IMG/VR virus record: IMGVR_UViG_3300031669_000084
Location: 1 to 40,506 of that record
Length of the DNA stretch: 40,506 nucleotides
Direction: 5' to 3' (one strand)
Source: a virus
Shown: positions 1 to 40,506 of the stretch, piece by piece
Numbering within the stretch: position 1 is the first letter of the stretch
How the letters are laid out: each line of letters begins with the position of its first letter
Program-made: the position numbers and the translations under genes
The notes under the pieces: generated by a model
The model's input: the letters and a program-made list of their open reading frames with translations, nothing else
Told to the model about the DNA's origin: nothing
Database searches by the model: none

Positions 1-603
1 TACAAAAAGTGGGAACCGATGACGCGCAACAAGGATTCATCGTGTTGGTCGGAATCCTTCAACATGAACAACAGCGGCCAATTGTACATAGCCCCGAGGA
101 AAGGCGAAACCTTTAGCATGACCGGGCCCTATGGGGAATACTACTTTTACTCTCCATATGCCAACATCGTGAGGGTGTCATTTGACTACGATTTCGTGGA
201 CCCGGACAGTTGGGTGATTGTGCTTTATCGGACTGTGGGCGACCCTTGGAACATCGGTGCGGACACACTTGAGTGGCTAGTCAACGCCACCGGGTCGGGC
301 GTGAAGGACATCACGCTCACAGGCAATAGCCAATTCATCCGGTTTCGAATGTACTACGCACAGGCAGCCGCGGTCTACAACCTCGATACGGGCATCTGTC
401 GGGCCAACATCTCCAACCTCCGCATCTGGGGCCAGGCCACGGAGAGCCCCAGCGTGATCCACGTGGCGGAGGACGCGATCGACCAGGTGGAGGCGGCCAG
501 CCCCATCGATGCCAGCCACGACCTGGTGCAGGAGCAGTTGGCGGTGCGGGATACGTTCACGGATGCGAATGGGGTACTGTTGGCGAACCACCAGCCGGAC
601 GTG
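1..603 (+). repeat. Terminal near-repeat, left copy (pairs with 39886-40506)
   Basis: Bases 441-603 match 40344-40506 at 161 of 163 positions. Bases 1-440 align with 39886-40343 only through scattered conserved blocks such as YKKW, FIAPRK/YIAPRK, RVSFDYD, SGVKDITL and NLR-WGQ. The right copy is 18 bases (six codons) longer. The simplest reading is an imperfect contig overlap of a circular genome in which two alleles of a variable tail domain were assembled. Confidence 0.8.
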
Positions 604-1890
604 GACGCACTGAGGGGCGGGTGGACGGTAGTAGTCGGTGGCTATGACATCCAGGGGAACCAGGCCAATTGCACCGCGCTAGGGGGCGCTCCGTTAGTTG
701 AAGCTGTGGCTGTGGCTGATTCGGGTCTCTCGGATGGGATCGTAGCGTGTGATATTCCGATTCTGGCCGCAGGCACTCATGCCATCGGAATCGTCTTTCG
801 TTATCAGGACGCGAACAATTTCTGGATCTGGCAGATTCACAGCAATGGGAACGCCTATCTGGGGTACATCCAGGCGGGCGCCTGGATTGCAGTGAGCACT
901 CTGACCCTGGGCATGGAGCGAAGTTATTGGTATCACCTGATGGTGAAAATGAGGGCGGACCGGATCGATTGCTACATCGGCGGAATCTGGAGAACGGGTA
1001 CGAACAACGCCCTCTTCCAGACTGAGACGGAACATGGGATTAGAGATAGTTCGTCAACTGGGGGTAGACATGACAATTTCGAGGTCTACCAGGCGTTACC
1101 TCTGTGGCCACTATTCTACGAGGACGGGGAGAGCTGCTACGCAGCACTGAAGGATGCAGCGTCATTCGGAGATTGGGATTACCGAGCGCTCGGTTGGGGC
1201 GTGGAGACAGGCGGCGATCGGGTCTATCTCAGGGAGGCGGACCGGGAGAGCGTGAGATACGTGATCCCGGCACAGTATTGCCGGCAGCTCTCCTCGAGGG
1301 GCGAGACGCAGAGGGGCTTTTACTCGTCGGGGTGGGCGAAATACATCGACGAGGAGGGGATGCAGCGGTTCACCGTGCCATATTACGTGCACGTGACGAA
1401 CGATGGGCTGGAAGTGAACACCACGGCGACGGGGGACGATCTGGCCAGCGTGGTATATGGCGTGGATCGGGATCACGTGTTCGATTTCGGCCGGGTGGAT
1501 GAGGGGCTGGCGGTAGAGTATCTGCAGCAGGCGCTGAGGGAGAGCGGCCATCCACAGGTGAAGGCCTCGATCGAGGTGTATGGCCCGGTGCAGGATCTAC
1601 ACCGCGGAGGGGCCTTGATCGAGCCGGTGGAGATGGAGATGGGGTATCTGGTGAGGATACCGTATTTCAGGGCCACGGAGGCGCAGGGGGGCGGGGGAGT
1701 GGACCTGCGAGATTATGATACCACGCTATTGATGGTGGGGCTGGATGTGGACCTGGAGGGGGGAACGGCGAGGCTGATCCCGGAGGGCGCGCAAGAGGAT
1801 CTGGAGAGGATCATCAAGTATGCCAGGGCCTTTGTGCAGAAGGAGGAGACGGAGCACATCGCCAAGAGAAGCCGGGTGATAGGGGGATAG
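1..1890 (+). CDS. Tail tip / adsorption protein, C-terminal part (5' end cut by window)
   Basis: The frame is open from base 1; an internal ATG at 19 is not the true start, because the residues before it (YKKW) align with an internal part of the gene that begins at 39553. Residues 1-150 form a variable beta-rich domain. From about 180 to 370 lies a laminin-G/concanavalin-like jelly roll that starts with DTFTDANG and ends with NFEVY. The last 250 residues resemble siphovirus tail tip proteins only in general character. If the window ends join, the full protein is about 746 residues. Its place after the tape measure and before the lysis genes supports a role in host recognition at the distal tail. 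Binding specificity cannot be told. One copy of the dispersed palindrome lies inside at 1181. Confidence 0.7.
   Translation, partial: YKKWEPMTRNKDSSCWSESFNMNNSGQLYIAPRKGETFSMTGPYGEYYFYSPYANIVRVSFDYDFVDPDSWVIVLYRTVGDPWNIGADTLEWLVNATGSGVKDITLTGNSQFIRFRMYYAQAAAVYNLDTGICRANISNLRIWGQATESPSVIHVAEDAIDQVEAASPIDASHDLVQEQLAVRDTFTDANGVLLANHQPDVDALRGGWTVVVGGYDIQGNQANCTALGGAPLVEAVAVADSGLSDGIVACDIPILAAGTHAIGIVFRYQDANNFWIWQIHSNGNAYLGYIQAGAWIAVSTLTLGMERSYWYHLMVKMRADRIDCYIGGIWRTGTNNALFQTETEHGIRDSSSTGGRHDNFEVYQALPLWPLFYEDGESCYAALKDAASFGDWDYRALGWGVETGGDRVYLREADRESVRYVIPAQYCRQLSSRGETQRGFYSSGWAKYIDEEGMQRFTVPYYVHVTNDGLEVNTTATGDDLASVVYGVDRDHVFDFGRVDEGLAVEYLQQALRESGHPQVKASIEVYGPVQDLHRGGALIEPVEMEMGYLVRIPYFRATEAQGGGGVDLRDYDTTLLMVGLDVDLEGGTARLIPEGAQEDLERIIKYARAFVQKEETEHIAKRSRVIGG
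1181..1194. repeat. Dispersed palindrome, site A
   Basis: A perfect 14-base palindrome, ACCGAGCGCTCGGT, inside the tail tip gene. It is the fully symmetric form of the 15-base motif ACCGNGCGCTCGGTA found at 6345, 15585, 25412 and 30113. Here it is coding (YRALGW). Confidence 0.75.
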
Positions 1891-1891
1891 A

Positions 1892-2122
1892 GTGGACCAT
1901 GATGGGCTGGTCAAGGAGGCGGAGGGCATAGCCGCGAAGCTAACGGCGGGGGAGCGATCGGAGCAGGGATACATCTGGGCATACGTGGCCAACCATGAGC
2001 TGCGGATGGTGATCGAGAAACTAGCGGCTCTCACGAAGCTGGTCTGGGGGATCCTGCTGGCGCTGGTGCTGACTCTGGGCAGCGCGGTGATAGGGATGGT
2101 CTTCAAGGTGCTGACGGGATAG
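1892..2122 (+). CDS. Small one-helix membrane protein, XhlA/holin-like
   Basis: A 76-residue protein with a charged amphipathic N-terminal two thirds and one strong membrane helix near residues 49-70 (LVWGILLALVLTLGSAVIGMVF). This layout, a coiled-coil-like soluble part followed by one C-terminal helix, is typical of XhlA-type holin-associated proteins. The GTG start at 1892 lies one base after the tail gene stop and follows a purine-rich GGGGGA; no in-frame ATG exists. It sits directly before the endolysin, so a role in lysis, as holin or holin partner, is likely. Family assignment rests on topology and position, not on a diagnostic motif. Confidence 0.6.
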   Translation: MDHDGLVKEAEGIAAKLTAGERSEQGYIWAYVANHELRMVIEKLAALTKLVWGILLALVLTLGSAVIGMVFKVLTG

Positions 2123-2131
2123 GAGAGGGAG

Positions 2132-4210
2132 ATGAGACCGGGGCTGCATCTATCGAATGTTTCACCCATTACGCCGGCCGACGTGGACATCGTTCGCCGG
2201 TGGACTCCGCTCAGCGCGCTGCTGGCGATGAACAACATCGTGGAGGACAACGATGAGATAGTGAAGCTCGTCGCGCTGTGGGAGCTGGCGGGCCGGCCGC
2301 TGCTGATCCTGCGGAAGTATTTCAATCCAGAGTGGGGGTTGAAACCCGGGAAGTGGGGCCTCCATGCGATAGAATCGACGATCATGGCCAGGCGGTGCAT
2401 AGCCCTGGGGGTGCCTCCCGGGCGGATCGCGCATAAGCCCTTCAACGAACCGAACATGCCTACCTGGGCGCTGAATGAGCCATTTGGGGAGGGGTTCGGA
2501 GATAAGCCGGAACAGATTGAGCGGTTCGGTCAGGCGCTCAATACGTTCATCGATGTGGCCAAGAACGAAGAGCCCGAGATCCTGATCGGGGGCCCGCACC
2601 TGACCATAGGCAATCATGATGTGCGGTTCCCCAATGACGCGGAGGGGCGATACTACTATGGGCCCAACTCGCTGTGCCAGGATGCGCTGGATCGCCTGGA
2701 TCTGCACTTCGTGCACCTCTATGGCTTCAGGCAGGGGCAATACAAGGATCCGGCGCATGGGCTGCGCTTCCTGGAGTACGAGAAGTACTTCTCGGGCAAG
2801 CCGATCTACATCGTGGAGGGCTGCTACGGAATCCAAGGGCCGAATGGGGAGGCGATCGACCCTTCGCAGAACAAGGTGAGGGGAGAGGACACCGTAGCCT
2901 ACCTGCGGATGCTGGATCAGCACCCCCAGGTGAAGGGGATCACACTATGGATCTTCGGCTGGACGGGGTGGCAGGATCACCGGCACTCAGACGATGCGGG
3001 TCCTGGCTCTCACCGGCCGGTCGTATTCTACGTGGAGGATTATTGCAAGAATGAACCGGGGCCGGGGCCGGATCCTGACCCGGGCCCCGACCCAGATCCA
3101 GGGCCGGATCCTCAGCCACAACCGGAGGTGAAGATGAGAGCATACAGGGCAGACGGAAGTGAGATCGAGCCGGCGGAGCTCCTCCAGGAGTACGCGATGA
3201 GCATCGAACCCTGCGAGGGACCTGGATTCAGGGTTGTGGAGCTGCGGGAACGGTGCGAGAGCAACACCTGCGACGTCCACGTGAAGGGCATGGGCGGGGA
3301 GCTCCTGGTGGGGCAGGCGGTGCGCTGGGGTTGGCCGGGGACGGAGATCAGCCAGGGTACGGGCTACGATGGCCGGGTGGGGTTCGTGATGGGCAAAGAT
3401 TCCTACTACAACCCCGCAGACGGCCCGGGCCCCCACTGGGTGGCAGTCGCTGGAACCTCCGAGCTGGTGAGCGGGATCGGGATGATCCCCGGGACGGTGC
3501 ACTGTACGGTGAACGTGATCTTCCAGTATCTGGAGACGGCGCCCGAACCGCAACCAGAGCCATCACCGGACCCGGAGCCGGGACCAGACCCGGAACTTGA
3601 CATCGATGTACCCTATAGGTTTCTGACGGGCGTAAACAGGCGCCTGGAGCGTCACGGCCTTCCTCCGATCGTAGATCTGAGAGAACAGGTGAAGGCGATC
3701 AGCCGGCTGGGCGAGATCCCGAAACGTGAGTTTGGGATGATCACTACGATCATGGGCCATCACACGGGTTCAAATGCAGCTCAGACACCGATGGGGATCG
3801 TCCATGACCACATCGAGAATCGCGGCTGGCCGACGGTGGGGTATCACCTGCTGGTGGGTTGGCAGGGCGAGACATACTTCCTGGCGCCTTTCGCGTGGGA
3901 GATCCACGACGTTGGCGCCCACCTGAACCCAGAGACGATCGGCATTGCGGCGATGGGCAATTTCACATCGGGCTATCCCAGCGATACGCAACTACTGGCC
4001 GTGCGGCTGCTGATCGAGGAGGTCTGGCAGTTTCTGGGCCAGGGCTGGGGGAAGTGCCGCCGGACCTATCTGCTGCCGCATAGCCATTTGACATACGTGA
4101 AGGATGGTCAACCATGGCGGACGGCCTGCCCGGGTAAGCTGAAGGACGCGCTGATCTGGGAGGGCGAGTGGCCGATGCTGCCCTTTCGGCGAGAGCCGGC
4201 TGGTGAGTGA
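2132..4210 (+). CDS. Multidomain endolysin: glycosidase-like barrel plus N-acetylmuramoyl-L-alanine amidase
   Basis: A 692-residue lysin with three modules joined by two Pro/Asp/Gly/Glu linkers near residues 308-332 and 470-490. Module 1 (about 1-305) looks like a clan GH-A barrel: the NEP motif at N105-E106 could supply the acid and E229 in YIVEG the nucleophile. Module 2 (about 335-470) is an all-beta domain of unknown function. Module 3 (about 500-690) is an amidase_2/PGRP-type zinc amidase, with GHHTG at 542-546, H650/H652 and C666 in ACPGK as plausible metal ligands. It would cut peptidoglycan for release. There is no signal peptide, so a holin is expected. The start follows a good AGGAGAGGGAG. 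Having both a glycosidase-like and an amidase module makes it much longer than common phage amidases. Confidence 0.85.
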   Translation: MRPGLHLSNVSPITPADVDIVRRWTPLSALLAMNNIVEDNDEIVKLVALWELAGRPLLILRKYFNPEWGLKPGKWGLHAIESTIMARRCIALGVPPGRIAHKPFNEPNMPTWALNEPFGEGFGDKPEQIERFGQALNTFIDVAKNEEPEILIGGPHLTIGNHDVRFPNDAEGRYYYGPNSLCQDALDRLDLHFVHLYGFRQGQYKDPAHGLRFLEYEKYFSGKPIYIVEGCYGIQGPNGEAIDPSQNKVRGEDTVAYLRMLDQHPQVKGITLWIFGWTGWQDHRHSDDAGPGSHRPVVFYVEDYCKNEPGPGPDPDPGPDPDPGPDPQPQPEVKMRAYRADGSEIEPAELLQEYAMSIEPCEGPGFRVVELRERCESNTCDVHVKGMGGELLVGQAVRWGWPGTEISQGTGYDGRVGFVMGKDSYYNPADGPGPHWVAVAGTSELVSGIGMIPGTVHCTVNVIFQYLETAPEPQPEPSPDPEPGPDPELDIDVPYRFLTGVNRRLERHGLPPIVDLREQVKAISRLGEIPKREFGMITTIMGHHTGSNAAQTPMGIVHDHIENRGWPTVGYHLLVGWQGETYFLAPFAWEIHDVGAHLNPETIGIAAMGNFTSGYPSDTQLLAVRLLIEEVWQFLGQGWGKCRRTYLLPHSHLTYVKDGQPWRTACPGKLKDALIWEGEWPMLPFRREPAGE

Positions 4211-4214
4211 GTGG

Positions 4215-4313
4215 ATGGACACGTTTGAGGCGAGGGCGCTGGAGAGACGGATCGAGGGGGAGACATCGATCGAGTTAAACGTGGAGGAGAAGAACGGAAA
4301 AGAGGAGGTGTGA
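4215..4313 (+). CDS. Small acidic protein, 32 residues
   Basis: A short frame starting at ATG 4215, five bases after the endolysin stop, and ending one base before the next gene's GTG. The product is charged (many Glu, Arg and Lys) with no membrane segment and no motif that I recognise. The purine-rich region at its end (GAGGAGGTG) acts as the ribosome binding site for the following gene. It may be a real small lysis-cassette protein or a leader that couples translation of endolysin and holin. Evidence is limited to fit and spacing. Confidence 0.35.
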   Translation: MDTFEARALERRIEGETSIELNVEEKNGKEEV

Positions 4314-4314
4314 G

Positions 4315-4695
4315 GTGGGAATACTAGCAGCAGTGGCGTTTGTGGCGTTCGTGGGAGAGAAGTTCGCCGAGCGAACTGTGAAGATGATCGTCAAGGCGAT
4401 CTCTCCATATTTCGCCGACAAGGTGAATCAGGACCTCGCCGACCTGCTGGAGGCAGTGGTGTGTGCGATACCAGGATTCGCCCTGAGTCTGTTGGCGGGG
4501 CTTGATCTGTTCCCCGCCGTAGGGTTGCCCCTGGCTGGATCGAGCGGCCTTTGGATCACGGCACTCGGCGCTGGATTCGGCAGCAACCTGATTCACGAGA
4601 TCGTGGGCGCGATCCCTGATGGTACGACTATCAACTGGGCGCTGTATGAGATGGGAAGCGCGCTGGAGAAGGAGCGGAAGGACCCTGACGTTTGA
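4315..4695 (+). CDS. Putative holin
   Basis: A 126-residue protein with hydrophobic stretches near residues 2-14, 46-66 and 77-95 (LWITALGAGFGSNLIHEIV), separated by short charged loops, and a charged C-terminal tail. The GTG start at 4315 follows a strong AGAGGAG. Being downstream of the endolysin and the last gene before a terminator fits a holin, which would permeabilise the membrane and release the lysin. No family motif is visible, so the assignment rests on topology and neighbours. The 76-residue protein at 1892 could instead be the main holin with this one as an antiholin. Confidence 0.55.
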   Translation: MGILAAVAFVAFVGEKFAERTVKMIVKAISPYFADKVNQDLADLLEAVVCAIPGFALSLLAGLDLFPAVGLPLAGSSGLWITALGAGFGSNLIHEIVGAIPDGTTINWALYEMGSALEKERKDPDV

Positions 4696-4704
4696 TGAGT
4701 TGGA

Positions 4705-4730
4705 GACCCGAGAGGGTCGCGTTAGTTTTT
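4705..4730 (+). terminator. Short hairpin with T run after lysis cassette
   Basis: A five-base-pair perfect stem GACCC/GGGTC closed by a GAGA (GNRA) tetraloop, with a run of five T at 4726-4730, eight bases after the stem. The spacing is longer than usual, so on its own it would be a weak terminator. Confidence 0.4.
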
Positions 4731-4737
4731 CTCCTCC

Positions 4738-4775
4738 CCCGAGCCCCCTGGGCGTCAAGCCTGGGGGGTTTCGGG
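4738..4775. terminator. Strong hairpin between convergent lysis and integrase genes
   Basis: A long GC stem pairs 4738-4753 with 4759-4775, with one bulged T and a five-base loop. It lies between the stop of the rightward lysis cassette (4695) and the stop of the leftward integrase (4824). The following T run on the + strand is short, so it may act as a bidirectional barrier or with the hairpin at 4705. Confidence 0.55.
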
Positions 4776-4823
4776 TTTGGGGTGGCTCGCAGTGGTTCTC
4801 GAAGCGGCGCAGCGGGCGCGAAA

Positions 4824-6338
4824 TCAATGCGAGAGGGCGATGGATTGCGAGCCCTGGCGGACTTCGACGCGGAGGCCGATGCGGCGCAGGAGTACCTTGA
4901 CGCGACGCGCGACCTCGGGGTCATGCCAGTGGGCGCGTAGATAGTCCAGGCCCGGAGCCATGCCCGTCTCGAGGGTGACGCTGAGGACGTCAGGATCCAG
5001 GCGAGGGCGACGCTCCTGGATCTGCTGTAGAGATGCGTCCAGGACCTCGATGTCGTCCTCGAGGCGCCGCCGGTGCTCGTAGTATTCGTACCGCCCCAGC
5101 AACCCATCTTCGTAGTCGCGGGCCCAGCGGTCCAACGCGGCTCGCTTGCTTTGCCGTGCCCTCTCCAGCTCTGCTTCCCGCTCCTCGTCCGCCTGTAGCT
5201 GATCCCCCATCATGGCTGCCATGTCATTCGCCAGGAGGTCGGGCCGCGTAGCCCGATCGTAGAGCCATTGGAGCACGGCCTGGTCGAGGAGGTCCATACG
5301 GATCGTGTTTCTCCGTGTGGGGCGGTCGCATTCAGAGCGCGGGGTGCGACAGATGAAATAGCGATAGACGTGCTCTCCCGAACTGGTGACGGTGGCAGAC
5401 ATGCGTTGCCCACAATAGCCGCAATAGATCGAACCGCTGAGGGGGTAGCGCCGGAGGGGAGCGTGGCCGTTCTCCCGGGCATCGAGTTCGAGCTGGGCGG
5501 CCTCCCACGTTTCCTCAGAGATGAGGGCCTGGTGGAGTCCAGCGCCGGTGATCCATTCTGAGCGATCGCGGAACCTGTGACCTGACTCATCGATGCGGTG
5601 ATAGCCGATGGTGCCCATGTAGAAGGGGTTGCGGAGGATGTATTTGATGCCATAGAAGGAGCGGGGATACCGACCCGAGGCCACGGTAGGGACCTGCTCC
5701 TGGATATGGCTGATAGGGACGCCATCCAGGAGCCAGTCGAACATCTGGCGGACTACAGGGGCCTCCGGCTCGTAGATCTGACAGATGCCCTCGGCCCCGA
5801 GCCGGTATCCATAAGGGATCATGTTGGCGTGGTAGCCGTCTCTGGCGCGACGTCGCATCCCCGTTCGATGACGGGCCCGGATCTCTGCGGTCTCATCCTG
5901 GGCCTTGGCCCTCTCCACGGAGCGCATCCAGATCGAGGCGCGATCGGTGTGCTGGGCGAACTCCTCTGGATCCAGGATCCGCGTGGGCATAGTCAGTGAG
6001 TGGACCTGGACATTGTAGGAGGCGAGATACTCCTCCACCTGGGCGATGAGGGCATCGGTGCGCCCCAGGCGGTCGCGTCCTCGGCAGATGAGGAGGTCAA
6101 TACTACCCGAACGGGCTAGAGACATCACCTCTGTGTACACAGGCATCTCGGCCGCAGCGTCGGCCAGGAAGATGTAGCTGCGGGAGTGGCCACCTACGAC
6201 GAGAGGCTCGTGGACCTCATGCCAGCCCTCGTTGCGGGCGACGAGCTCGCGGGCGGAGTCGAGTTGAGAGGGGATGGAATCCTTCTCTTCGGAGGCCTGC
6301 GGTTTGGAGGAGACGGCCGCCCAGATGATACATCTCAT
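4824..6338 (-). CDS. int: Large serine recombinase (phage integrase)
   Basis: A 504-residue site-specific recombinase. The N-terminal catalytic domain has the nucleophile Ser10 in VSSKPQ and the conserved basic motif RGRDRLGR at 86-93. The recombinase domain follows (about 160-290, NPFYMGTIGY), then a zinc ribbon with C306, C309, C330 and C337, and a long coiled coil (about 365-440). It would insert the phage genome at attB and form the prophage. The residue two before the nucleophile is Ala8, where resolvase/invertase-type enzymes carry a conserved Arg (YxRVS). Start codon ATG at 6338 has no clear Shine-Dalgarno; the palindrome at 6345-6359 occupies that region. It is the last gene of the leftward lysogeny operon. 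Confidence 0.9.
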   Translation of the reverse strand: MRCIIWAAVSSKPQASEEKDSIPSQLDSARELVARNEGWHEVHEPLVVGGHSRSYIFLADAAAEMPVYTEVMSLARSGSIDLLICRGRDRLGRTDALIAQVEEYLASYNVQVHSLTMPTRILDPEEFAQHTDRASIWMRSVERAKAQDETAEIRARHRTGMRRRARDGYHANMIPYGYRLGAEGICQIYEPEAPVVRQMFDWLLDGVPISHIQEQVPTVASGRYPRSFYGIKYILRNPFYMGTIGYHRIDESGHRFRDRSEWITGAGLHQALISEETWEAAQLELDARENGHAPLRRYPLSGSIYCGYCGQRMSATVTSSGEHVYRYFICRTPRSECDRPTRRNTIRMDLLDQAVLQWLYDRATRPDLLANDMAAMMGDQLQADEEREAELERARQSKRAALDRWARDYEDGLLGRYEYYEHRRRLEDDIEVLDASLQQIQERRPRLDPDVLSVTLETGMAPGLDYLRAHWHDPEVARRVKVLLRRIGLRVEVRQGSQSIALSH

Positions 6339-6344
6339 AGTGCT

Positions 6345-6359
6345 ACCGCGCGCTCGGTA
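6345..6359. promoter_or_regulatory. Dispersed palindrome, site B, in front of integrase
   Basis: The sequence ACCGCGCGCTCGGTA lies six bases upstream of the integrase start codon and one base beyond the stop of the 41-residue membrane peptide. A protein bound here could block integrase expression. It may also overlap the phage attachment site, which in serine-integrase phages is often next to the integrase start; no core can be defined without the bacterial site. Confidence 0.6.
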
Positions 6360-6360
6360 T

Positions 6361-6486
6361 TCACGGGGTGAGCTGGGGGACGTACCAGAGCAGGGCGCAA
6401 CCGCAGATGAAGATGATGATCACAAAGACGATAGCGGTAGAGCAATTGAAGGGGGCTCCTGATTTCTGAGGCTGCTCAGTGGTCAT
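6361..6486 (-). CDS. 41-residue membrane peptide in the lysogeny operon
   Basis: A 41-residue frame between repressor and integrase on the - strand. Its ATG overlaps the repressor stop as ATGA (6483-6486), a sign of translational coupling. The product has a short polar N-terminus (MTTEQPQKSG) and one clear membrane helix from about residue 17 to 36, rich in Val, Ile and Phe. Expressed together with the repressor from the prophage, it is well placed to be a superinfection-exclusion or other lysogenic-conversion peptide. This role is inferred from context only; no family is recognised. Confidence 0.6.
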   Translation of the reverse strand: MTTEQPQKSGAPFNCSTAIVFVIIIFICGCALLWYVPQLTP

Positions 6487-6890
6487 GATCCCTCCCTATA
6501 CGCTTCCTGAGCTTCAGCGGCCTTCTTCAGCTCGTGGCCTCGTTCCGCATCGACGAGGGCCTGGGCCATCCAGATGAGTTGATCCAGTGCTTCTCGGCGC
6601 GTGTGATGCGCCCTGATCTGGCGGATGGTATCTATGAGTCGCTGTTCCCTGGGCATAAGGACCCCCAGGGAGGGCAGCGGGTGCTTCCAGCCGGCGGCCT
6701 CCATCAAGTAGTCAGTAGTGACATTCAGTGCATCAGCTATCCGCGCAAGAACGCGAGCGTTGATTGTCTCATGAACATCGCGCTCGATCTTGCTCAGATG
6801 AGACTGATCGATCCCGCTTCGGAGAGCCAACTGTCCTTGTGACCAACCGCGTTCTTCGCGGAGCTGTCGAAGTGTGGGTCCTAGTGTCAT
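6483..6890 (-). CDS. XRE-family repressor (CI-like)
   Basis: A 135-residue regulator with an N-terminal helix-turn-helix near residues 12-60: TLRQLREERGWSQGQLALRSG then a recognition helix QSHLSKIERD. The C-terminal half is helical and lacks any visible LexA/CI-type autocleavage Ser-Lys peptidase, so induction would use another route. I chose the ATG at 6890 because it follows GGAG with six bases of spacing; an upstream in-frame ATG at 6947 would add 19 residues but covers the likely promoter at 6916-6924. It sits divergent to the Cro-like gene, as expected for the lysogeny switch, and heads a three-gene operon with a membrane peptide and integrase. Confidence 0.85.
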   Translation of the reverse strand: MTLGPTLRQLREERGWSQGQLALRSGIDQSHLSKIERDVHETINARVLARIADALNVTTDYLMEAAGWKHPLPSLGVLMPREQRLIDTIRQIRAHHTRREALDQLIWMAQALVDAERGHELKKAAEAQEAYREGS

Positions 6891-6915
6891 AGGTCGCTCC
6901 GCCCTAGTTTCAATC

Positions 6916-6924
6916 ATTATACCA
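6916..6924 (-). promoter_or_regulatory. Extended -10 promoter for the repressor operon
   Basis: On the - strand the sequence reads TGGTATAAT, a perfect TATAAT with the TGN extension, 26 bases upstream of the repressor ATG at 6890. No good -35 hexamer is seen at 17 bases, as is common for extended -10 promoters, which may be activated by the repressor itself. Confidence 0.65.
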
Positions 6925-6985
6925 GGTCTAACGGGAAGAGTGCTCATTAAAGAGTGCGTCTAACCTTAAAATATTCCACAGATAC

Positions 6986-7014
6986 TTGACAACAGGAAAG
7001 AAAGTCTGTATACT
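6986..7014 (+). promoter_or_regulatory. Early rightward sigma-70 promoter (PR-like)
   Basis: TTGACA at 6986-6991 and TATACT at 7009-7014 with a 17-base spacer, about 30 bases before the Cro-like start at 7047. It would drive the whole early operon. Confidence 0.8.
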
Positions 7015-7021
7015 GTTTCCT
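6994..7021. promoter_or_regulatory. Candidate operator over the early promoter
   Basis: An inverted repeat AGGAAA (6994-6999) / TTTCCT (7016-7021) brackets the -10 box of the early promoter. A bound dimer of the repressor or Cro-like protein would block transcription. The dispersed 15-base palindrome is absent from this switch region. Confidence 0.35.
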
Positions 7022-7046
7022 AGAGGCAAGGGAAGAGTTACCAAAC

Positions 7047-7412
7047 ATGAGTGCTATCAACATTGTGGCGAGACTCAGGGAGAAACAGGAGGAACTCGGC
7101 AGCACCCAGGCAGAGCTGGCGGAGATGCTGGATGTCAGCGAGGGCACGATTAGCCGTGTCTACTCCGGGCGGAGGAACCCCGGAAGGGCGGTGATCATGG
7201 GGATGCTGAAGGTATGGCCGGATGTGTTCAGCGAGAACGGAGGAGGCGATGAAGAGCCGGAGGGCGACGGAGGTAGTGGGGACGCTGGCGATGATCGCGC
7301 TGGTGATCCTGACGGCGACGGAGATAGTGGGGATGCTGGCGATGATCGCGCTGGCGCTCCTGTGGCTCTGCGGGCTGCTGGGGCTCCCGCTGCCGTTGGG
7401 ACAGTAGAGTGA
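7047..7412 (+). CDS. Cro-like XRE regulator with acidic repeat tail
   Basis: A 121-residue protein. Residues 1-65 form a helix-turn-helix domain (TQAELAEMLDVSEGTISRVYSGRRNPG), divergent to the repressor and directly behind the early promoter, the usual place of Cro. Residues 66-121 are low complexity, rich in Asp and Gly, with the repeated block GDSGDAGDDRAG caused by a 51-base tandem duplication. That tail overlaps a second frame starting at 7249 that encodes a membrane protein. The stop overlaps the next GTG as GTGA (7409-7412), which argues that this long frame is translated to its end. Whether the tail has a function is unknown. Confidence 0.7.
   Translation: MSAINIVARLREKQEELGSTQAELAEMLDVSEGTISRVYSGRRNPGRAVIMGMLKVWPDVFSENGGGDEEPEGDGGSGDAGDDRAGDPDGDGDSGDAGDDRAGAPVALRAAGAPAAVGTVE
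7249..7407 (+). CDS. Overlapping small membrane protein with duplicated helix
   Basis: A 52-residue frame inside the 3' half of the Cro-like gene, in a different phase. Its ATG at 7249 has the strongest ribosome binding site nearby (GGAGGAGG, two bases before the ATG). After a basic N-terminus (MKSRR) it has two consecutive copies of a 17-residue hydrophobic unit, ATEVVGTLAMIALVILT and ATEIVGMLAMIALALLW, then LCGLLGLPLPLGQ, giving one or two membrane helices. Stop at 7405-7407 is two bases before the next gene. The start signal and coherent membrane topology support a real overlapping gene. Function unknown. Confidence 0.5.
   Translation: MKSRRATEVVGTLAMIALVILTATEIVGMLAMIALALLWLCGLLGLPLPLGQ
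7263..7364 (+). repeat. 51-base tandem duplication in two overlapping frames
   Basis: Units 7263-7313 and 7314-7364 are nearly identical. In one frame each unit encodes a 17-residue Asp/Gly-rich block of the Cro-like tail; in the other, a 17-residue hydrophobic helix. The unit length, a multiple of three, preserves both frames. Confidence 0.75.
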
Positions 7413-7678
7413 CGATAGACGGGTTCACGATCACGGCGCAGGCCTCGGACGAGGAGATCGGCCGGGCGTTCCTGCGCCTGCTGCTTTCTCTGGGAGGAGA
7501 AACCGATGAGACCCACCAACCTGAGCATGAGCAACTTCATGCCCTACGCCGACGCCGAGCTGGATCTGAGCTCGCTACACCTGGCGTGTCTGGCCGGCGA
7601 GAACGGCCACGGCAAGTCGGCGATCATCGACGCCATCACCTGGGCGTTGTGGGGCAAGGCACGGGCCCGGCGGGATGA
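7409..7678 (+). CDS. Small protein overlapping the start of the SbcC-like gene
   Basis: The GTG at 7409 overlaps the Cro-like stop (GTGA). Residues 1-32 look like normal protein (MTIDGFTITAQASDEEIGRA, then FLRLLLSLGG). From about residue 33 the frame runs out of phase through the start of the next gene for 172 bases and becomes rich in Arg and His, as expected of a shadow reading. The N-terminal part probably marks a real translated gene whose end may have been changed by fusion or loss of a stop. It contains the ribosome binding site of the SbcC-like gene. Function unknown. Confidence 0.4.
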   Translation: MTIDGFTITAQASDEEIGRAFLRLLLSLGGETDETHQPEHEQLHALRRRRAGSELATPGVSGRRERPRQVGDHRRHHLGVVGQGTGPAG

Positions 7679-9767
7679 TGAGCTGATCCGCCTGGGCGAA
7701 GAGCAGATGGAGGTCCGCCTGGACTTCCTCCTCGGTGACCAGCGATACCGAGTGATCCGCCAGAGGGACAGCTCAGGCCGGGGCAACTCCACGCTGGAGT
7801 TCCAGGTGGGGGGCAATGGGCAGTGGAGCGCGCTCTCGGGCAGCGCCATCAGGGAGACGCAGACGATCATCAACGAGACGCTCTCCATGGATTACGACAC
7901 CTTCATCAACTCGGCGCTCTTGCTCCAGGGCCGGGCGGATGAGTTCACGAATCAACCCCCAGGGAAGCGCAAGGAGATCCTGGGGGAGATTTTACGCCTC
8001 CACGATTGGGATGATCTGGAGGAGAGGGCCAAGATCCGGGCCAGAGAGGCGCAGGGAGCGGCCAGCGCCATCGAGGCGAAGGCGCAGAGCATGGACGAGG
8101 AACTGGAGAAGCTCCCCGCCTATGAGGCTGAGCTCGAGGAGGCTTCGGAGCGAGCAGAACTGATCGGGGGTGAGATCGACGAGGCCCAGGGCAGCCTGGA
8201 CCGGAAGAAGGAACAGGTCACAGAGCTATCATTCAAGCAACAGGCGCTGGCAGACGTGGAAGGGGAGGGGCGCCGGCGGAGGGAGGAACTAGAGTCGCTG
8301 CGGCGGCGGATCGAGCATCCTGGTAACCATCTCGGGGCTGATCTGGGATTGGTGCAGGATCAGATCACCGGCTACCAGAAGGAAGCAGCGGAGATCACGC
8401 AGCGGATGATCGGTTTTCATCCCGTGAAGTTGGAGTCATGCCGGGCAAAGGTGGCAGCGGTCCGGAGTGACTTGGCCGGGATGGCGGATCTGGCCGACAA
8501 GAGGAAGGCGCATGAGCAAGAGATTGGCCATCTCTCTGCAGAGAAGGCCAGCCTGACGGCCACGAATACGAGGCTACGAGAGGACATGGACGCCTTGAAG
8601 GAGGAGATGGCGCTCCTCGAGAGAGCGGGGGCCGCATGTCCTCTTTGCGATTCTGAGCTCACCGACGAACACCGCCAGGAGATTCTCTCGGGCAAGCAGG
8701 CCGAGGGCAAGGCGAAGGCGGACGAATATCGGAAGAACAAGGAGATCATCGAGGAAGATGACAACGAATTGAGCGCGTGGCAGCAGGCCCTGCGTGAGAT
8801 AGAGACGGAACTCAATCGGGAGAGATTGCTCCGACAACAGGAGAGTGAAGGCGTCGCGCTAGTAGCGAAGCTAGAGGCCGAACAAGAACGCCTCGAGGAG
8901 TGGAGCGCGCAGGTAGAGAAGCTCAAAGAGTCTATCAGGGAAGCCAAGGATCGCCACGAGACCATGAAGGCCGAGCGGATCGCCGAATGGGAGGGAGAAG
9001 CGGCGAAGCTCGAGGAGACCGTCGGCGAGCTCAGGACCAAGAGCGACGCGCTGCGACTAGAGCTGGCCGGTGCGGACGAACTGACCCGAGCGATGGGGGA
9101 ACTACAGGCGCAGATCCAGAGGCTGGATTTGGAGCTTAATCACGTCCGGCAGAAGGTAGGCGGGGCCCAGCAGAAGCTCGATCATTGCCAGTACCTCGAG
9201 AAGGAGAAGGCGAAGCTGGAGCAGCAGCACGCGGAGGCCTCCTCCTCCTCCTATCTCTACGAGCAGTTGAAGCTGGCCTTCGGCAAACGGGGCATCCAGG
9301 CCATGATCATCGAGACGGTGCTCCCCGAGATCGAGGAGGGCGCCAACGAGCTGCTCGGGAGGATGACGGACGGGCGGATGAGCGTCCAGTTCGAGAGCCA
9401 GAGGGAGACCAAAGCGGGCACCATCAGTGAGACGCTGGACATCCAGGTGGGAGACGAGCTCGGGACGAGGAGCTATGACCTGTTCTCGGGTGGAGAGCGG
9501 TACAGACTGGACTTCGCCATCAGGATCGCCATCTCGCAACTCCTGGCCAGGAGAGCGGGGGCGAGGCTGGAGACGTTGATCCTCGATGAGGGCTTTGGAT
9601 CGCAGGACGCCGCCGGCCGTGAGAGGCTGGTGGAGGCGATCAACTCCATTCAGGGCGACTTCGGATTGGTCCTGGTGGTGACGCACATCGAGGAGTTGAA
9701 GGAGCAGTTCCCCGCGCGGATCGAGGTGGTGAAGGGCCCGGCGGGGAGCGTGGTGAGTGTGAACTGA
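7506..9767 (+). CDS. sbcC: SbcC/Rad50-like SMC-type ATPase
   Basis: A 753-residue ATPase of the Rad50/SbcC type. Walker A is GENGHGKS at 31-38. A long coiled coil is split by a zinc-hook motif CPLC near residue 378. The C-terminal half carries the ABC signature FSGGERYRL near 660 and Walker B LILDEGFGSQD near 690. With its nuclease partner, encoded two genes downstream at 10272, it would form a dimer that opens and trims DNA ends or hairpins, in replication, recombination or removal of host DNA structures. It is shorter than bacterial SbcC, through a shorter coil, which is usual in phages. ATG at 7506 follows GGGAGGAG. Confidence 0.92.
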   Translation: MRPTNLSMSNFMPYADAELDLSSLHLACLAGENGHGKSAIIDAITWALWGKARARRDDELIRLGEEQMEVRLDFLLGDQRYRVIRQRDSSGRGNSTLEFQVGGNGQWSALSGSAIRETQTIINETLSMDYDTFINSALLLQGRADEFTNQPPGKRKEILGEILRLHDWDDLEERAKIRAREAQGAASAIEAKAQSMDEELEKLPAYEAELEEASERAELIGGEIDEAQGSLDRKKEQVTELSFKQQALADVEGEGRRRREELESLRRRIEHPGNHLGADLGLVQDQITGYQKEAAEITQRMIGFHPVKLESCRAKVAAVRSDLAGMADLADKRKAHEQEIGHLSAEKASLTATNTRLREDMDALKEEMALLERAGAACPLCDSELTDEHRQEILSGKQAEGKAKADEYRKNKEIIEEDDNELSAWQQALREIETELNRERLLRQQESEGVALVAKLEAEQERLEEWSAQVEKLKESIREAKDRHETMKAERIAEWEGEAAKLEETVGELRTKSDALRLELAGADELTRAMGELQAQIQRLDLELNHVRQKVGGAQQKLDHCQYLEKEKAKLEQQHAEASSSSYLYEQLKLAFGKRGIQAMIIETVLPEIEEGANELLGRMTDGRMSVQFESQRETKAGTISETLDIQVGDELGTRSYDLFSGGERYRLDFAIRIAISQLLARRAGARLETLILDEGFGSQDAAGRERLVEAINSIQGDFGLVLVVTHIEELKEQFPARIEVVKGPAGSVVSVN

Positions 9768-9768
9768 G

Positions 9769-10275
9769 ATGATATTCAAGCAGTGGGAGCAAGTGCTGGG
9801 GTTGACCCTACCGCTCAAGAGCCAGACGCGGCGGGTCAATTGCCCCTACGAACTCGCCGTGCAGCTATGGAAGCATGGGTGGAGCTATCCCCGGAACAAT
9901 CGTAGGACTTCAGGAGGGAGTGTTTATCGTCCATATACTCCTTGGGATGAATGGCAGAAGCGACATCCGATCACCGATGCCCAGATTGCCGAGGCCAACC
10001 GCATCCTTGCTGAGCACGTCGTCACCCTTCCGGTCCAGCCGGGCCGGGGCAAGAAGTCTATGGGCCGGATACGAATAACCAAGATACGGCGGGAGAGGCT
10101 ACAAGACATCAAGCCAGAAGAGTTCCGTAAGGAAGGGCTAGTCAGTGGTGCCCCGATTATGATTCTGTGGTTTATCGAACTGTGGAGCAAGATGTACCGG
10201 AAGCCCTACCGCTGGGAGGACAACCCCGATGTGTGGGTGCTGGAGTTTGAACTGGTCAAAGGGAGTGAATCATGA
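9769..10275 (+). CDS. ASCH/PUA-like domain protein
   Basis: A 168-residue protein placed between the sbcC- and sbcD-like genes and overlapping the latter by ATGA. The motif pattern fits phage ASCH-like proteins: an N-terminal LKSQTRRV, a central PGRGKKSMGRIRITKI and a C-terminal WEDNPDVWVLEFEL. The ASCH fold is related to PUA RNA-binding domains and is thought to bind modified nucleotides or RNA. No catalytic site is certain. Whether it acts with the SbcCD-like pair or is a passenger cannot be told; insertion exactly between the two subunit genes makes a linked role plausible. Confidence 0.6.
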   Translation: MIFKQWEQVLGLTLPLKSQTRRVNCPYELAVQLWKHGWSYPRNNRRTSGGSVYRPYTPWDEWQKRHPITDAQIAEANRILAEHVVTLPVQPGRGKKSMGRIRITKIRRERLQDIKPEEFRKEGLVSGAPIMILWFIELWSKMYRKPYRWEDNPDVWVLEFELVKGSES

Positions 10276-11501
10276 GAATCCTACACTTCGCTGATGCGCA
10301 CACTGGTTTGGATGACTCAGGGCCCATCGATCGGCAGACAGGGCTGAGCGCGCGCTTGACGGACTACCTGGATTCGCTGGACCGGATCGCCGAGTACGTG
10401 GAAACGCAGGACATCAACGTGGTGGTCTTCTCCGGCGATGCCTTCCACGTCTGCCGGCCCACCCCCACTTTCGAGCGGGAGTTCGCCAAGAGAATCAACA
10501 GGATGGCCTCCAGTGCCCCCGTGGTCGTGCTGGTGGGCAACCATGACATGCCGGGAGCGTTCGGAAAGGCGCATCCTCTGGCGATCTACTCGGCACTCCA
10601 TGTGCCGGAGGTGCATGTGGTGGACCGGCCTCAGTTGCTGCACCTGGAGACCCATGCAGGCTCGATCCAAGTCGTGGGGATCCCCTGGCCCAGCAGGCAC
10701 AACGTGATGACCTCTGAGAAGGTCGCCGGTTTGCCCAAAGAGGAAGTCAACCGCCTGATCGGCGAAGCGGTGGCGGAGAGCATACAGAAGCTGGCCCGGA
10801 AGATGGACCCCGATTTGCCCTCCATCCTGGCGGCCCATCTGAGCGTCGAGGGCGGCGACATGGGCGGAGGCACGCCGGTGGGGTTGGGAACTGAGATCTC
10901 CTTGCCTCTCGAGGCGGTGGCGCTGCCACAGTTTGACTACGTGGCCCTGGGCCACCTCCACAAATACCAATCGCTGAACGACAGCCCGCCCGTGGTGTAT
11001 GCCGGCAGCATCGAGAGGAACGACTTCGGCGAGGAGCACGAGGAGAAGGGCTTCGTGGTAGTGGAGTTGGGGAACGGGGACGAGGATGATCTGCTCGAGG
11101 GGGCATTCACCAGCGTGGAGTTCGTGCCCCTGCCGGCGAGGAAGTTCGTGACCATCCAGGTCTCTCTTGATGGTACGGATCCCACCCAGGCGGTGCTCCA
11201 GGCGATCGGGGAGCGGCAGATCGAGGACGCGATAGTGAGGGTGATCATCGAGGGCACGGCGGAGCAAGCGGCGCTGCTGGATGAGACGCAGGTGCAGCGG
11301 GCGCTGAAGCCGGCCCTGCGCCAGGCGGTGAACAAGAGGATCGAGCGGGAGACCAGGACGCGCCTCGAGGGGATGAGCTATCAGGAGATGAGTCCCTATG
11401 CTCTGCTGGGGGCATATCTGGAGAGCAACGGGAAGGGGCCGGAGGAGTGTGAGGCGCTGATGAAGGCGGCAGAGGAGTTGATGATGGAGGTGGCGGCATG
11501 A
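10272..11501 (+). CDS. sbcD: SbcD/Mre11-like nuclease
   Basis: A 409-residue metallophosphoesterase. All phosphoesterase motifs are visible: DAH at 8-10, GDAFH at 55-59, GNHD at 89-92, H189 in LAAHLS, and GHLH at 227-230. These bind two metal ions (usually manganese) and cut DNA. The C-terminal half should form the capping and SbcC-binding regions. The start ATG overlaps the ASCH-like gene stop (ATGA), so the three genes are translationally coupled. It is the nuclease partner of the ATPase at 7506. A function in phage DNA recombination or end processing is inferred from the family. Confidence 0.92.
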   Translation: MRILHFADAHTGLDDSGPIDRQTGLSARLTDYLDSLDRIAEYVETQDINVVVFSGDAFHVCRPTPTFEREFAKRINRMASSAPVVVLVGNHDMPGAFGKAHPLAIYSALHVPEVHVVDRPQLLHLETHAGSIQVVGIPWPSRHNVMTSEKVAGLPKEEVNRLIGEAVAESIQKLARKMDPDLPSILAAHLSVEGGDMGGGTPVGLGTEISLPLEAVALPQFDYVALGHLHKYQSLNDSPPVVYAGSIERNDFGEEHEEKGFVVVELGNGDEDDLLEGAFTSVEFVPLPARKFVTIQVSLDGTDPTQAVLQAIGERQIEDAIVRVIIEGTAEQAALLDETQVQRALKPALRQAVNKRIERETRTRLEGMSYQEMSPYALLGAYLESNGKGPEECEALMKAAEELMMEVAA

Positions 11502-11713
11502 GCTGCGAGATCGAGGGCTACTGCGAGAACTGTAGACGGATTGTGAGTTGTGGCCAGTTGAAAGGTGAAGACAGTCTCTTCACGATTTGTCTGAGTTGTG
11601 GCGCGCTCATCATGTCTCAGCCCGTAGATAAGTTCACGAAGCTAGAGCAGAGGATCAGGGAGTTGGAAGAGTTCGCGGAGGAGCTGAAACAAAGGGAGGA
11701 GAAGGATGTCTAA
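11498..11713 (+). CDS. Small zinc-ribbon protein with coiled-coil tail
   Basis: A 71-residue protein starting with ATGA overlap at the sbcD-like stop. Two CxxC pairs, CENC at 9-12 and CLSC at 31-34, form a likely zinc ribbon; a fifth Cys lies at 18. Residues 47-69 are a charged helix (KLEQRIRELEEFAEELKQR) likely to form a coiled coil. Such proteins often bind nucleic acid or RNA polymerase, but nothing more specific can be read. It overlaps the next gene by eight bases. Confidence 0.65.
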   Translation: MSCEIEGYCENCRRIVSCGQLKGEDSLFTICLSCGALIMSQPVDKFTKLEQRIRELEEFAEELKQREEKDV

Positions 11714-11933
11714 CATAGTCCAGCAGATCGTGGAGCGGGGAATGGAGGAGAAACAGGGCAAGCCCAATTGCTCACGCTGTGCCGATGAAGACCATTGCCT
11801 GATTGCCTTCATGGGTCCAGCGATCAAGATCAAGCCCAGCTACGTTGCAGCTCCTGGCTGTGGCCGGTTCGAGCCCAAGAGATATGATGCGGGGGAGGAG
11901 GACGATGCAGATCAAGGGTCTGAGAAAGGTTAA
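11706..11933 (+). CDS. Small Cys-containing protein
   Basis: A 75-residue protein with four Cys (CSRCADEDHC near 22-31 and C52), spaced loosely enough for a metal or iron-sulfur site. The C-terminus is acidic. ATG at 11706 overlaps the previous gene end, and its 3' end overlaps the next gene (11905), so it belongs to the same coupled operon. Family and function are not recognised. Confidence 0.6.
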   Translation: MSNIVQQIVERGMEEKQGKPNCSRCADEDHCLIAFMGPAIKIKPSYVAAPGCGRFEPKRYDAGEEDDADQGSEKG

Positions 11934-12879
11934 GCGGTTCAAAATCATCGGGCGGATCGGCCTGGGGATCACCGTGCCTGTCCTGGACAAAAAGACGGGG
12001 CAGCAGGTGATCAGGGATGGGGAGCCGGTGACCATGCCGCAGTCCACCGATCATTTCGTTGTGCCCCCAGAAGTGGCTGAGGTCCTGCGCGACAGCACGC
12101 CCAAGGCGATGCGGATCCACTTCGAGAGAGACAGCCTGGATGACGTGTTCCCCACCGGCCTGATGCAGTTCCGGGGCAACGGCGATCTGATCTGCATGGG
12201 CGATGGCGAGAGGGTCACCTTCCGCCGGCACATCGCTTCCGATCACTCCACCGAGACGGTGGTCTACGAGAGGGTCGCGCGTTGGGATCGGATCGAGGAG
12301 CTGGGCCTGCTGGAGGAGAAGAAGTGGGCCGACGAGAAGAACGGCTACGGCACCACCGAGCGGATCGGAACGAACGCGATCAAGTGTCTCTACATGGATT
12401 GCCCGCGGTACAAGGCGCTGCTCTGCAAACCCACCGGGAAGCTCAGGTTCTGCATCGAGGGCGTCACCACGCGCCAAGGGTATTACCAAATGACCGTCCA
12501 CTTCAACCCCATGAGAGAGATCATCACTCAGCTCGACGATGGCCGGCAGCGGATCAGGAACCACACTGGCCGGGCCACCATCGTCTGGCCCGCGAAGTGG
12601 CGGCTGAAGCTCACGGGGCCCACAGAGCAATGGATGAATGTCAGGAAGGGCGGGCAGACCGAGAAGCGCCTGATCAAAAACATCTACACGCCCGAGCTGG
12701 AGCTGGATCCTCTGTGGCTGGAGGACCTCGAGGCGGGCCGGGTGGAGTTTCCCCAGATGGAGACGCTGACGGACACCGACGTCTGGGGTCCGCAAGAGGA
12801 AGAGTTGGACAAGAGCCTTCTCGATCCAGAGCCGTTCGTGGAGAGCAGCAACGACGAAGAGGATGATCTGCCGTTCTGA
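11905..12879 (+). CDS. Putative gp3-like recombination directionality factor with SSB-like tail
   Basis: A 324-residue protein. I chose ATG 11905 because of the strong GGGGGAGGAGG just before it. The middle part carries a block resembling the phiC31 gp3-like family: LICMGDGERVTFR, then CLYMDCPRYKALLCKPTGKL, with a likely metal-binding Cys cluster (about residues 162-175). In that family the protein binds a large serine integrase and switches it to excision. The C-terminus ends in NDEEDDLPF, closely like the acidic tip by which SSB proteins dock host repair proteins. Presence of a serine integrase supports the call. An alternative is a general DNA-binding replication protein. Confidence 0.5.
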   Translation: MQIKGLRKVKRFKIIGRIGLGITVPVLDKKTGQQVIRDGEPVTMPQSTDHFVVPPEVAEVLRDSTPKAMRIHFERDSLDDVFPTGLMQFRGNGDLICMGDGERVTFRRHIASDHSTETVVYERVARWDRIEELGLLEEKKWADEKNGYGTTERIGTNAIKCLYMDCPRYKALLCKPTGKLRFCIEGVTTRQGYYQMTVHFNPMREIITQLDDGRQRIRNHTGRATIVWPAKWRLKLTGPTEQWMNVRKGGQTEKRLIKNIYTPELELDPLWLEDLEAGRVEFPQMETLTDTDVWGPQEEELDKSLLDPEPFVESSNDEEDDLPF

Positions 12880-12904
12880 GATAGTAGCGGGCGGGAAGTG
12901 AGAT

Positions 12905-13138
12905 ATGGCCTGGCCTAAGCACGTCGGACAGGTGATTCAACTGCTGGAGGATGGAATCTATGTCATCATCGAACTCCGGGGATACCTCGAAGCCAAGGCT
13001 GGCGACGGTGATACGCGGGCAGCCCAATATGCGGGCCGACTGGAGGGAGTCCAGAACCTCTTCAAGCTCATCCGGCAGCAGCAGTATGAACAGATTGGAC
13101 TCTTCGGGCCCGAAGAACACAGCAAAGCCAAAGAGTGA
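12905..13138 (+). CDS. Hypothetical protein, 77 residues
   Basis: A short, mostly helical protein beginning MAWPKHVGQVIQLLEDGIYV, with no Cys pairs and no membrane helix long enough to be sure. It lies 25 bases after the gp3-like gene, behind a weak GAAGTGAG. Its end overlaps the next frame. In the early operon; function not recognised. Confidence 0.55.
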   Translation: MAWPKHVGQVIQLLEDGIYVIIELRGYLEAKAGDGDTRAAQYAGRLEGVQNLFKLIRQQQYEQIGLFGPEEHSKAKE

Positions 13139-13391
13139 TCTCCGCATCCCCTGGGATGAGCAGGGCTCGCTGGCCATGGTCTACAGCCTGAGCTACTTGG
13201 GGATCGATTGTCGCTTCCACGCGGACAACGGCGCGGGGGTGCTGCTGATCAGCATGGACGAGGAGCAGGATGCCCGGGTTCATACCCTGTGGGACGCGCT
13301 CAGCGATCTGAGGGTGAGATACATCGAGGCCAGACAAGAGGCCGCAGGCACGCAGCTCACGTATCTGGAGGGCGATGGTGCTGCCGAGTAG
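13086..13391 (+). CDS. Hypothetical protein, start uncertain
   Basis: The conserved-looking core runs from about 13140: LRIPWDEQGSLAMVYSLSYL and LISMDEEQDARVHTLWDAL. It looks like a small alpha/beta domain. ATG 13086 has no Shine-Dalgarno and lies inside the previous gene; ATG 13176 is the alternative and would remove 30 residues. The stop overlaps the replication gene start at 13375. No function is recognised; its position before the initiator-like gene suggests a replication-linked accessory role at most. Confidence 0.5.
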   Translation: MNRLDSSGPKNTAKPKSDLRIPWDEQGSLAMVYSLSYLGIDCRFHADNGAGVLLISMDEEQDARVHTLWDALSDLRVRYIEARQEAAGTQLTYLEGDGAAE

Positions 13392-14067
13392 ATATACGCT
13401 CTATCCCACGTCGGTGCTCAGGATGTCGGAGGTGCCGATTCACCTGCGCTGGACCTACCTGGTGCTGTACGCGCTGGCGTGGGTGCACGATTATCAGTGG
13501 CTCGACCAGACGCATCAGCAGCTCTCACAAACATTCACAGCCCTGGAGGGAGAGGAGATCAGTCCCAGGGGGATCAGACAGCGGCTTACCGACCTGGCTG
13601 GGCATGGCCTCATCGAGAGGCGGCAGGTGGGAGGTCGATACAGAACGTACCTCATGGTACGCCACGACAAGGGTGACGCCCCCAGCGTCACCTCTGAGGC
13701 GAGGGGTGACGCCCAGCAACGTCACCCTATTAAGAATAACTATGTTGTTGATGGGATTGATGTATCTGATTCACCAGAACAACAACAACATAATATTAAA
13801 CAGGGTGACGTTGACGAAATCTGCGCGCTCCTCGAAGGCATAGGGGTCTGGGGGAATGTGGCCCGGCGCCTGGCGGAGCAGGAGCACGTCAGTCTGGAGT
13901 ACGTGGAGCAGATCATCGCGCACCGGGCCCGGGAGGCAGGGCGGGGCAATAACCTGGGGGTGCCATGGGTGGTGAAGATGATCGGTGAGGGTTGGCAGCC
14001 CCCCCAGGAAGTGCCCGATCGATACCGCTACGTGCACGGGAAGTATGCGGAGTACGTGAAGCGATGA
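13375..14067 (+). CDS. Replication-initiator-like protein (winged helix) with internal origin
   Basis: A 230-residue protein. Residues 20-95 look like a winged helix (WTYLVLYALAWVHDYQW, ISPRGIRQRLTDLAGHGLIERR, then a wing RYRTYLMV). A polar, Gln/Asn-rich linker at about 98-142 is encoded by the iteron and AT-rich DNA at 13671-13810. The C-terminal part (145-230) is helical and resembles the DnaD-like or O-protein ends that recruit helicase loaders. A DNA-binding N-terminus, origin-like DNA within the gene and a helical C-terminus match the layout of lambda O and similar initiators. No polymerase or helicase gene is present, so host enzymes would be recruited. Confidence 0.6.
   Translation: MVLPSRYTLYPTSVLRMSEVPIHLRWTYLVLYALAWVHDYQWLDQTHQQLSQTFTALEGEEISPRGIRQRLTDLAGHGLIERRQVGGRYRTYLMVRHDKGDAPSVTSEARGDAQQRHPIKNNYVVDGIDVSDSPEQQQHNIKQGDVDEICALLEGIGVWGNVARRLAEQEHVSLEYVEQIIAHRAREAGRGNNLGVPWVVKMIGEGWQPPQEVPDRYRYVHGKYAEYVKR
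13671..13810. other. Putative replication origin (iterons plus AT-rich segment)
   Basis: Five copies of GGTGACG occur within 140 bases: forward at 13672 and 13704, reverse at 13685 and 13720, forward at 13803. The first four form two perfect eight-base inverted pairs. Between copies four and five lies an AT-rich stretch of about 75 bases (13728-13802), in sharp contrast to the GC-rich neighbourhood. Iterons beside an unwinding element inside an initiator gene is the lambda-type origin plan. Confidence 0.55.
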
Positions 14068-14492
14068 GAGCCAGAGAGTGCGTCCTGACCTTCGTGGAAC
14101 CAGGTCTCCAGCGGCGGGTGTTCGCAGGGAAGATCGTCTGGCTGCACGTTCGGCATGGAGGCGGAATCTATGCCTACATGAACGACGTCAGGCTGGATCG
14201 GGACCTGATGAGGGACCTGGACGCCTGGGGCGTGGCGCCGTGCGTCCTGGAAGTGATGGGCCGCATGGCGATCGACGTGATCCACTACTGCTGCCGCGAC
14301 GAGGATGTCACCTACGTGAGCTCGCCGGGGCAGGTGAGGCGATACGGGGAGCTGCTGCGTTGCTCGGGGCGGGGGGCGCACTGGCACCTGCCGCGGCGGT
14401 ACTGGCAGAGGGTCAAGGGGATCCAGCGATACCGTTGGATCAACACGCAGATGGAGCTGGAATGGCTGGAGCCGGAGGTGGTGCGTGGCTGA
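14064..14492 (+). CDS. Hypothetical early protein, 142 residues
   Basis: The start ATG overlaps the initiator gene stop (ATGA). The protein is rich in Arg, Trp and Tyr and may be a small alpha/beta domain (CVLTFVEPGLQRRVFAGKIV; IYAYMNDVRLDRDLM). Two adjacent Cys at about 75-76 and C99 do not form a clear zinc site. Its last eight residues, LEPEVVRG, are nearly repeated at the end of the next gene, where the same DNA supplies the following gene's ribosome binding site and GTG start. Function unknown. Confidence 0.55.
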   Translation: MRARECVLTFVEPGLQRRVFAGKIVWLHVRHGGGIYAYMNDVRLDRDLMRDLDAWGVAPCVLEVMGRMAIDVIHYCCRDEDVTYVSSPGQVRRYGELLRCSGRGAHWHLPRRYWQRVKGIQRYRWINTQMELEWLEPEVVRG

Positions 14493-14724
14493 GTTGGTGG
14501 GGATCCAACGATGCCTCGCTTCCGAAATCTGGGTCGGCTTTCCCGCCAAGATCATCAAGGCGGCATGTATCAAGGAATGCGGCGAAGACGAGATGGGGGA
14601 ATGCTGGGGTGAGCATGGTCCGCAGCCCGGGCAACGTTATGAGTGCACCTCTTGCTACTGCGAGGCTGTGTGGACATACCCTGACGAGATAGGTTACATC
14701 GAGCCGGAGGTGGCGCGTGGCTGA
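14469..14724 (+). repeat. Repeated gene-junction cassettes
   Basis: Bases 14469-14492 and 14701-14724 are 23/24 identical. Each holds the end of one gene, a GGAGG ribosome binding site and the GTG start of the next. The gene between them is therefore flanked by direct repeats. A second pair of identical 16-base junctions (GGGGAGGAGACGATGA) is at 14872-14887 and 15090-15105. Confidence 0.7.
14485..14724 (+). CDS. Small Cys-rich protein, 79 residues
   Basis: The GTG start at 14485 lies inside the end of the preceding gene behind GGAGGTGG. The protein has several Cys (C10, C28, C32, C40, and CTSCYC near 54-59), enough for a zinc site. Its C-terminus, IEPEVARG, copies that of the preceding protein because the same junction DNA is repeated. 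It thus looks like a cassette inserted between two copies of the junction. Function not recognised. Confidence 0.6.
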   Translation: MAELVGIQRCLASEIWVGFPAKIIKAACIKECGEDEMGECWGEHGPQPGQRYECTSCYCEAVWTYPDEIGYIEPEVARG

Positions 14725-14887
14725 TCGGAGATGCGTGGTCTGCAAGAAACCGATCATAGAGGGCGACAATTCTGTGACGATGAGTGTGCCTAGCACGGGC
14801 AAGGAATGGAGTTGTCACTCAGAATGCTTCGATAGGCTGCCGAGCCTGATAGACAAGGCTCTGGCGAAGAAGGGGAGGAGACGATGA
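14717..14887 (+). CDS. Small zinc-finger protein, 56 residues
   Basis: The GTG start at 14717 is supplied by the second copy of the repeated junction, with GGAGG just upstream. The protein begins MADRRCVVCKKPIIEGD and has C6, C9, C33, H34 and C37 placed like a treble-clef or zinc-ribbon knuckle; the C-terminal end is basic (KKGRRR). The stop overlaps the next ATG (ATGA at 14884-14887). It is likely a small DNA- or RNA-binding protein. Confidence 0.65.
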   Translation: MADRRCVVCKKPIIEGDNSVTMSVPSTGKEWSCHSECFDRLPSLIDKALAKKGRRR

Positions 14888-15105
14888 TACGGGAGAACCT
14901 GAGTGACCCGATGAAACGGGCATTGCTGATGATCGGGGCGCTCTACTATCTCCAAAACATCCGCTGGGATACTTACGGTGCGCTCGTCCGGCGCGGTTTA
15001 ATTGTCCGGGAGGCCCGATCTAACAAGAAAGTAATCGGCCTCACGGATGAGGGCATGAAGGCGTATTGGGATACTCTCGATGAGTTGAGGGGGAGGAGAC
15101 GATGA
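14884..15105 (+). CDS. Small winged-helix-like protein, 73 residues
   Basis: Coupled to both neighbours by ATGA overlaps. The fold resembles a short winged helix of the kind in many phage regulators: a helix pair ALLMIGALYYLQNI, then a TYGALVRRGLIV segment, a basic wing REARSNKKVIGLTDEG and a final helix. The C-terminus is basic (RGRRR). It would bind DNA, possibly acting on the ParB-like gene directly downstream; this is inference from fold and position. Confidence 0.55.
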   Translation: MIRENLSDPMKRALLMIGALYYLQNIRWDTYGALVRRGLIVREARSNKKVIGLTDEGMKAYWDTLDELRGRRR

Positions 15106-16772
15106 CACAGAGGATGGAGCTCTCACCGACTGAGATTGTGAGGTCCCGCTTTCAGACGAGGCAGGATGGATACCAGGGGGAGTCGTTCGAGGGGCTGGTG
15201 AGCTCCGTGAAACGCCACGGGCTGATCAACCCCCTGGGGGTGATCGTCAACGAGTCAAATGAGTTCGAGCTGGTGTACGGCCACCGCCGGCTGGAGGCGG
15301 CGCGCAAGGCGCAGCTCAAAACGCTGCCAGTGGACGTGATCGCCAGCCTGATCAGCACCGATGACGTGGCGGGTGAGTTGGACAAGATCCAGGAGATGGT
15401 GCTGGTAGACAACCTCTTCCACGAGGACCTGACAGCGCTGGAAGTTGCTCGGGGGCTCCAGGAGCTGATCAGACTACAGGGGCTCAGCCAGGAGCAGGTC
15501 GCCCAGGTCGTGGGGAAGAGCCAGCAATGGGTGAGCGACAAGCTGCGCCTGCTCGACCTGGCTGAGCCGGTGAAGAAGGCGGTCACCGGGCGCTCGGTAG
15601 AGGAGACGGTGGCGCGGCGGCTGGCCACACTGCCCGAGAACATGCAGGAGTCGGTCCTCGAGTATGTGAAGGGGAAGGCGTCGAGGGAAGCCAATGAGAT
15701 CATCGGGGAGATCAAGGAGGCTACGGATCCTGAGTTCTGGGACCTGCCCGAAGACAAGCCGTGGGAGCCGGAGAAGATCAACGTCAAGGCCATGTTAGAC
15801 GATTGCCTGGACCAGGTGCCCCCAGAGAAGAAGGGCGAGGCGCTAGTCAATCTGCAGGCACGCGGGCTCCTGAAGGGGCCGGGCCAGCAGTACGCCTATT
15901 CGATGGGTGGCTTCCCATCCGCGTGCGGGTTGAAGCACAAGAGCATGGGCGCATGGCAGAAGGCGCAGGAGCGGACTTGCGAGCACTGTGTGTGGCAGGG
16001 AGAGCACATACATTATCAGTGCGGCCAGGAGAGGGAGACCTGTGAATCTTGCCTCATCGAGACTGACGAGGTGAGGCTGCCGGTGCCCTGCGGGGAGACG
16101 GAGGCGGATTGCCAGGCCTGTGAGAAGGACCCGGGCTGGTGCACCGACGTGGCCTGCTACATCGAGCACTGCAAGGCGGTCTCCCGAGAGGCCGAGGCTG
16201 CGGTAGATGAGGCAGGGCTCGAGAGGGACATCGAGGCGCAAGAGGCCCTGCGGGCATTCTATGATCGGCAGACAGGAGAGGGGATCACCCGGGATCATTG
16301 GCTGGCTCAAGCCTGTGAGTATTGCGCGCTGTGGCGAGGGCCGGAGCAGCGGGATCAGTGTAACGCGGAAAAGCCGCAGCATATACAGACAGGCTTCTGG
16401 CAGAGCGAGGGGGTGACCGTGCCCCGCTGCACCGGCTTCGGGCTGAGGAATCTGGCGAGAGTGCCCGAGATCGATCAGGCGCGCTTCGAGGAGATCCTGC
16501 TCGTGGGGCTGGATGAGCTACGCCGGATGGGCAGTCTGAGGCCTCGGGGGATTTATAAGGGGGGTGAAGATGACGACTTCATCGCCACCATCAAAGAGGC
16601 TGGACTGAACAAGCGGCAGCTCGTGGCGCTCTGGATCTCCGCCATCAACTCCCGCGTCGATGGCGTTTGGGGCGGTACGGAGAGGAGCCTGATCAACCCC
16701 ATCACGGGGGAGAAGACGATATGGCTTGTGATCCCCCAACAGCCGGAGGACGATGAAGACGCAGATTCCTGA
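15102..16772 (+). CDS. ParB-like DNA-binding protein with Cys-rich C-terminal domain
   Basis: A 556-residue protein. Residues 5-70 are a ParB/Srx N-terminal domain with the boxes LINPLGV (41-47) and GHRR (60-63); the latter binds CTP in true ParB clamps. A helix-turn-helix lies at about 128-150 (LSQEQVAQVVGKSQQWVSDKLRLL), as in ParB/KorB proteins. The C-terminal half is unusual: a Cys-rich segment from about 285 to 355 with CEHC, CESC, CQAC and more, likely binding several metals. There is no ParA beside it. A copy of the dispersed palindrome (15585-15599) lies inside the gene, just downstream of the helix-turn-helix code. It may load on such sites, or act as a transcription factor. Confidence 0.8.
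   Translation: MTQRMELSPTEIVRSRFQTRQDGYQGESFEGLVSSVKRHGLINPLGVIVNESNEFELVYGHRRLEAARKAQLKTLPVDVIASLISTDDVAGELDKIQEMVLVDNLFHEDLTALEVARGLQELIRLQGLSQEQVAQVVGKSQQWVSDKLRLLDLAEPVKKAVTGRSVEETVARRLATLPENMQESVLEYVKGKASREANEIIGEIKEATDPEFWDLPEDKPWEPEKINVKAMLDDCLDQVPPEKKGEALVNLQARGLLKGPGQQYAYSMGGFPSACGLKHKSMGAWQKAQERTCEHCVWQGEHIHYQCGQERETCESCLIETDEVRLPVPCGETEADCQACEKDPGWCTDVACYIEHCKAVSREAEAAVDEAGLERDIEAQEALRAFYDRQTGEGITRDHWLAQACEYCALWRGPEQRDQCNAEKPQHIQTGFWQSEGVTVPRCTGFGLRNLARVPEIDQARFEEILLVGLDELRRMGSLRPRGIYKGGEDDDFIATIKEAGLNKRQLVALWISAINSRVDGVWGGTERSLINPITGEKTIWLVIPQQPEDDEDADS
15585..15599. repeat. Dispersed palindrome, site D, inside the ParB-like gene
   Basis: The sequence ACCGGGCGCTCGGTA, identical to site C at 30113, coding for part of VTGRSVE. 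ParB proteins often have their binding site in or next to their own gene. Confidence 0.7.
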
Positions 16773-17415
16773 AGGCTGGATCGGCTCGGTGGAGATCTCC
16801 CAGCGGATGGGGTTCTCGACGTCGTGGAATGCGATCAAACTGTGTCGCTCCCGGGGCATCGAGGAGTACCGGCATGAGAATCCCGGCGGTGGGCATCCCC
16901 TGGCGCTGTTCCGCCGCGATGAGGTGGAGGCGCTAATCAGGGAGCGGCGCCATGAGCAGTGGCTGGAGGCGCAGGGCTTGAAGAAGTGCGCCACCTGCGG
17001 AGAGTGGAAGGATCGGGAGCATCAATATTGGGGCAGAAACTCTCAGTGCATCGAATGCGCCAAGGAGACGGGCCGAAAAGACCGGCAGAAGCACCCCCGA
17101 TCGAGGCGCAGTAGCACGCCGGCAGAAGATCATCCCTGGCGCCAGTCGGGGATCCACGTAGGGGCGGGGTCGGCTGGCCCGGTGGATGAGTACGTGGCCT
17201 CGGGCGGCGGCCCTTCTCCTGATGATAGTCTGCAATATGCCTGCCTGGATCGCGGTTTTGCGGTGAGGCCGTGCCTGCCAGGGAAGAAGAGGGCCACATT
17301 CTGCATCAAGTGCACGGCGGGACGATGCCAATGGCATCCGAAATTGACCCCCGGGCAGATCAGGGTGAGAGCGGGGCTGCCGGCTGAGGTCCAGGTAGAG
17401 GCTGAAGGCACATGA
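16753..17415 (+). CDS. Helix-turn-helix protein with zinc-finger (HNH-like) centre
   Basis: A 220-residue protein overlapping the ParB-like gene by 20 bases. Residues 8-65 resemble a MerR/excisionase-type winged helix (GSVEISQRMGFSTSWNAIKL, then a wing with PGGGHPLALFRRDEV). Residues 78-104 hold CATCGEW and CIECAKE, a zinc pair like those in HNH endonucleases, but the HNH catalytic His residues are not evident. The C-terminal part has two further Cys pairs (CIKC, C). It might be a regulator, an excisionase-like architectural protein or a decayed homing nuclease. Confidence 0.5.
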   Translation: MKTQIPEGWIGSVEISQRMGFSTSWNAIKLCRSRGIEEYRHENPGGGHPLALFRRDEVEALIRERRHEQWLEAQGLKKCATCGEWKDREHQYWGRNSQCIECAKETGRKDRQKHPRSRRSSTPAEDHPWRQSGIHVGAGSAGPVDEYVASGGGPSPDDSLQYACLDRGFAVRPCLPGKKRATFCIKCTAGRCQWHPKLTPGQIRVRAGLPAEVQVEAEGT

Positions 17416-17525
17416 AGAGACCCACCATCGGCGAAGTGGCGCGCTTCATCGGGATCTCGATCGGCCGGTGGGTGCAGTTCCTGGGGCTGCTGTTGTGGGC
17501 GCTGTTACACCCGAGAGAACGCTAG
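17412..17525 (+). CDS. Small membrane protein, 37 residues
   Basis: The ATG overlaps the preceding stop (ATGA at 17412-17415). The product has a polar N-terminus MKRPTIGEVARFIG and a hydrophobic segment at about 17-33 (GRWVQFLGLLLWALLH), ending in basic residues, a typical small single-pass membrane peptide. No function can be assigned. Confidence 0.5.
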   Translation: MKRPTIGEVARFIGISIGRWVQFLGLLLWALLHPRER

Positions 17526-17546
17526 AGTGCGATCGCATCTAGCAAT

Positions 17547-17584
17547 AGGCGGGAGAGGGGTACGGTGGGCGCTCCTCCCCGCCT
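17547..17584 (+). other. GC-rich stem-loop between operon segments
   Basis: AGGCGGG at 17547-17553 pairs with CCCGCCT at 17578-17584, with further partial pairing inside. There is no T run, so intrinsic termination is doubtful; it may protect or attenuate the transcript. The next 13 bases hold an AATAAT that could be a -10 element, without a convincing -35. Confidence 0.35.
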
Positions 17585-17597
17585 GGAATAATAGATC

Positions 17598-18122
17598 ATG
17601 AATGCTGATGACATCTATCGTGCTCTTCAGAACCGCCATAAGCTGCCCGAGTGGGTGCTGGTTAGGGAACTCTGTTTGGCAACCGGGGATTATCGCTGGC
17701 GTCAGCCTGTCTTAAACCCCCCACGACTCAATCGTCGCTGGCGGTGTGATGCCATGCAGAGAATTGATGCGTTCGCAATCAACTGCTATGAATCGCAGCG
17801 CTTCATGAAGGTCGCCTACGAGATCAAGATCAGTCACAGTGACTTCATTCGTGAAAAACGTGATCCCGACAAACGTCAGGGCGCTATGGAAGTCGCCGAT
17901 TACTTCTATTTCGCGGCACCCCGAGGAGTGATCGCCCCTATGGAACTGCCAACGGGCACAGGCTTGCTCGTAGTCTATGATTCGGGACGCACTGAAATCT
18001 TAGAACGAGCGCCCAGGCTACCCGCGACGCGGCTTGATTGGGCCTTCGTGGCTTCTCTGATGCGGAACGCGATGATGATGCGAAGGAAGGATCTGCCTCG
18101 AGATCGATTTGAGGACCGATGA
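17598..18122 (+). CDS. MmcB-like PD-(D/E)XK nuclease-fold protein
   Basis: A 174-residue protein resembling the MmcB DNA-repair family. The core motif is visible: RIDAFAINCY, then AYEIKISHSDFIREKRDP, then ADYFYFAAPRG. Asp in RIDAF and Glu-x-Lys in YEIK match the catalytic D and ExK of this fold. It would be a small endonuclease acting on phage or host DNA. The gene is less GC-rich than its neighbours and uses more mixed codons, which suggests recent acquisition. The 3' end overlaps the next start by four bases (ATGA). Confidence 0.65.
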   Translation: MNADDIYRALQNRHKLPEWVLVRELCLATGDYRWRQPVLNPPRLNRRWRCDAMQRIDAFAINCYESQRFMKVAYEIKISHSDFIREKRDPDKRQGAMEVADYFYFAAPRGVIAPMELPTGTGLLVVYDSGRTEILERAPRLPATRLDWAFVASLMRNAMMMRRKDLPRDRFEDR

Positions 18123-18592
18123 ACCTCTTCTACTACGCCACGATCATCGCCATGACCATCCTCTGGGAGGCGCCTCACCAGCCGCCCATGGGACAAGAGC
18201 TGGTGGCGCACACCATCGTCAACCGGGCGGAGATCTCCGGCATGGACATCGAGGCGGTGGTGATGCAGCGCGGGCAGTATGCCGGCTGGACGGAGCAGCG
18301 GAGGAGAGAGTGGCTGCGCTGCGCCGTCGAGGGGGAGCTGCCCTGGGGCATGGATCCGGTGGGGCACCTGCACCTGATCTGGACCGGCGATGGATGGCGT
18401 GAGGCCACGGAGGCGGACTGGTGGGCGATCTGGTGGATGAGCCTCTCGGTGCTCCTGGGGAAGGAGGAGCCGTTGGGCTTCGAGGGTGTGACGCACTTCG
18501 ATAATCCTGGCTTTTGGGACGGTGGAGATCCTCCGTGGGCATGGGAGAAGGAGACGCTGGGGCGTGTGGGGGATCATGTCTTCTATAGGTGA
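18119..18592 (+). CDS. SleB-like cell wall hydrolase with N-terminal membrane anchor
   Basis: A 157-residue protein that begins with a short hydrophobic segment (MNLFYYATIIAMTILWEA) and continues with a pattern typical of the SleB/CwlJ hydrolase family: ELVAHTIVNRAEI, a GQYAGWT segment, and a C-terminal THFDNPGFW and RVGDHVFY. Glu16 or Glu27 could be the catalytic acid. This family cuts the glycan strands of peptidoglycan. Its place in the early operon beside nucleases, far from the lysis cassette, is unexpected. It could help DNA entry, be an exclusion factor or be a mis-sited lysin. Confidence 0.65.
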   Translation: MNLFYYATIIAMTILWEAPHQPPMGQELVAHTIVNRAEISGMDIEAVVMQRGQYAGWTEQRRREWLRCAVEGELPWGMDPVGHLHLIWTGDGWREATEADWWAIWWMSLSVLLGKEEPLGFEGVTHFDNPGFWDGGDPPWAWEKETLGRVGDHVFYR

Positions 18593-18758
18593 GATGCTCA
18601 GGCGGTGGTGCAGCAAAGGAGAGCCGCCCGAGGAGCAGAAGCAGATGCGGGCGCCGGAGGGGTACGGGATGATTCTCAGGATCCCCATCGAGCGCCAGTA
18701 TCCCGATGGCTCGAAATCGGGCAAGCTCTTCTGGCACATCATAGTATGGTGGAATTGA
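18576..18758 (+). CDS. Small hypothetical protein, 60 residues
   Basis: The ATG at 18576, after GTGGGGGATC, overlaps the SleB-like gene end by 17 bases. The protein has a basic N-terminal helix and a C-terminal part likely to be beta (YGMILRIPIERQYPDG; FWHIIVWW). No motif recognised. It is directly followed by the RusA gene. Confidence 0.45.
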   Translation: MSSIGEMLRRWCSKGEPPEEQKQMRAPEGYGMILRIPIERQYPDGSKSGKLFWHIIVWWN

Positions 18759-18759
18759 G

Positions 18760-19125
18760 ATGACGATCTCTAACGCGATCGAGATGCCCTGGCTCAAGGA
18801 CCTCTCGGTCAATCACATGAGATATGGCAGCGAGGGGGGCTACCACCGCAAAGGGGACATCCAGGGCTGGATGAACCGCCTAGCATGGGAGGTGAAGCTG
18901 CTCCAGGTGGTGAATTGGGGCTTGCCTATCACGATCATTGTCGATTGCCGCTATCCCGACAAGCGCCGGCGGGATGATCACAACCTCTACAAGGCGATCG
19001 CGGACGCGGTGGCGGAGGGGTTGGACATCGATGACCGGCACATCAGGATCAGGAGCGGGAGCGTGGAGGTGGTCCCGGACGATCCGGGGTTCACCATCAC
19101 GCTGACGGATGAGGACGCGGCATGA
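18760..19125 (+). CDS. rusA: RusA-type Holliday junction resolvase
   Basis: A 121-residue protein with the RusA signature in its centre: CRYPDKRRRDDHNLYKAI followed by DAVAEGLDIDDRHI. The Asp residues at 72-73 and 91-92 correspond to the metal-binding catalytic Asp of RusA, and the basic stretch before them to its DNA-contacting part. It would cut four-way junctions formed in phage recombination and so keep DNA packageable. It overlaps the next gene by ATGA. Confidence 0.9.
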   Translation: MTISNAIEMPWLKDLSVNHMRYGSEGGYHRKGDIQGWMNRLAWEVKLLQVVNWGLPITIIVDCRYPDKRRRDDHNLYKAIADAVAEGLDIDDRHIRIRSGSVEVVPDDPGFTITLTDEDAA

Positions 19126-19583
19126 ACTGGCTACTGGTGATCTTGATTCTCTGCTATCCGGGGCTGGCCATCAAACCGGAATGGTATAGCCGTCTACGGA
19201 GCGCTGATGTCCGCGGGCACTACATGGACTCCAGGGGACGCATCGGCTGGTACAACCCCGAGACCTGGGAGATCCACATCGTCTACAGCTATGAGCAGGG
19301 CGGCCGGCCGATGCTGCGCCGGCTGTCGCATGAGGCGCACCACTACCTGGCCAGGAAGGCCAAGTTGGGCGATTGGGAGAAGTTCGCGGACCTCACGATG
19401 AAGCTGGCGCGGAGGGATCATTGCTCGGCACATCAATTGAAGACGATCAAGGGCATGATCGCCTACGGAGGGGGGTACGAGCTACATGCTGAGCTGCCCT
19501 GGATCCTGGAGGGGGAGATACCGCGGGAGCTGCAGATGTGGTATCCTTGGTTCGTGCTCAGGGAGGCGAAGGCGAAACCGTGA
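19122..19583 (+). CDS. Secreted or anchored HExxH metalloprotease-like protein
   Basis: A 153-residue protein with a signal-peptide-like start (MNWLLVILILCYPGLA). The motif SHEAHHYLAR at about residue 69-78 is an HExxH zinc site, and Glu in YELHAELPWI near 122-128 could be the third ligand. The strand MDSRGRIGWYNPETWEIHIVY before it fits minimal gluzincin-like phage proteins. It would act at or outside the membrane if the leader works. The substrate is unknown. The gene starts with an ATGA overlap at rusA and ends with a GTGA overlap to the next gene. Confidence 0.6.
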   Translation: MNWLLVILILCYPGLAIKPEWYSRLRSADVRGHYMDSRGRIGWYNPETWEIHIVYSYEQGGRPMLRRLSHEAHHYLARKAKLGDWEKFADLTMKLARRDHCSAHQLKTIKGMIAYGGGYELHAELPWILEGEIPRELQMWYPWFVLREAKAKP

Positions 19584-19780
19584 CGGGAGCGACGTTGATT
19601 ACGGCTAATGGTGAGCTGCACCTGGGGAAGCGGACCACGGCCATCGTGGAGGAATTGCTCGCCATCGCGGCCAAGATCGAGGTGCCTCGCAAGGGGAAGG
19701 TGGAGATCACCGTGGACTTCTCCAACGGCTCGCTGACGGTAGCGGTGAGAGAGGTAGGGGAGAGCAGGAGGATTGAGTGA
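19580..19780 (+). CDS. Small hypothetical protein, 66 residues
   Basis: The GTG at 19580 overlaps the preceding stop (GTGA). The protein looks like a small alpha/beta domain: strand TLITANGELHLG, helix TAIVEELLAIAAKI, strands KVEITVDFSNGSLTVAVREV. No Cys or membrane segment. The 3' end carries the first copy of the 17-base junction repeat. Function unknown. Confidence 0.55.
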   Translation: MTGATLITANGELHLGKRTTAIVEELLAIAAKIEVPRKGKVEITVDFSNGSLTVAVREVGESRRIE

Positions 19781-20184
19781 TGGACGAATGGGAACGGCAG
19801 TACCAAGCAGAGCTCGAGACATTGTTGTCAGTCGTGGCCCTGAGTGATGATTTTTGGGGGAATGTAGAGCCGAAATTCGCCGCTCAGGCGACATTTGGAG
19901 TGTATCGTCACGCAATTATGCGGTTGCCAGTGTTGCGGCAACATCTGACCCTACAGGCCGTGGATGCAAGTTGCTGGGATGGCATCAAAAGGAGATGGCT
20001 GCCTGATCGGCTCCAGCGGATTTTCATCCCGCATGTACGGTGCTTTGACATCAATGAGATCACGAGTCCGAACGGAAAGGTTACTAGATATTTGCTGCGA
20101 ACGGATTATCTCACGCAGAAGGAATGGGGCGCGAAACTGAGGAGGCTAATGGCGGAGGAACATAGGGCAGAGCAGGAGGATTGA
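19777..20184 (+). CDS. Hypothetical protein, cassette 1
   Basis: A 135-residue helical protein that starts MMDEWERQYQAELETLL and has a basic, aromatic middle (RWLPDRLQRIFIPHVRC). I use GTG 19777 by analogy with the other junctions; ATG 19780 directly after it is as likely. Base use is clearly more AT-rich than in neighbouring genes, which suggests recent transfer. The C-terminus (RAEQED) ends in the Glu-Asp-stop shared by three other cassette genes because the junction encodes it. Function unknown. Confidence 0.6.
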   Translation: MMDEWERQYQAELETLLSVVALSDDFWGNVEPKFAAQATFGVYRHAIMRLPVLRQHLTLQAVDASCWDGIKRRWLPDRLQRIFIPHVRCFDINEITSPNGKVTRYLLRTDYLTQKEWGAKLRRLMAEEHRAEQED

Positions 20185-20607
20185 GTGAGCAACATCTCAA
20201 GGCGAGGCTTCATAGGATTCATCGGCGCGTGTATAGCAGGCCTGATCCGCATAGGCAAGACAGAGGCGGGCTTTCAGTCCATCGTAGATGAGATGGACCA
20301 CCCGACCCTGCCGGATACGCTGCTCGGGTTCCCCATCGAGTGGACCGACACCAAGTTTGTCGGGAGTGAGAAGATTATCCTGTCGCCCTTGTCATGTGGC
20401 GAGGCGGAACTCGAAGCGGCGAGGATAGCGCGATGGAAAGCCTGGACAAGTCTTGACCTGCCCTGCAACAGGTGCGGCACTACTATGGTGTTTTCGTCGG
20501 GCAACCGGTCAGGCTATCGGTTCAGCAAGCTGGTTTACAAATGCCCGGATTGTGGTTGGGGGATTGAGATGCCGATCCTGTCATGCGAGATCCCGCAGGA
20601 GGATTGA
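20185..20607 (+). CDS. Tat-signal-like zinc-ribbon protein, paralogue 1
   Basis: A 140-residue protein starting GTG at 20185. The N-terminus SRRGFIGFIGACIAGLI matches a twin-arginine (Tat) export signal: SRRxFIG then a hydrophobic stretch. After a shared segment (DHPTLPDTLLG) comes a central stretch PIEWTDTKFVGSEKIILS that differs from its paralogue, then a shared GEAELEAAR-ARWKAWTSLDL and a zinc ribbon with CNRC and CPDC. The product may be exported folded with its metal. Its paralogue is at 21023, two genes on. No function is known to me. Confidence 0.6.
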   Translation: MSNISRRGFIGFIGACIAGLIRIGKTEAGFQSIVDEMDHPTLPDTLLGFPIEWTDTKFVGSEKIILSPLSCGEAELEAARIARWKAWTSLDLPCNRCGTTMVFSSGNRSGYRFSKLVYKCPDCGWGIEMPILSCEIPQED

Positions 20608-20793
20608 ATGAGCAACACTGTCAACCGTGCTGAAGTGCTCCCCTTGGTAGTCGCGGCTCTGAAGGCGTCCAGCCTCAAACCTGTCTGGTATGTGGACAAC
20701 GAAATGCAGTATCAAGATGCTGCCCACAAGGTCTTGACTGAGCTACTGGACGCCGGCGCGCTTCTGCTTGAGGGGGAAGTAGAAGGTGAGTGA
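20608..20793 (+). CDS. Small hypothetical protein in the cassette row
   Basis: A 61-residue, mostly helical protein (MSNTVNRAEVLPLVVAALKA; AAHKVLTELLDAGALLLEGE) with no Cys or membrane helix. The ATG is provided by the third junction copy. Its end overlaps the next gene start at 20786, so these two genes make one cassette. Function unknown. Confidence 0.55.
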   Translation: MSNTVNRAEVLPLVVAALKASSLKPVWYVDNEMQYQDAAHKVLTELLDAGALLLEGEVEGE

Positions 20794-21022
20794 CCCGCTT
20801 CTTTACTGTAGTGATTTCAATGCTGGCCCCTGTTGCTCAAGCTGTCACTACGATGAAGAGCTGGGCTATGCTGACATGATTGAGCTAGAGGATAGTCATG
20901 GTGCATACTGTGGGCGCGTATGCTGCGTCGTTTGGAATGAATGCCTAGAGCCTTTGTCGGATACAGAGCAGGAAGCGCTAATCGAGCGCAAGCAGCAGGA
21001 GAAGGGAGAGCAGGAGGATTGA
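20786..21022 (+). CDS. Small Cys-rich protein in the cassette row
   Basis: A 78-residue protein with GTG start at 20786, behind GGGGGAAGTAGAAG. Seven Cys are present (C8; CCSSC at 16-20; C42, C46, C47; C53), plausible for one or two zinc sites, and the C-terminus is a charged helix ending in EQED from the junction repeat. Likely nucleic-acid or protein binding; no family recognised. Confidence 0.55.
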   Translation: MSDPLLYCSDFNAGPCCSSCHYDEELGYADMIELEDSHGAYCGRVCCVVWNECLEPLSDTEQEALIERKQQEKGEQED

Positions 21023-21463
21023 ATGACGGTATCAAGGCGAGGCTTCATGGGGCTTCTTCTCGCGTGTTTCGCAGGTCTGACGCGCATAGGCAAGACAGAG
21101 GCGGCCTTTCAACGGCTCGCAGATCAGGTGGACCACCCGACCCTGCCGGATACGCTGCTCGGTCGGCCGCTCCTATACTCCAGCAACTATGGCGAGGCGA
21201 GGGAGTCCTTCTGGAAGGAGACCCTCATGCCCTTCTACCGGGACACGCTTGGCGAGGCGGAACTCGAGGCGGCGAGGGTAGCGCGATGGAAAGCCTGGAC
21301 CAGTCTTGACCTGGCTTGCAGTAGGTGCGGCGCTCCTATGGTGTTTTCATGCGTCACTCGCTCGGACGGCCATTGGTTCAGCAAGTTGGTTTACAAATGC
21401 CCGGATTGTGTTTGGCAGTTTGAGGTGCCAATCAAGACATGCGAGATCCCGCAGGAGGATTGA
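21023..21463 (+). CDS. Tat-signal-like zinc-ribbon protein, paralogue 2, carrying a portal-protein fragment
   Basis: A 146-residue paralogue of the protein at 20185 with the same SRRGFMG Tat-like start, the same DHPTLPDTLLG and GEAELEAAR segments and the same C-terminal zinc ribbon (CSRC, CPDC). The central segment differs: residues 54-73 (bases 21182-21241) are identical to residues 313-332 of the portal protein (bases 24660-24719). The DNA of the two copies matches at 55 of 60 bases, and all five differences are synonymous. The short GGCGAGGCG at both edges of the segment could have guided the exchange. It might be a portal decoy, an assembly or exclusion factor, or a chance fusion. Confidence 0.65.
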   Translation: MTVSRRGFMGLLLACFAGLTRIGKTEAAFQRLADQVDHPTLPDTLLGRPLLYSSNYGEARESFWKETLMPFYRDTLGEAELEAARVARWKAWTSLDLACSRCGAPMVFSCVTRSDGHWFSKLVYKCPDCVWQFEVPIKTCEIPQED

Positions 21464-21709
21464 ATGACTGAGACGGAGAAGATGGCGAAACAGATCAAGA
21501 CGCTCCTCTATCTCCTGGGTGATCCGGGTGGCCGCGAGCTACTGGACAGGATGGTGGCAGCCCAGCTTGGTGAAGTTCGCAAGGCCGTGTGGATGGGCGG
21601 GGTCAAGATAAACTGTGGCAGCCTGGTCGTGACAGATGAGGACGTCACGCGATGGGATCACCTCGAGGGCAAGGAAGTGACGATGTACCTAGTGGACGAA
21701 GCCGCTTGA
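21464..21709 (+). CDS. Small hypothetical protein, last gene of the early operon
   Basis: An 81-residue protein: a helical N-terminus (MTETEKMAKQIKTLLYLLGD) and a beta-rich C-terminus (VKINCGSLVVTDEDVTRWD, then KEVTMYLVDEAA). Start ATG is supplied by the fifth junction copy. The stop at 21707 lies inside the -35 element of the next promoter, so the early transcription unit ends here. No function recognised. Confidence 0.55.
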   Translation: MTETEKMAKQIKTLLYLLGDPGGRELLDRMVAAQLGEVRKAVWMGGVKINCGSLVVTDEDVTRWDHLEGKEVTMYLVDEAA

Positions 21710-21735
21710 CAGTCCACTAGATGTTGTGGTATACT
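21706..21735 (+). promoter_or_regulatory. Consensus sigma-70 promoter before terminase genes
   Basis: TTGACA at 21706-21711 and TATACT at 21730-21735 with an 18-base spacer; both boxes are the same as in the early promoter at 6986. The start would be near 21742. It drives the structured RNA below and, if the terminator is overridden, the late genes. Confidence 0.75.
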
Positions 21736-21741
21736 GTAGGC

Positions 21742-21831
21742 TGACAACCAAATAAGGCTGCGAGAGCAGCCGGAACGGTTACCGTAGGAAGGGCCGTCGA
21801 TCTTCCCGAAAGGGAGTCGGCGGCCTTTTTT
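21742..21831 (+). ncRNA. Short structured RNA with intrinsic terminator, upstream of terminase
   Basis: Between the promoter at 21706 and a T run at 21826-21831 lies a non-coding segment of about 90 bases with three successive hairpins. The first is GGCTGC/GCAGCC (21756-21761 with 21766-21771) closed by a GAGA tetraloop. The second is a small ACGG/CCGT stem (21775-21778 with 21782-21785). The third is the terminator stem closed by GAAA. It could be an anti-terminating leader like HK022 put, a small regulatory RNA, or a packaging-linked RNA; only the structure is seen. Confidence 0.55.
21792..21831 (+). terminator. Rho-independent terminator
   Basis: A GC-rich stem pairs 21792-21807 with 21812-21825, with one G-T pair and a small bulge, capped by a GAAA tetraloop and followed at once by six T (21826-21831). 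It separates early from late genes, so late transcription must read through it or start beyond it. Confidence 0.8.
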
Positions 21832-21854
21832 GTTGCCACCGGGAGCGTATAGAC

Positions 21855-22307
21855 ATGGCACGAGGGAAGAAGTATTCGGATGCACAGATCGAGGTCGCCC
21901 TGCAGGCGCTCATCGAGCATGACGGCAATGCAGAGGCGGCTTCCAAGCAGACGAAGATCCCCGCCCGCACGCTCAGGGATTGGCGCGGCAAAGAGTTCGC
22001 CGATGAGTTCGCCAGGCTTCGCCGGGAAAAAAGGAAGGGCTTCATCGAGAAGGTCTGGGAGGTTGCCGGGCAGGCGCTGGAGCAACTGACGAAGAAGCTC
22101 CCTGAGATGAAGGGCAAGGACATCGCCATCACCATCGGTATCCTGGCTGATAAGGGACTGGCTGCCGGGGGCGAGGCATCGAGGAGGATCGACGTCACGA
22201 GTGCAGACAAGCCGCTGGAGGGGAGAAGTGACGACGAGCGGATTGAGCGGCTGTTCTCGATCTTTGACCAGGCAAGAGCGCGCCGAGATTCTGAGCCTAG
22301 CGACTGA
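21855..22307 (+). CDS. terS: Terminase small subunit
   Basis: A 150-residue protein. The N-terminal helix-turn-helix (YSDAQIEVALQALIEHDGNA, then AASKQTKIPARTLRDWRGK) is typical of terminase small subunits, which bind the packaging site. A helical middle region (about 65-125) would form the ring. It overlaps the large subunit gene by 80 bases. First gene of the late operon, behind a structured RNA and terminator. Confidence 0.8.
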   Translation: MARGKKYSDAQIEVALQALIEHDGNAEAASKQTKIPARTLRDWRGKEFADEFARLRREKRKGFIEKVWEVAGQALEQLTKKLPEMKGKDIAITIGILADKGLAAGGEASRRIDVTSADKPLEGRSDDERIERLFSIFDQARARRDSEPSD

Positions 22308-23724
22308 CTCTGTACTTTTCAAACTGCAATACCAGTATGACCCCTTGGCCTTCGTCCATGACTGTGTGAGATTCGCCGCCGGCGAACAGTTGGCCGAGTA
22401 CCAAGAGGAGATCCTGGAGGAGCTGATCCCTCGCAAGAGGATTGCGGTGAGGGGCCCCCATGGCCTGGGCAAGACGGCGCTCGCGGCGTGGATCGTGCTC
22501 TGGGCGGTGCTCACAGCAGAGGATGTCAAAGTCCCGACCACGGCATCGGCGTGGCGCCAGGTCACCAAGTTTCTCTGGCCGGAGATCCACAAGTGGTCTT
22601 ATCGGCTGGACTGGAACCGGGTGGGCCGGGCGGCATTCAGCAGAGACGAACTGCTCACACTCTCGCTGAAACTCTCACCAATCCGCGAGGCCTTCGGGGT
22701 GGTCTCGGACAATGCAGCTCTGATCGAGGGGGCCCATGCCCAGCGGATCGTGTACGTGTTCGATGAGGCCAAAGAGATCCCGGATCCAACCTGGGACGCA
22801 GCAGAAGGGGCGTTCGCGGGCGCTGGGGAGGATACGGGAGCAGAGGCTTACGCCTTTGCTATCTCCACCCCAGGGGCACCCGTGGGACGCTTCTATGACA
22901 TCCATGCCCGGAAGCCAGGTTACGATGATTGGTGGCCCAGGCACGTCACGCTCGAGGAGGCGATCAAGGCACGGCGGATCAGCAGGGAATGGGCTGACCG
23001 CAGACGCACGCAGTGGGGGGAGAAGTCGGCGGTCTTTCTCAATCGCGTAGAAGGGGAGTTTGCCAGCTCTGAAGCGGATAGCATCATCTCCCTGAGCTGG
23101 GTGGAAGCGGCCAATGACCGCTGGCGGGAGTGGGTGGAGGCGGGGTCGCCTATGTGCCACAACGAGGATGGCACGTTGAAGCCCATGGACGTCGTGGGGG
23201 TGGACGTAGCCCGATCGGGTGAGGATCAGACCGTCCTGGCCCTGAGATACGGCCAGATCATCACTGAGATCAGGGCGTATAGCAAAGAGGACACGATGCA
23301 GACCACCGGGCGCGTGGTAGGGGTCCTTGAGGGGCATGGGGGCAAGGCCATCGTAGACGTGATCGGGATAGGCGCTGGGGTCTACGATCGTCTGAGAGAA
23401 CAACAGTACGACGCGGAGCCCTTTAATGCAGCCGCGGGCTCCAAGATCAGGGATCAAAGTGGAGAATGGGGTTTCGTGAATCAACGGGCGGAGGCCTGGT
23501 GGACGCTGAGGGAGCTCCTCAGTGACCCGGAGAGCCAGGTGGCATTGCCGCCCGATGATCAGTTGACGGGGGACCTGACCGCACCGACGTGGAAGGCCGT
23601 GAGCGGAGGCAAGATCAGGGTGGAGGCCAAAGAGGACATCAAGAAACGGATCGGCCGCAGCACTGACTACGGGGACGGTGTAGTGCAAGCGTTCTGGCCC
23701 GGCGCGCCCAAGGCGTACTACTAA
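22228..23724 (+). CDS. terL: Terminase large subunit
   Basis: A 498-residue packaging motor. ATPase domain: Walker A GPHGLGKT at 76-83, Walker B VYVFDE at 175-180, and a coupling motif near SISTP-like AISTPGAP at 211-218. Nuclease domain of RNase H fold: GVDVARSGEDQTV with Asp at 326, IVDVIGIGAGVYD near 380, and a final Asp in STDYGDGVVQAF near 485. It packages DNA into the prohead and cuts it. I chose GTG 22228 because GGAGGGGAGAA precedes it; a frame-open ATG at 22201 would add nine residues. The stop overlaps the portal start (TAATG). Confidence 0.93.
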   Translation: MTTSGLSGCSRSLTRQERAEILSLATDSVLFKLQYQYDPLAFVHDCVRFAAGEQLAEYQEEILEELIPRKRIAVRGPHGLGKTALAAWIVLWAVLTAEDVKVPTTASAWRQVTKFLWPEIHKWSYRLDWNRVGRAAFSRDELLTLSLKLSPIREAFGVVSDNAALIEGAHAQRIVYVFDEAKEIPDPTWDAAEGAFAGAGEDTGAEAYAFAISTPGAPVGRFYDIHARKPGYDDWWPRHVTLEEAIKARRISREWADRRRTQWGEKSAVFLNRVEGEFASSEADSIISLSWVEAANDRWREWVEAGSPMCHNEDGTLKPMDVVGVDVARSGEDQTVLALRYGQIITEIRAYSKEDTMQTTGRVVGVLEGHGGKAIVDVIGIGAGVYDRLREQQYDAEPFNAAAGSKIRDQSGEWGFVNQRAEAWWTLRELLSDPESQVALPPDDQLTGDLTAPTWKAVSGGKIRVEAKEDIKKRIGRSTDYGDGVVQAFWPGAPKAYY

Positions 23725-25817
23725 TGGGATTGAGAGACAGGCTGCAACTAGCGGCATGGGCACTGTTCAACAGCAAGGGCATCTCGGGCCTGGACATGCT
23801 GATGGGCGCCGATGCCAAGAGCTGGTTCCCCAAGACCGATTTCAACCGCCTCTCTGCCGAGGGCTACGAGTACAACGCGGTGGTCTATGCCTGTGTGAAT
23901 GAGCGGGCCACGTCCACCTCCGAGCCCAGGGTGGTAGTAGAGACCAAGGATCGCAAAGGCGAATGGCAGGAGAAACCGGATCACTCGATGGCGCGGCTGC
24001 TCGACAGGCCAAACGTGGAGATGAGCCAGTACGACTTCTTCTTCACCACTGTGATGTATCTGGACATCGCGGGGAACGCCTTCTGGGAGAAGGAGCGGAG
24101 CAAGGCGGGCAGAGTAGTGGGGCTCTGGCCCATGCGGCCCGATCGCGTGGGAATCGTCGCTCTGGAGAGCAAGCCTGGCGAGAGGATCAAGCGCCGGATC
24201 GAAAGCTATACCTGGCGGTATATGGCTGATCTGATCACCCTGCCGGCCCGAAATGTGATCCAGTTCAAGCATCAGCACCCCCGGGATGATCTCTTCGGGT
24301 GGCCTCCGCTGGGATCCGCCGCGCGCCAGGGAGACACGGACAACCGCGCCACGAACTACGTGGCCAGCTTCTTCGACAACGCCGCGGTGCCGAAAGGGCT
24401 GCTCTCGGTCAAGGGGCGCATCGATGACGCCGAAGAGAAGCGACTGAAGAAGCGCATTCATGCTCAGTTCACAGGTCAGGGCGGATGGCACGATACGCTG
24501 ATCCTGGGAGAGGGCTCCACGTGGACCGAGCTGGCCGAGACCTTCAAGGACATGGACTTCCCCAATCTCCGCAAGATGACGGAGAGCCGGATCTGCATGG
24601 TCTTCCAGGTGCCGCCAATCCTCATCGGTGCGTTCGTGGGTTTGGAGCACGCTACATACAGCAACTATGGCGAGGCCAGGGAGAGCTTCTGGAAGGAGAC
24701 GCTGATGCCCTTCTACCGGAAGCTCCAAGACACGCTCAATCGGGGCCTGGCGCCGGAGTTTGGGCCGGACGTGCGGATGAGGTTCGACTTCTCGACGGTG
24801 ATGGCCCTCCAGGAGGACAAGAATCAGATCTGGACTCGGGCCAGGGAGGCGGCCACTGCCGGCTTCATCACTGTCAACGACTTCCGGGAGCAGGTGGGCT
24901 TGCCCAGGGTGCAGGATGGAGACGTCTTCCTGCGGCCAATGATGATCTCGGAGATCCCCGCGCTGGAGGAGGGGCAGCAGAAGGCGCTCCAGATCAGCTC
25001 GCCAGAGACGAAGATGGCCAGCAAGCTCGACGAGGAGAAGCTGGAGGTCTACTACAAGGCCTTCGACATGGTGGCCCGGGCCTGGGAGGCACAGTTCCGC
25101 CGCAAGGCACAGCAGCTATTCGCGGAGGAGCTGGCGCAGATCCTGGCCATTCTCCGCAAGGAGGGCAAGGCCTCGATCGAAGGGCTGGCGTTTGCGGGGT
25201 TCCTGGATGCGGTGATCGCCTTCCTCATTGGTCGAAACGGCCAGCAGGGGGCTTGGGCGCAGGGCTTCTTCCCACTGTTCGAGGGGCTGATGGAGAGCCA
25301 GGCGGAGAACGTGGCCGGCGCGCTGGGCATCGCCTGGGACATCGCCTCTCCGGAGGCGCAGGAGTTCATCCGGGGATACACGATCAAGTTCGCCGACACG
25401 GTGGTGCCCACTACCGAGCGCGCGGTGAGGGAGCTGGTGGGGCAGGCGCAGGAGGAGGGGTGGTCGGTGCCCCGGCTGCGCGAGGAGATCACTGAGCGGT
25501 TCACTGAGTTCGATGAACAGCGGGCGAACGCCATCGCCAGATCGGAGACCATCAGGAGCTCCAACGCCGGGACGCATGAGGCCTGGAGATCGGCGGGGAT
25601 AGAGAGGACGCAGTGGTATGCGAGTATCGATGGCCGGCAGTGTCCCTTCTGCGAGGACCTATACATCAAATACGGCCCGGGGACGCCGGGCATCTCGATC
25701 ACAGAGAACTATGTCAATCTGGGGGATACGCTGACGGTGGATGCGGGCGATGGGAAGAGCAAGAGCATGACGGTCACTTATACGGACGTCGCCTATCCCC
25801 CCCTGCACGCGCTTTGA
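23724..25817 (+). CDS. Portal protein fused to MuF-like head morphogenesis domain
   Basis: A 697-residue fusion. Residues 1-410 are an HK97-type portal (NAVVYACVNERATSTSEPRV; DRVGIVALE; NVIQFKHQHPRDDLFGWPPL; the conserved YSNYGEARESFW at about 312-323). Residues 430-530 are helical, and 560-697 a MuF-type domain (RSETIRSSNAGTHEAW; DGRQCPFCEDL; AYPPLHAL). The portal forms the DNA gate; MuF proteins sit at it or enter the cell. The frame ends in TGA where the family has Cys (PPLHxxCRC); nine further residues of perfect MuF character follow in frame. See the separate entry at 25815. The fusion itself is known in other phages. Confidence 0.88.
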   Translation: MGLRDRLQLAAWALFNSKGISGLDMLMGADAKSWFPKTDFNRLSAEGYEYNAVVYACVNERATSTSEPRVVVETKDRKGEWQEKPDHSMARLLDRPNVEMSQYDFFFTTVMYLDIAGNAFWEKERSKAGRVVGLWPMRPDRVGIVALESKPGERIKRRIESYTWRYMADLITLPARNVIQFKHQHPRDDLFGWPPLGSAARQGDTDNRATNYVASFFDNAAVPKGLLSVKGRIDDAEEKRLKKRIHAQFTGQGGWHDTLILGEGSTWTELAETFKDMDFPNLRKMTESRICMVFQVPPILIGAFVGLEHATYSNYGEARESFWKETLMPFYRKLQDTLNRGLAPEFGPDVRMRFDFSTVMALQEDKNQIWTRAREAATAGFITVNDFREQVGLPRVQDGDVFLRPMMISEIPALEEGQQKALQISSPETKMASKLDEEKLEVYYKAFDMVARAWEAQFRRKAQQLFAEELAQILAILRKEGKASIEGLAFAGFLDAVIAFLIGRNGQQGAWAQGFFPLFEGLMESQAENVAGALGIAWDIASPEAQEFIRGYTIKFADTVVPTTERAVRELVGQAQEEGWSVPRLREEITERFTEFDEQRANAIARSETIRSSNAGTHEAWRSAGIERTQWYASIDGRQCPFCEDLYIKYGPGTPGISITENYVNLGDTLTVDAGDGKSKSMTVTYTDVAYPPLHAL
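24660..24719 (+). repeat. Portal segment duplicated at 21182-21241
   Basis: These 60 bases match the segment inside the small protein gene at 21182-21241 in 55 positions, and all five mismatches are synonymous. The encoded 20 residues are identical and belong to the best conserved part of HK97-type portals. Confidence 0.9.
25412..25426. repeat. Dispersed palindrome, site E (reverse orientation)
   Basis: On the - strand it reads ACCGCGCGCTCGGTA, identical to site B at 6345. It lies within portal code (TTERAV), in the opposite orientation from sites B, C and D, which argues for a double-strand DNA signal rather than an RNA hairpin. Confidence 0.7.
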
Positions 25818-25847
25818 CGGTGCACGATCCTGGCCGTGAGCCAGTAG
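25815..25847 (+). other. In-frame continuation of the MuF domain beyond a TGA
   Basis: After TGA at 25815-25817 the same frame reads RCTILAVSQ and ends in TAG at 25845-25847, nine bases before the next ATG. The expected MuF ending is PPLHxxCRCTxL, so the TGA stands exactly where the first Cys should be; one base change from TGC or TGT would create it. The downstream TAG also lies inside the next gene's ribosome binding site, the usual spacing in this operon, which suggests it was the ancestral stop. Confidence 0.75.
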
Positions 25848-25856
25848 GAGGCGAAC

Positions 25857-26249
25857 ATGCAACAGTCTGGACAGGACTACAAGCAAAACCGCGACTTCCA
25901 TCTGAACGGGATGCACCGCAAGACCTTCGTAGAGACGGCAATCATCGACTACGACGCCGATGCTCGAAACTCAAGCGCCGTGGACCTGCGTGGTTACGGC
26001 CTCCTCGGCCTGATCGTGCCCGTGATAGACAATGCGGCGATCACATTCTACGTGTCGGACACCGAGGCCGGGACTTACGTGCAGGTGCAAAACGCGACGC
26101 CCGCAGCGGTGACGATCGCGGCCAGCGTGGGAACCATCGCCATCGACAGCACGGTGCTGGCAGCGCTGTCGGGCTACCGTTGGGTGAAGGTCCAGACGGG
26201 GGCTGACCAGACGGCGGATCGCACCTTCCTGTGGATCCTGAAGGGGTAG
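25857..26249 (+). CDS. Small beta-rich virion protein, possibly decoration or connector
   Basis: A 130-residue protein: a polar start (MQQSGQDYKQNRDFHLNG), then strands VDLRGYGLLGLIVP, AITFYVSDTEAGTYVQVQN, VTIAASVGTIAIDS and LSGYRWVKVQTG. The pattern suggests a beta-sandwich such as capsid accessory proteins carry. It lies between portal and protease behind TAGGAGG. No family motif is visible, so the role is inferred from location. Confidence 0.5.
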   Translation: MQQSGQDYKQNRDFHLNGMHRKTFVETAIIDYDADARNSSAVDLRGYGLLGLIVPVIDNAAITFYVSDTEAGTYVQVQNATPAAVTIAASVGTIAIDSTVLAALSGYRWVKVQTGADQTADRTFLWILKG

Positions 26250-26258
26250 GGGGTTGAT

Positions 26259-27233
26259 ATGGAGATCGAGCGGAAGAGCTTCCCGTTTGAGCTGGAGGAG
26301 AAGGGCCTGGATCCGGAGGCCAGGACGATCAAGGGGTACGCTGCGATCACGGGCAACGTAGATGATTGGGGCGACATCATCGATCGGGGCGCGTTCAAAA
26401 AGACGCTCCAGGAGCAAGGGTCCCGGGTGAAGGTGTACTACATTCACGACTTCTGGGAGCCGATTGGCAAGCCGCTGGAGATGAAGGAGGTGCCCAGGAA
26501 GCAGCTCCCTACGCGGATCCAGGAGGCCTTCCCCGACGCCACGGGCGGGCTATTCGTGCACTTCTACATCAGCGAGACGAGCAGGGGCAACGATGCGCTG
26601 ACGCTGGCCAGGGATGGTGTGCTCGACGAGATGAGCATCGGGTTCCGCTCTATCAAGGACGACGAGGAGGAGCGTGATGATGGAAGCCTGGTGCGCCACC
26701 TCAAGGAGATCTCGCTGCTGGACGTCTCCCTCGTACCGCTGGCGGCCAATGCGGGGGCGCTGGTGACGGACGTAAAGCTGGCGGAGATAGCCCAGGAGCT
26801 CCAGAAGCGGATGGGGTCCATGGGCAGAGATGTGGCCCTGGAGAAGCTGGCCGGCCTCCTCGCGGCCGAAGAGAAGGTCGAGGAGACGGAGGATTACATC
26901 GAGATCCCGGTGCAGGATGCGGGCGATTTCGTGGATGACAGCTTCCGCACCATCACTCTGAGCGAGGATGAAGGGATCCAGGAGGTGATCGGCAAACTGA
27001 AGAGCGACCCCGACGGGCCCACCCACGTCCAGAAGTACCGCTTCGACAAGGAGAAGGGCTGGACGATGGCGAAGGCCAAGGCCTGGGTGGAAGAGCACGA
27101 GGAAGACGACAAGGCGCTGGCCGCGGAAGTACCGCCGGCTGAGGACACCGGCGACGCGGTGAAGGCGCTGGCGAGGGCCAAGCTGCAGGAGGCCCTCATG
27201 CGAGGAGAGGAGTTGGAAGCGCGAATGCGCTAG
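26259..27233 (+). CDS. Prohead protease (HK97 family, S78)
   Basis: A 324-residue protein whose first 190 residues are a herpes/HK97-type prohead serine protease: GYAAITGNVDDWGDIIDRGAF, catalytic His in YYIHDF near 64-69, Ser in LDEMSIGFRS near 125-131, and DVSLVPLAANAGAL near 150-163. It cuts scaffold and the major capsid protein during head maturation. The C-terminal 130 residues are an extra region, helical and acidic, with a YRFDKEKGWTMAKAKAWVEE segment; this may be the fused scaffold, as no separate scaffold gene is found. Confidence 0.9.
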   Translation: MEIERKSFPFELEEKGLDPEARTIKGYAAITGNVDDWGDIIDRGAFKKTLQEQGSRVKVYYIHDFWEPIGKPLEMKEVPRKQLPTRIQEAFPDATGGLFVHFYISETSRGNDALTLARDGVLDEMSIGFRSIKDDEEERDDGSLVRHLKEISLLDVSLVPLAANAGALVTDVKLAEIAQELQKRMGSMGRDVALEKLAGLLAAEEKVEETEDYIEIPVQDAGDFVDDSFRTITLSEDEGIQEVIGKLKSDPDGPTHVQKYRFDKEKGWTMAKAKAWVEEHEEDDKALAAEVPPAEDTGDAVKALARAKLQEALMRGEELEARMR

Positions 27234-27367
27234 GCAAGCAATCAGGTCACGACGCTACGGGTAGCCGGAGCCGGTCTTGGGATCACTCCACTACGGCGAG
27301 GCGGAAGGCCAGGGTCTTCCGACGAGCATGGCAAGGGACCGCCAGACCATGGTGGAGGTGAACGAAA
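27234..27367 (+). other. Non-coding gap between protease and major capsid genes
   Basis: About 130 bases without a convincing frame. It holds a six-base-pair stem CGGAAG/CTTCCG (27302-27307 with 27316-27321, loop of eight) and the GTGGAGG ribosome binding site of the capsid gene. No promoter is clear. Confidence 0.4.
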
Positions 27368-28741
27368 GTGGGAAACGAAATCGATCCTAGAGTGCAGAAG
27401 ATCCTGGAAGAGGCTCATGCCGTCAATCAGAAGGGCATTGAGCTCTATACGGCTATCGTGGCAGGGGACCGCGGCATCGAGGACATGCCACAGGCCGACG
27501 CCTGGCTCGACGAAGCGAAGAAGAAGGCGGACGGCGCGCACAGGTTTGAGGGCGGGCTGGAGCTGAACGCCTATCTGAACGACGGCGAAGGCTCCCTCAC
27601 GGCGGGGACCGTGGAGGTCTTGACACCCGGCAAGATCAAGGGTGGCAATGGACACGGAGCCGGCGATGGAGATCGTTACTGGCGCGACAGTGGGCATTTC
27701 GGGATGGCCGTGCTGGCCGCTGGGGACCTGGACCTGGAGCGCAAGCTGCGGAGCCAGGGCCTGGTGAACGAGGAGGACATCGCTCACCTGTACGAGCGGC
27801 AGAAGGAGACCAAGACCCTCATGCAGGAGGGGTTGGGGGCCTCCGGTGGCTTCCTGGTGGAAGTGCCGTATCTGGCCGAGCTGTTCATGAAGGCGTGGGA
27901 GGGCTCGATTGTGCGCCGTCGCGCTCGGGTGATCCCGATGGGGACGCGGCAGATTCAGATGCCAACCATCGACCAGACGATCACCCCGGCCAACCAGAAG
28001 TCGGCCTTCTTCGGCGGCGTCAACTACCAATGGATCGAGGAGGGCGAGAGCAAGCCCGAATTGGAGTTGAAGTTCAAGCTGGTCACCCTCACGGTGCACG
28101 AGCTGGCGGGCTACCTGCCGGTGACGAACAACCTGATCGAGGACTCGGCCATCAGTATCAACGGCATCTTGAACACGATGCTGCCTGCAAGTATGGCTGA
28201 CGCCGAAGATTGGTGGTTTATCAACGGCAATGGCGCGGGGGTTCCGCAGGGGATCATTTCGGCCCCCTGCACCATCCAGGTTGCCAGGGCCGGGGCGACG
28301 GCCATTGCCTGGGCGGACATCAAGGCCATGGTCCACGCCTTCCAGCCCGGCGCTAACGGTGTCTGGATAGCGCACATCTGCTGCAAGGAAGAGATCATGG
28401 AGTTGCAGGACGCGGCCGGAAACGCGCTGTGGCTTGCCAACATCGTGAGCGGTATGCCTGAGCGGCTGATGGGCTACCCGATCATCTGGACTGAGAAGAC
28501 CCCGAACCTGGGGACCAAGGGAGACATCGGCTTATACGATCTCTCCTACTACCTGCTCGGCGATCGCCGGGGGCCGACGTTGGAGATGAGCAAGGAGTAC
28601 CTGTTCAGATACAACCAGACCGCCTTCCGGATCTCCGAAAGGGTGGATGGGCAGCCGTGGCTTTCGGCTGACGTGGACCTGCGGCCGACAGGTGCGGTGA
28701 GCATTTCGCCGTTCGTCACGCTCAATACCTACGGTGCGTAG
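27368..28741 (+). CDS. Major capsid protein, HK97 fold
   Basis: A 457-residue protein. The first 130 residues are a charged helical arm resembling the HK97 delta domain that the protease removes. The rest has the HK97-fold marks: GASGGFLVEVPYLAEL near 157-172, IPMGTRQIQMPTIDQ near 191-205, IEEGESKPELELKFKLVTLTVHEL near 222-245 (E-loop and spine start), INGNGAGVPQGII near 287-299, MGYPIIWTEKTPNLG near 367-381 and LSADVDLRPTGAV near the end. It builds the icosahedral shell. GTG start behind GTGGAGG; no in-frame ATG closer. Confidence 0.92.
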   Translation: MGNEIDPRVQKILEEAHAVNQKGIELYTAIVAGDRGIEDMPQADAWLDEAKKKADGAHRFEGGLELNAYLNDGEGSLTAGTVEVLTPGKIKGGNGHGAGDGDRYWRDSGHFGMAVLAAGDLDLERKLRSQGLVNEEDIAHLYERQKETKTLMQEGLGASGGFLVEVPYLAELFMKAWEGSIVRRRARVIPMGTRQIQMPTIDQTITPANQKSAFFGGVNYQWIEEGESKPELELKFKLVTLTVHELAGYLPVTNNLIEDSAISINGILNTMLPASMADAEDWWFINGNGAGVPQGIISAPCTIQVARAGATAIAWADIKAMVHAFQPGANGVWIAHICCKEEIMELQDAAGNALWLANIVSGMPERLMGYPIIWTEKTPNLGTKGDIGLYDLSYYLLGDRRGPTLEMSKEYLFRYNQTAFRISERVDGQPWLSADVDLRPTGAVSISPFVTLNTYGA

Positions 28742-28748
28742 ACAATCG

Positions 28749-28772
28749 GGGGAGGGGTGAAAGCCCCTCCCC
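28749..28772 (+). other. GAAA-capped hairpin after the major capsid gene
   Basis: A nine-base-pair perfect stem GGGGAGGGG/CCCCTCCCC, extended by one T-G pair and closed by a GAAA tetraloop. There is no T run, so it is more likely a 3' stabiliser of the capsid mRNA or an attenuator than a full terminator. The next gene's ribosome binding site begins right after it. Confidence 0.55.
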
Positions 28773-28786
28773 AGCAGGAGGCCAAT

Positions 28787-29248
28787 ATGGAGAGAGCACT
28801 GTACGAACTGGACAGGTTCGACAATGACGTGACGGCGAGCTATTTCGAGCCTCAGCTCGTAGCCGCAGGCGCGGAGCCGACTGGAGCATGGCTGAGTATG
28901 CTACCCTATGACAGGGCGATGTTCATGCTCATGGCCGGCGACTGGACCAATATCGGGGACCAGTTGGACGCGCAGGTGTACCAGGCCACGACCAACGCTG
29001 GAGCTGGCGCGAAGGTCATCGCCGGCAAGGCGATCACGACGTACACCAGCCTGGCGACGGACGAGGACAATCTCTGGTACATCCACATCGATGTGTCAGA
29101 GCTGGACGTGGACCTCTACTTTGCCTACATCCAGCTTCAGATCACCGTTTCGGCAAACGATTCGGTCTATATCGCCGCGCTGTGTGAGCGGGAGAGCCGC
29201 GTGTTCGAGCCCGTTCCTGTAATCAACGTGACTGAGATTATCGCATAG
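28787..29248 (+). CDS. Putative capsid decoration-type protein, copy 1
   Basis: A 153-residue protein; ATG 28787 follows CAGGAGGCCAAT, so I prefer it to an upstream in-frame ATG. Beta-rich pattern: YDRAMFMLMAGDWTNIGDQL, KVIAGKAITTYTSLATDED, LWYIHIDVSELDVDLYFAYI, LQITVSANDSVYIAALCER. It shares its plan with the protein directly downstream (VSxxExDVDxYF, ITVSADDxxYIA), so the pair arose by tandem duplication. Placement right after the capsid gene suits a decoration or capsid-surface protein; no direct evidence. Confidence 0.55.
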   Translation: MERALYELDRFDNDVTASYFEPQLVAAGAEPTGAWLSMLPYDRAMFMLMAGDWTNIGDQLDAQVYQATTNAGAGAKVIAGKAITTYTSLATDEDNLWYIHIDVSELDVDLYFAYIQLQITVSANDSVYIAALCERESRVFEPVPVINVTEIIA

Positions 29249-29261
29249 CCAGGAGGGCGAA

Positions 29262-29756
29262 ATGCCAGAAGACAGCTTGATCGAGAGAGACCGGCACGAT
29301 GGGGACGCGGTGGCTTGTTTGGTGGAGCCGCAGATCCTCGCCGCCGGCGTGACCACGACCCCAACGGTGACCATGAGGGGCTATGACCGCGTTGTGTTCT
29401 CCATCCTGGGCGGCGCGGCCAATGACGCTAACGCCACGCTGGATGTGCTGGTGCAGCAATGCACGCAGGCGAACGACGCGGGCGCCGACGACAAGAACCT
29501 TGCGGGCCTGTATGGCAGCAAGGCGATCACCCAGGTGACGGCTGGAGCGGACTTCGCCACTCTCAATCAGAAGTGGCTGATCGAGGTGAGTACCGAGGAA
29601 ATGGACGTCGATGCCTACTTCGACTTCCTCCTGCTGGAGATCACCGTGAGCGCGGACGACACCTGGTACATTGCAGTCGAGGCCCAGCGCAGCGGGGCCG
29701 ATTACGAGCCAGTGGCAATCACGAACATCACTCAGGCGATAGGCACGACCGCATAA
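29262..29756 (+). CDS. Putative capsid decoration-type protein, copy 2
   Basis: A 164-residue paralogue of the preceding protein, with matching segments CLVEPQILAAG/SYFEPQLVAAG, DVLVQQCTQANDAGA/DAQVYQATTNAGAGA, GSKAITQVT, IEVSTEEMDVDAYFDFL and ITVSADDTWYIAVEAQ. The two have diverged enough to be separate components rather than a recent copy. Likely in the virion shell, by position. The gene follows an AGGAGGG ribosome binding site. Confidence 0.55.
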   Translation: MPEDSLIERDRHDGDAVACLVEPQILAAGVTTTPTVTMRGYDRVVFSILGGAANDANATLDVLVQQCTQANDAGADDKNLAGLYGSKAITQVTAGADFATLNQKWLIEVSTEEMDVDAYFDFLLLEITVSADDTWYIAVEAQRSGADYEPVAITNITQAIGTTA

Positions 29757-29776
29757 TCTAAGGGGGAGAGGAGAGT

Positions 29777-30109
29777 ATGCCAACACCTATAGAGCAACGT
29801 ATATACCACGCCAAGATCGAGGAGAAGGATGGGCTGCGGGTCATCGACAACGGCACTACGCTCGTCGAGACCATAGGCCCTTGGCACACGCACATCGGGA
29901 GGCCGGGAGAGGCCGTTCATTCGACCAAGTTCTTCCCGCCCGAGCGTGTGCTGGTGCCGGAGAGCATGGCGGAGCACCTGGTAAAGGGCAACGCCGCGGT
30001 GATCCTGGGCACGGGGGCGAAGGCCAGGAAGAAAGGCCCGGCGCCGGAGAACAAGTTGCTGGTGCCCCAGGAGAACAAGGCGGACGACGACGGTTTGCTG
30101 GAGGAATAG
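29777..30109 (+). CDS. Hypothetical head-region protein, 110 residues
   Basis: A protein starting MPTPIEQRIYHAKIEEKDGL, with segments TIGPWHTHIGRPGEAVHS and FPPERVLVPESMAEHLVKGN and a charged C-terminal tail (KARKKGPAPENKLL). No recognised domain. It lies after the decoration-like pair, and the palindrome at 30113 starts three bases after its stop. Confidence 0.5.
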   Translation: MPTPIEQRIYHAKIEEKDGLRVIDNGTTLVETIGPWHTHIGRPGEAVHSTKFFPPERVLVPESMAEHLVKGNAAVILGTGAKARKKGPAPENKLLVPQENKADDDGLLEE

Positions 30110-30112
30110 CTT

Positions 30113-30127
30113 ACCGGGCGCTCGGTA
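30113..30127. promoter_or_regulatory. Dispersed palindrome, site C, before the glycosyltransferase gene
   Basis: ACCGGGCGCTCGGTA sits in TTACCGGGCGCTCGGTAA (30111-30128), three bases after one stop and 18 bases before the next ATG. It is one of the two copies outside coding sequence and could act as an operator for the genes from 30146 onward. Confidence 0.6.
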
Positions 30128-30145
30128 AACCACAAGGAGCTCGAG

Positions 30146-30922
30146 ATGCGCGTCTTAGTGGCGACGCCGATGGTGAGAGGCGCTGTCTACCGTCAGGCTC
30201 TGGATAGCGCCTTGAGCCTGAAGTGGCCGGAGCGGCTGGATTACTTCGCACCTGTGGGCGGCGACGTGGCGGGGGATCCGCACCAGAACGTCACCGATAA
30301 GTACAACGTGGCGCGAGAGGTGATGCTGGCCGGCCCCTACGAGGCGATGCTCACGCTGGACAGTGACATCATTCCGCCGCCGGATGCCCTGATGAAGCTG
30401 GCCGCGGCAGATGCAGATGTGGCGTATGGCCTGTACGTGATGGGCCGATCGTGGCCGATCTGGAGCGCCCACGACGAAGTGGACATGACGAAGGCAACGC
30501 CCCTGAGCAAGGTGCGGACCAAGGCGGAGGCTGCCTGGGGCAAGGTCGTGGAGGTGAAGGGCATGGGCCACGGCTGCACACTGTTCCGGAGACACGTCTT
30601 GGAGCAGCTAGAATGGCGGCTGGTGGACACCCTGGACGTGTGCAGCGATTGGATCATAGGCCTGGATTGCGTCGAACAGGGATTCAGCCAGGTGTGCGAT
30701 ATGACGGTGATCTGCGGGCACATACGCACCGCACCGATGCTCAATGTGATGTGGCCCGACATTGAGATGGTGAACTGTTACCGTCGGGCCGCACTCCCGC
30801 CGGTGCCACTCGGCGTAGCGGGCGCGGAAAAGACCTATACCAGGGCGATGATGGCCAAGACGCTAGAGGGGTATGAGTACGACAGGGACCGCAATCAGGT
30901 TGGTATCCATCCCGGTTCCTGA
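30146..30922 (+). CDS. GT-A-type glycosyltransferase-like protein
   Basis: A 258-residue protein with a family-2-like Rossmann start (MRVLVATPMVRGAVYRQALD), DSD at 72-74 in TLDSDIIPPP (the metal- and nucleotide-sugar-binding DxD), and a later VKGMGHGCTLFRRHVLE segment typical of GT-A enzymes. It would transfer a sugar from a nucleotide donor, perhaps to capsid proteins during assembly or to a host surface structure. Glycosyltransferases among head genes are known in some phages. The palindrome 18 bases upstream and the AAGGAG ribosome binding site hint at separate control from the rest of the head operon. Acceptor unknown. Confidence 0.72.
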   Translation: MRVLVATPMVRGAVYRQALDSALSLKWPERLDYFAPVGGDVAGDPHQNVTDKYNVAREVMLAGPYEAMLTLDSDIIPPPDALMKLAAADADVAYGLYVMGRSWPIWSAHDEVDMTKATPLSKVRTKAEAAWGKVVEVKGMGHGCTLFRRHVLEQLEWRLVDTLDVCSDWIIGLDCVEQGFSQVCDMTVICGHIRTAPMLNVMWPDIEMVNCYRRAALPPVPLGVAGAEKTYTRAMMAKTLEGYEYDRDRNQVGIHPGS

Positions 30923-30933
30923 GAGGGTGCAGA

Positions 30934-31152
30934 ATGAGCCTCATACGAGTGCAGGCATTGCAGCGATTCCGGCTTAAACCGGGCGGGCCCTGGATCGCCA
31001 AAGGGGCGATCCTGCATCTGGCGCCCAGGAAGGCGCGCACGATGCAGAAGCGGGGCCACGTGGTGCCGCTGGACGACGAGACGCTCGAGGAGATGGAGCC
31101 AGGCTGGTATCCCAAAGAGGATGCTAAACCGGATCCCTGCTCCAGGTGCTGA
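30934..31152 (+). CDS. Small basic virion-region protein
   Basis: A 72-residue protein (MSLIRVQALQRFRLKPGGPW) with a small beta pattern and a basic middle (LAPRKARTMQKRGHVVPL), ending in CSRC. It resembles the short helix-strand proteins often found before neck genes of HK97-type phages, but no assignment is possible. Confidence 0.5.
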   Translation: MSLIRVQALQRFRLKPGGPWIAKGAILHLAPRKARTMQKRGHVVPLDDETLEEMEPGWYPKEDAKPDPCSRC

Positions 31153-31170
31153 GAAAGAAGGAGGCGACTG

Positions 31171-32055
31171 ATGCCATACAACAAGACAAAGTGGGGAGGG
31201 GAGCGCGCCATCCCGGCCATGCCGGCGGCGGCCCTGAACAACATCGAGGATGCGCTGGAGCTGGGCTATCACGTGCTCACTGTAGGGGCCTGTGCTCAGA
31301 TGATGGAGATCTTCGGCGATGTGGTGGCCTTCTGGCCCTTCTTCGAGAATGCCAGGAACAGGGCGCAGGATTTCGGCCCCAACGGCTATCACCTCTATAC
31401 CGATATAGGTGCCGCCGAGGACCTGGACGCCTGGGATACAGCGCCCGAGCTCCAGGGTGTGATGAGGGCGTATGTATTCAACGGCACCGATGAGTACCTG
31501 ATGGCCTTGGATCAGGACCTGTTCACAGTCGTGGCTACCAACGCGTTCAGCATGGGCATGTGGGTGAAGATGACCACTGCCGCGGACAATTGCTTCCTCT
31601 CTAAGTGGGATGAGACAAACCTGGCCGAGGCGAGGGAGTGGCTGTTCTGCACGGATAACACTGGCTACATCACGATGATCCTCTACGACGAGACGAACAC
31701 CGCCCAGATCGGCAGGGAGTATCAAACGGCCCTGGGGACAGAGGGCTGGCATTACATCGTGGGCGTCTACGACGGGGGTACTGATGCTGCGAACATCGCC
31801 ATCTATCTCGATGGGCTAAAGGTGGATGATGCGGATGTGGCCGACGATGCGGGCTTCGCCAGCATGGTGAATCAGGCCACGCCGGTACGGTGCGGCTCAT
31901 ACGAAGACGCTGCTGGTGATGAGGAATACCTGTTTGACGGTCGCGGGTGGGGGCCGTTCTTCACCCGCAAGGAATTGAGCGCGGATGAAGTCTGGAACCT
32001 GTATCAGCTCGGGCGGGCGGTATTGCACCTGCCGCTGTCTGCGGGGATGCCATAG
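31171..32055 (+). CDS. LamG/concanavalin-like jelly-roll virion protein
   Basis: A 294-residue protein. Residues 1-45 are a short helical start (ALNNIEDALELGYHVLTVG). From about 50 to the end it is a textbook laminin-G-like jelly roll: VVAFWPFFENARNRAQDFG, FNGTDEYLMA, FSMGMWVKM, WHYIVGVYDGG, IAIYLDGLKVDDA, LFDGRGWGPFFTRKELSADE. Such domains bind sugars. It lies in the head-neck region, not the tail, so it may decorate the capsid or neck and help the particle stick to glycans. The TAGTG at its end overlaps the next start. Confidence 0.75.
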   Translation: MPYNKTKWGGERAIPAMPAAALNNIEDALELGYHVLTVGACAQMMEIFGDVVAFWPFFENARNRAQDFGPNGYHLYTDIGAAEDLDAWDTAPELQGVMRAYVFNGTDEYLMALDQDLFTVVATNAFSMGMWVKMTTAADNCFLSKWDETNLAEAREWLFCTDNTGYITMILYDETNTAQIGREYQTALGTEGWHYIVGVYDGGTDAANIAIYLDGLKVDDADVADDAGFASMVNQATPVRCGSYEDAAGDEEYLFDGRGWGPFFTRKELSADEVWNLYQLGRAVLHLPLSAGMP

Positions 32056-32288
32056 TGAAAGGGGAGGAGAAGGTGGCACCGACAGGATCAGTCTCTGTGA
32101 ACATCCGCAGGAGTAAGTGGAACTGGAAGGGCAAACTGGTCACGGCTTCATTGAAGCTGCCGAGGGTTGGGATCAGATTCGCCGGCTGGCTCTGGGATGA
32201 GTTGAAGCCACTATCGATCCAGACAGGGAGCCAACCCCCTCATTACATGACGTGGAGTGAAGTGATCACGAGGGGAACCGTGCAATGA
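32055..32288 (+). CDS. Small hypothetical protein, 77 residues
   Basis: GTG start overlapping the previous stop (TAGTG) and end overlapping the next ATG. It is basic (RRSKWNWKGKLVTASLKLPR), without membrane helix or Cys. The two overlaps argue that it is translated. No function recognised. Confidence 0.45.
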   Translation: MKGEEKVAPTGSVSVNIRRSKWNWKGKLVTASLKLPRVGIRFAGWLWDELKPLSIQTGSQPPHYMTWSEVITRGTVQ

Positions 32289-33448
32289 AGTACGTCGAGG
32301 ATACCTTCATAGGGGCGGATGGAACGGACCTGAGCGCGCACGCGCCGGACATCGACCGGCCAGGGGGCGGGTACGCGGAGATCGCCGGCGATTGGGAGAT
32401 CGCCTCGAACGCCGCGGGGGTGACGTCGGTGGCCAACGCCAGGGTGGTGATCCTGACAGATCTGGCCGACGGGCGCTTCAAGGTGGACGCCTCGATCGTG
32501 GCCGCGACTAAGGGGGCGTTCCTGGTATTCCGCAGCAATGCCGGATGCACCAACTACTGGCTGGCGGGGTTGGACGATACAGCGCAGCAGGTGCAGCTCC
32601 TGGTGGCCTCGGGAGGGGCCCCGGCGGTGCAGGCCTTTCGCGCTTATGCCGTGGACGAGGCCGAGACCTACGAGATCAAGGTGGTGTGCCGGGCAGATGA
32701 GATCACGGTCTACATCGACGATGCGGTCCAGATCCGCCACACCAGCGCCACCCACGAGACGGAGGAGCACGCCGGCCTATACTCCGATACGAACGTGGAT
32801 GTGGCCTTCGATGATCTGGTGGCTGATGAGAGGCCGACGTGTCACTACTGCACCACGGCGGACGTGAAGAGCCGGCTGGGGGCGCAGTTTACCTCGGGGA
32901 CGACCTACGACGAGGAGCTGGAGGCGGACATCGAGGAGGCGTCCCGCCTGATCGACCTGGAGAAGGGGTGGGAGGAGTGCCACTACTCCGCCTCGGACCT
33001 GGCCATGGTGACCCGGTATTATGATGGGCTGGGCGGGACCGAGCAGGAGATCGATCGCTTCCTGGACGACGCGGCTTTCGCGGTGGCCGTGGACGACGAC
33101 GGTGACGGGGTGTATACGGCCTGGGTGAGGAATACCGATTACATCACCTGGCCCTACAATGTGGAGTACATCACGGAGCTCTTCCTGGCCACAGGATCCA
33201 CGGTCAGCTTCACGGTGGCGCAGCGGTCCGTGCAGGTGACGGGCAGGTTGGGGGCGTATAGCGAGCCGCCGGCGGTGGTCAGGAAGGCGGCGGTGATCAT
33301 GGTGGCCAAGGCGTACAAGCGCGGGATGCAGATGTTCCAGGACACGGGGGCCATCGTAGAGCTGGGGCAGTTGAAGTACGTGCTGGCCATCGATCCGGAG
33401 GTGGAGAAGATCCTGAGCGTGCTGCCCAGGAGGGTCAACTATGGCTGA
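32285..33448 (+). CDS. Head-tail connector fused to an N-terminal LamG-like domain
   Basis: A 387-residue fusion. Residues 1-180 form a concanavalin-like domain starting VEDTFIGADGTDL and closing with NVDVAFDDLVADE; it resembles the jelly roll in the tail tip protein at 541-1095. Residues 185-387 match HK97 gp6-like connectors: YCTTADVKSRLGAQF, DIEEASRLIDLEKGW, a long hairpin, and VVRKAAVIMVAKAYKRG. The connector ring sits under the portal and joins the tail. The added lectin-like domain should project from the neck. No frameshift or start signal between the two parts is seen. Confidence 0.75.
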   Translation: MKYVEDTFIGADGTDLSAHAPDIDRPGGGYAEIAGDWEIASNAAGVTSVANARVVILTDLADGRFKVDASIVAATKGAFLVFRSNAGCTNYWLAGLDDTAQQVQLLVASGGAPAVQAFRAYAVDEAETYEIKVVCRADEITVYIDDAVQIRHTSATHETEEHAGLYSDTNVDVAFDDLVADERPTCHYCTTADVKSRLGAQFTSGTTYDEELEADIEEASRLIDLEKGWEECHYSASDLAMVTRYYDGLGGTEQEIDRFLDDAAFAVAVDDDGDGVYTAWVRNTDYITWPYNVEYITELFLATGSTVSFTVAQRSVQVTGRLGAYSEPPAVVRKAAVIMVAKAYKRGMQMFQDTGAIVELGQLKYVLAIDPEVEKILSVLPRRVNYG

Positions 33449-33953
33449 GCAGCCCCTGATCATCGAGGTGGACGGTTTGGATGAGCTCCAGGAGGCGCTG
33501 AAGGAGTTCGTTGACGACTGGCAGCCCATCGCCAACCGGGCCCTGACGCCAGGATTGGCGATCCTGGTGAGCGCCGTCAAGAAAGGCGCCCGATGGGATA
33601 CCGGGACGGCACGGGCCAGGGTGGGTTCGGAGATCACCAGGACAGCGGGTTCGGAGATTATCGGAAAGGTTGGCATAAGCGGTAGCGACGCTACGGAAGT
33701 CCCATATGGACCCTACGCACTGGAGTATGGCCGGCTGCCGGGGCGGATGCCACCTCCCGATCGGCTGGAGGAATGGGCTGGCCGGCACGGGATGGTGGGA
33801 GCGGGGTTTGCTATCGCCAGGGCGATCGCGGCTCGAGGGGTGAAGGCGCCCCACACCATGAGCAAGGTGGCGAAGGCCAAGGCCGGGGAAGTGGTGAAGA
33901 AGTTCGAGGAGGGGATCGTGAGAGAGCTGCGGAGGTTGAAACTGAAGGAATGA
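33441..33953 (+). CDS. HK97 gp10-like neck / tail completion protein
   Basis: A 170-residue protein overlapping the connector end by eight bases. The pattern VDGLDELQEALKEFVDDW, LVSAVKKGARWDTGTAR, YALEYGRLPGRMPPPDRLEEW and a final charged helix fits the HK97 gp10 family (head-tail joining). It should sit between connector and tail terminator. ATGA overlap with the next gene. Confidence 0.75.
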   Translation: MAEQPLIIEVDGLDELQEALKEFVDDWQPIANRALTPGLAILVSAVKKGARWDTGTARARVGSEITRTAGSEIIGKVGISGSDATEVPYGPYALEYGRLPGRMPPPDRLEEWAGRHGMVGAGFAIARAIAARGVKAPHTMSKVAKAKAGEVVKKFEEGIVRELRRLKLKE

Positions 33954-34510
33954 CCTGCATAGTAGGGTTGGCGGAAAACAACACGGTATACATGGGCGCG
34001 GACTCTGGATCGGGATCCAGCGGGGATTGGGACATGAGGATCAGCGCAGTTCCCAAGCTGTTCCGCTCAGGGCCTTTCCTCATTGGCTATACCAGCTCGT
34101 GGAGGATGGGACAGATATTGCAGCACCATCTCCACATGGAGGAATTGGTATTGCCTGTGAGCGGATCCGATGTGCAGGAGTTCATGGTGTGCACATTCAT
34201 TGAGAAAGTACGGGAAGCCCTCAAGACGTTCGCATACGCGACCAAAGAGCATAATGAGGAGACCGGCGGACAGTTTCTGGTAGGTTGCTTTGGGCATCTG
34301 TTCCACATCGAGAGCGACTATCAAGTGAACGAGGCGGCGGATGGCATGGACGCCTGTGGATGCGCTGAGAAGTTTGCTCTCGGGGCATTGTGGTCAAGTC
34401 GTGCAGAAAAACCGAGAGAACGAATAGCAAAAGCTCTGGACGCGGCTGCATACTTCAGCGGCGGGGTGCGACCACCGATGATAATCGAATCCGTGGATGA
34501 TGAACGATGA
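33950..34510 (+). CDS. Ntn-hydrolase protein like HslV/proteasome subunits
   Basis: A 186-residue protein beginning MTCIVGLAENNTVYMGADSG. After Met removal the N-terminal Thr is in place as nucleophile; Asp falls at mature position 17, as in HslV, and Lys at about 35 (VPKLFR) near the expected Lys33. The following pattern FLIGYTSSWRMGQIL and a late GALWSS also fit Ntn hydrolases. It would be a small peptidase or amidase. It is wedged between two tail-joining genes with ATGA overlaps on both sides, and its base use is less GC-rich than theirs, so it looks like an acquired extra gene. Substrate unknown. Confidence 0.68.
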   Translation: MTCIVGLAENNTVYMGADSGSGSSGDWDMRISAVPKLFRSGPFLIGYTSSWRMGQILQHHLHMEELVLPVSGSDVQEFMVCTFIEKVREALKTFAYATKEHNEETGGQFLVGCFGHLFHIESDYQVNEAADGMDACGCAEKFALGALWSSRAEKPRERIAKALDAAAYFSGGVRPPMIIESVDDER

Positions 34511-34956
34511 GCCTACCTGCGATTCTGACGGCTAGTGCAGCGCTGGAGAATGCCAACCTGGCGGCGTTGGGGATCAAACACGCCTTCGACACGCCGCCGG
34601 AGGCGCTGACGGCCCTGCCCGTGGCGGTGCGCTTCGCGGAGGGGACGGCGCAGATGCACGCCAGCCGCAGCATGGGCAGGTATAACATCTGGAACTTTAA
34701 GATCGAGGTGCATTGGCCTCGAGGGGTGATCTGGGAGGCCGTGGCGCAGTGCTTTCCCACGATCGAGGCGTATCAGACTCTGTATAGCGCCAACTTGAGC
34801 ATCAGCGCGAGCTGCGACGTGAGCGGCTTCAGGGAGCCCGCCTGCGAGGGTCCGGTGGTGCTGAGATACTCGCCCATCGATGCGACGGAGACCATCGGGG
34901 TGATCTTCTACCTTTGGGCAAAGGAAATCCTGGACGACATAACAGTAGCATTGTGA
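34507..34956 (+). CDS. Tail terminator / completion protein
   Basis: A 149-residue protein located between the gp10-like and major tail genes, the position of the tail terminator in HK97-type phages. Pattern: LPVAVRFAEGTAQMH, NIWNFKIEVHWPRG, FPTIEAYQTLYSAN, VVLRYSPIDATETIGVIFYLWAKE. This alternating strand content fits the fold of tail terminators. Assigned mainly by position. Confidence 0.55.
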   Translation: MSLPAILTASAALENANLAALGIKHAFDTPPEALTALPVAVRFAEGTAQMHASRSMGRYNIWNFKIEVHWPRGVIWEAVAQCFPTIEAYQTLYSANLSISASCDVSGFREPACEGPVVLRYSPIDATETIGVIFYLWAKEILDDITVAL

Positions 34957-34965
34957 GATGAGACT

Positions 34966-36003
34966 ATGCCAGCAGTAAAGGGAATCACAGACCTGCGGCA
35001 GATCCAGATCTGCTTCCAAACGAACTGCGCGACGCCAGGGACGGTTACCGCGCGCCTGATAGGGACGTGCGGGATCGATCGGGAGACGGGACGAGTGCTC
35101 CCGACGAACCCCATCGGCTTGATGTCGAAGAACATCATAGGCCGGGCTTATGACACCTACTACTCCGGAGTGGGCCCCCTGGCGACAGGGGAGGATGGTC
35201 TGACGTTCCAGCAGATCATTTGGTGGCTGTCCATGGGGACTGTGGGGGGCGTGGTGCCCGTACCGGCAGCCCCCGTCTATACCTGGACGTTCGCGCCGGA
35301 CTTGGACGATGGGGACCTGCCGGACGTGGCTCACCTGATCTACGGGGACAACGCGGCGGAGTGGGAGGGGACCTGCGGCTTCGGCACGCAGACCAAGATC
35401 TCCGCGGCCTTCAAGGCGCCCTGGCAGATCGAGATGGATACGATCTGGCAGAACTGGGACAACGCGGGGGTGGCGTTCGAGACCATCGCTTACCCGACGC
35501 CGCTGGACACGATCCTGGGGCAGATGACGACCTTCGCGCTGGATACGACCTGCCTGTTCGGGGCCACGCCGACGGTGAGGGAGTGCGCGCTGATCGATTG
35601 GACGTTGACCATCCCTGGCTTCCACCCGAAATATTTCCAGGATGGAACGATGTACTACAACTGTTACGGCCTGGCCTCGAGGGCGCTGAGCTTCGATTTT
35701 ACATTGGAGTTCGACGATTTGCTGACGAAGGCGATCGTGTGGGATGCGTACAGGGACGGGACGCCGCTGTACGTGCAGCTCGTCGCCACCGGCGGGGTGA
35801 TCCCTGGGGATAGCGGGACGAACTACAGCGTGACGATCAATATGTGCCTGGAGATCAAGGATGCGAATCCGCTGGACACGCGGGATGGGAATGACATCCA
35901 GAAGTTCACAGCGGAGACAGTGTACGACGTGGACTGCGCGGATTGCGTGGAGTGGGAGATCATCGTGGTGAACGGGGAATCGACCTTGCCGGCGTGCACG
36001 TGA
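34966..36003 (+). CDS. Major tail protein
   Basis: A 345-residue, beta-rich protein directly before the tail chaperone pair. Segments typical of tail tube proteins: IGRAYDTYYSGVGPLATGEDGLTF, GVVPVPAAPVYTWTFAPD, CGFGTQTKISAAFKAPWQIEMD, VRECALIDWTLTIPGFHPKYF, VWDAYRDGTPLYVQLVATG. It would stack to build the tail tube. It is longer than the common 200 residues, which leaves room for a surface domain. Confidence 0.75.
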   Translation: MPAVKGITDLRQIQICFQTNCATPGTVTARLIGTCGIDRETGRVLPTNPIGLMSKNIIGRAYDTYYSGVGPLATGEDGLTFQQIIWWLSMGTVGGVVPVPAAPVYTWTFAPDLDDGDLPDVAHLIYGDNAAEWEGTCGFGTQTKISAAFKAPWQIEMDTIWQNWDNAGVAFETIAYPTPLDTILGQMTTFALDTTCLFGATPTVRECALIDWTLTIPGFHPKYFQDGTMYYNCYGLASRALSFDFTLEFDDLLTKAIVWDAYRDGTPLYVQLVATGGVIPGDSGTNYSVTINMCLEIKDANPLDTRDGNDIQKFTAETVYDVDCADCVEWEIIVVNGESTLPACT

Positions 36004-36029
36004 GATCCTTCGCTGCGCTCAGGATGACA
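36003..36029. repeat. Host-type REP-like repeat between tail genes
   Basis: On the - strand this reads as a well-known bacterial intergenic repeat with the core CCTGAGCGCAGCGAAGGAT; translated falsely it gives the peptide CHPERSEGS common in metagenome databases. It contains ATCCT/AGGAT as an inverted pair. It fills the gap right after the major tail gene stop. Chance similarity is unlikely, but its origin (host) is from memory of such repeats. Confidence 0.6.
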
Positions 36030-36044
36030 TAGAGGGAGGAGAAG

Positions 36045-36287
36045 ATGGCAGAGGATACGTGGGAGATCGATGGCAACAGTCTGACTCTGGATGAGTACAT
36101 CGTGCTGAGCCAAAACCCTGCGGTTGATCCGGCAGAATCAAAGCGGGTCCTCGGCAAACTGGTGACCAACAAAACGGCGGAGGAGCTGGGACGGGACTAT
36201 ACCTGGAAGGAGATCAACAGCCGTATTCGCAGCGCCATCAGGGCGGTGGACGAATCTGCCGTCCCAAAACTGACCGACACGCCCTGA
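36045..36287 (+). CDS. Tail assembly chaperone, zero-frame product (gpG-like)
   Basis: An 80-residue protein between the major tail and tape measure genes, the canonical position of the G/GT chaperones. It is acidic and helical (LDEYIVLSQNPAVDPAESKRV; LGRDYTWKEINSRIRSA). The CCCAAAA slip site lies five codons before its stop. Chaperones of this kind coat the tape measure during tail assembly. AGGGAGGAG precedes the ATG. Confidence 0.75.
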   Translation: MAEDTWEIDGNSLTLDEYIVLSQNPAVDPAESKRVLGKLVTNKTAEELGRDYTWKEINSRIRSAIRAVDESAVPKLTDTP

Positions 36288-36457
36288 TCGCCTGGTCAGA
36301 TGGAATCAAGGGCGTGTCGTTGCCTGAGTGGGCCACAAAATGTGCGATCGCTGATACATTCGACATGAAGCCATGGGAGGTAGGCGAGATCCCCATATTG
36401 TGGGTGCTGAGATACAGCGAATACCTGAAGTGGGCGAAGCGGAGGCGTCGTGCCTGA
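36045..36457 (+). CDS. Tail assembly chaperone, -1 frameshift product (gpGT-like)
   Basis: In zero frame the codons are GTC CCA AAA CTG, so the heptamer C-CCA-AAA (36263-36269) is a canonical -1 slip site. After a slip at AAA the frame stays open from 36269 to a TGA at 36455-36457 and adds 62 residues (beginning TDRHALIAWSDGIKGV, ending in a basic RRRRA). The product would be 137 residues. The T-frame itself has no start of its own worth choosing. The arrangement is the same as the conserved G-GT frameshift of long-tailed phages. The end overlaps the tape measure GTG at 36450. Confidence 0.8.
36263..36269 (+). promoter_or_regulatory. Slippery heptamer CCCAAAA for -1 frameshifting
   Basis: CCCAAAA in the correct phase (X XXY YYZ) near the end of the chaperone gene, as in other tail chaperone pairs. 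Stimulating structures downstream are not obvious. Confidence 0.8.
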
Positions 36458-37508
36458 AGTCAATATCATCGTCAAAGCGAAGGACCAGGTAAGCAGCGTC
36501 TTCAAGAATATCAACAAGAACCTGTTTGGGTTCAATGAAAACCTGCTTCTGGCGGGCACCGTCGGCGTCGGCGCGTTGGCTGTCGTGGGCGCGGCGGCCG
36601 GCAAACTGGCCTGGGATGCAGCGCAAGTCGAGCCGACGGTGATGACCTTCGAGAACCTGACCCAAGAGATCGGTTCGACGGCCGACGAAATGCTCACCTC
36701 CCTGCGCCCTGCCACCCTGGGGATAGTTTCGGACATCGACCTGATGAAGGCCGCCAACAAGCTGATGATGATGGGGTTGGCGGAGAGTGAAGAGGAAGCG
36801 GCCAACCTGGCCGAAGCCGCGGTCAAACTGGGGATGGCCATGGGCAATGATGCGCTGCCGTCTCTGGAAGATTTCACGCTGATGCTGGCCAATCAGAGCA
36901 TCCTCCGCATGGACACCTTCGGCCTCTCGTCTGGTAGAGCCAGGGAGGAGATCAACAAACTCGTAGATGAGGGGTTGTCCAAGGAAGAGGCGTTCAAGTT
37001 GGTGGTACTCGACCAGGCCAACGACCGCCTCAAGGATCTGGGCGACTTCGGCGACACAGCCAAGGTAAAGATGGGCGCGCTCCAGACCAAGTTCGGCAAC
37101 GTGAAGGACGAACTAGGGGACGCCTTGTTACCCGCGTTAGAGACGCTACTCGATGATCTGATCATCCCGCTGGCCGATGCCATAGCGGATGATTTGGCCC
37201 CGGTGTTGGCGGAGACCTTGCCAGGAGCGATCGAGGCCACAGTGGGCGCTTTACAAGGCGTAGCGGATCTGCTCGGTGACATCCTGGAGGCGATTCAACG
37301 GCTTGATGAGTGGACGGCGACATACCTGGCGCCTCCCGAGCTGCGGGGCTACCAGGGTAGAACTGTGGCAGCCGGCTATGCGGAGGAGAGCTATCTGGGG
37401 CAGAGCGAGGGCGGTCGCTGGGGCCAGAGAGCGACGATTAACGTGTACGGCGTCCCCGGGGTGGCGGAGTACCTGCGGGACGTGGAGGGGCATACGGTAG
37501 CACCATGA
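36450..37508 (+). CDS. Tape measure protein (short)
   Basis: A 352-residue protein behind the chaperone pair: helical N-terminus (IIVKAKDQVSSVFKNINKNL), a hydrophobic segment at about 33-54 (LLLAGTVGVGALAVVGAAAGKLAW) and long Ala/Leu/Glu-rich helices, with MGALQTKFGNVKDELGDALLPALETLLDDLIIPL in the usual C-terminal tape-measure style. Using about 1.5 angstrom per residue the tail would be near 50 nm, short for a siphovirus. GTG start at 36450. The stop overlaps the next gene (ATGA). Confidence 0.82.
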   Translation: MPEVNIIVKAKDQVSSVFKNINKNLFGFNENLLLAGTVGVGALAVVGAAAGKLAWDAAQVEPTVMTFENLTQEIGSTADEMLTSLRPATLGIVSDIDLMKAANKLMMMGLAESEEEAANLAEAAVKLGMAMGNDALPSLEDFTLMLANQSILRMDTFGLSSGRAREEINKLVDEGLSKEEAFKLVVLDQANDRLKDLGDFGDTAKVKMGALQTKFGNVKDELGDALLPALETLLDDLIIPLADAIADDLAPVLAETLPGAIEATVGALQGVADLLGDILEAIQRLDEWTATYLAPPELRGYQGRTVAAGYAEESYLGQSEGGRWGQRATINVYGVPGVAEYLRDVEGHTVAP

Positions 37509-39550
37509 CAGAATACTTCCGGATCGAGGGCACGAATCTGATCGATTTCGACCGGCAAATGGTGTCGGCGACGGCGCCGATCTACAACCTCGGTGAAAGG
37601 CGGCCACCTCGAGATATGAGCAAGCCGATGACGCAACAGGAGATCGTGATGGCGTTGCCCAGCCTGCCGCTGGGGGTGAGAGGACATGCCCTGAACCGGG
37701 GGATGTCGATGGTCACCTTCCCCTTCGACATCCAGGCGGGGAGCGACGTGGCCATGGAGCAGGCGCTGCACGATCTGGCGCAGACGCTGAACGATGGGCA
37801 GCTCCACATCGAGAGCGAGGACGCCAGGGGCACGCAGGCGGTGGTCCATTACAAGGCGAACAACGCGGTGCAGCACTCCTACAAGACGATCTACTTCGGC
37901 CGGGTGGGAGAGGCGGGCAGCCGGGACGTGCTGGGGGCCCGGGCGAAGGCCAGCTATCTGCGGGGGCTGGAGCTGACGCTGTACATGGAGCCCAAATGGA
38001 GGCCGGAGACAAACGTGGCCTTGGGGCCCAATGAGATTTACTGCCCAGGGCTCGAGGAGGACGGGAACGCGGACGGCCTGGCGGACAACTGGAACCTGGT
38101 CAACGTGCCTACCTGCACGATGGAGAGCGCGATCGTTCTCCAGGGCTTCTACAGCCAGAAGGTCGTGACGCGCAACATGATCGGCGACGGGATTCAGGGC
38201 GATGTCTTCGTCGCCCCTGCGGGCGTGACAACCTGCATCGCCTACGCCTGGATCGCGCGGCCCGCTGCTCCTCCTTCTGACATCATCGTGGAGCTTTACG
38301 ACTCGACAGCTCCTGCGGTGAGGGGATCGGCCCTATACGATACGGGAGGCTGGGATGAGGCAACAGCCAAGGATGGCGCGACTACCTTCTATCGCGTGGA
38401 GGTTGCCGTGGCCGCCGGCATTGTGCCGGCCAACAACCACAGGCTGCGGATTCGCAACACGCAAGACACGTCAACCACCTTCTACGTGGACAAGGCGTAC
38501 TGGAAGTGGGACACCATCACCGTCCCCGACGAATGGTGCGATCACCCGCTGATCTACAGCCACTATGACACGACCGAGGCTCCGGCATATGAAGGGCACC
38601 AGAACTACTTCGACGTGTGCGACCTGAAGGGGACGGATGAGGCGCGGCTCCTGCTGAGAGTGGAATACGATCGGACTGCGGATCTAACCCATACGGCAGA
38701 CCTGATCGTGGGCAGGAGGAGCCAGTGGGATTATCCGAGCCCAGCAACGGTTTTGGTGCGCGACATTCATTGGCTGGAGGCGGAGAACGCCACGACGCTA
38801 ACCAACTGGGCCGCTGCTGCGTTGGCTAGATGTTCTGGCGGCAACTGCATTTCCAATGCGGCCAATATTGCAGGGTCGGCGCAGTACAGATTCTTCATCA
38901 CTCCAGGTGCTGGTCAATATGGGTCCCAGTATATGCGGGGCCGCCATGATGTGTTCGGAGTGGTCTATACAGATGATGCTGCCAATACGCAGTATCGCTT
39001 GAGCTATACCAACATGCATGGGCAACTGACGTTCTACAATAAGTGGGTCAAGCAGCCACTGGCTTCCACATGGCAGCTAATCTACCTGGGGGAGATCAAT
39101 TTCGACAAGTTCCTCAGAAGTAGCACGGTGGCGAATGATTTATACCTAACCATAGAGTATGCAAAGGATGCTGTCGATACGGTGAGCCTTGATTGCATGT
39201 GGCTACTATCTAAGACGGAACCAGAGGCAAGGCTGCATTGTGCTGAGGGTGATTGGCTAGGAATGCCGCATTACTGGGCCATGGACCGCACAGAAGACTT
39301 CGACTATGAAGAGAAAGAGTATACGCCCGTCGCCACGGTAACTGTCCTTGGAGAGCTGTGTTTGCAGGGCGATGTGATAACCTTAACTCCAAATATGGTA
39401 GTTGGACAGCGCCTCTATTTCTCCTGCGAAAGCGTAGATACCGCAGCGGCTCCTGATGAACGTGAATGGGAAGGCCATGGAGTCGGCACCGATCTGCAAA
39501 TGATCGTCAATCTATCCTACTTGCCACAATATCGGTCTCCGCTGGACTAG
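37505..39550 (+). CDS. Distal tail protein with carbohydrate-binding-like domains
   Basis: A 681-residue protein directly after the tape measure, where Dit proteins lie. The first 170 residues (LGERRPPRDMSKPMTQQEIVM; GSDVAMEQALHDLAQTL; LGARAKASYLRGLELTLYMEPKW) fit a distal tail hub. Then at about 180-340 comes a jelly-roll module (EDGNADGLADNWNLVNVPTC, ending YVDKAYWKWD) and at about 420-540 a second (HWLEAENATTLTNWA, ending YLTIEYAKD). The last 100 residues close the hub. From about 38760 the DNA becomes more AT-rich with other codon choice, as if that part had been exchanged. Likely sugar-binding baseplate component. Confidence 0.65.
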   Translation: MTEYFRIEGTNLIDFDRQMVSATAPIYNLGERRPPRDMSKPMTQQEIVMALPSLPLGVRGHALNRGMSMVTFPFDIQAGSDVAMEQALHDLAQTLNDGQLHIESEDARGTQAVVHYKANNAVQHSYKTIYFGRVGEAGSRDVLGARAKASYLRGLELTLYMEPKWRPETNVALGPNEIYCPGLEEDGNADGLADNWNLVNVPTCTMESAIVLQGFYSQKVVTRNMIGDGIQGDVFVAPAGVTTCIAYAWIARPAAPPSDIIVELYDSTAPAVRGSALYDTGGWDEATAKDGATTFYRVEVAVAAGIVPANNHRLRIRNTQDTSTTFYVDKAYWKWDTITVPDEWCDHPLIYSHYDTTEAPAYEGHQNYFDVCDLKGTDEARLLLRVEYDRTADLTHTADLIVGRRSQWDYPSPATVLVRDIHWLEAENATTLTNWAAAALARCSGGNCISNAANIAGSAQYRFFITPGAGQYGSQYMRGRHDVFGVVYTDDAANTQYRLSYTNMHGQLTFYNKWVKQPLASTWQLIYLGEINFDKFLRSSTVANDLYLTIEYAKDAVDTVSLDCMWLLSKTEPEARLHCAEGDWLGMPHYWAMDRTEDFDYEEKEYTPVATVTVLGELCLQGDVITLTPNMVVGQRLYFSCESVDTAAAPDEREWEGHGVGTDLQMIVNLSYLPQYRSPLD

Positions 39551-39552
39551 GC

Positions 39553-40506
39553 ATGATCACGAAGGGACTGAGGATCGAGAGCTTCACGCCGGAGGGCTTA
39601 CAGTTCCCTATGCCGGCTCGAAATGGCCGGCTGAGCAAGTGCTTCCAGGGCGGGGAGGACCTGGGGCTGTCGTTCGACCTGGACCGGGATCCCCGAATCG
39701 ACTACCGCGACGTGGCGTATGGGAACACTGTGGTCGTGCGGCGGGGGCTGAACGCGGTCTGGAAGGGGGAGATGCGACAGATCACGCAGGGGAAGGAGTC
39801 GCTGACGGTAGGGTGCGTGGGGCAGTGGATCCACCTGGATGATAAGAACTACGGGGGCCGAATACGGATCTGGTGCGACAACAGGTATAAGAAGTGGATC
39901 GAGATGTCAAATAATCGGGGCTTCGGCAACGGCTTCACGCCGCAACAATACGCCATGGACACGAACGATCGGCTATTCATCGCGCCGAGGAAAAACGAGA
40001 GCTTCAGGGCTGGAGCAGGGCTGGATGAAGGGTCTCACTTCTACTTTGCAGACAAGACGGTATTGTCACCTCTGCGGGACATCAGCAGAGTCTCATTTGA
40101 TTACGATGTGATCTTACCGTCGGACTGGACATTCCAACTTTGGTACTGGGGCGCGGGCATCGCAGTGGTCTGGCAGGTGGTGGGCGTAACACAATCCGGC
40201 GTCAAGGATATTACTCTCCCAGGACTCTGCTATGCTTTGCAGTTCACGTTGTGGAAGGGCACTGGGCCAGCGACGTATAGTGGCAATACCGGGGTGGATT
40301 GCTACGCGGAGGTGACGAACCTCAGAGTCTGGGGCCAGACGACGGAGAGCCCCAGCGTGATCCACGTGGCGGAGGATGTGATCGACCAGGTGGAGGCGGC
40401 CAGCCCCATCGATGCCAGCCACGACCTGGTGCAGGAGCAGTTGGCGGTGCGGGATACGTTCACGGATGCGAATGGGGTACTGTTGGCGAACCACCAGCCG
40501 GACGTG
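39553..40506 (+). CDS. Tail tip / adsorption protein, N-terminal part (3' end cut by window)
   Basis: Starts at ATG 39553 two bases after the preceding stop; a purine stretch is weak. The first 110 residues (LRIESFTPEGLQFPMPARNG; DLGLSFDLDRDPRIDYRDVAYG; GKESLTVGCVGQWIHLDDKNYGG) resemble the hub-like start of siphovirus tail proteins. Residues 112-264 are the variable domain, aligned with the opening of the window. The frame runs out at 40506, whose last codons equal codons ending at base 603. Joined there, it continues to 1890 without a break. Confidence 0.7.
   Translation, partial: MITKGLRIESFTPEGLQFPMPARNGRLSKCFQGGEDLGLSFDLDRDPRIDYRDVAYGNTVVVRRGLNAVWKGEMRQITQGKESLTVGCVGQWIHLDDKNYGGRIRIWCDNRYKKWIEMSNNRGFGNGFTPQQYAMDTNDRLFIAPRKNESFRAGAGLDEGSHFYFADKTVLSPLRDISRVSFDYDVILPSDWTFQLWYWGAGIAVVWQVVGVTQSGVKDITLPGLCYALQFTLWKGTGPATYSGNTGVDCYAEVTNLRVWGQTTESPSVIHVAEDVIDQVEAASPIDASHDLVQEQLAVRDTFTDANGVLLANHQPDV
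39886..40506 (+). repeat. Terminal near-repeat, right copy
   Basis: Partner of 1-603. The final 163 bases (from 40344) are nearly identical to 441-603. The preceding part encodes a domain that keeps its core strands but differs from the left copy in most other positions. Confidence 0.8.

Follow-up and report, generated by a model that had tools for sequence, protein, structure and literature searches.

The canonical parS site reads TGTTTCACGTGAAACA, and the half-site of the NBS of Bacillus Noc is TATTTCCC; in mycobacteriophages, stoperators are bound by the immunity repressor and are also present at the repressor's operators. Among the systems described so far, Noc is an orphan ParB-family protein with scattered 16-bp sites (as outlined in PMC8429893), and KorB of plasmid RK2 exerts long-range repression through a CTP clamp according to the available text of PMC11790492, on a plasmid that also has a ParA, IncC (PMC3235114, in its accessible part). 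A 2025 survey, PMC12704722, describes orphan ParB-like proteins as common on mobile elements, phages among them, and their functions as largely open, and in the portion available gives no NTP binding for 17 of 28 proteins of this fold. Here I discuss a virus sequence of 40,506 nucleotides (IMG/VR record IMGVR_UViG_3300031669_000084; this whole stretch is called the window) and its relatives, a few bacterial viruses that carry a ParB-like protein without the usual motor and four to five dispersed palindromes; one of the viruses sits as a prophage in an assembled Chloroflexota genome. The palindromes very probably serve the protein as private docking sites, binding itself being inferred.

At five places the window holds one degenerate 16-bp palindrome, TACCGAGCGCTCGGTA, each copy with one or two mismatches to it (Table 1), and this 16-bp form describes the repeat unit better than a shorter one. 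The sequence-only reading of this DNA had listed five copies of a near-palindrome and judged it too long to recur by chance; all five are there, and a check on shuffled sequence did not refute the claim, neither dinucleotide shuffling nor Markov resampling reproducing the motif. Searching with the pattern ACCGNGCGCTCGGT gave five places (six strand-wise matches), against a mean of 0.01 and a maximum of 1 in 100 dinucleotide shuffles, and when all 16-bp palindromes were ranked de novo, TACCGAGCGCTCGGTA came out top in the window with a weighted score of 8 (best among 20 Markov-resampled sequences, 4); the same palindrome ranked first in the virus records G002, G006 and G012 and tied for first in G007. 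The perfect 14-mer with three mismatches allowed gave six window matches, and because 10 of 100 shuffles also reach six, the match at 23305 is no evidence of a site.

Table 1. Palindrome copies and selected genes and intervals of the window, with 14-base coordinates of the copies under remarks
Feature	Coordinates	Strand	Remarks
parS-like site 1	1180..1195	-	1181-1194; within long late gene, tail region by gene order
parS-like site 2	6344..6359	+	6345-6358; 5 nt upstream of integrase ATG
parS-like site 3	15584..15599	+	15585-15598; within parB, codons 162-166
parS-like site 4	25412..25427	-	25413-25426 (reverse); within MuF-like part of portal gene
parS-like site 5	30112..30127	+	30113-30126; after stop of ORF 29777-30109, before next start at 30146
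Expected attP interval	4696..4823	no strand	between ORF 4315-4695 and int 3' end; inferred from prophage layout
Large serine recombinase (integrase, int)	4824..6338	-	
41-aa ORF, membrane-type by eye	6361..6486	-	variable slot between repressor and integrase; read from sequence
HTH_3 repressor	6483..6947	-	
Cro-like HTH protein	7047..7412	+	heads rightward genes
SbcC/Rad50-like ATPase	7506..9767	+	
SbcD-like nuclease	10272..11501	+	
Gp3-like recombination directionality factor	11803..12879	+	
Orphan ParB-like protein, 556 aa	15102..16772	+	
Endonuclease VII-like protein	16753..17415	+	directly after parB

The earlier placing of one copy in the ParB-like gene, two between genes and two in structural genes holds in large part. 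The copies inside parB, before the integrase gene and in the portal gene stand, but the gene 3' of 30112, previously taken for a glycosyltransferase, has no glycosyltransferase match and no Pfam match and corresponds to phrog_1574, of unknown function, and the gene around 1181 matches neither Pfam nor PHROG and belongs to the tail region by order only. Conservation of two of these positions is directly observed: each of the five int-holding genomes has a site ahead of that gene, at 5 (window), 83 (G012), 8 (G006), 47 (G002) and 5 nt (the prophage contig, C93) from the start codon, and a site lies at the same codons in all six parB copies, one of them degenerate (G002). The Chloroflexota prophage and G006 have the portal-gene site at the corresponding position. 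Positions of sites other than the int-upstream and parB-internal ones mostly shift between genomes; the number and spread of these shifting sites persist, with about 3-12 kb from one site to the next (or 13.8 kb in G002 when the degenerate copy in its parB is left out) and nearly the whole genome of about 40 kb lying within 6-7 kb of some site. The repressor-cro interval of the window contains no copy, in keeping with the earlier remark that the early promoter region lacks the motif. Two other identities of the palindrome were rejected, namely attP, since int forms the left border of the prophage and its 3' end points outward (the expected attP interval has no copy inside), and a terminator, none being found in 6200-7100, the only stretch scanned.

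The co-occurrence of the palindrome with the ParB-like protein is likewise a direct observation. A motif-only scan of viral contigs matched 20, of which four had the exact motif at several places, and a close ParB homologue (46-61% identity) was found in exactly those four and in none of the 16 others; a protein-only ParB scan of the viral contigs returned the same four. A looser motif scan added at least 59 further contigs, each with one copy, two of them with distant ParB matches only (27% and 37%), so that among the matches listed no close homologue occurred in any of 75 single-copy viral contigs. Conversely, every one of the five close-homologue records found holds several copies, four found by motif and protein and the fifth by protein only, so the motif is not missing from relatives, an absence that would have told against the sequence-only reading. 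The looser two-N pattern with one mismatch did match at more than one place in two records without the ParB (two in G011, three in G008). The multi-site contigs are relatives, G007 duplicating part of G012, and do not represent four independent events; moreover, these viruses also have the integrase, the repressor and the Cro-like protein in common, so the ParB cannot be singled out by co-occurrence alone, and a scan with the integrase, which brought back three members of this group and nothing else, left integrase and ParB unresolved as candidate binders.

The prophage, in a Chloroflexota metagenome-assembled genome (MAG) of 4.3 Mb, was found by a ParB protein search alone and has bacterial genes on both flanks; all four copies of ACCGNGCGCNCGGT in that MAG sit on the ParB contig, and the pattern read backwards occurs nowhere in it. 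Searches for the ParB in 396 genomes of the host class (E up to 1e-40) and nine of the host order (E up to 1e-30) returned only the MAG already known, a first ParB scan of genome contigs and a single-sequence ParB scan of viral contigs gave no relative, megablast of both window halves against phages gave no match, and a portal scan returned two remote loci only. Matches to the ParB by tblastn (57 phage and 484 plasmid records) were all below 60% identity, none covering 80% of the protein. Where the ParBs are distant, as in three Gordonia phages and one gut contig, de novo ranking found no 16-bp palindrome above control, nor did it find a repeated one in G475, which has one looser-motif copy and a 37%-identical ParB with GKSR in place of GKSQ. 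GC-rich 14-bp palindromes in the three Gordonia phages slightly exceeded control (28 vs 24, 22 vs 18, 22 vs 21), which I read as composition, and the finding is therefore not generalised to all orphan phage ParBs.

The ParB-like protein itself has ParB_N (6-78) and HTH_ParB (108-192) domains, both above the Pfam cut-off, and a C-terminal half that is rich in Cys, matches no Pfam family and could not be given a predicted fold, the AlphaFold model (mean pLDDT 49.5) being too poor for a fold search. It scores 85.5 bits in the ParB/RepB/Spo0J family TIGR00180 (cut-off 58.45), its best NCBIfam match is nucleoid_noc at 120.5 bits, far under the 315-bit cut-off, and it gives a weak Pfam KorB-domain match (22.8 bits vs 22.3). 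The specificity residues can be read directly: the recognition helix GKSQQWVSD is the same in five ParBs, the positions equivalent to Caulobacter 173/179/184/201 are Q-K-D-T in the window, and all five have Gln at 173, at least one Lys at 179/184 and Thr or Ser at 201. The available text of PMC7383237 ties Q173 plus Lys at 179/184 to an A as the first base of the half-site; this base is A in 46 of 46 half-sites, the half-site here being TACCGnGC. Among the six DNA-contact residues that the same text calls conserved between ParB and Noc, four (Q162, G170, K171 and S172) are unchanged throughout the five proteins; against the pairing, N178 is Asp in every one of them, and the R204 position is Arg, Lys or Gln. 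The GxRR motif and the box III Asn of the CTP pocket are also kept throughout, with ENL becoming DNL; the change of GERR to GHRR in all five counts against the clamp reading, in which nucleotide binding is inferred only.

A ParA (PF13614) was observed in none of the five virus records (window plus four relatives), against 14 of 14 control genomes, and is missing from the prophage contig, the 11 matches in the MAG all lying on other contigs; the earlier statement that the phage has no ParA thus survives for this one family, no other motor family having entered the search. The canonical parS, with up to two mismatches, is found in none of four virus records, and in the MAG at two places (one and two mismatches) on other contigs; the pattern read backwards has one place there.

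Taken together, the observations are best read as a Noc/KorB-like ParB clamp that is an orphan and loads at dispersed sites of its own, and I consider it likely, on the ParB-site pairing and in the absence of binding data, that the ParB/Noc-family protein encoded by the phage uses the five palindromes as its cognate loading sites. The sequence-only reading had also proposed this binder; co-occurrence and the prophage support the pairing, and binding and any organising or regulating role are still inference. By analogy with ParB, Noc and KorB, the HTH_ParB domains would bind the two halves of the 16-bp site, and nucleotide, most likely CTP, would shut the N-terminal gate and let the clamp slide into adjoining DNA, gating and sliding being inferred as well. 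Given the spacing and reach of the sites, such clamps could cover the phage genome without a ParA, and since parB follows the Cro-like gene, SbcCD and the gene for the directionality factor, all on one strand, it is probably expressed early in lytic growth. My preference, again an inference, is for two roles side by side, in which the protein would cover or organise replicating phage DNA and would block transcription beside its sites, chiefly where the repressor-cargo genes meet int; I am much less certain which of the two dominates than I am of the pairing. It is a speculative and rather unlikely extension that the clamp, loaded at about five sites, covers the lytic genome as a ParA-free viral chromosome organiser, working with the SMC-like SbcCD (and the neighbouring EndoVII-like nuclease) and marking or sorting self DNA; were this true, it would be the phage counterpart of ParB-SMC at bacterial origins.

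A possibility that I take seriously, while doubting it, is that the ParB binds the sites and acts mainly as a KorB/VirB-like transcription regulator, for which the operators in front of int and inside parB matter and the rest are auxiliary. The persistence of just these two sites across genomes suits it, as do the 16-bp OB operators of KorB, near and far from promoters and combined with CTP sliding in the account available in PMC11790492. However, several other sites lie in coding regions or in post-stop gaps of 36-58 bases (window 30112, C93 44150, G002 21562) with scant room for promoters, even if the G012 site at 3377 is in a 290-base gap and promoters are possible inside upstream genes, and shifting positions with constant number and spread suit loading sites better than operators. 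It is improbable that the HTH_3 repressor, the Cro-like protein or the integrase binds the sites instead, in the style of the mycobacteriophage stoperators: their genes do co-occur with sites in the window, G002, G006, G012 and C93, but the window repressor is just 38-40% identical to those of three relatives and the recognition helix differs (judged by eye), yet the site core is constant. Nor does the site-free repressor-cro interval fit such a binder, attP is expected on the 3' side of int and not at the palindrome (inferred from prophage layout), and the full 16-bp palindrome with A at position 1 matches the ParB/Noc code.

Still harder to credit is the idea of dispersed centromeres that partition an extrachromosomal phage-plasmid lysogen via a host ParA, despite the dispersed centromere-like sites listed for prophage N15, RK2, pSM19035 and pMF1 in the accessible part of PMC3235114 and despite a MAG contig (C73) with ParA-like and HTH_ParB matches side by side; the phage has a serine integrase and a directionality-factor-like gene, one copy is integrated between bacterial genes, no PF13614 ParA is found in the phages, and the ParB N-terminus, as read from its sequence, has no LG[KR]GL-type ParA-binding motif. 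That the sites are due to chance or to conserved codons has next to nothing left to recommend it. Inside parB and portal the site does encode T-[EAG]-R-[AS]-V, and the codons of the parB site are conserved synonymously to a degree that is only slightly out of the ordinary (matched by 3304 of 100000 random triples), but the same 16-mer recurs in unrelated proteins and non-coding spots, the shuffles and collection scans contradict chance, and the motif copies of the Chloroflexota prophage, found by protein only, already refute it.

With the ParB clamp and its own loading sites as the preferred reading, one orphan ParB now comes with its likely sites, a recognition helix that is conserved, several phages that have diverged from one another and a phylum as candidate host, which makes binding, nucleotide dependence and sliding directly testable. 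The TACCGnGC half-site would be a third ParB/Noc-type specificity, of help in working out the ParB-DNA recognition code and perhaps usable as an orthogonal DNA-labelling pair. Among known systems, the 17-bp repeat of Corndog (cluster O) is also a dispersed palindrome in and between phage genes, but it has 34 copies, far more than here, and 7-bp arms around a 3-bp spacer, and the available part of PMC4351075 names no binder. Dispersed centromere-like sites in a temperate phage are also known from N15 (PMC3235114, in the part available), but its prophage is a linear plasmid with its own ParA, whereas the present phage integrates and no PF13614 ParA was found. KorB/OB of RK2 shares with it a ParB-family protein on a mobile element, 16-bp operators and, weakly, a KorB-domain match; it differs in site sequence and in the presence of IncC, and KorB itself works with KorA. 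Noc differs in that the phage protein falls under its cut-off, is phage-borne, has a Cys-rich C-terminal half and Thr or Ser for Arg at 201, and, with a fold beginning at residue 5-6, lacks a preceding extension for an N-terminal amphipathic membrane helix; Noc and the phage protein nevertheless agree in being orphan ParB-family members with scattered 16-bp sites, in Gln at 173 with Lys at 179 or 184, and in A at half-site position 1.

The sequence-only reading had described five dispersed copies of a 15-base near-palindrome, and within the 40,506 bases of the window, a single virus record, ACCGNGCGCTCGGT is found at exactly five places against an expectation of 0.01; the recurrence stands, and the flanks of the copies reveal the repeated unit to be a 16-bp palindrome, TACCGAGCGCTCGGTA, from which each window copy departs by 1 or 2 mismatches. 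When all possible 16-bp palindromes were enumerated de novo, without prior knowledge and with 20 control sequences per record, the TACCGAGCGCTCGGTA palindrome ranked first in the window and in three related viral contigs, G002, G006 and G012 (weighted scores of 8-9, where the highest of the 20 controls reached 3-4), and tied for first in G007, a short contig (6 versus 3 for controls) that is not independent because it overlaps G012 at 100% protein identity. The same enumeration gave no 16-bp palindrome above control in four other records with distant ParBs. Across 23 sites from five genomes (the window, G012, G006, G002 and C93, the contig of a Chloroflexota MAG bearing a related prophage; G007 was excluded as a duplicate), all 46 half-sites agree at positions 1-4 and 7, and 45 of the 46 agree at position 6; position 5 is A in 30, C in 13 and G in 3, and the outermost position is T in 36, C in 9 and A in 1. 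This count is partly circular, the sites having been gathered by similarity to the consensus (save the G002 parB site, taken by position), and it excludes weaker matches such as those at 31497 and 10963 in G012 and 11911 in G007.

A DNA-only scan of viral_contigs, described as 2.9 million contigs, with TACCGNGCGCTCGGTA returned 26 stretches in 20 contigs, four of which (G002, G006, G007 and G012) hold exact matches at several separate places. The window ParB, used as a query against these 20 motif-bearing records, matched in the same four only, at 46-61% identity (three of the matches span query residues 1-549 to 1-551, the one in G007 only 110-549, since its parB gene is truncated by the contig end), and no homologue was found in any of the remaining 16; phages sharing the ParB-like gene thus do carry the motif repeatedly, the very point on which the sequence-only reading had asked to be checked. 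Such a split would arise in 1 of 4,845 cases if multi-site status and the ParB were unrelated, but the four contigs are relatives rather than independent draws. The looser pattern ACCGNGCGCTCGGTA gave at least 118 stretches, and the figures rest on the best 80 of 118: these span 76 contigs, more than one place is seen among them only in the same four, and in 59 further contigs among the matches listed no close ParB homologue was found, with distant ParB matches in two (27% and 37% identity). An alignment of four ParBs searched against viral_contigs returned these four and no other contig. Weaker motif matches by themselves are not diagnostic, because a two-free-position pattern with one mismatch occurs at two places in G011 and three in G008, both viral contigs without the ParB.

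The held-out case is C93, which was selected by protein and its sites located afterwards. A first ParB protein scan of genome_contigs found no relative, and a second, using the HTH part only, gave 170 stretches, one of which encodes a relative, on this 65 kb contig. ACCGNGCGCNCGGT occurs at four places in the 4.3-Mb MAG genome, all on C93, and read backwards it occurs nowhere in that genome. The prophage, with limits set from gene content and not att sites, keeps the window's gene order (integrase, repressor, SbcCD, directionality factor, ParB, portal, capsid and endolysin), and is bordered on the left by bacterial-looking genes (transglycosylase, methyltransferase, oxidoreductase, hydrolase) and on the right by one for a mannosyltransferase-type protein; the host genome is a MAG, and its binning could be wrong. 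As a separate observation, the last 189 bases of the window are 96% identical to a stretch near its start, and a single gene in the tail region of this prophage spans both window ends; the window may thus represent an almost complete circle whose ends overlap slightly and have diverged.

Each of the five genomes containing int has a site upstream of the int start codon, at a distance of 5 nt in the window, 83 in G012, 8 in G006, 47 in G002 and 5 in C93, and another covers the same parB codons (window residues 162-166) in six of six parB copies, in degenerate form in G002. The window, C93 and G006 have in common a site within the MuF-like part of the portal gene or of the gene beside it, and G002, G012 and G007 one in a late gene; the remaining sites occupy differing places, several of them immediately behind a stop codon and shortly ahead of the next gene. 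The parB site codes for T-x-R-x-V, with T162 as ACC in 5/5, R164 as CGC in 4/5 and V166 as GTA in 4/5; outside it, one codon is kept across five genomes in 6 of 74 comparable identical-residue columns. A random-triple test of this conservation (3,304 of 100,000) is only mildly significant, and the stronger argument for a DNA rather than a protein constraint is that the same 16-mer sits in unrelated proteins and in non-coding spots. Neighbouring sites are at most 11.6 kb apart in the window, 11.9 in G012, 9.7 in G002 and 11.7 in the C93 prophage (G006 and G007 were left out), and the probability of a maximum gap so small under uniform placement on a circle is 0.032, 0.022, 0.010 and 0.007, respectively; without its degenerate parB site, G002 has a gap of 13.8 kb and a probability of 0.119. 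These statistics assume circular genomes and the prophage limits judged by gene content, and the common descent of the int and parB sites deprives them of independence, so that even spreading is suggestive only.

Co-occurrence by itself does not single out ParB among the DNA-binding proteins that these genomes share. Against the repressor as the binder, its sequence is only 38-40% identical between the window and its relatives, with a recognition helix that by eye has changed. The five ParBs all have the same helix, GKSQQWVSD. The repressor-cro interval, in which the one sigma-70-like promoter found within 6200-7100 lies, holds no site, a further point against the repressor and one that bears out the earlier remark that the early promoter region is free of the motif. 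Together with the length and symmetry of the site and the fit to the position 1 rule described below, the identical helix makes ParB the favoured, still putative, binder in the absence of binding data.

The window ParB, P0001, combines the N-terminal domain of ParB with HTH_ParB, shows sequence similarity to ParB and Noc chains of known structure (best over residues 5-192, E 7.4e-21) and lies above the TIGR00180 cut-off; its best NCBIfam score is to the Noc model, but under that model's cut-off. In the Noc alignment, ungapped here, Q141, K147, D152 and T169 stand opposite Noc Q, K, K and R, at the four specificity positions defined by Jalal et al. (PMC7383237). The equivalents of 173/179/184/201 read QKDT in the window, QKKT in G012, QKDS in G006 and G002, and QRKT in C93: all five pair the Gln with one or more Lys among positions 179 and 184, a combination reported to prefer A at half-site position 1 (PMC7383237), and A is there in every half-site (register: 16-bp palindrome, same centre). 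Of the six contact residues given as conserved between ParB and Noc (PMC7383237), every one of the five proteins retains four; N178 is Asp throughout, and the R204 equivalents are R, K, R, R and Q. Since parS and NBS are there said to differ at positions 1 and 6 (PMC7383237), a G at position 6 together with the Thr or Ser equivalent to 201 would make this a third ParB/Noc-type specificity. The C-terminal half of P0001 is Cys-rich, and by eye its CTDxxC stretch is seen again in another viral contig (G475), in that contig's distant ParB, which suggests that a zinc domain may be common to some phage ParBs.

PF13614 (ParA) matches none of the five virus records and all 14 of 14 control genomes, and none of the MAG's 11 matches is on C93; the proposal of a system without a ParA is upheld to that extent, for the negative covers PF13614 only, with other motor families such as other ParA models, ParM and TubZ outside the search. 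The MAG probably has its own parAB, judging from ParA-like and HTH_ParB matches side by side on another contig. The canonical parS and NBS sequences are general background. A search of the MAG for near-canonical parS gives only weak evidence, with two places (1 mismatch in one, 2 in the other) against one place for the pattern backwards.

Lytic expression of parB is likely, an inference from its place after cro, SbcC, SbcD and the directionality factor, with all of which it shares a strand. The int site sits between the leftward repressor-cargo pair and int, where a loaded clamp could keep read-through from reaching int; a broader function, such as coating or organising the genome, is favoured by the late sites, whose places shift between phages, and sequence cannot decide between the two. 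The cargo gene in the repressor-integrase slot varies between phages, and its occupants are candidate lysogenic-conversion or exclusion genes. Side observations are that the phage-encoded SbcC/SbcD pair is common to the five genomes containing the early region, and that GCAGGAGGATTGA, present five times in the window, looks like an extended ribosome-binding site common to several genes.

Coordinates and contents of the features discussed
Feature	Record	Coordinates	Content
parS-like sites	window	1180-1195, 6344-6359, 15584-15599, 25412-25427, 30112-30127
ParB-like P0001	window	15102-16772 (+)	556 aa
ParB C-terminal half	window	15903-16772	several CxxC pairs, no Pfam match
Serine integrase (int)	window	4824-6338 (-)
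HTH_3 repressor	window	6483-6947 (-)
Cro-like gene	window	7047-7412 (+)
SbcC/SbcD	window	7506-11501
End match	window	40318-40506 with 415-603
Window ends (possible overlap)	window	1-603 and 40318-40506
Prophage	C93	about 13.6-52.9 kb
Cargo slot	window	6361-6486 (-)	41-aa ORF
Cargo slot	G012		193-aa protein, no Pfam match
Cargo slot	G002		weakly TPR-like protein
Cargo slot	C93		SNase-type protein (Pfam SNase 61 bits; PADLOC SNc+LTD); homologue in G006
Variable slot	L043	15307-15888
Variable slot	L038	11438-12274
Variable slot	L040	1706-2500
Variable slot	L057	15264-16034

The open-access literature searched yielded no description of an orphan ParB from a phage whose dispersed cognate sites had been mapped, most subscription papers and preprints being outside that scope. 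In glacial phages, 25 ParB-like genes are reported, 13 of them also with a ParA-type family (PMC4490671). The nearest published work comprises the dispersed centromeres described for N15, RK2, pSM19035 and pMF1 (PMC3235114), Noc (PMC8429893), KorB (PMC11790492), mycobacteriophage parABS (PMC7157519), the Corndog repeat (PMC4351075) and a survey of orphan ParB folds (PMC12704722).

Follow-up and report, generated by a model that had tools for sequence, protein, structure and literature searches.

A TGA codon on the conserved cysteine of a phage portal–MuF fusion as a candidate site of translational recoding

Why the gene of a phage portal protein carries TGA on a conserved cysteine codon of its fused MuF (head morphogenesis) domain, with the code for the rest of the domain intact behind it, was explored in a virus record of 40,506 bases (the window). 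Little is understood about MuF proteins, a widespread group whose best-studied member is present in 1–2 copies beside the portal ring. The window virus was probably a temperate tailed phage because its genes included a serine recombinase, HTH repressor-like and ParB-like proteins, and a structural set (terminase, portal, protease, and major head protein); a recombination directionality factor-like gene was also present. Two adjacent genes at 28757–29248 and 29262–29756 had the same PHROG match of unknown function (phrog_28483) and were probably formed by tandem duplication. The features of the locus and of the loci compared with it are given in Table 1.

Table 1. Positions of the features in the window and in other portal–MuF fusions (the latter preceded by the locus name).
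Feature	Position	Strand	Remarks
Portal with fused C-terminal MuF domain, up to the TGA	23724..25817	+	697 aa
C7 run coding PP of PPLH	25797..25803	+	11 nt upstream of the TGA; possible slip site, unsupported
In-frame TGA on the conserved first Cys of PPLHxxCRC	25815..25817	+	context CTT TGA C; placed by alignments
MuF tail code RCTILAVSQ past the TGA, with the second Cys	25818..25844	+	9 codons
Hairpin CTGGC-CGTGA-GCCAG	25830..25844	+	TGA-to-loop distance 17 nt; G at loop position 2
TAG closing the MuF frame	25845..25847	+	overlaps Shine-Dalgarno AGGAGG (25846–25851) of the next gene
Next gene, matching no family	25857..26249	+	130 aa; ATG at 25857
Candidate +1-frame CRC tail at TAT-CCC-AGG	L005:3360–3510 (JGon-2020a); L010:2730–2890 (Anoxybacillus plasmid)		unannotated
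T7–T10 linker runs	L006:2652, L007:2718, L015:2107, L017:5790, L019:1408, L023:2860, L024:5532, L025:6173		

The gene was identified as a portal gene by Pfam Phage_portal (PF04860, 242.6 bits) and by the PHROG portal family (331.6 bits). The frame ended as DVAYPPLHAL-TGA-RCTILAVSQ-TAG, in which the C-terminal motif PPxHxxC(R)C was complete except for the Cys codon (PPLHAL-TGA-RC). In the alignments, the TGA column was the first Cys of PPxHxxC(R/N)C; neither this column nor the Cys two positions further on varied in alignments of 12 and of 34 MuF domains, many of the 34 having been chosen by the PPxHxxC motif itself. The score for PF04233 (Phage_Mu_F) was 27.5 bits without the tail, which is below the Pfam cut-off of 29.6 bits, and rose above it to 38.0 bits when the TGA was read as Cys and the tail was included. 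With this reading, the PF04860 and PF04233 profiles were both matched, as for a portal–MuF fusion. The domain modelled with Cys at the TGA had a mean pLDDT of 89.8, and a PDB fold search gave no meaningful match. Truncation at the TGA should disturb the MuF domain because the predicted last β-strand (residues 255–259) sits within the tail. The gap to the next gene was 9 nt from the TAG versus 39 nt from the TGA, and the neighbouring junctions measured 9, 15, 13, and 20 nt. The TAG overlapped the ribosome binding site of the next gene, where the initial annotation had placed it. The central claim of that annotation, a TGA on the conserved MuF Cys followed by intact MuF code, was confirmed by the frame, the alignments, and the profile scores as a real feature of the sequence.

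Part of the portal gene was also represented elsewhere in the window. A segment of 61 bp at 21181–21241 was 92% identical to the portal-gene DNA at 24659–24719 and was in frame within the small ORF at 21023–21463, so that the product of this ORF bears the portal peptide SNYGEARESFWKETLMPFYR. The small proteins encoded at 20185–20607 and 21023–21463 were paralogous (62% identity, an SRRGF start, and Cys pairs), and in the latter the portal-derived segment replaced its own one.

The favoured explanation, which was given a probability of approximately 0.45, is that the UGA is recoded and that a minority of the chains gains the CRC tail. Most ribosomes would stop at 25815 and release a portal protein whose MuF domain is ten residues short at its end, and a minority would insert an amino acid at the UGA and complete the CRC tail. 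The inserted residue may be a near-cognate Trp, Cys, or Arg, or it may be selenocysteine. A fusion would supply 12 MuF copies unless completion were limited; recoding could be this limit, and a complete MuF domain would then be confined to some of the 12 portal subunits. We infer the readthrough, its rate, the residue inserted, and the purpose in stoichiometry. Each SPP1 capsid holds 1–2 copies of the MuF protein gp7, which forms a complex with the portal (PMC5576092), and the A1 protein of Qbeta is a precedent for UGA readthrough (PMC8067240). A point against recoding is that Trp inserted by readthrough would not restore the Cys.

Two frameshifts at or near the TGA were considered and rejected. 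The context CTT TGA C presumably matches the prfB frameshift site; the +1 frame there reads DGARSWP-stop, which is not MuF code. Slippage at the C7 run was likewise dismissed because the alternative frames were without MuF code.

All IMG/VR contigs were scanned for PPxHxx-TGA-(R/S)-C-T. Four stretches were returned, of which two were chance matches and two (L096 and L097) came from one virus. The frame of this second virus ended as YPPLHVF-TGA-RCTLLPVVA-TAA, and its tail code was intact. The same TGA with an intact tail in a MuF protein of only 35% identity to that of the window argues for UGA recoding. L096 and L097 were 99.6% identical across 6.9 kb and both carried the TGA; hence, a sequencing error at this codon of L096/L097 was excluded. 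The MuF domain of L096 was encoded by its own gene, which overlapped the portal gene. The stoichiometry argument fits this virus poorly because its MuF protein is not fused to the portal. Tails with the TGA were very rare among the motif-matched ones, with this one further virus in IMG/VR against at least 120 stretches from a scan for the Cys form of the motif; the 80 loci from the latter scan, among the matches listed, were of Cys type or chance. A wider xCT scan gave 14 further matches, all by chance, and no extra MuF gene with TGA. The matches of the scan for TGA in HPxC-type MuF genes were also due to chance only, and no MuF relative seen in genome contigs had TGA at the PPxHxxC Cys.

The second virus bears on two simpler explanations. 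A base-calling or assembly error at 25817 of the window contig was regarded as improbable. The window TGA rests on a single contig, and IMG/VR yielded neither a close relative nor a near-identical second copy of it. However, the two contigs of the relative L096/L097 share this TGA and keep the tail code intact, and the frame is correct on either side of the window TGA, so that a substitution rather than an indel would be required. The reading of the site as pure error, one of those offered initially, was thus weakened. The other explanation, that TGA is a sense codon throughout the virus or its host, was refuted: TGA ended 22 of the 40 non-overlapping window ORFs and 15 of the 38 in the L096 contig, and the MuF gene of L101 itself ends in TGA. 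The code was therefore unchanged overall, as the initial annotation had held.

A recent nonsense mutation (TGC to TGA), also proposed at the outset, was the main competitor of recoding. According to this explanation, the tail is dispensable or loss of the gene is under way, its tail code persists as a relic, and the change arose twice independently. The initial annotation had considered that all relatives might stop at this codon and lack the downstream code; this was not so, and most relatives carried TGC or TGT and read on. Most relatives of the window MuF domain were distant (24–44% identity). The relatives of L096 at 84–87% nucleotide identity carried TGC and the same tail, which favours nonsense; the TGA of L096 is therefore recent, a point against recoding. 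Between L096 and its TGC relatives, the tail had six synonymous and no nonsynonymous differences in 27 codon comparisons, a point for recoding, although the stretch is too short to be decisive. Only two to four tail codons were one substitution from a stop, the first Cys always among them; hence, a nonsense mutation in the tail would often strike this Cys. Furthermore, SPP1 gp7 is not needed for assembly, and just ~25% of the virions without it are infectious (PMC6316719). On the other hand, the TGA was kept in both L096 and L097 despite their 0.4% divergence, the residues of the window tail still followed those of the clade (consensus R, C, T, I/L, L, V), and the predicted fold places its last β-strand in the tail.

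The distribution of the TGA was evaluated with a tree of 50 MuF domains built by maximum likelihood. One clade of eight members (support 98/98) contained the window and L096, which were not sisters. The TGA would therefore have been gained, or lost, at least twice within this clade. The other six clade members had TGC, and the TGA was absent from the remaining 42 of the 50 rows. Such clustering, with both events in a small clade and no TGA among the other rows, argues against nonsense. The placement of the sole other TGA virus in this clade by chance would be roughly a 2–3% event because only two (L218 and L244) of the 80 sampled loci, among the matches listed, belonged to the clade. This coincidence is suggestive but not decisive, since there are few events and TGA at this codon was what the scan targeted. 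The same two facts, just two independent TGA events and a scan aimed at this codon, weigh against recoding, as does the finding that the fused clade relatives L218 and L244 were without a recoding signal. On balance, recoding was ranked first, and tolerated nonsense followed closely as a still strong rival, possible but less probable.

Within the share given to recoding, a special case is that selenocysteine is inserted at the UGA through a downstream bacterial SECIS (bSECIS) in a selenocysteine-using host. This case was judged unlikely. The UGA stands on a Cys that is invariant in relatives, and Cys homologues are close by, as would be expected of a selenoprotein. The bSECIS model comprises a stem of 4–16 bp, a loop of 3–9 nt with G in the first two loop bases, a spacing of 16–37 nt, and an energy of −7.5 kcal/mol or lower (PMC13188914). 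The initial annotation had pointed to a short CACG/CGTG stem after the TGA (25824–25839) and to a bSECIS search of the bases that follow. The stem was present, with its arms at 25823–25826 and 25835–25838, but the hairpin listed in Table 1 was the stronger local structure. This hairpin, with a stem of 5 bp, the loop CGTGA, and a spacing of 17 nt, fitted the bSECIS geometry, but its energy of −7.2 kcal/mol (one flanking base per side included) fell just short of the limit, and a competing fold was present. The L096 hairpin (TGCTACC-GGT-GGTAGCG, spacing 17, −8.6 kcal/mol) agreed with the model in geometry and energy. However, a bSECIS-like hairpin occurred in 33 of 85 motif-matched MuF tails, nearly all with Cys, and in ~20% of random sequences. 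At a spacing of 16–17 nt, it occurred in 9 of the 85 tails (including four of the L096 group) versus 2.5% of random sequences. The hairpin was also retained in the TGC relatives of L096, and the synonymous conservation at it was ordinary (equalled in 69 of 208 six-codon stretches). SECIS-like remnants have been described in Cys homologues (PMC1794560); with such fossil hairpins, the hairpin frequency may cut both ways.

A search for hosts in Chloroflexota and Actinobacteriota found no close prophage and one isolated terminase match. The Actinobacteriota genome with this closest match (57%) encodes tRNA-Sec, but its terminase is an isolated remnant. No tRNA was found in the window, which counts against selenocysteine, and Rfam gave no match at the TGA site; tRNA-Sec genes have been reported for Basilisk-like phages (PMC6145125). 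The conserved Cys looks structural rather than redox-catalytic. The literature searched yielded no phage selenoprotein. The fuller proposal, a phage structural selenoprotein with selenocysteine at the portal–MuF CRC motif and a UGA that also limits the number of completed portal subunits, would be slightly less likely again. Readthrough and selenocysteine, both raised in the initial annotation, gained circumstantial support and are retained as candidates.

Two other groups of portal–MuF fusions also bore recoding signatures. An early end of the portal–MuF frame was seen in Parageobacillus phage JGon-2020a (L005) and in an Anoxybacillus plasmid (L010). These genes were not simply tail-less: a CRC-containing tail, GDPNLSAKQRIKCRCAELHRVKEG, was found in the +1 frame from TAT-CCC-AGG. 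The 25 tail codons compared between the two comprised 14 identical, 11 synonymous, and no nonsynonymous codons, whereas the 152 body codons comprised 82 identical, 55 synonymous, and 15 nonsynonymous codons. Because the tail differences are all synonymous, unlike those in the body, the tail is very likely translated through a +1 shift, and the site is a probable programmed +1 frameshift. All examined members of the GBK2/Silence-type fusions had a T7–T10 run at the portal–MuF linker. For at least one alternative frame, slippage on it would lead to a stop within 0–4 codons. The MuF part of L025 was out of frame past T9, and for this locus alone a homopolymer assembly error is possible. The T run was absent from L005, L010, and the window. 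Given the +1-shift site and the linker T run, putative recoding that would decide between a whole and a partial MuF domain on the portal subunit recurs in the portal–MuF architecture in differing forms. The JGon/Anoxybacillus and GBK2 groups are, against this support for recoding in the window, just distantly related to it. These signatures and the second TGA virus within the clade are new here.

If recoding is true, the UGA, the +1 shift, and the T run of portal–MuF genes would explain how unequal stoichiometry is obtained from a fusion. Gene callers would truncate such proteins in every case and hide the CRC tail. If the inserted residue is selenocysteine, no earlier phage structural selenoprotein is known to us.

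The candidate was compared with four known systems. In the coat/A1 pair of Qbeta (PMC8067240), a leaky UGA likewise ends a structural gene and gives a minor, longer virion protein. Qbeta is an RNA phage with a long extension and inserted Trp, whereas the tail in the window has 10 residues, its UGA is on a conserved Cys, and the readthrough is a prediction. The programmed +1 frameshifts of SPP1 gp17.1* and Listeria phage PSA (PMC6316719, PMC5009743) fix the ratio of two structural proteins by recoding at a proline codon, a site that resembles CCC-AGG in L005 and L010; the window would differ in using same-frame readthrough in a portal–MuF gene. The bSECIS selenoproteins (PMC13188914, PMC1794560) share with it a UGA replacing a conserved Cys, Cys homologues, and a fitting hairpin distance, but the Cys here belongs to a virion protein and is no known redox centre, and the hairpin is indistinguishable from chance. 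Finally, SPP1 gp7 and the MuF superfamily (PMC5576092) have the same domain and the same portal partner; gp7 is encoded by a separate gene, whereas the window has its MuF domain joined to the portal, with a UGA interrupting it ahead of the CRC tail.
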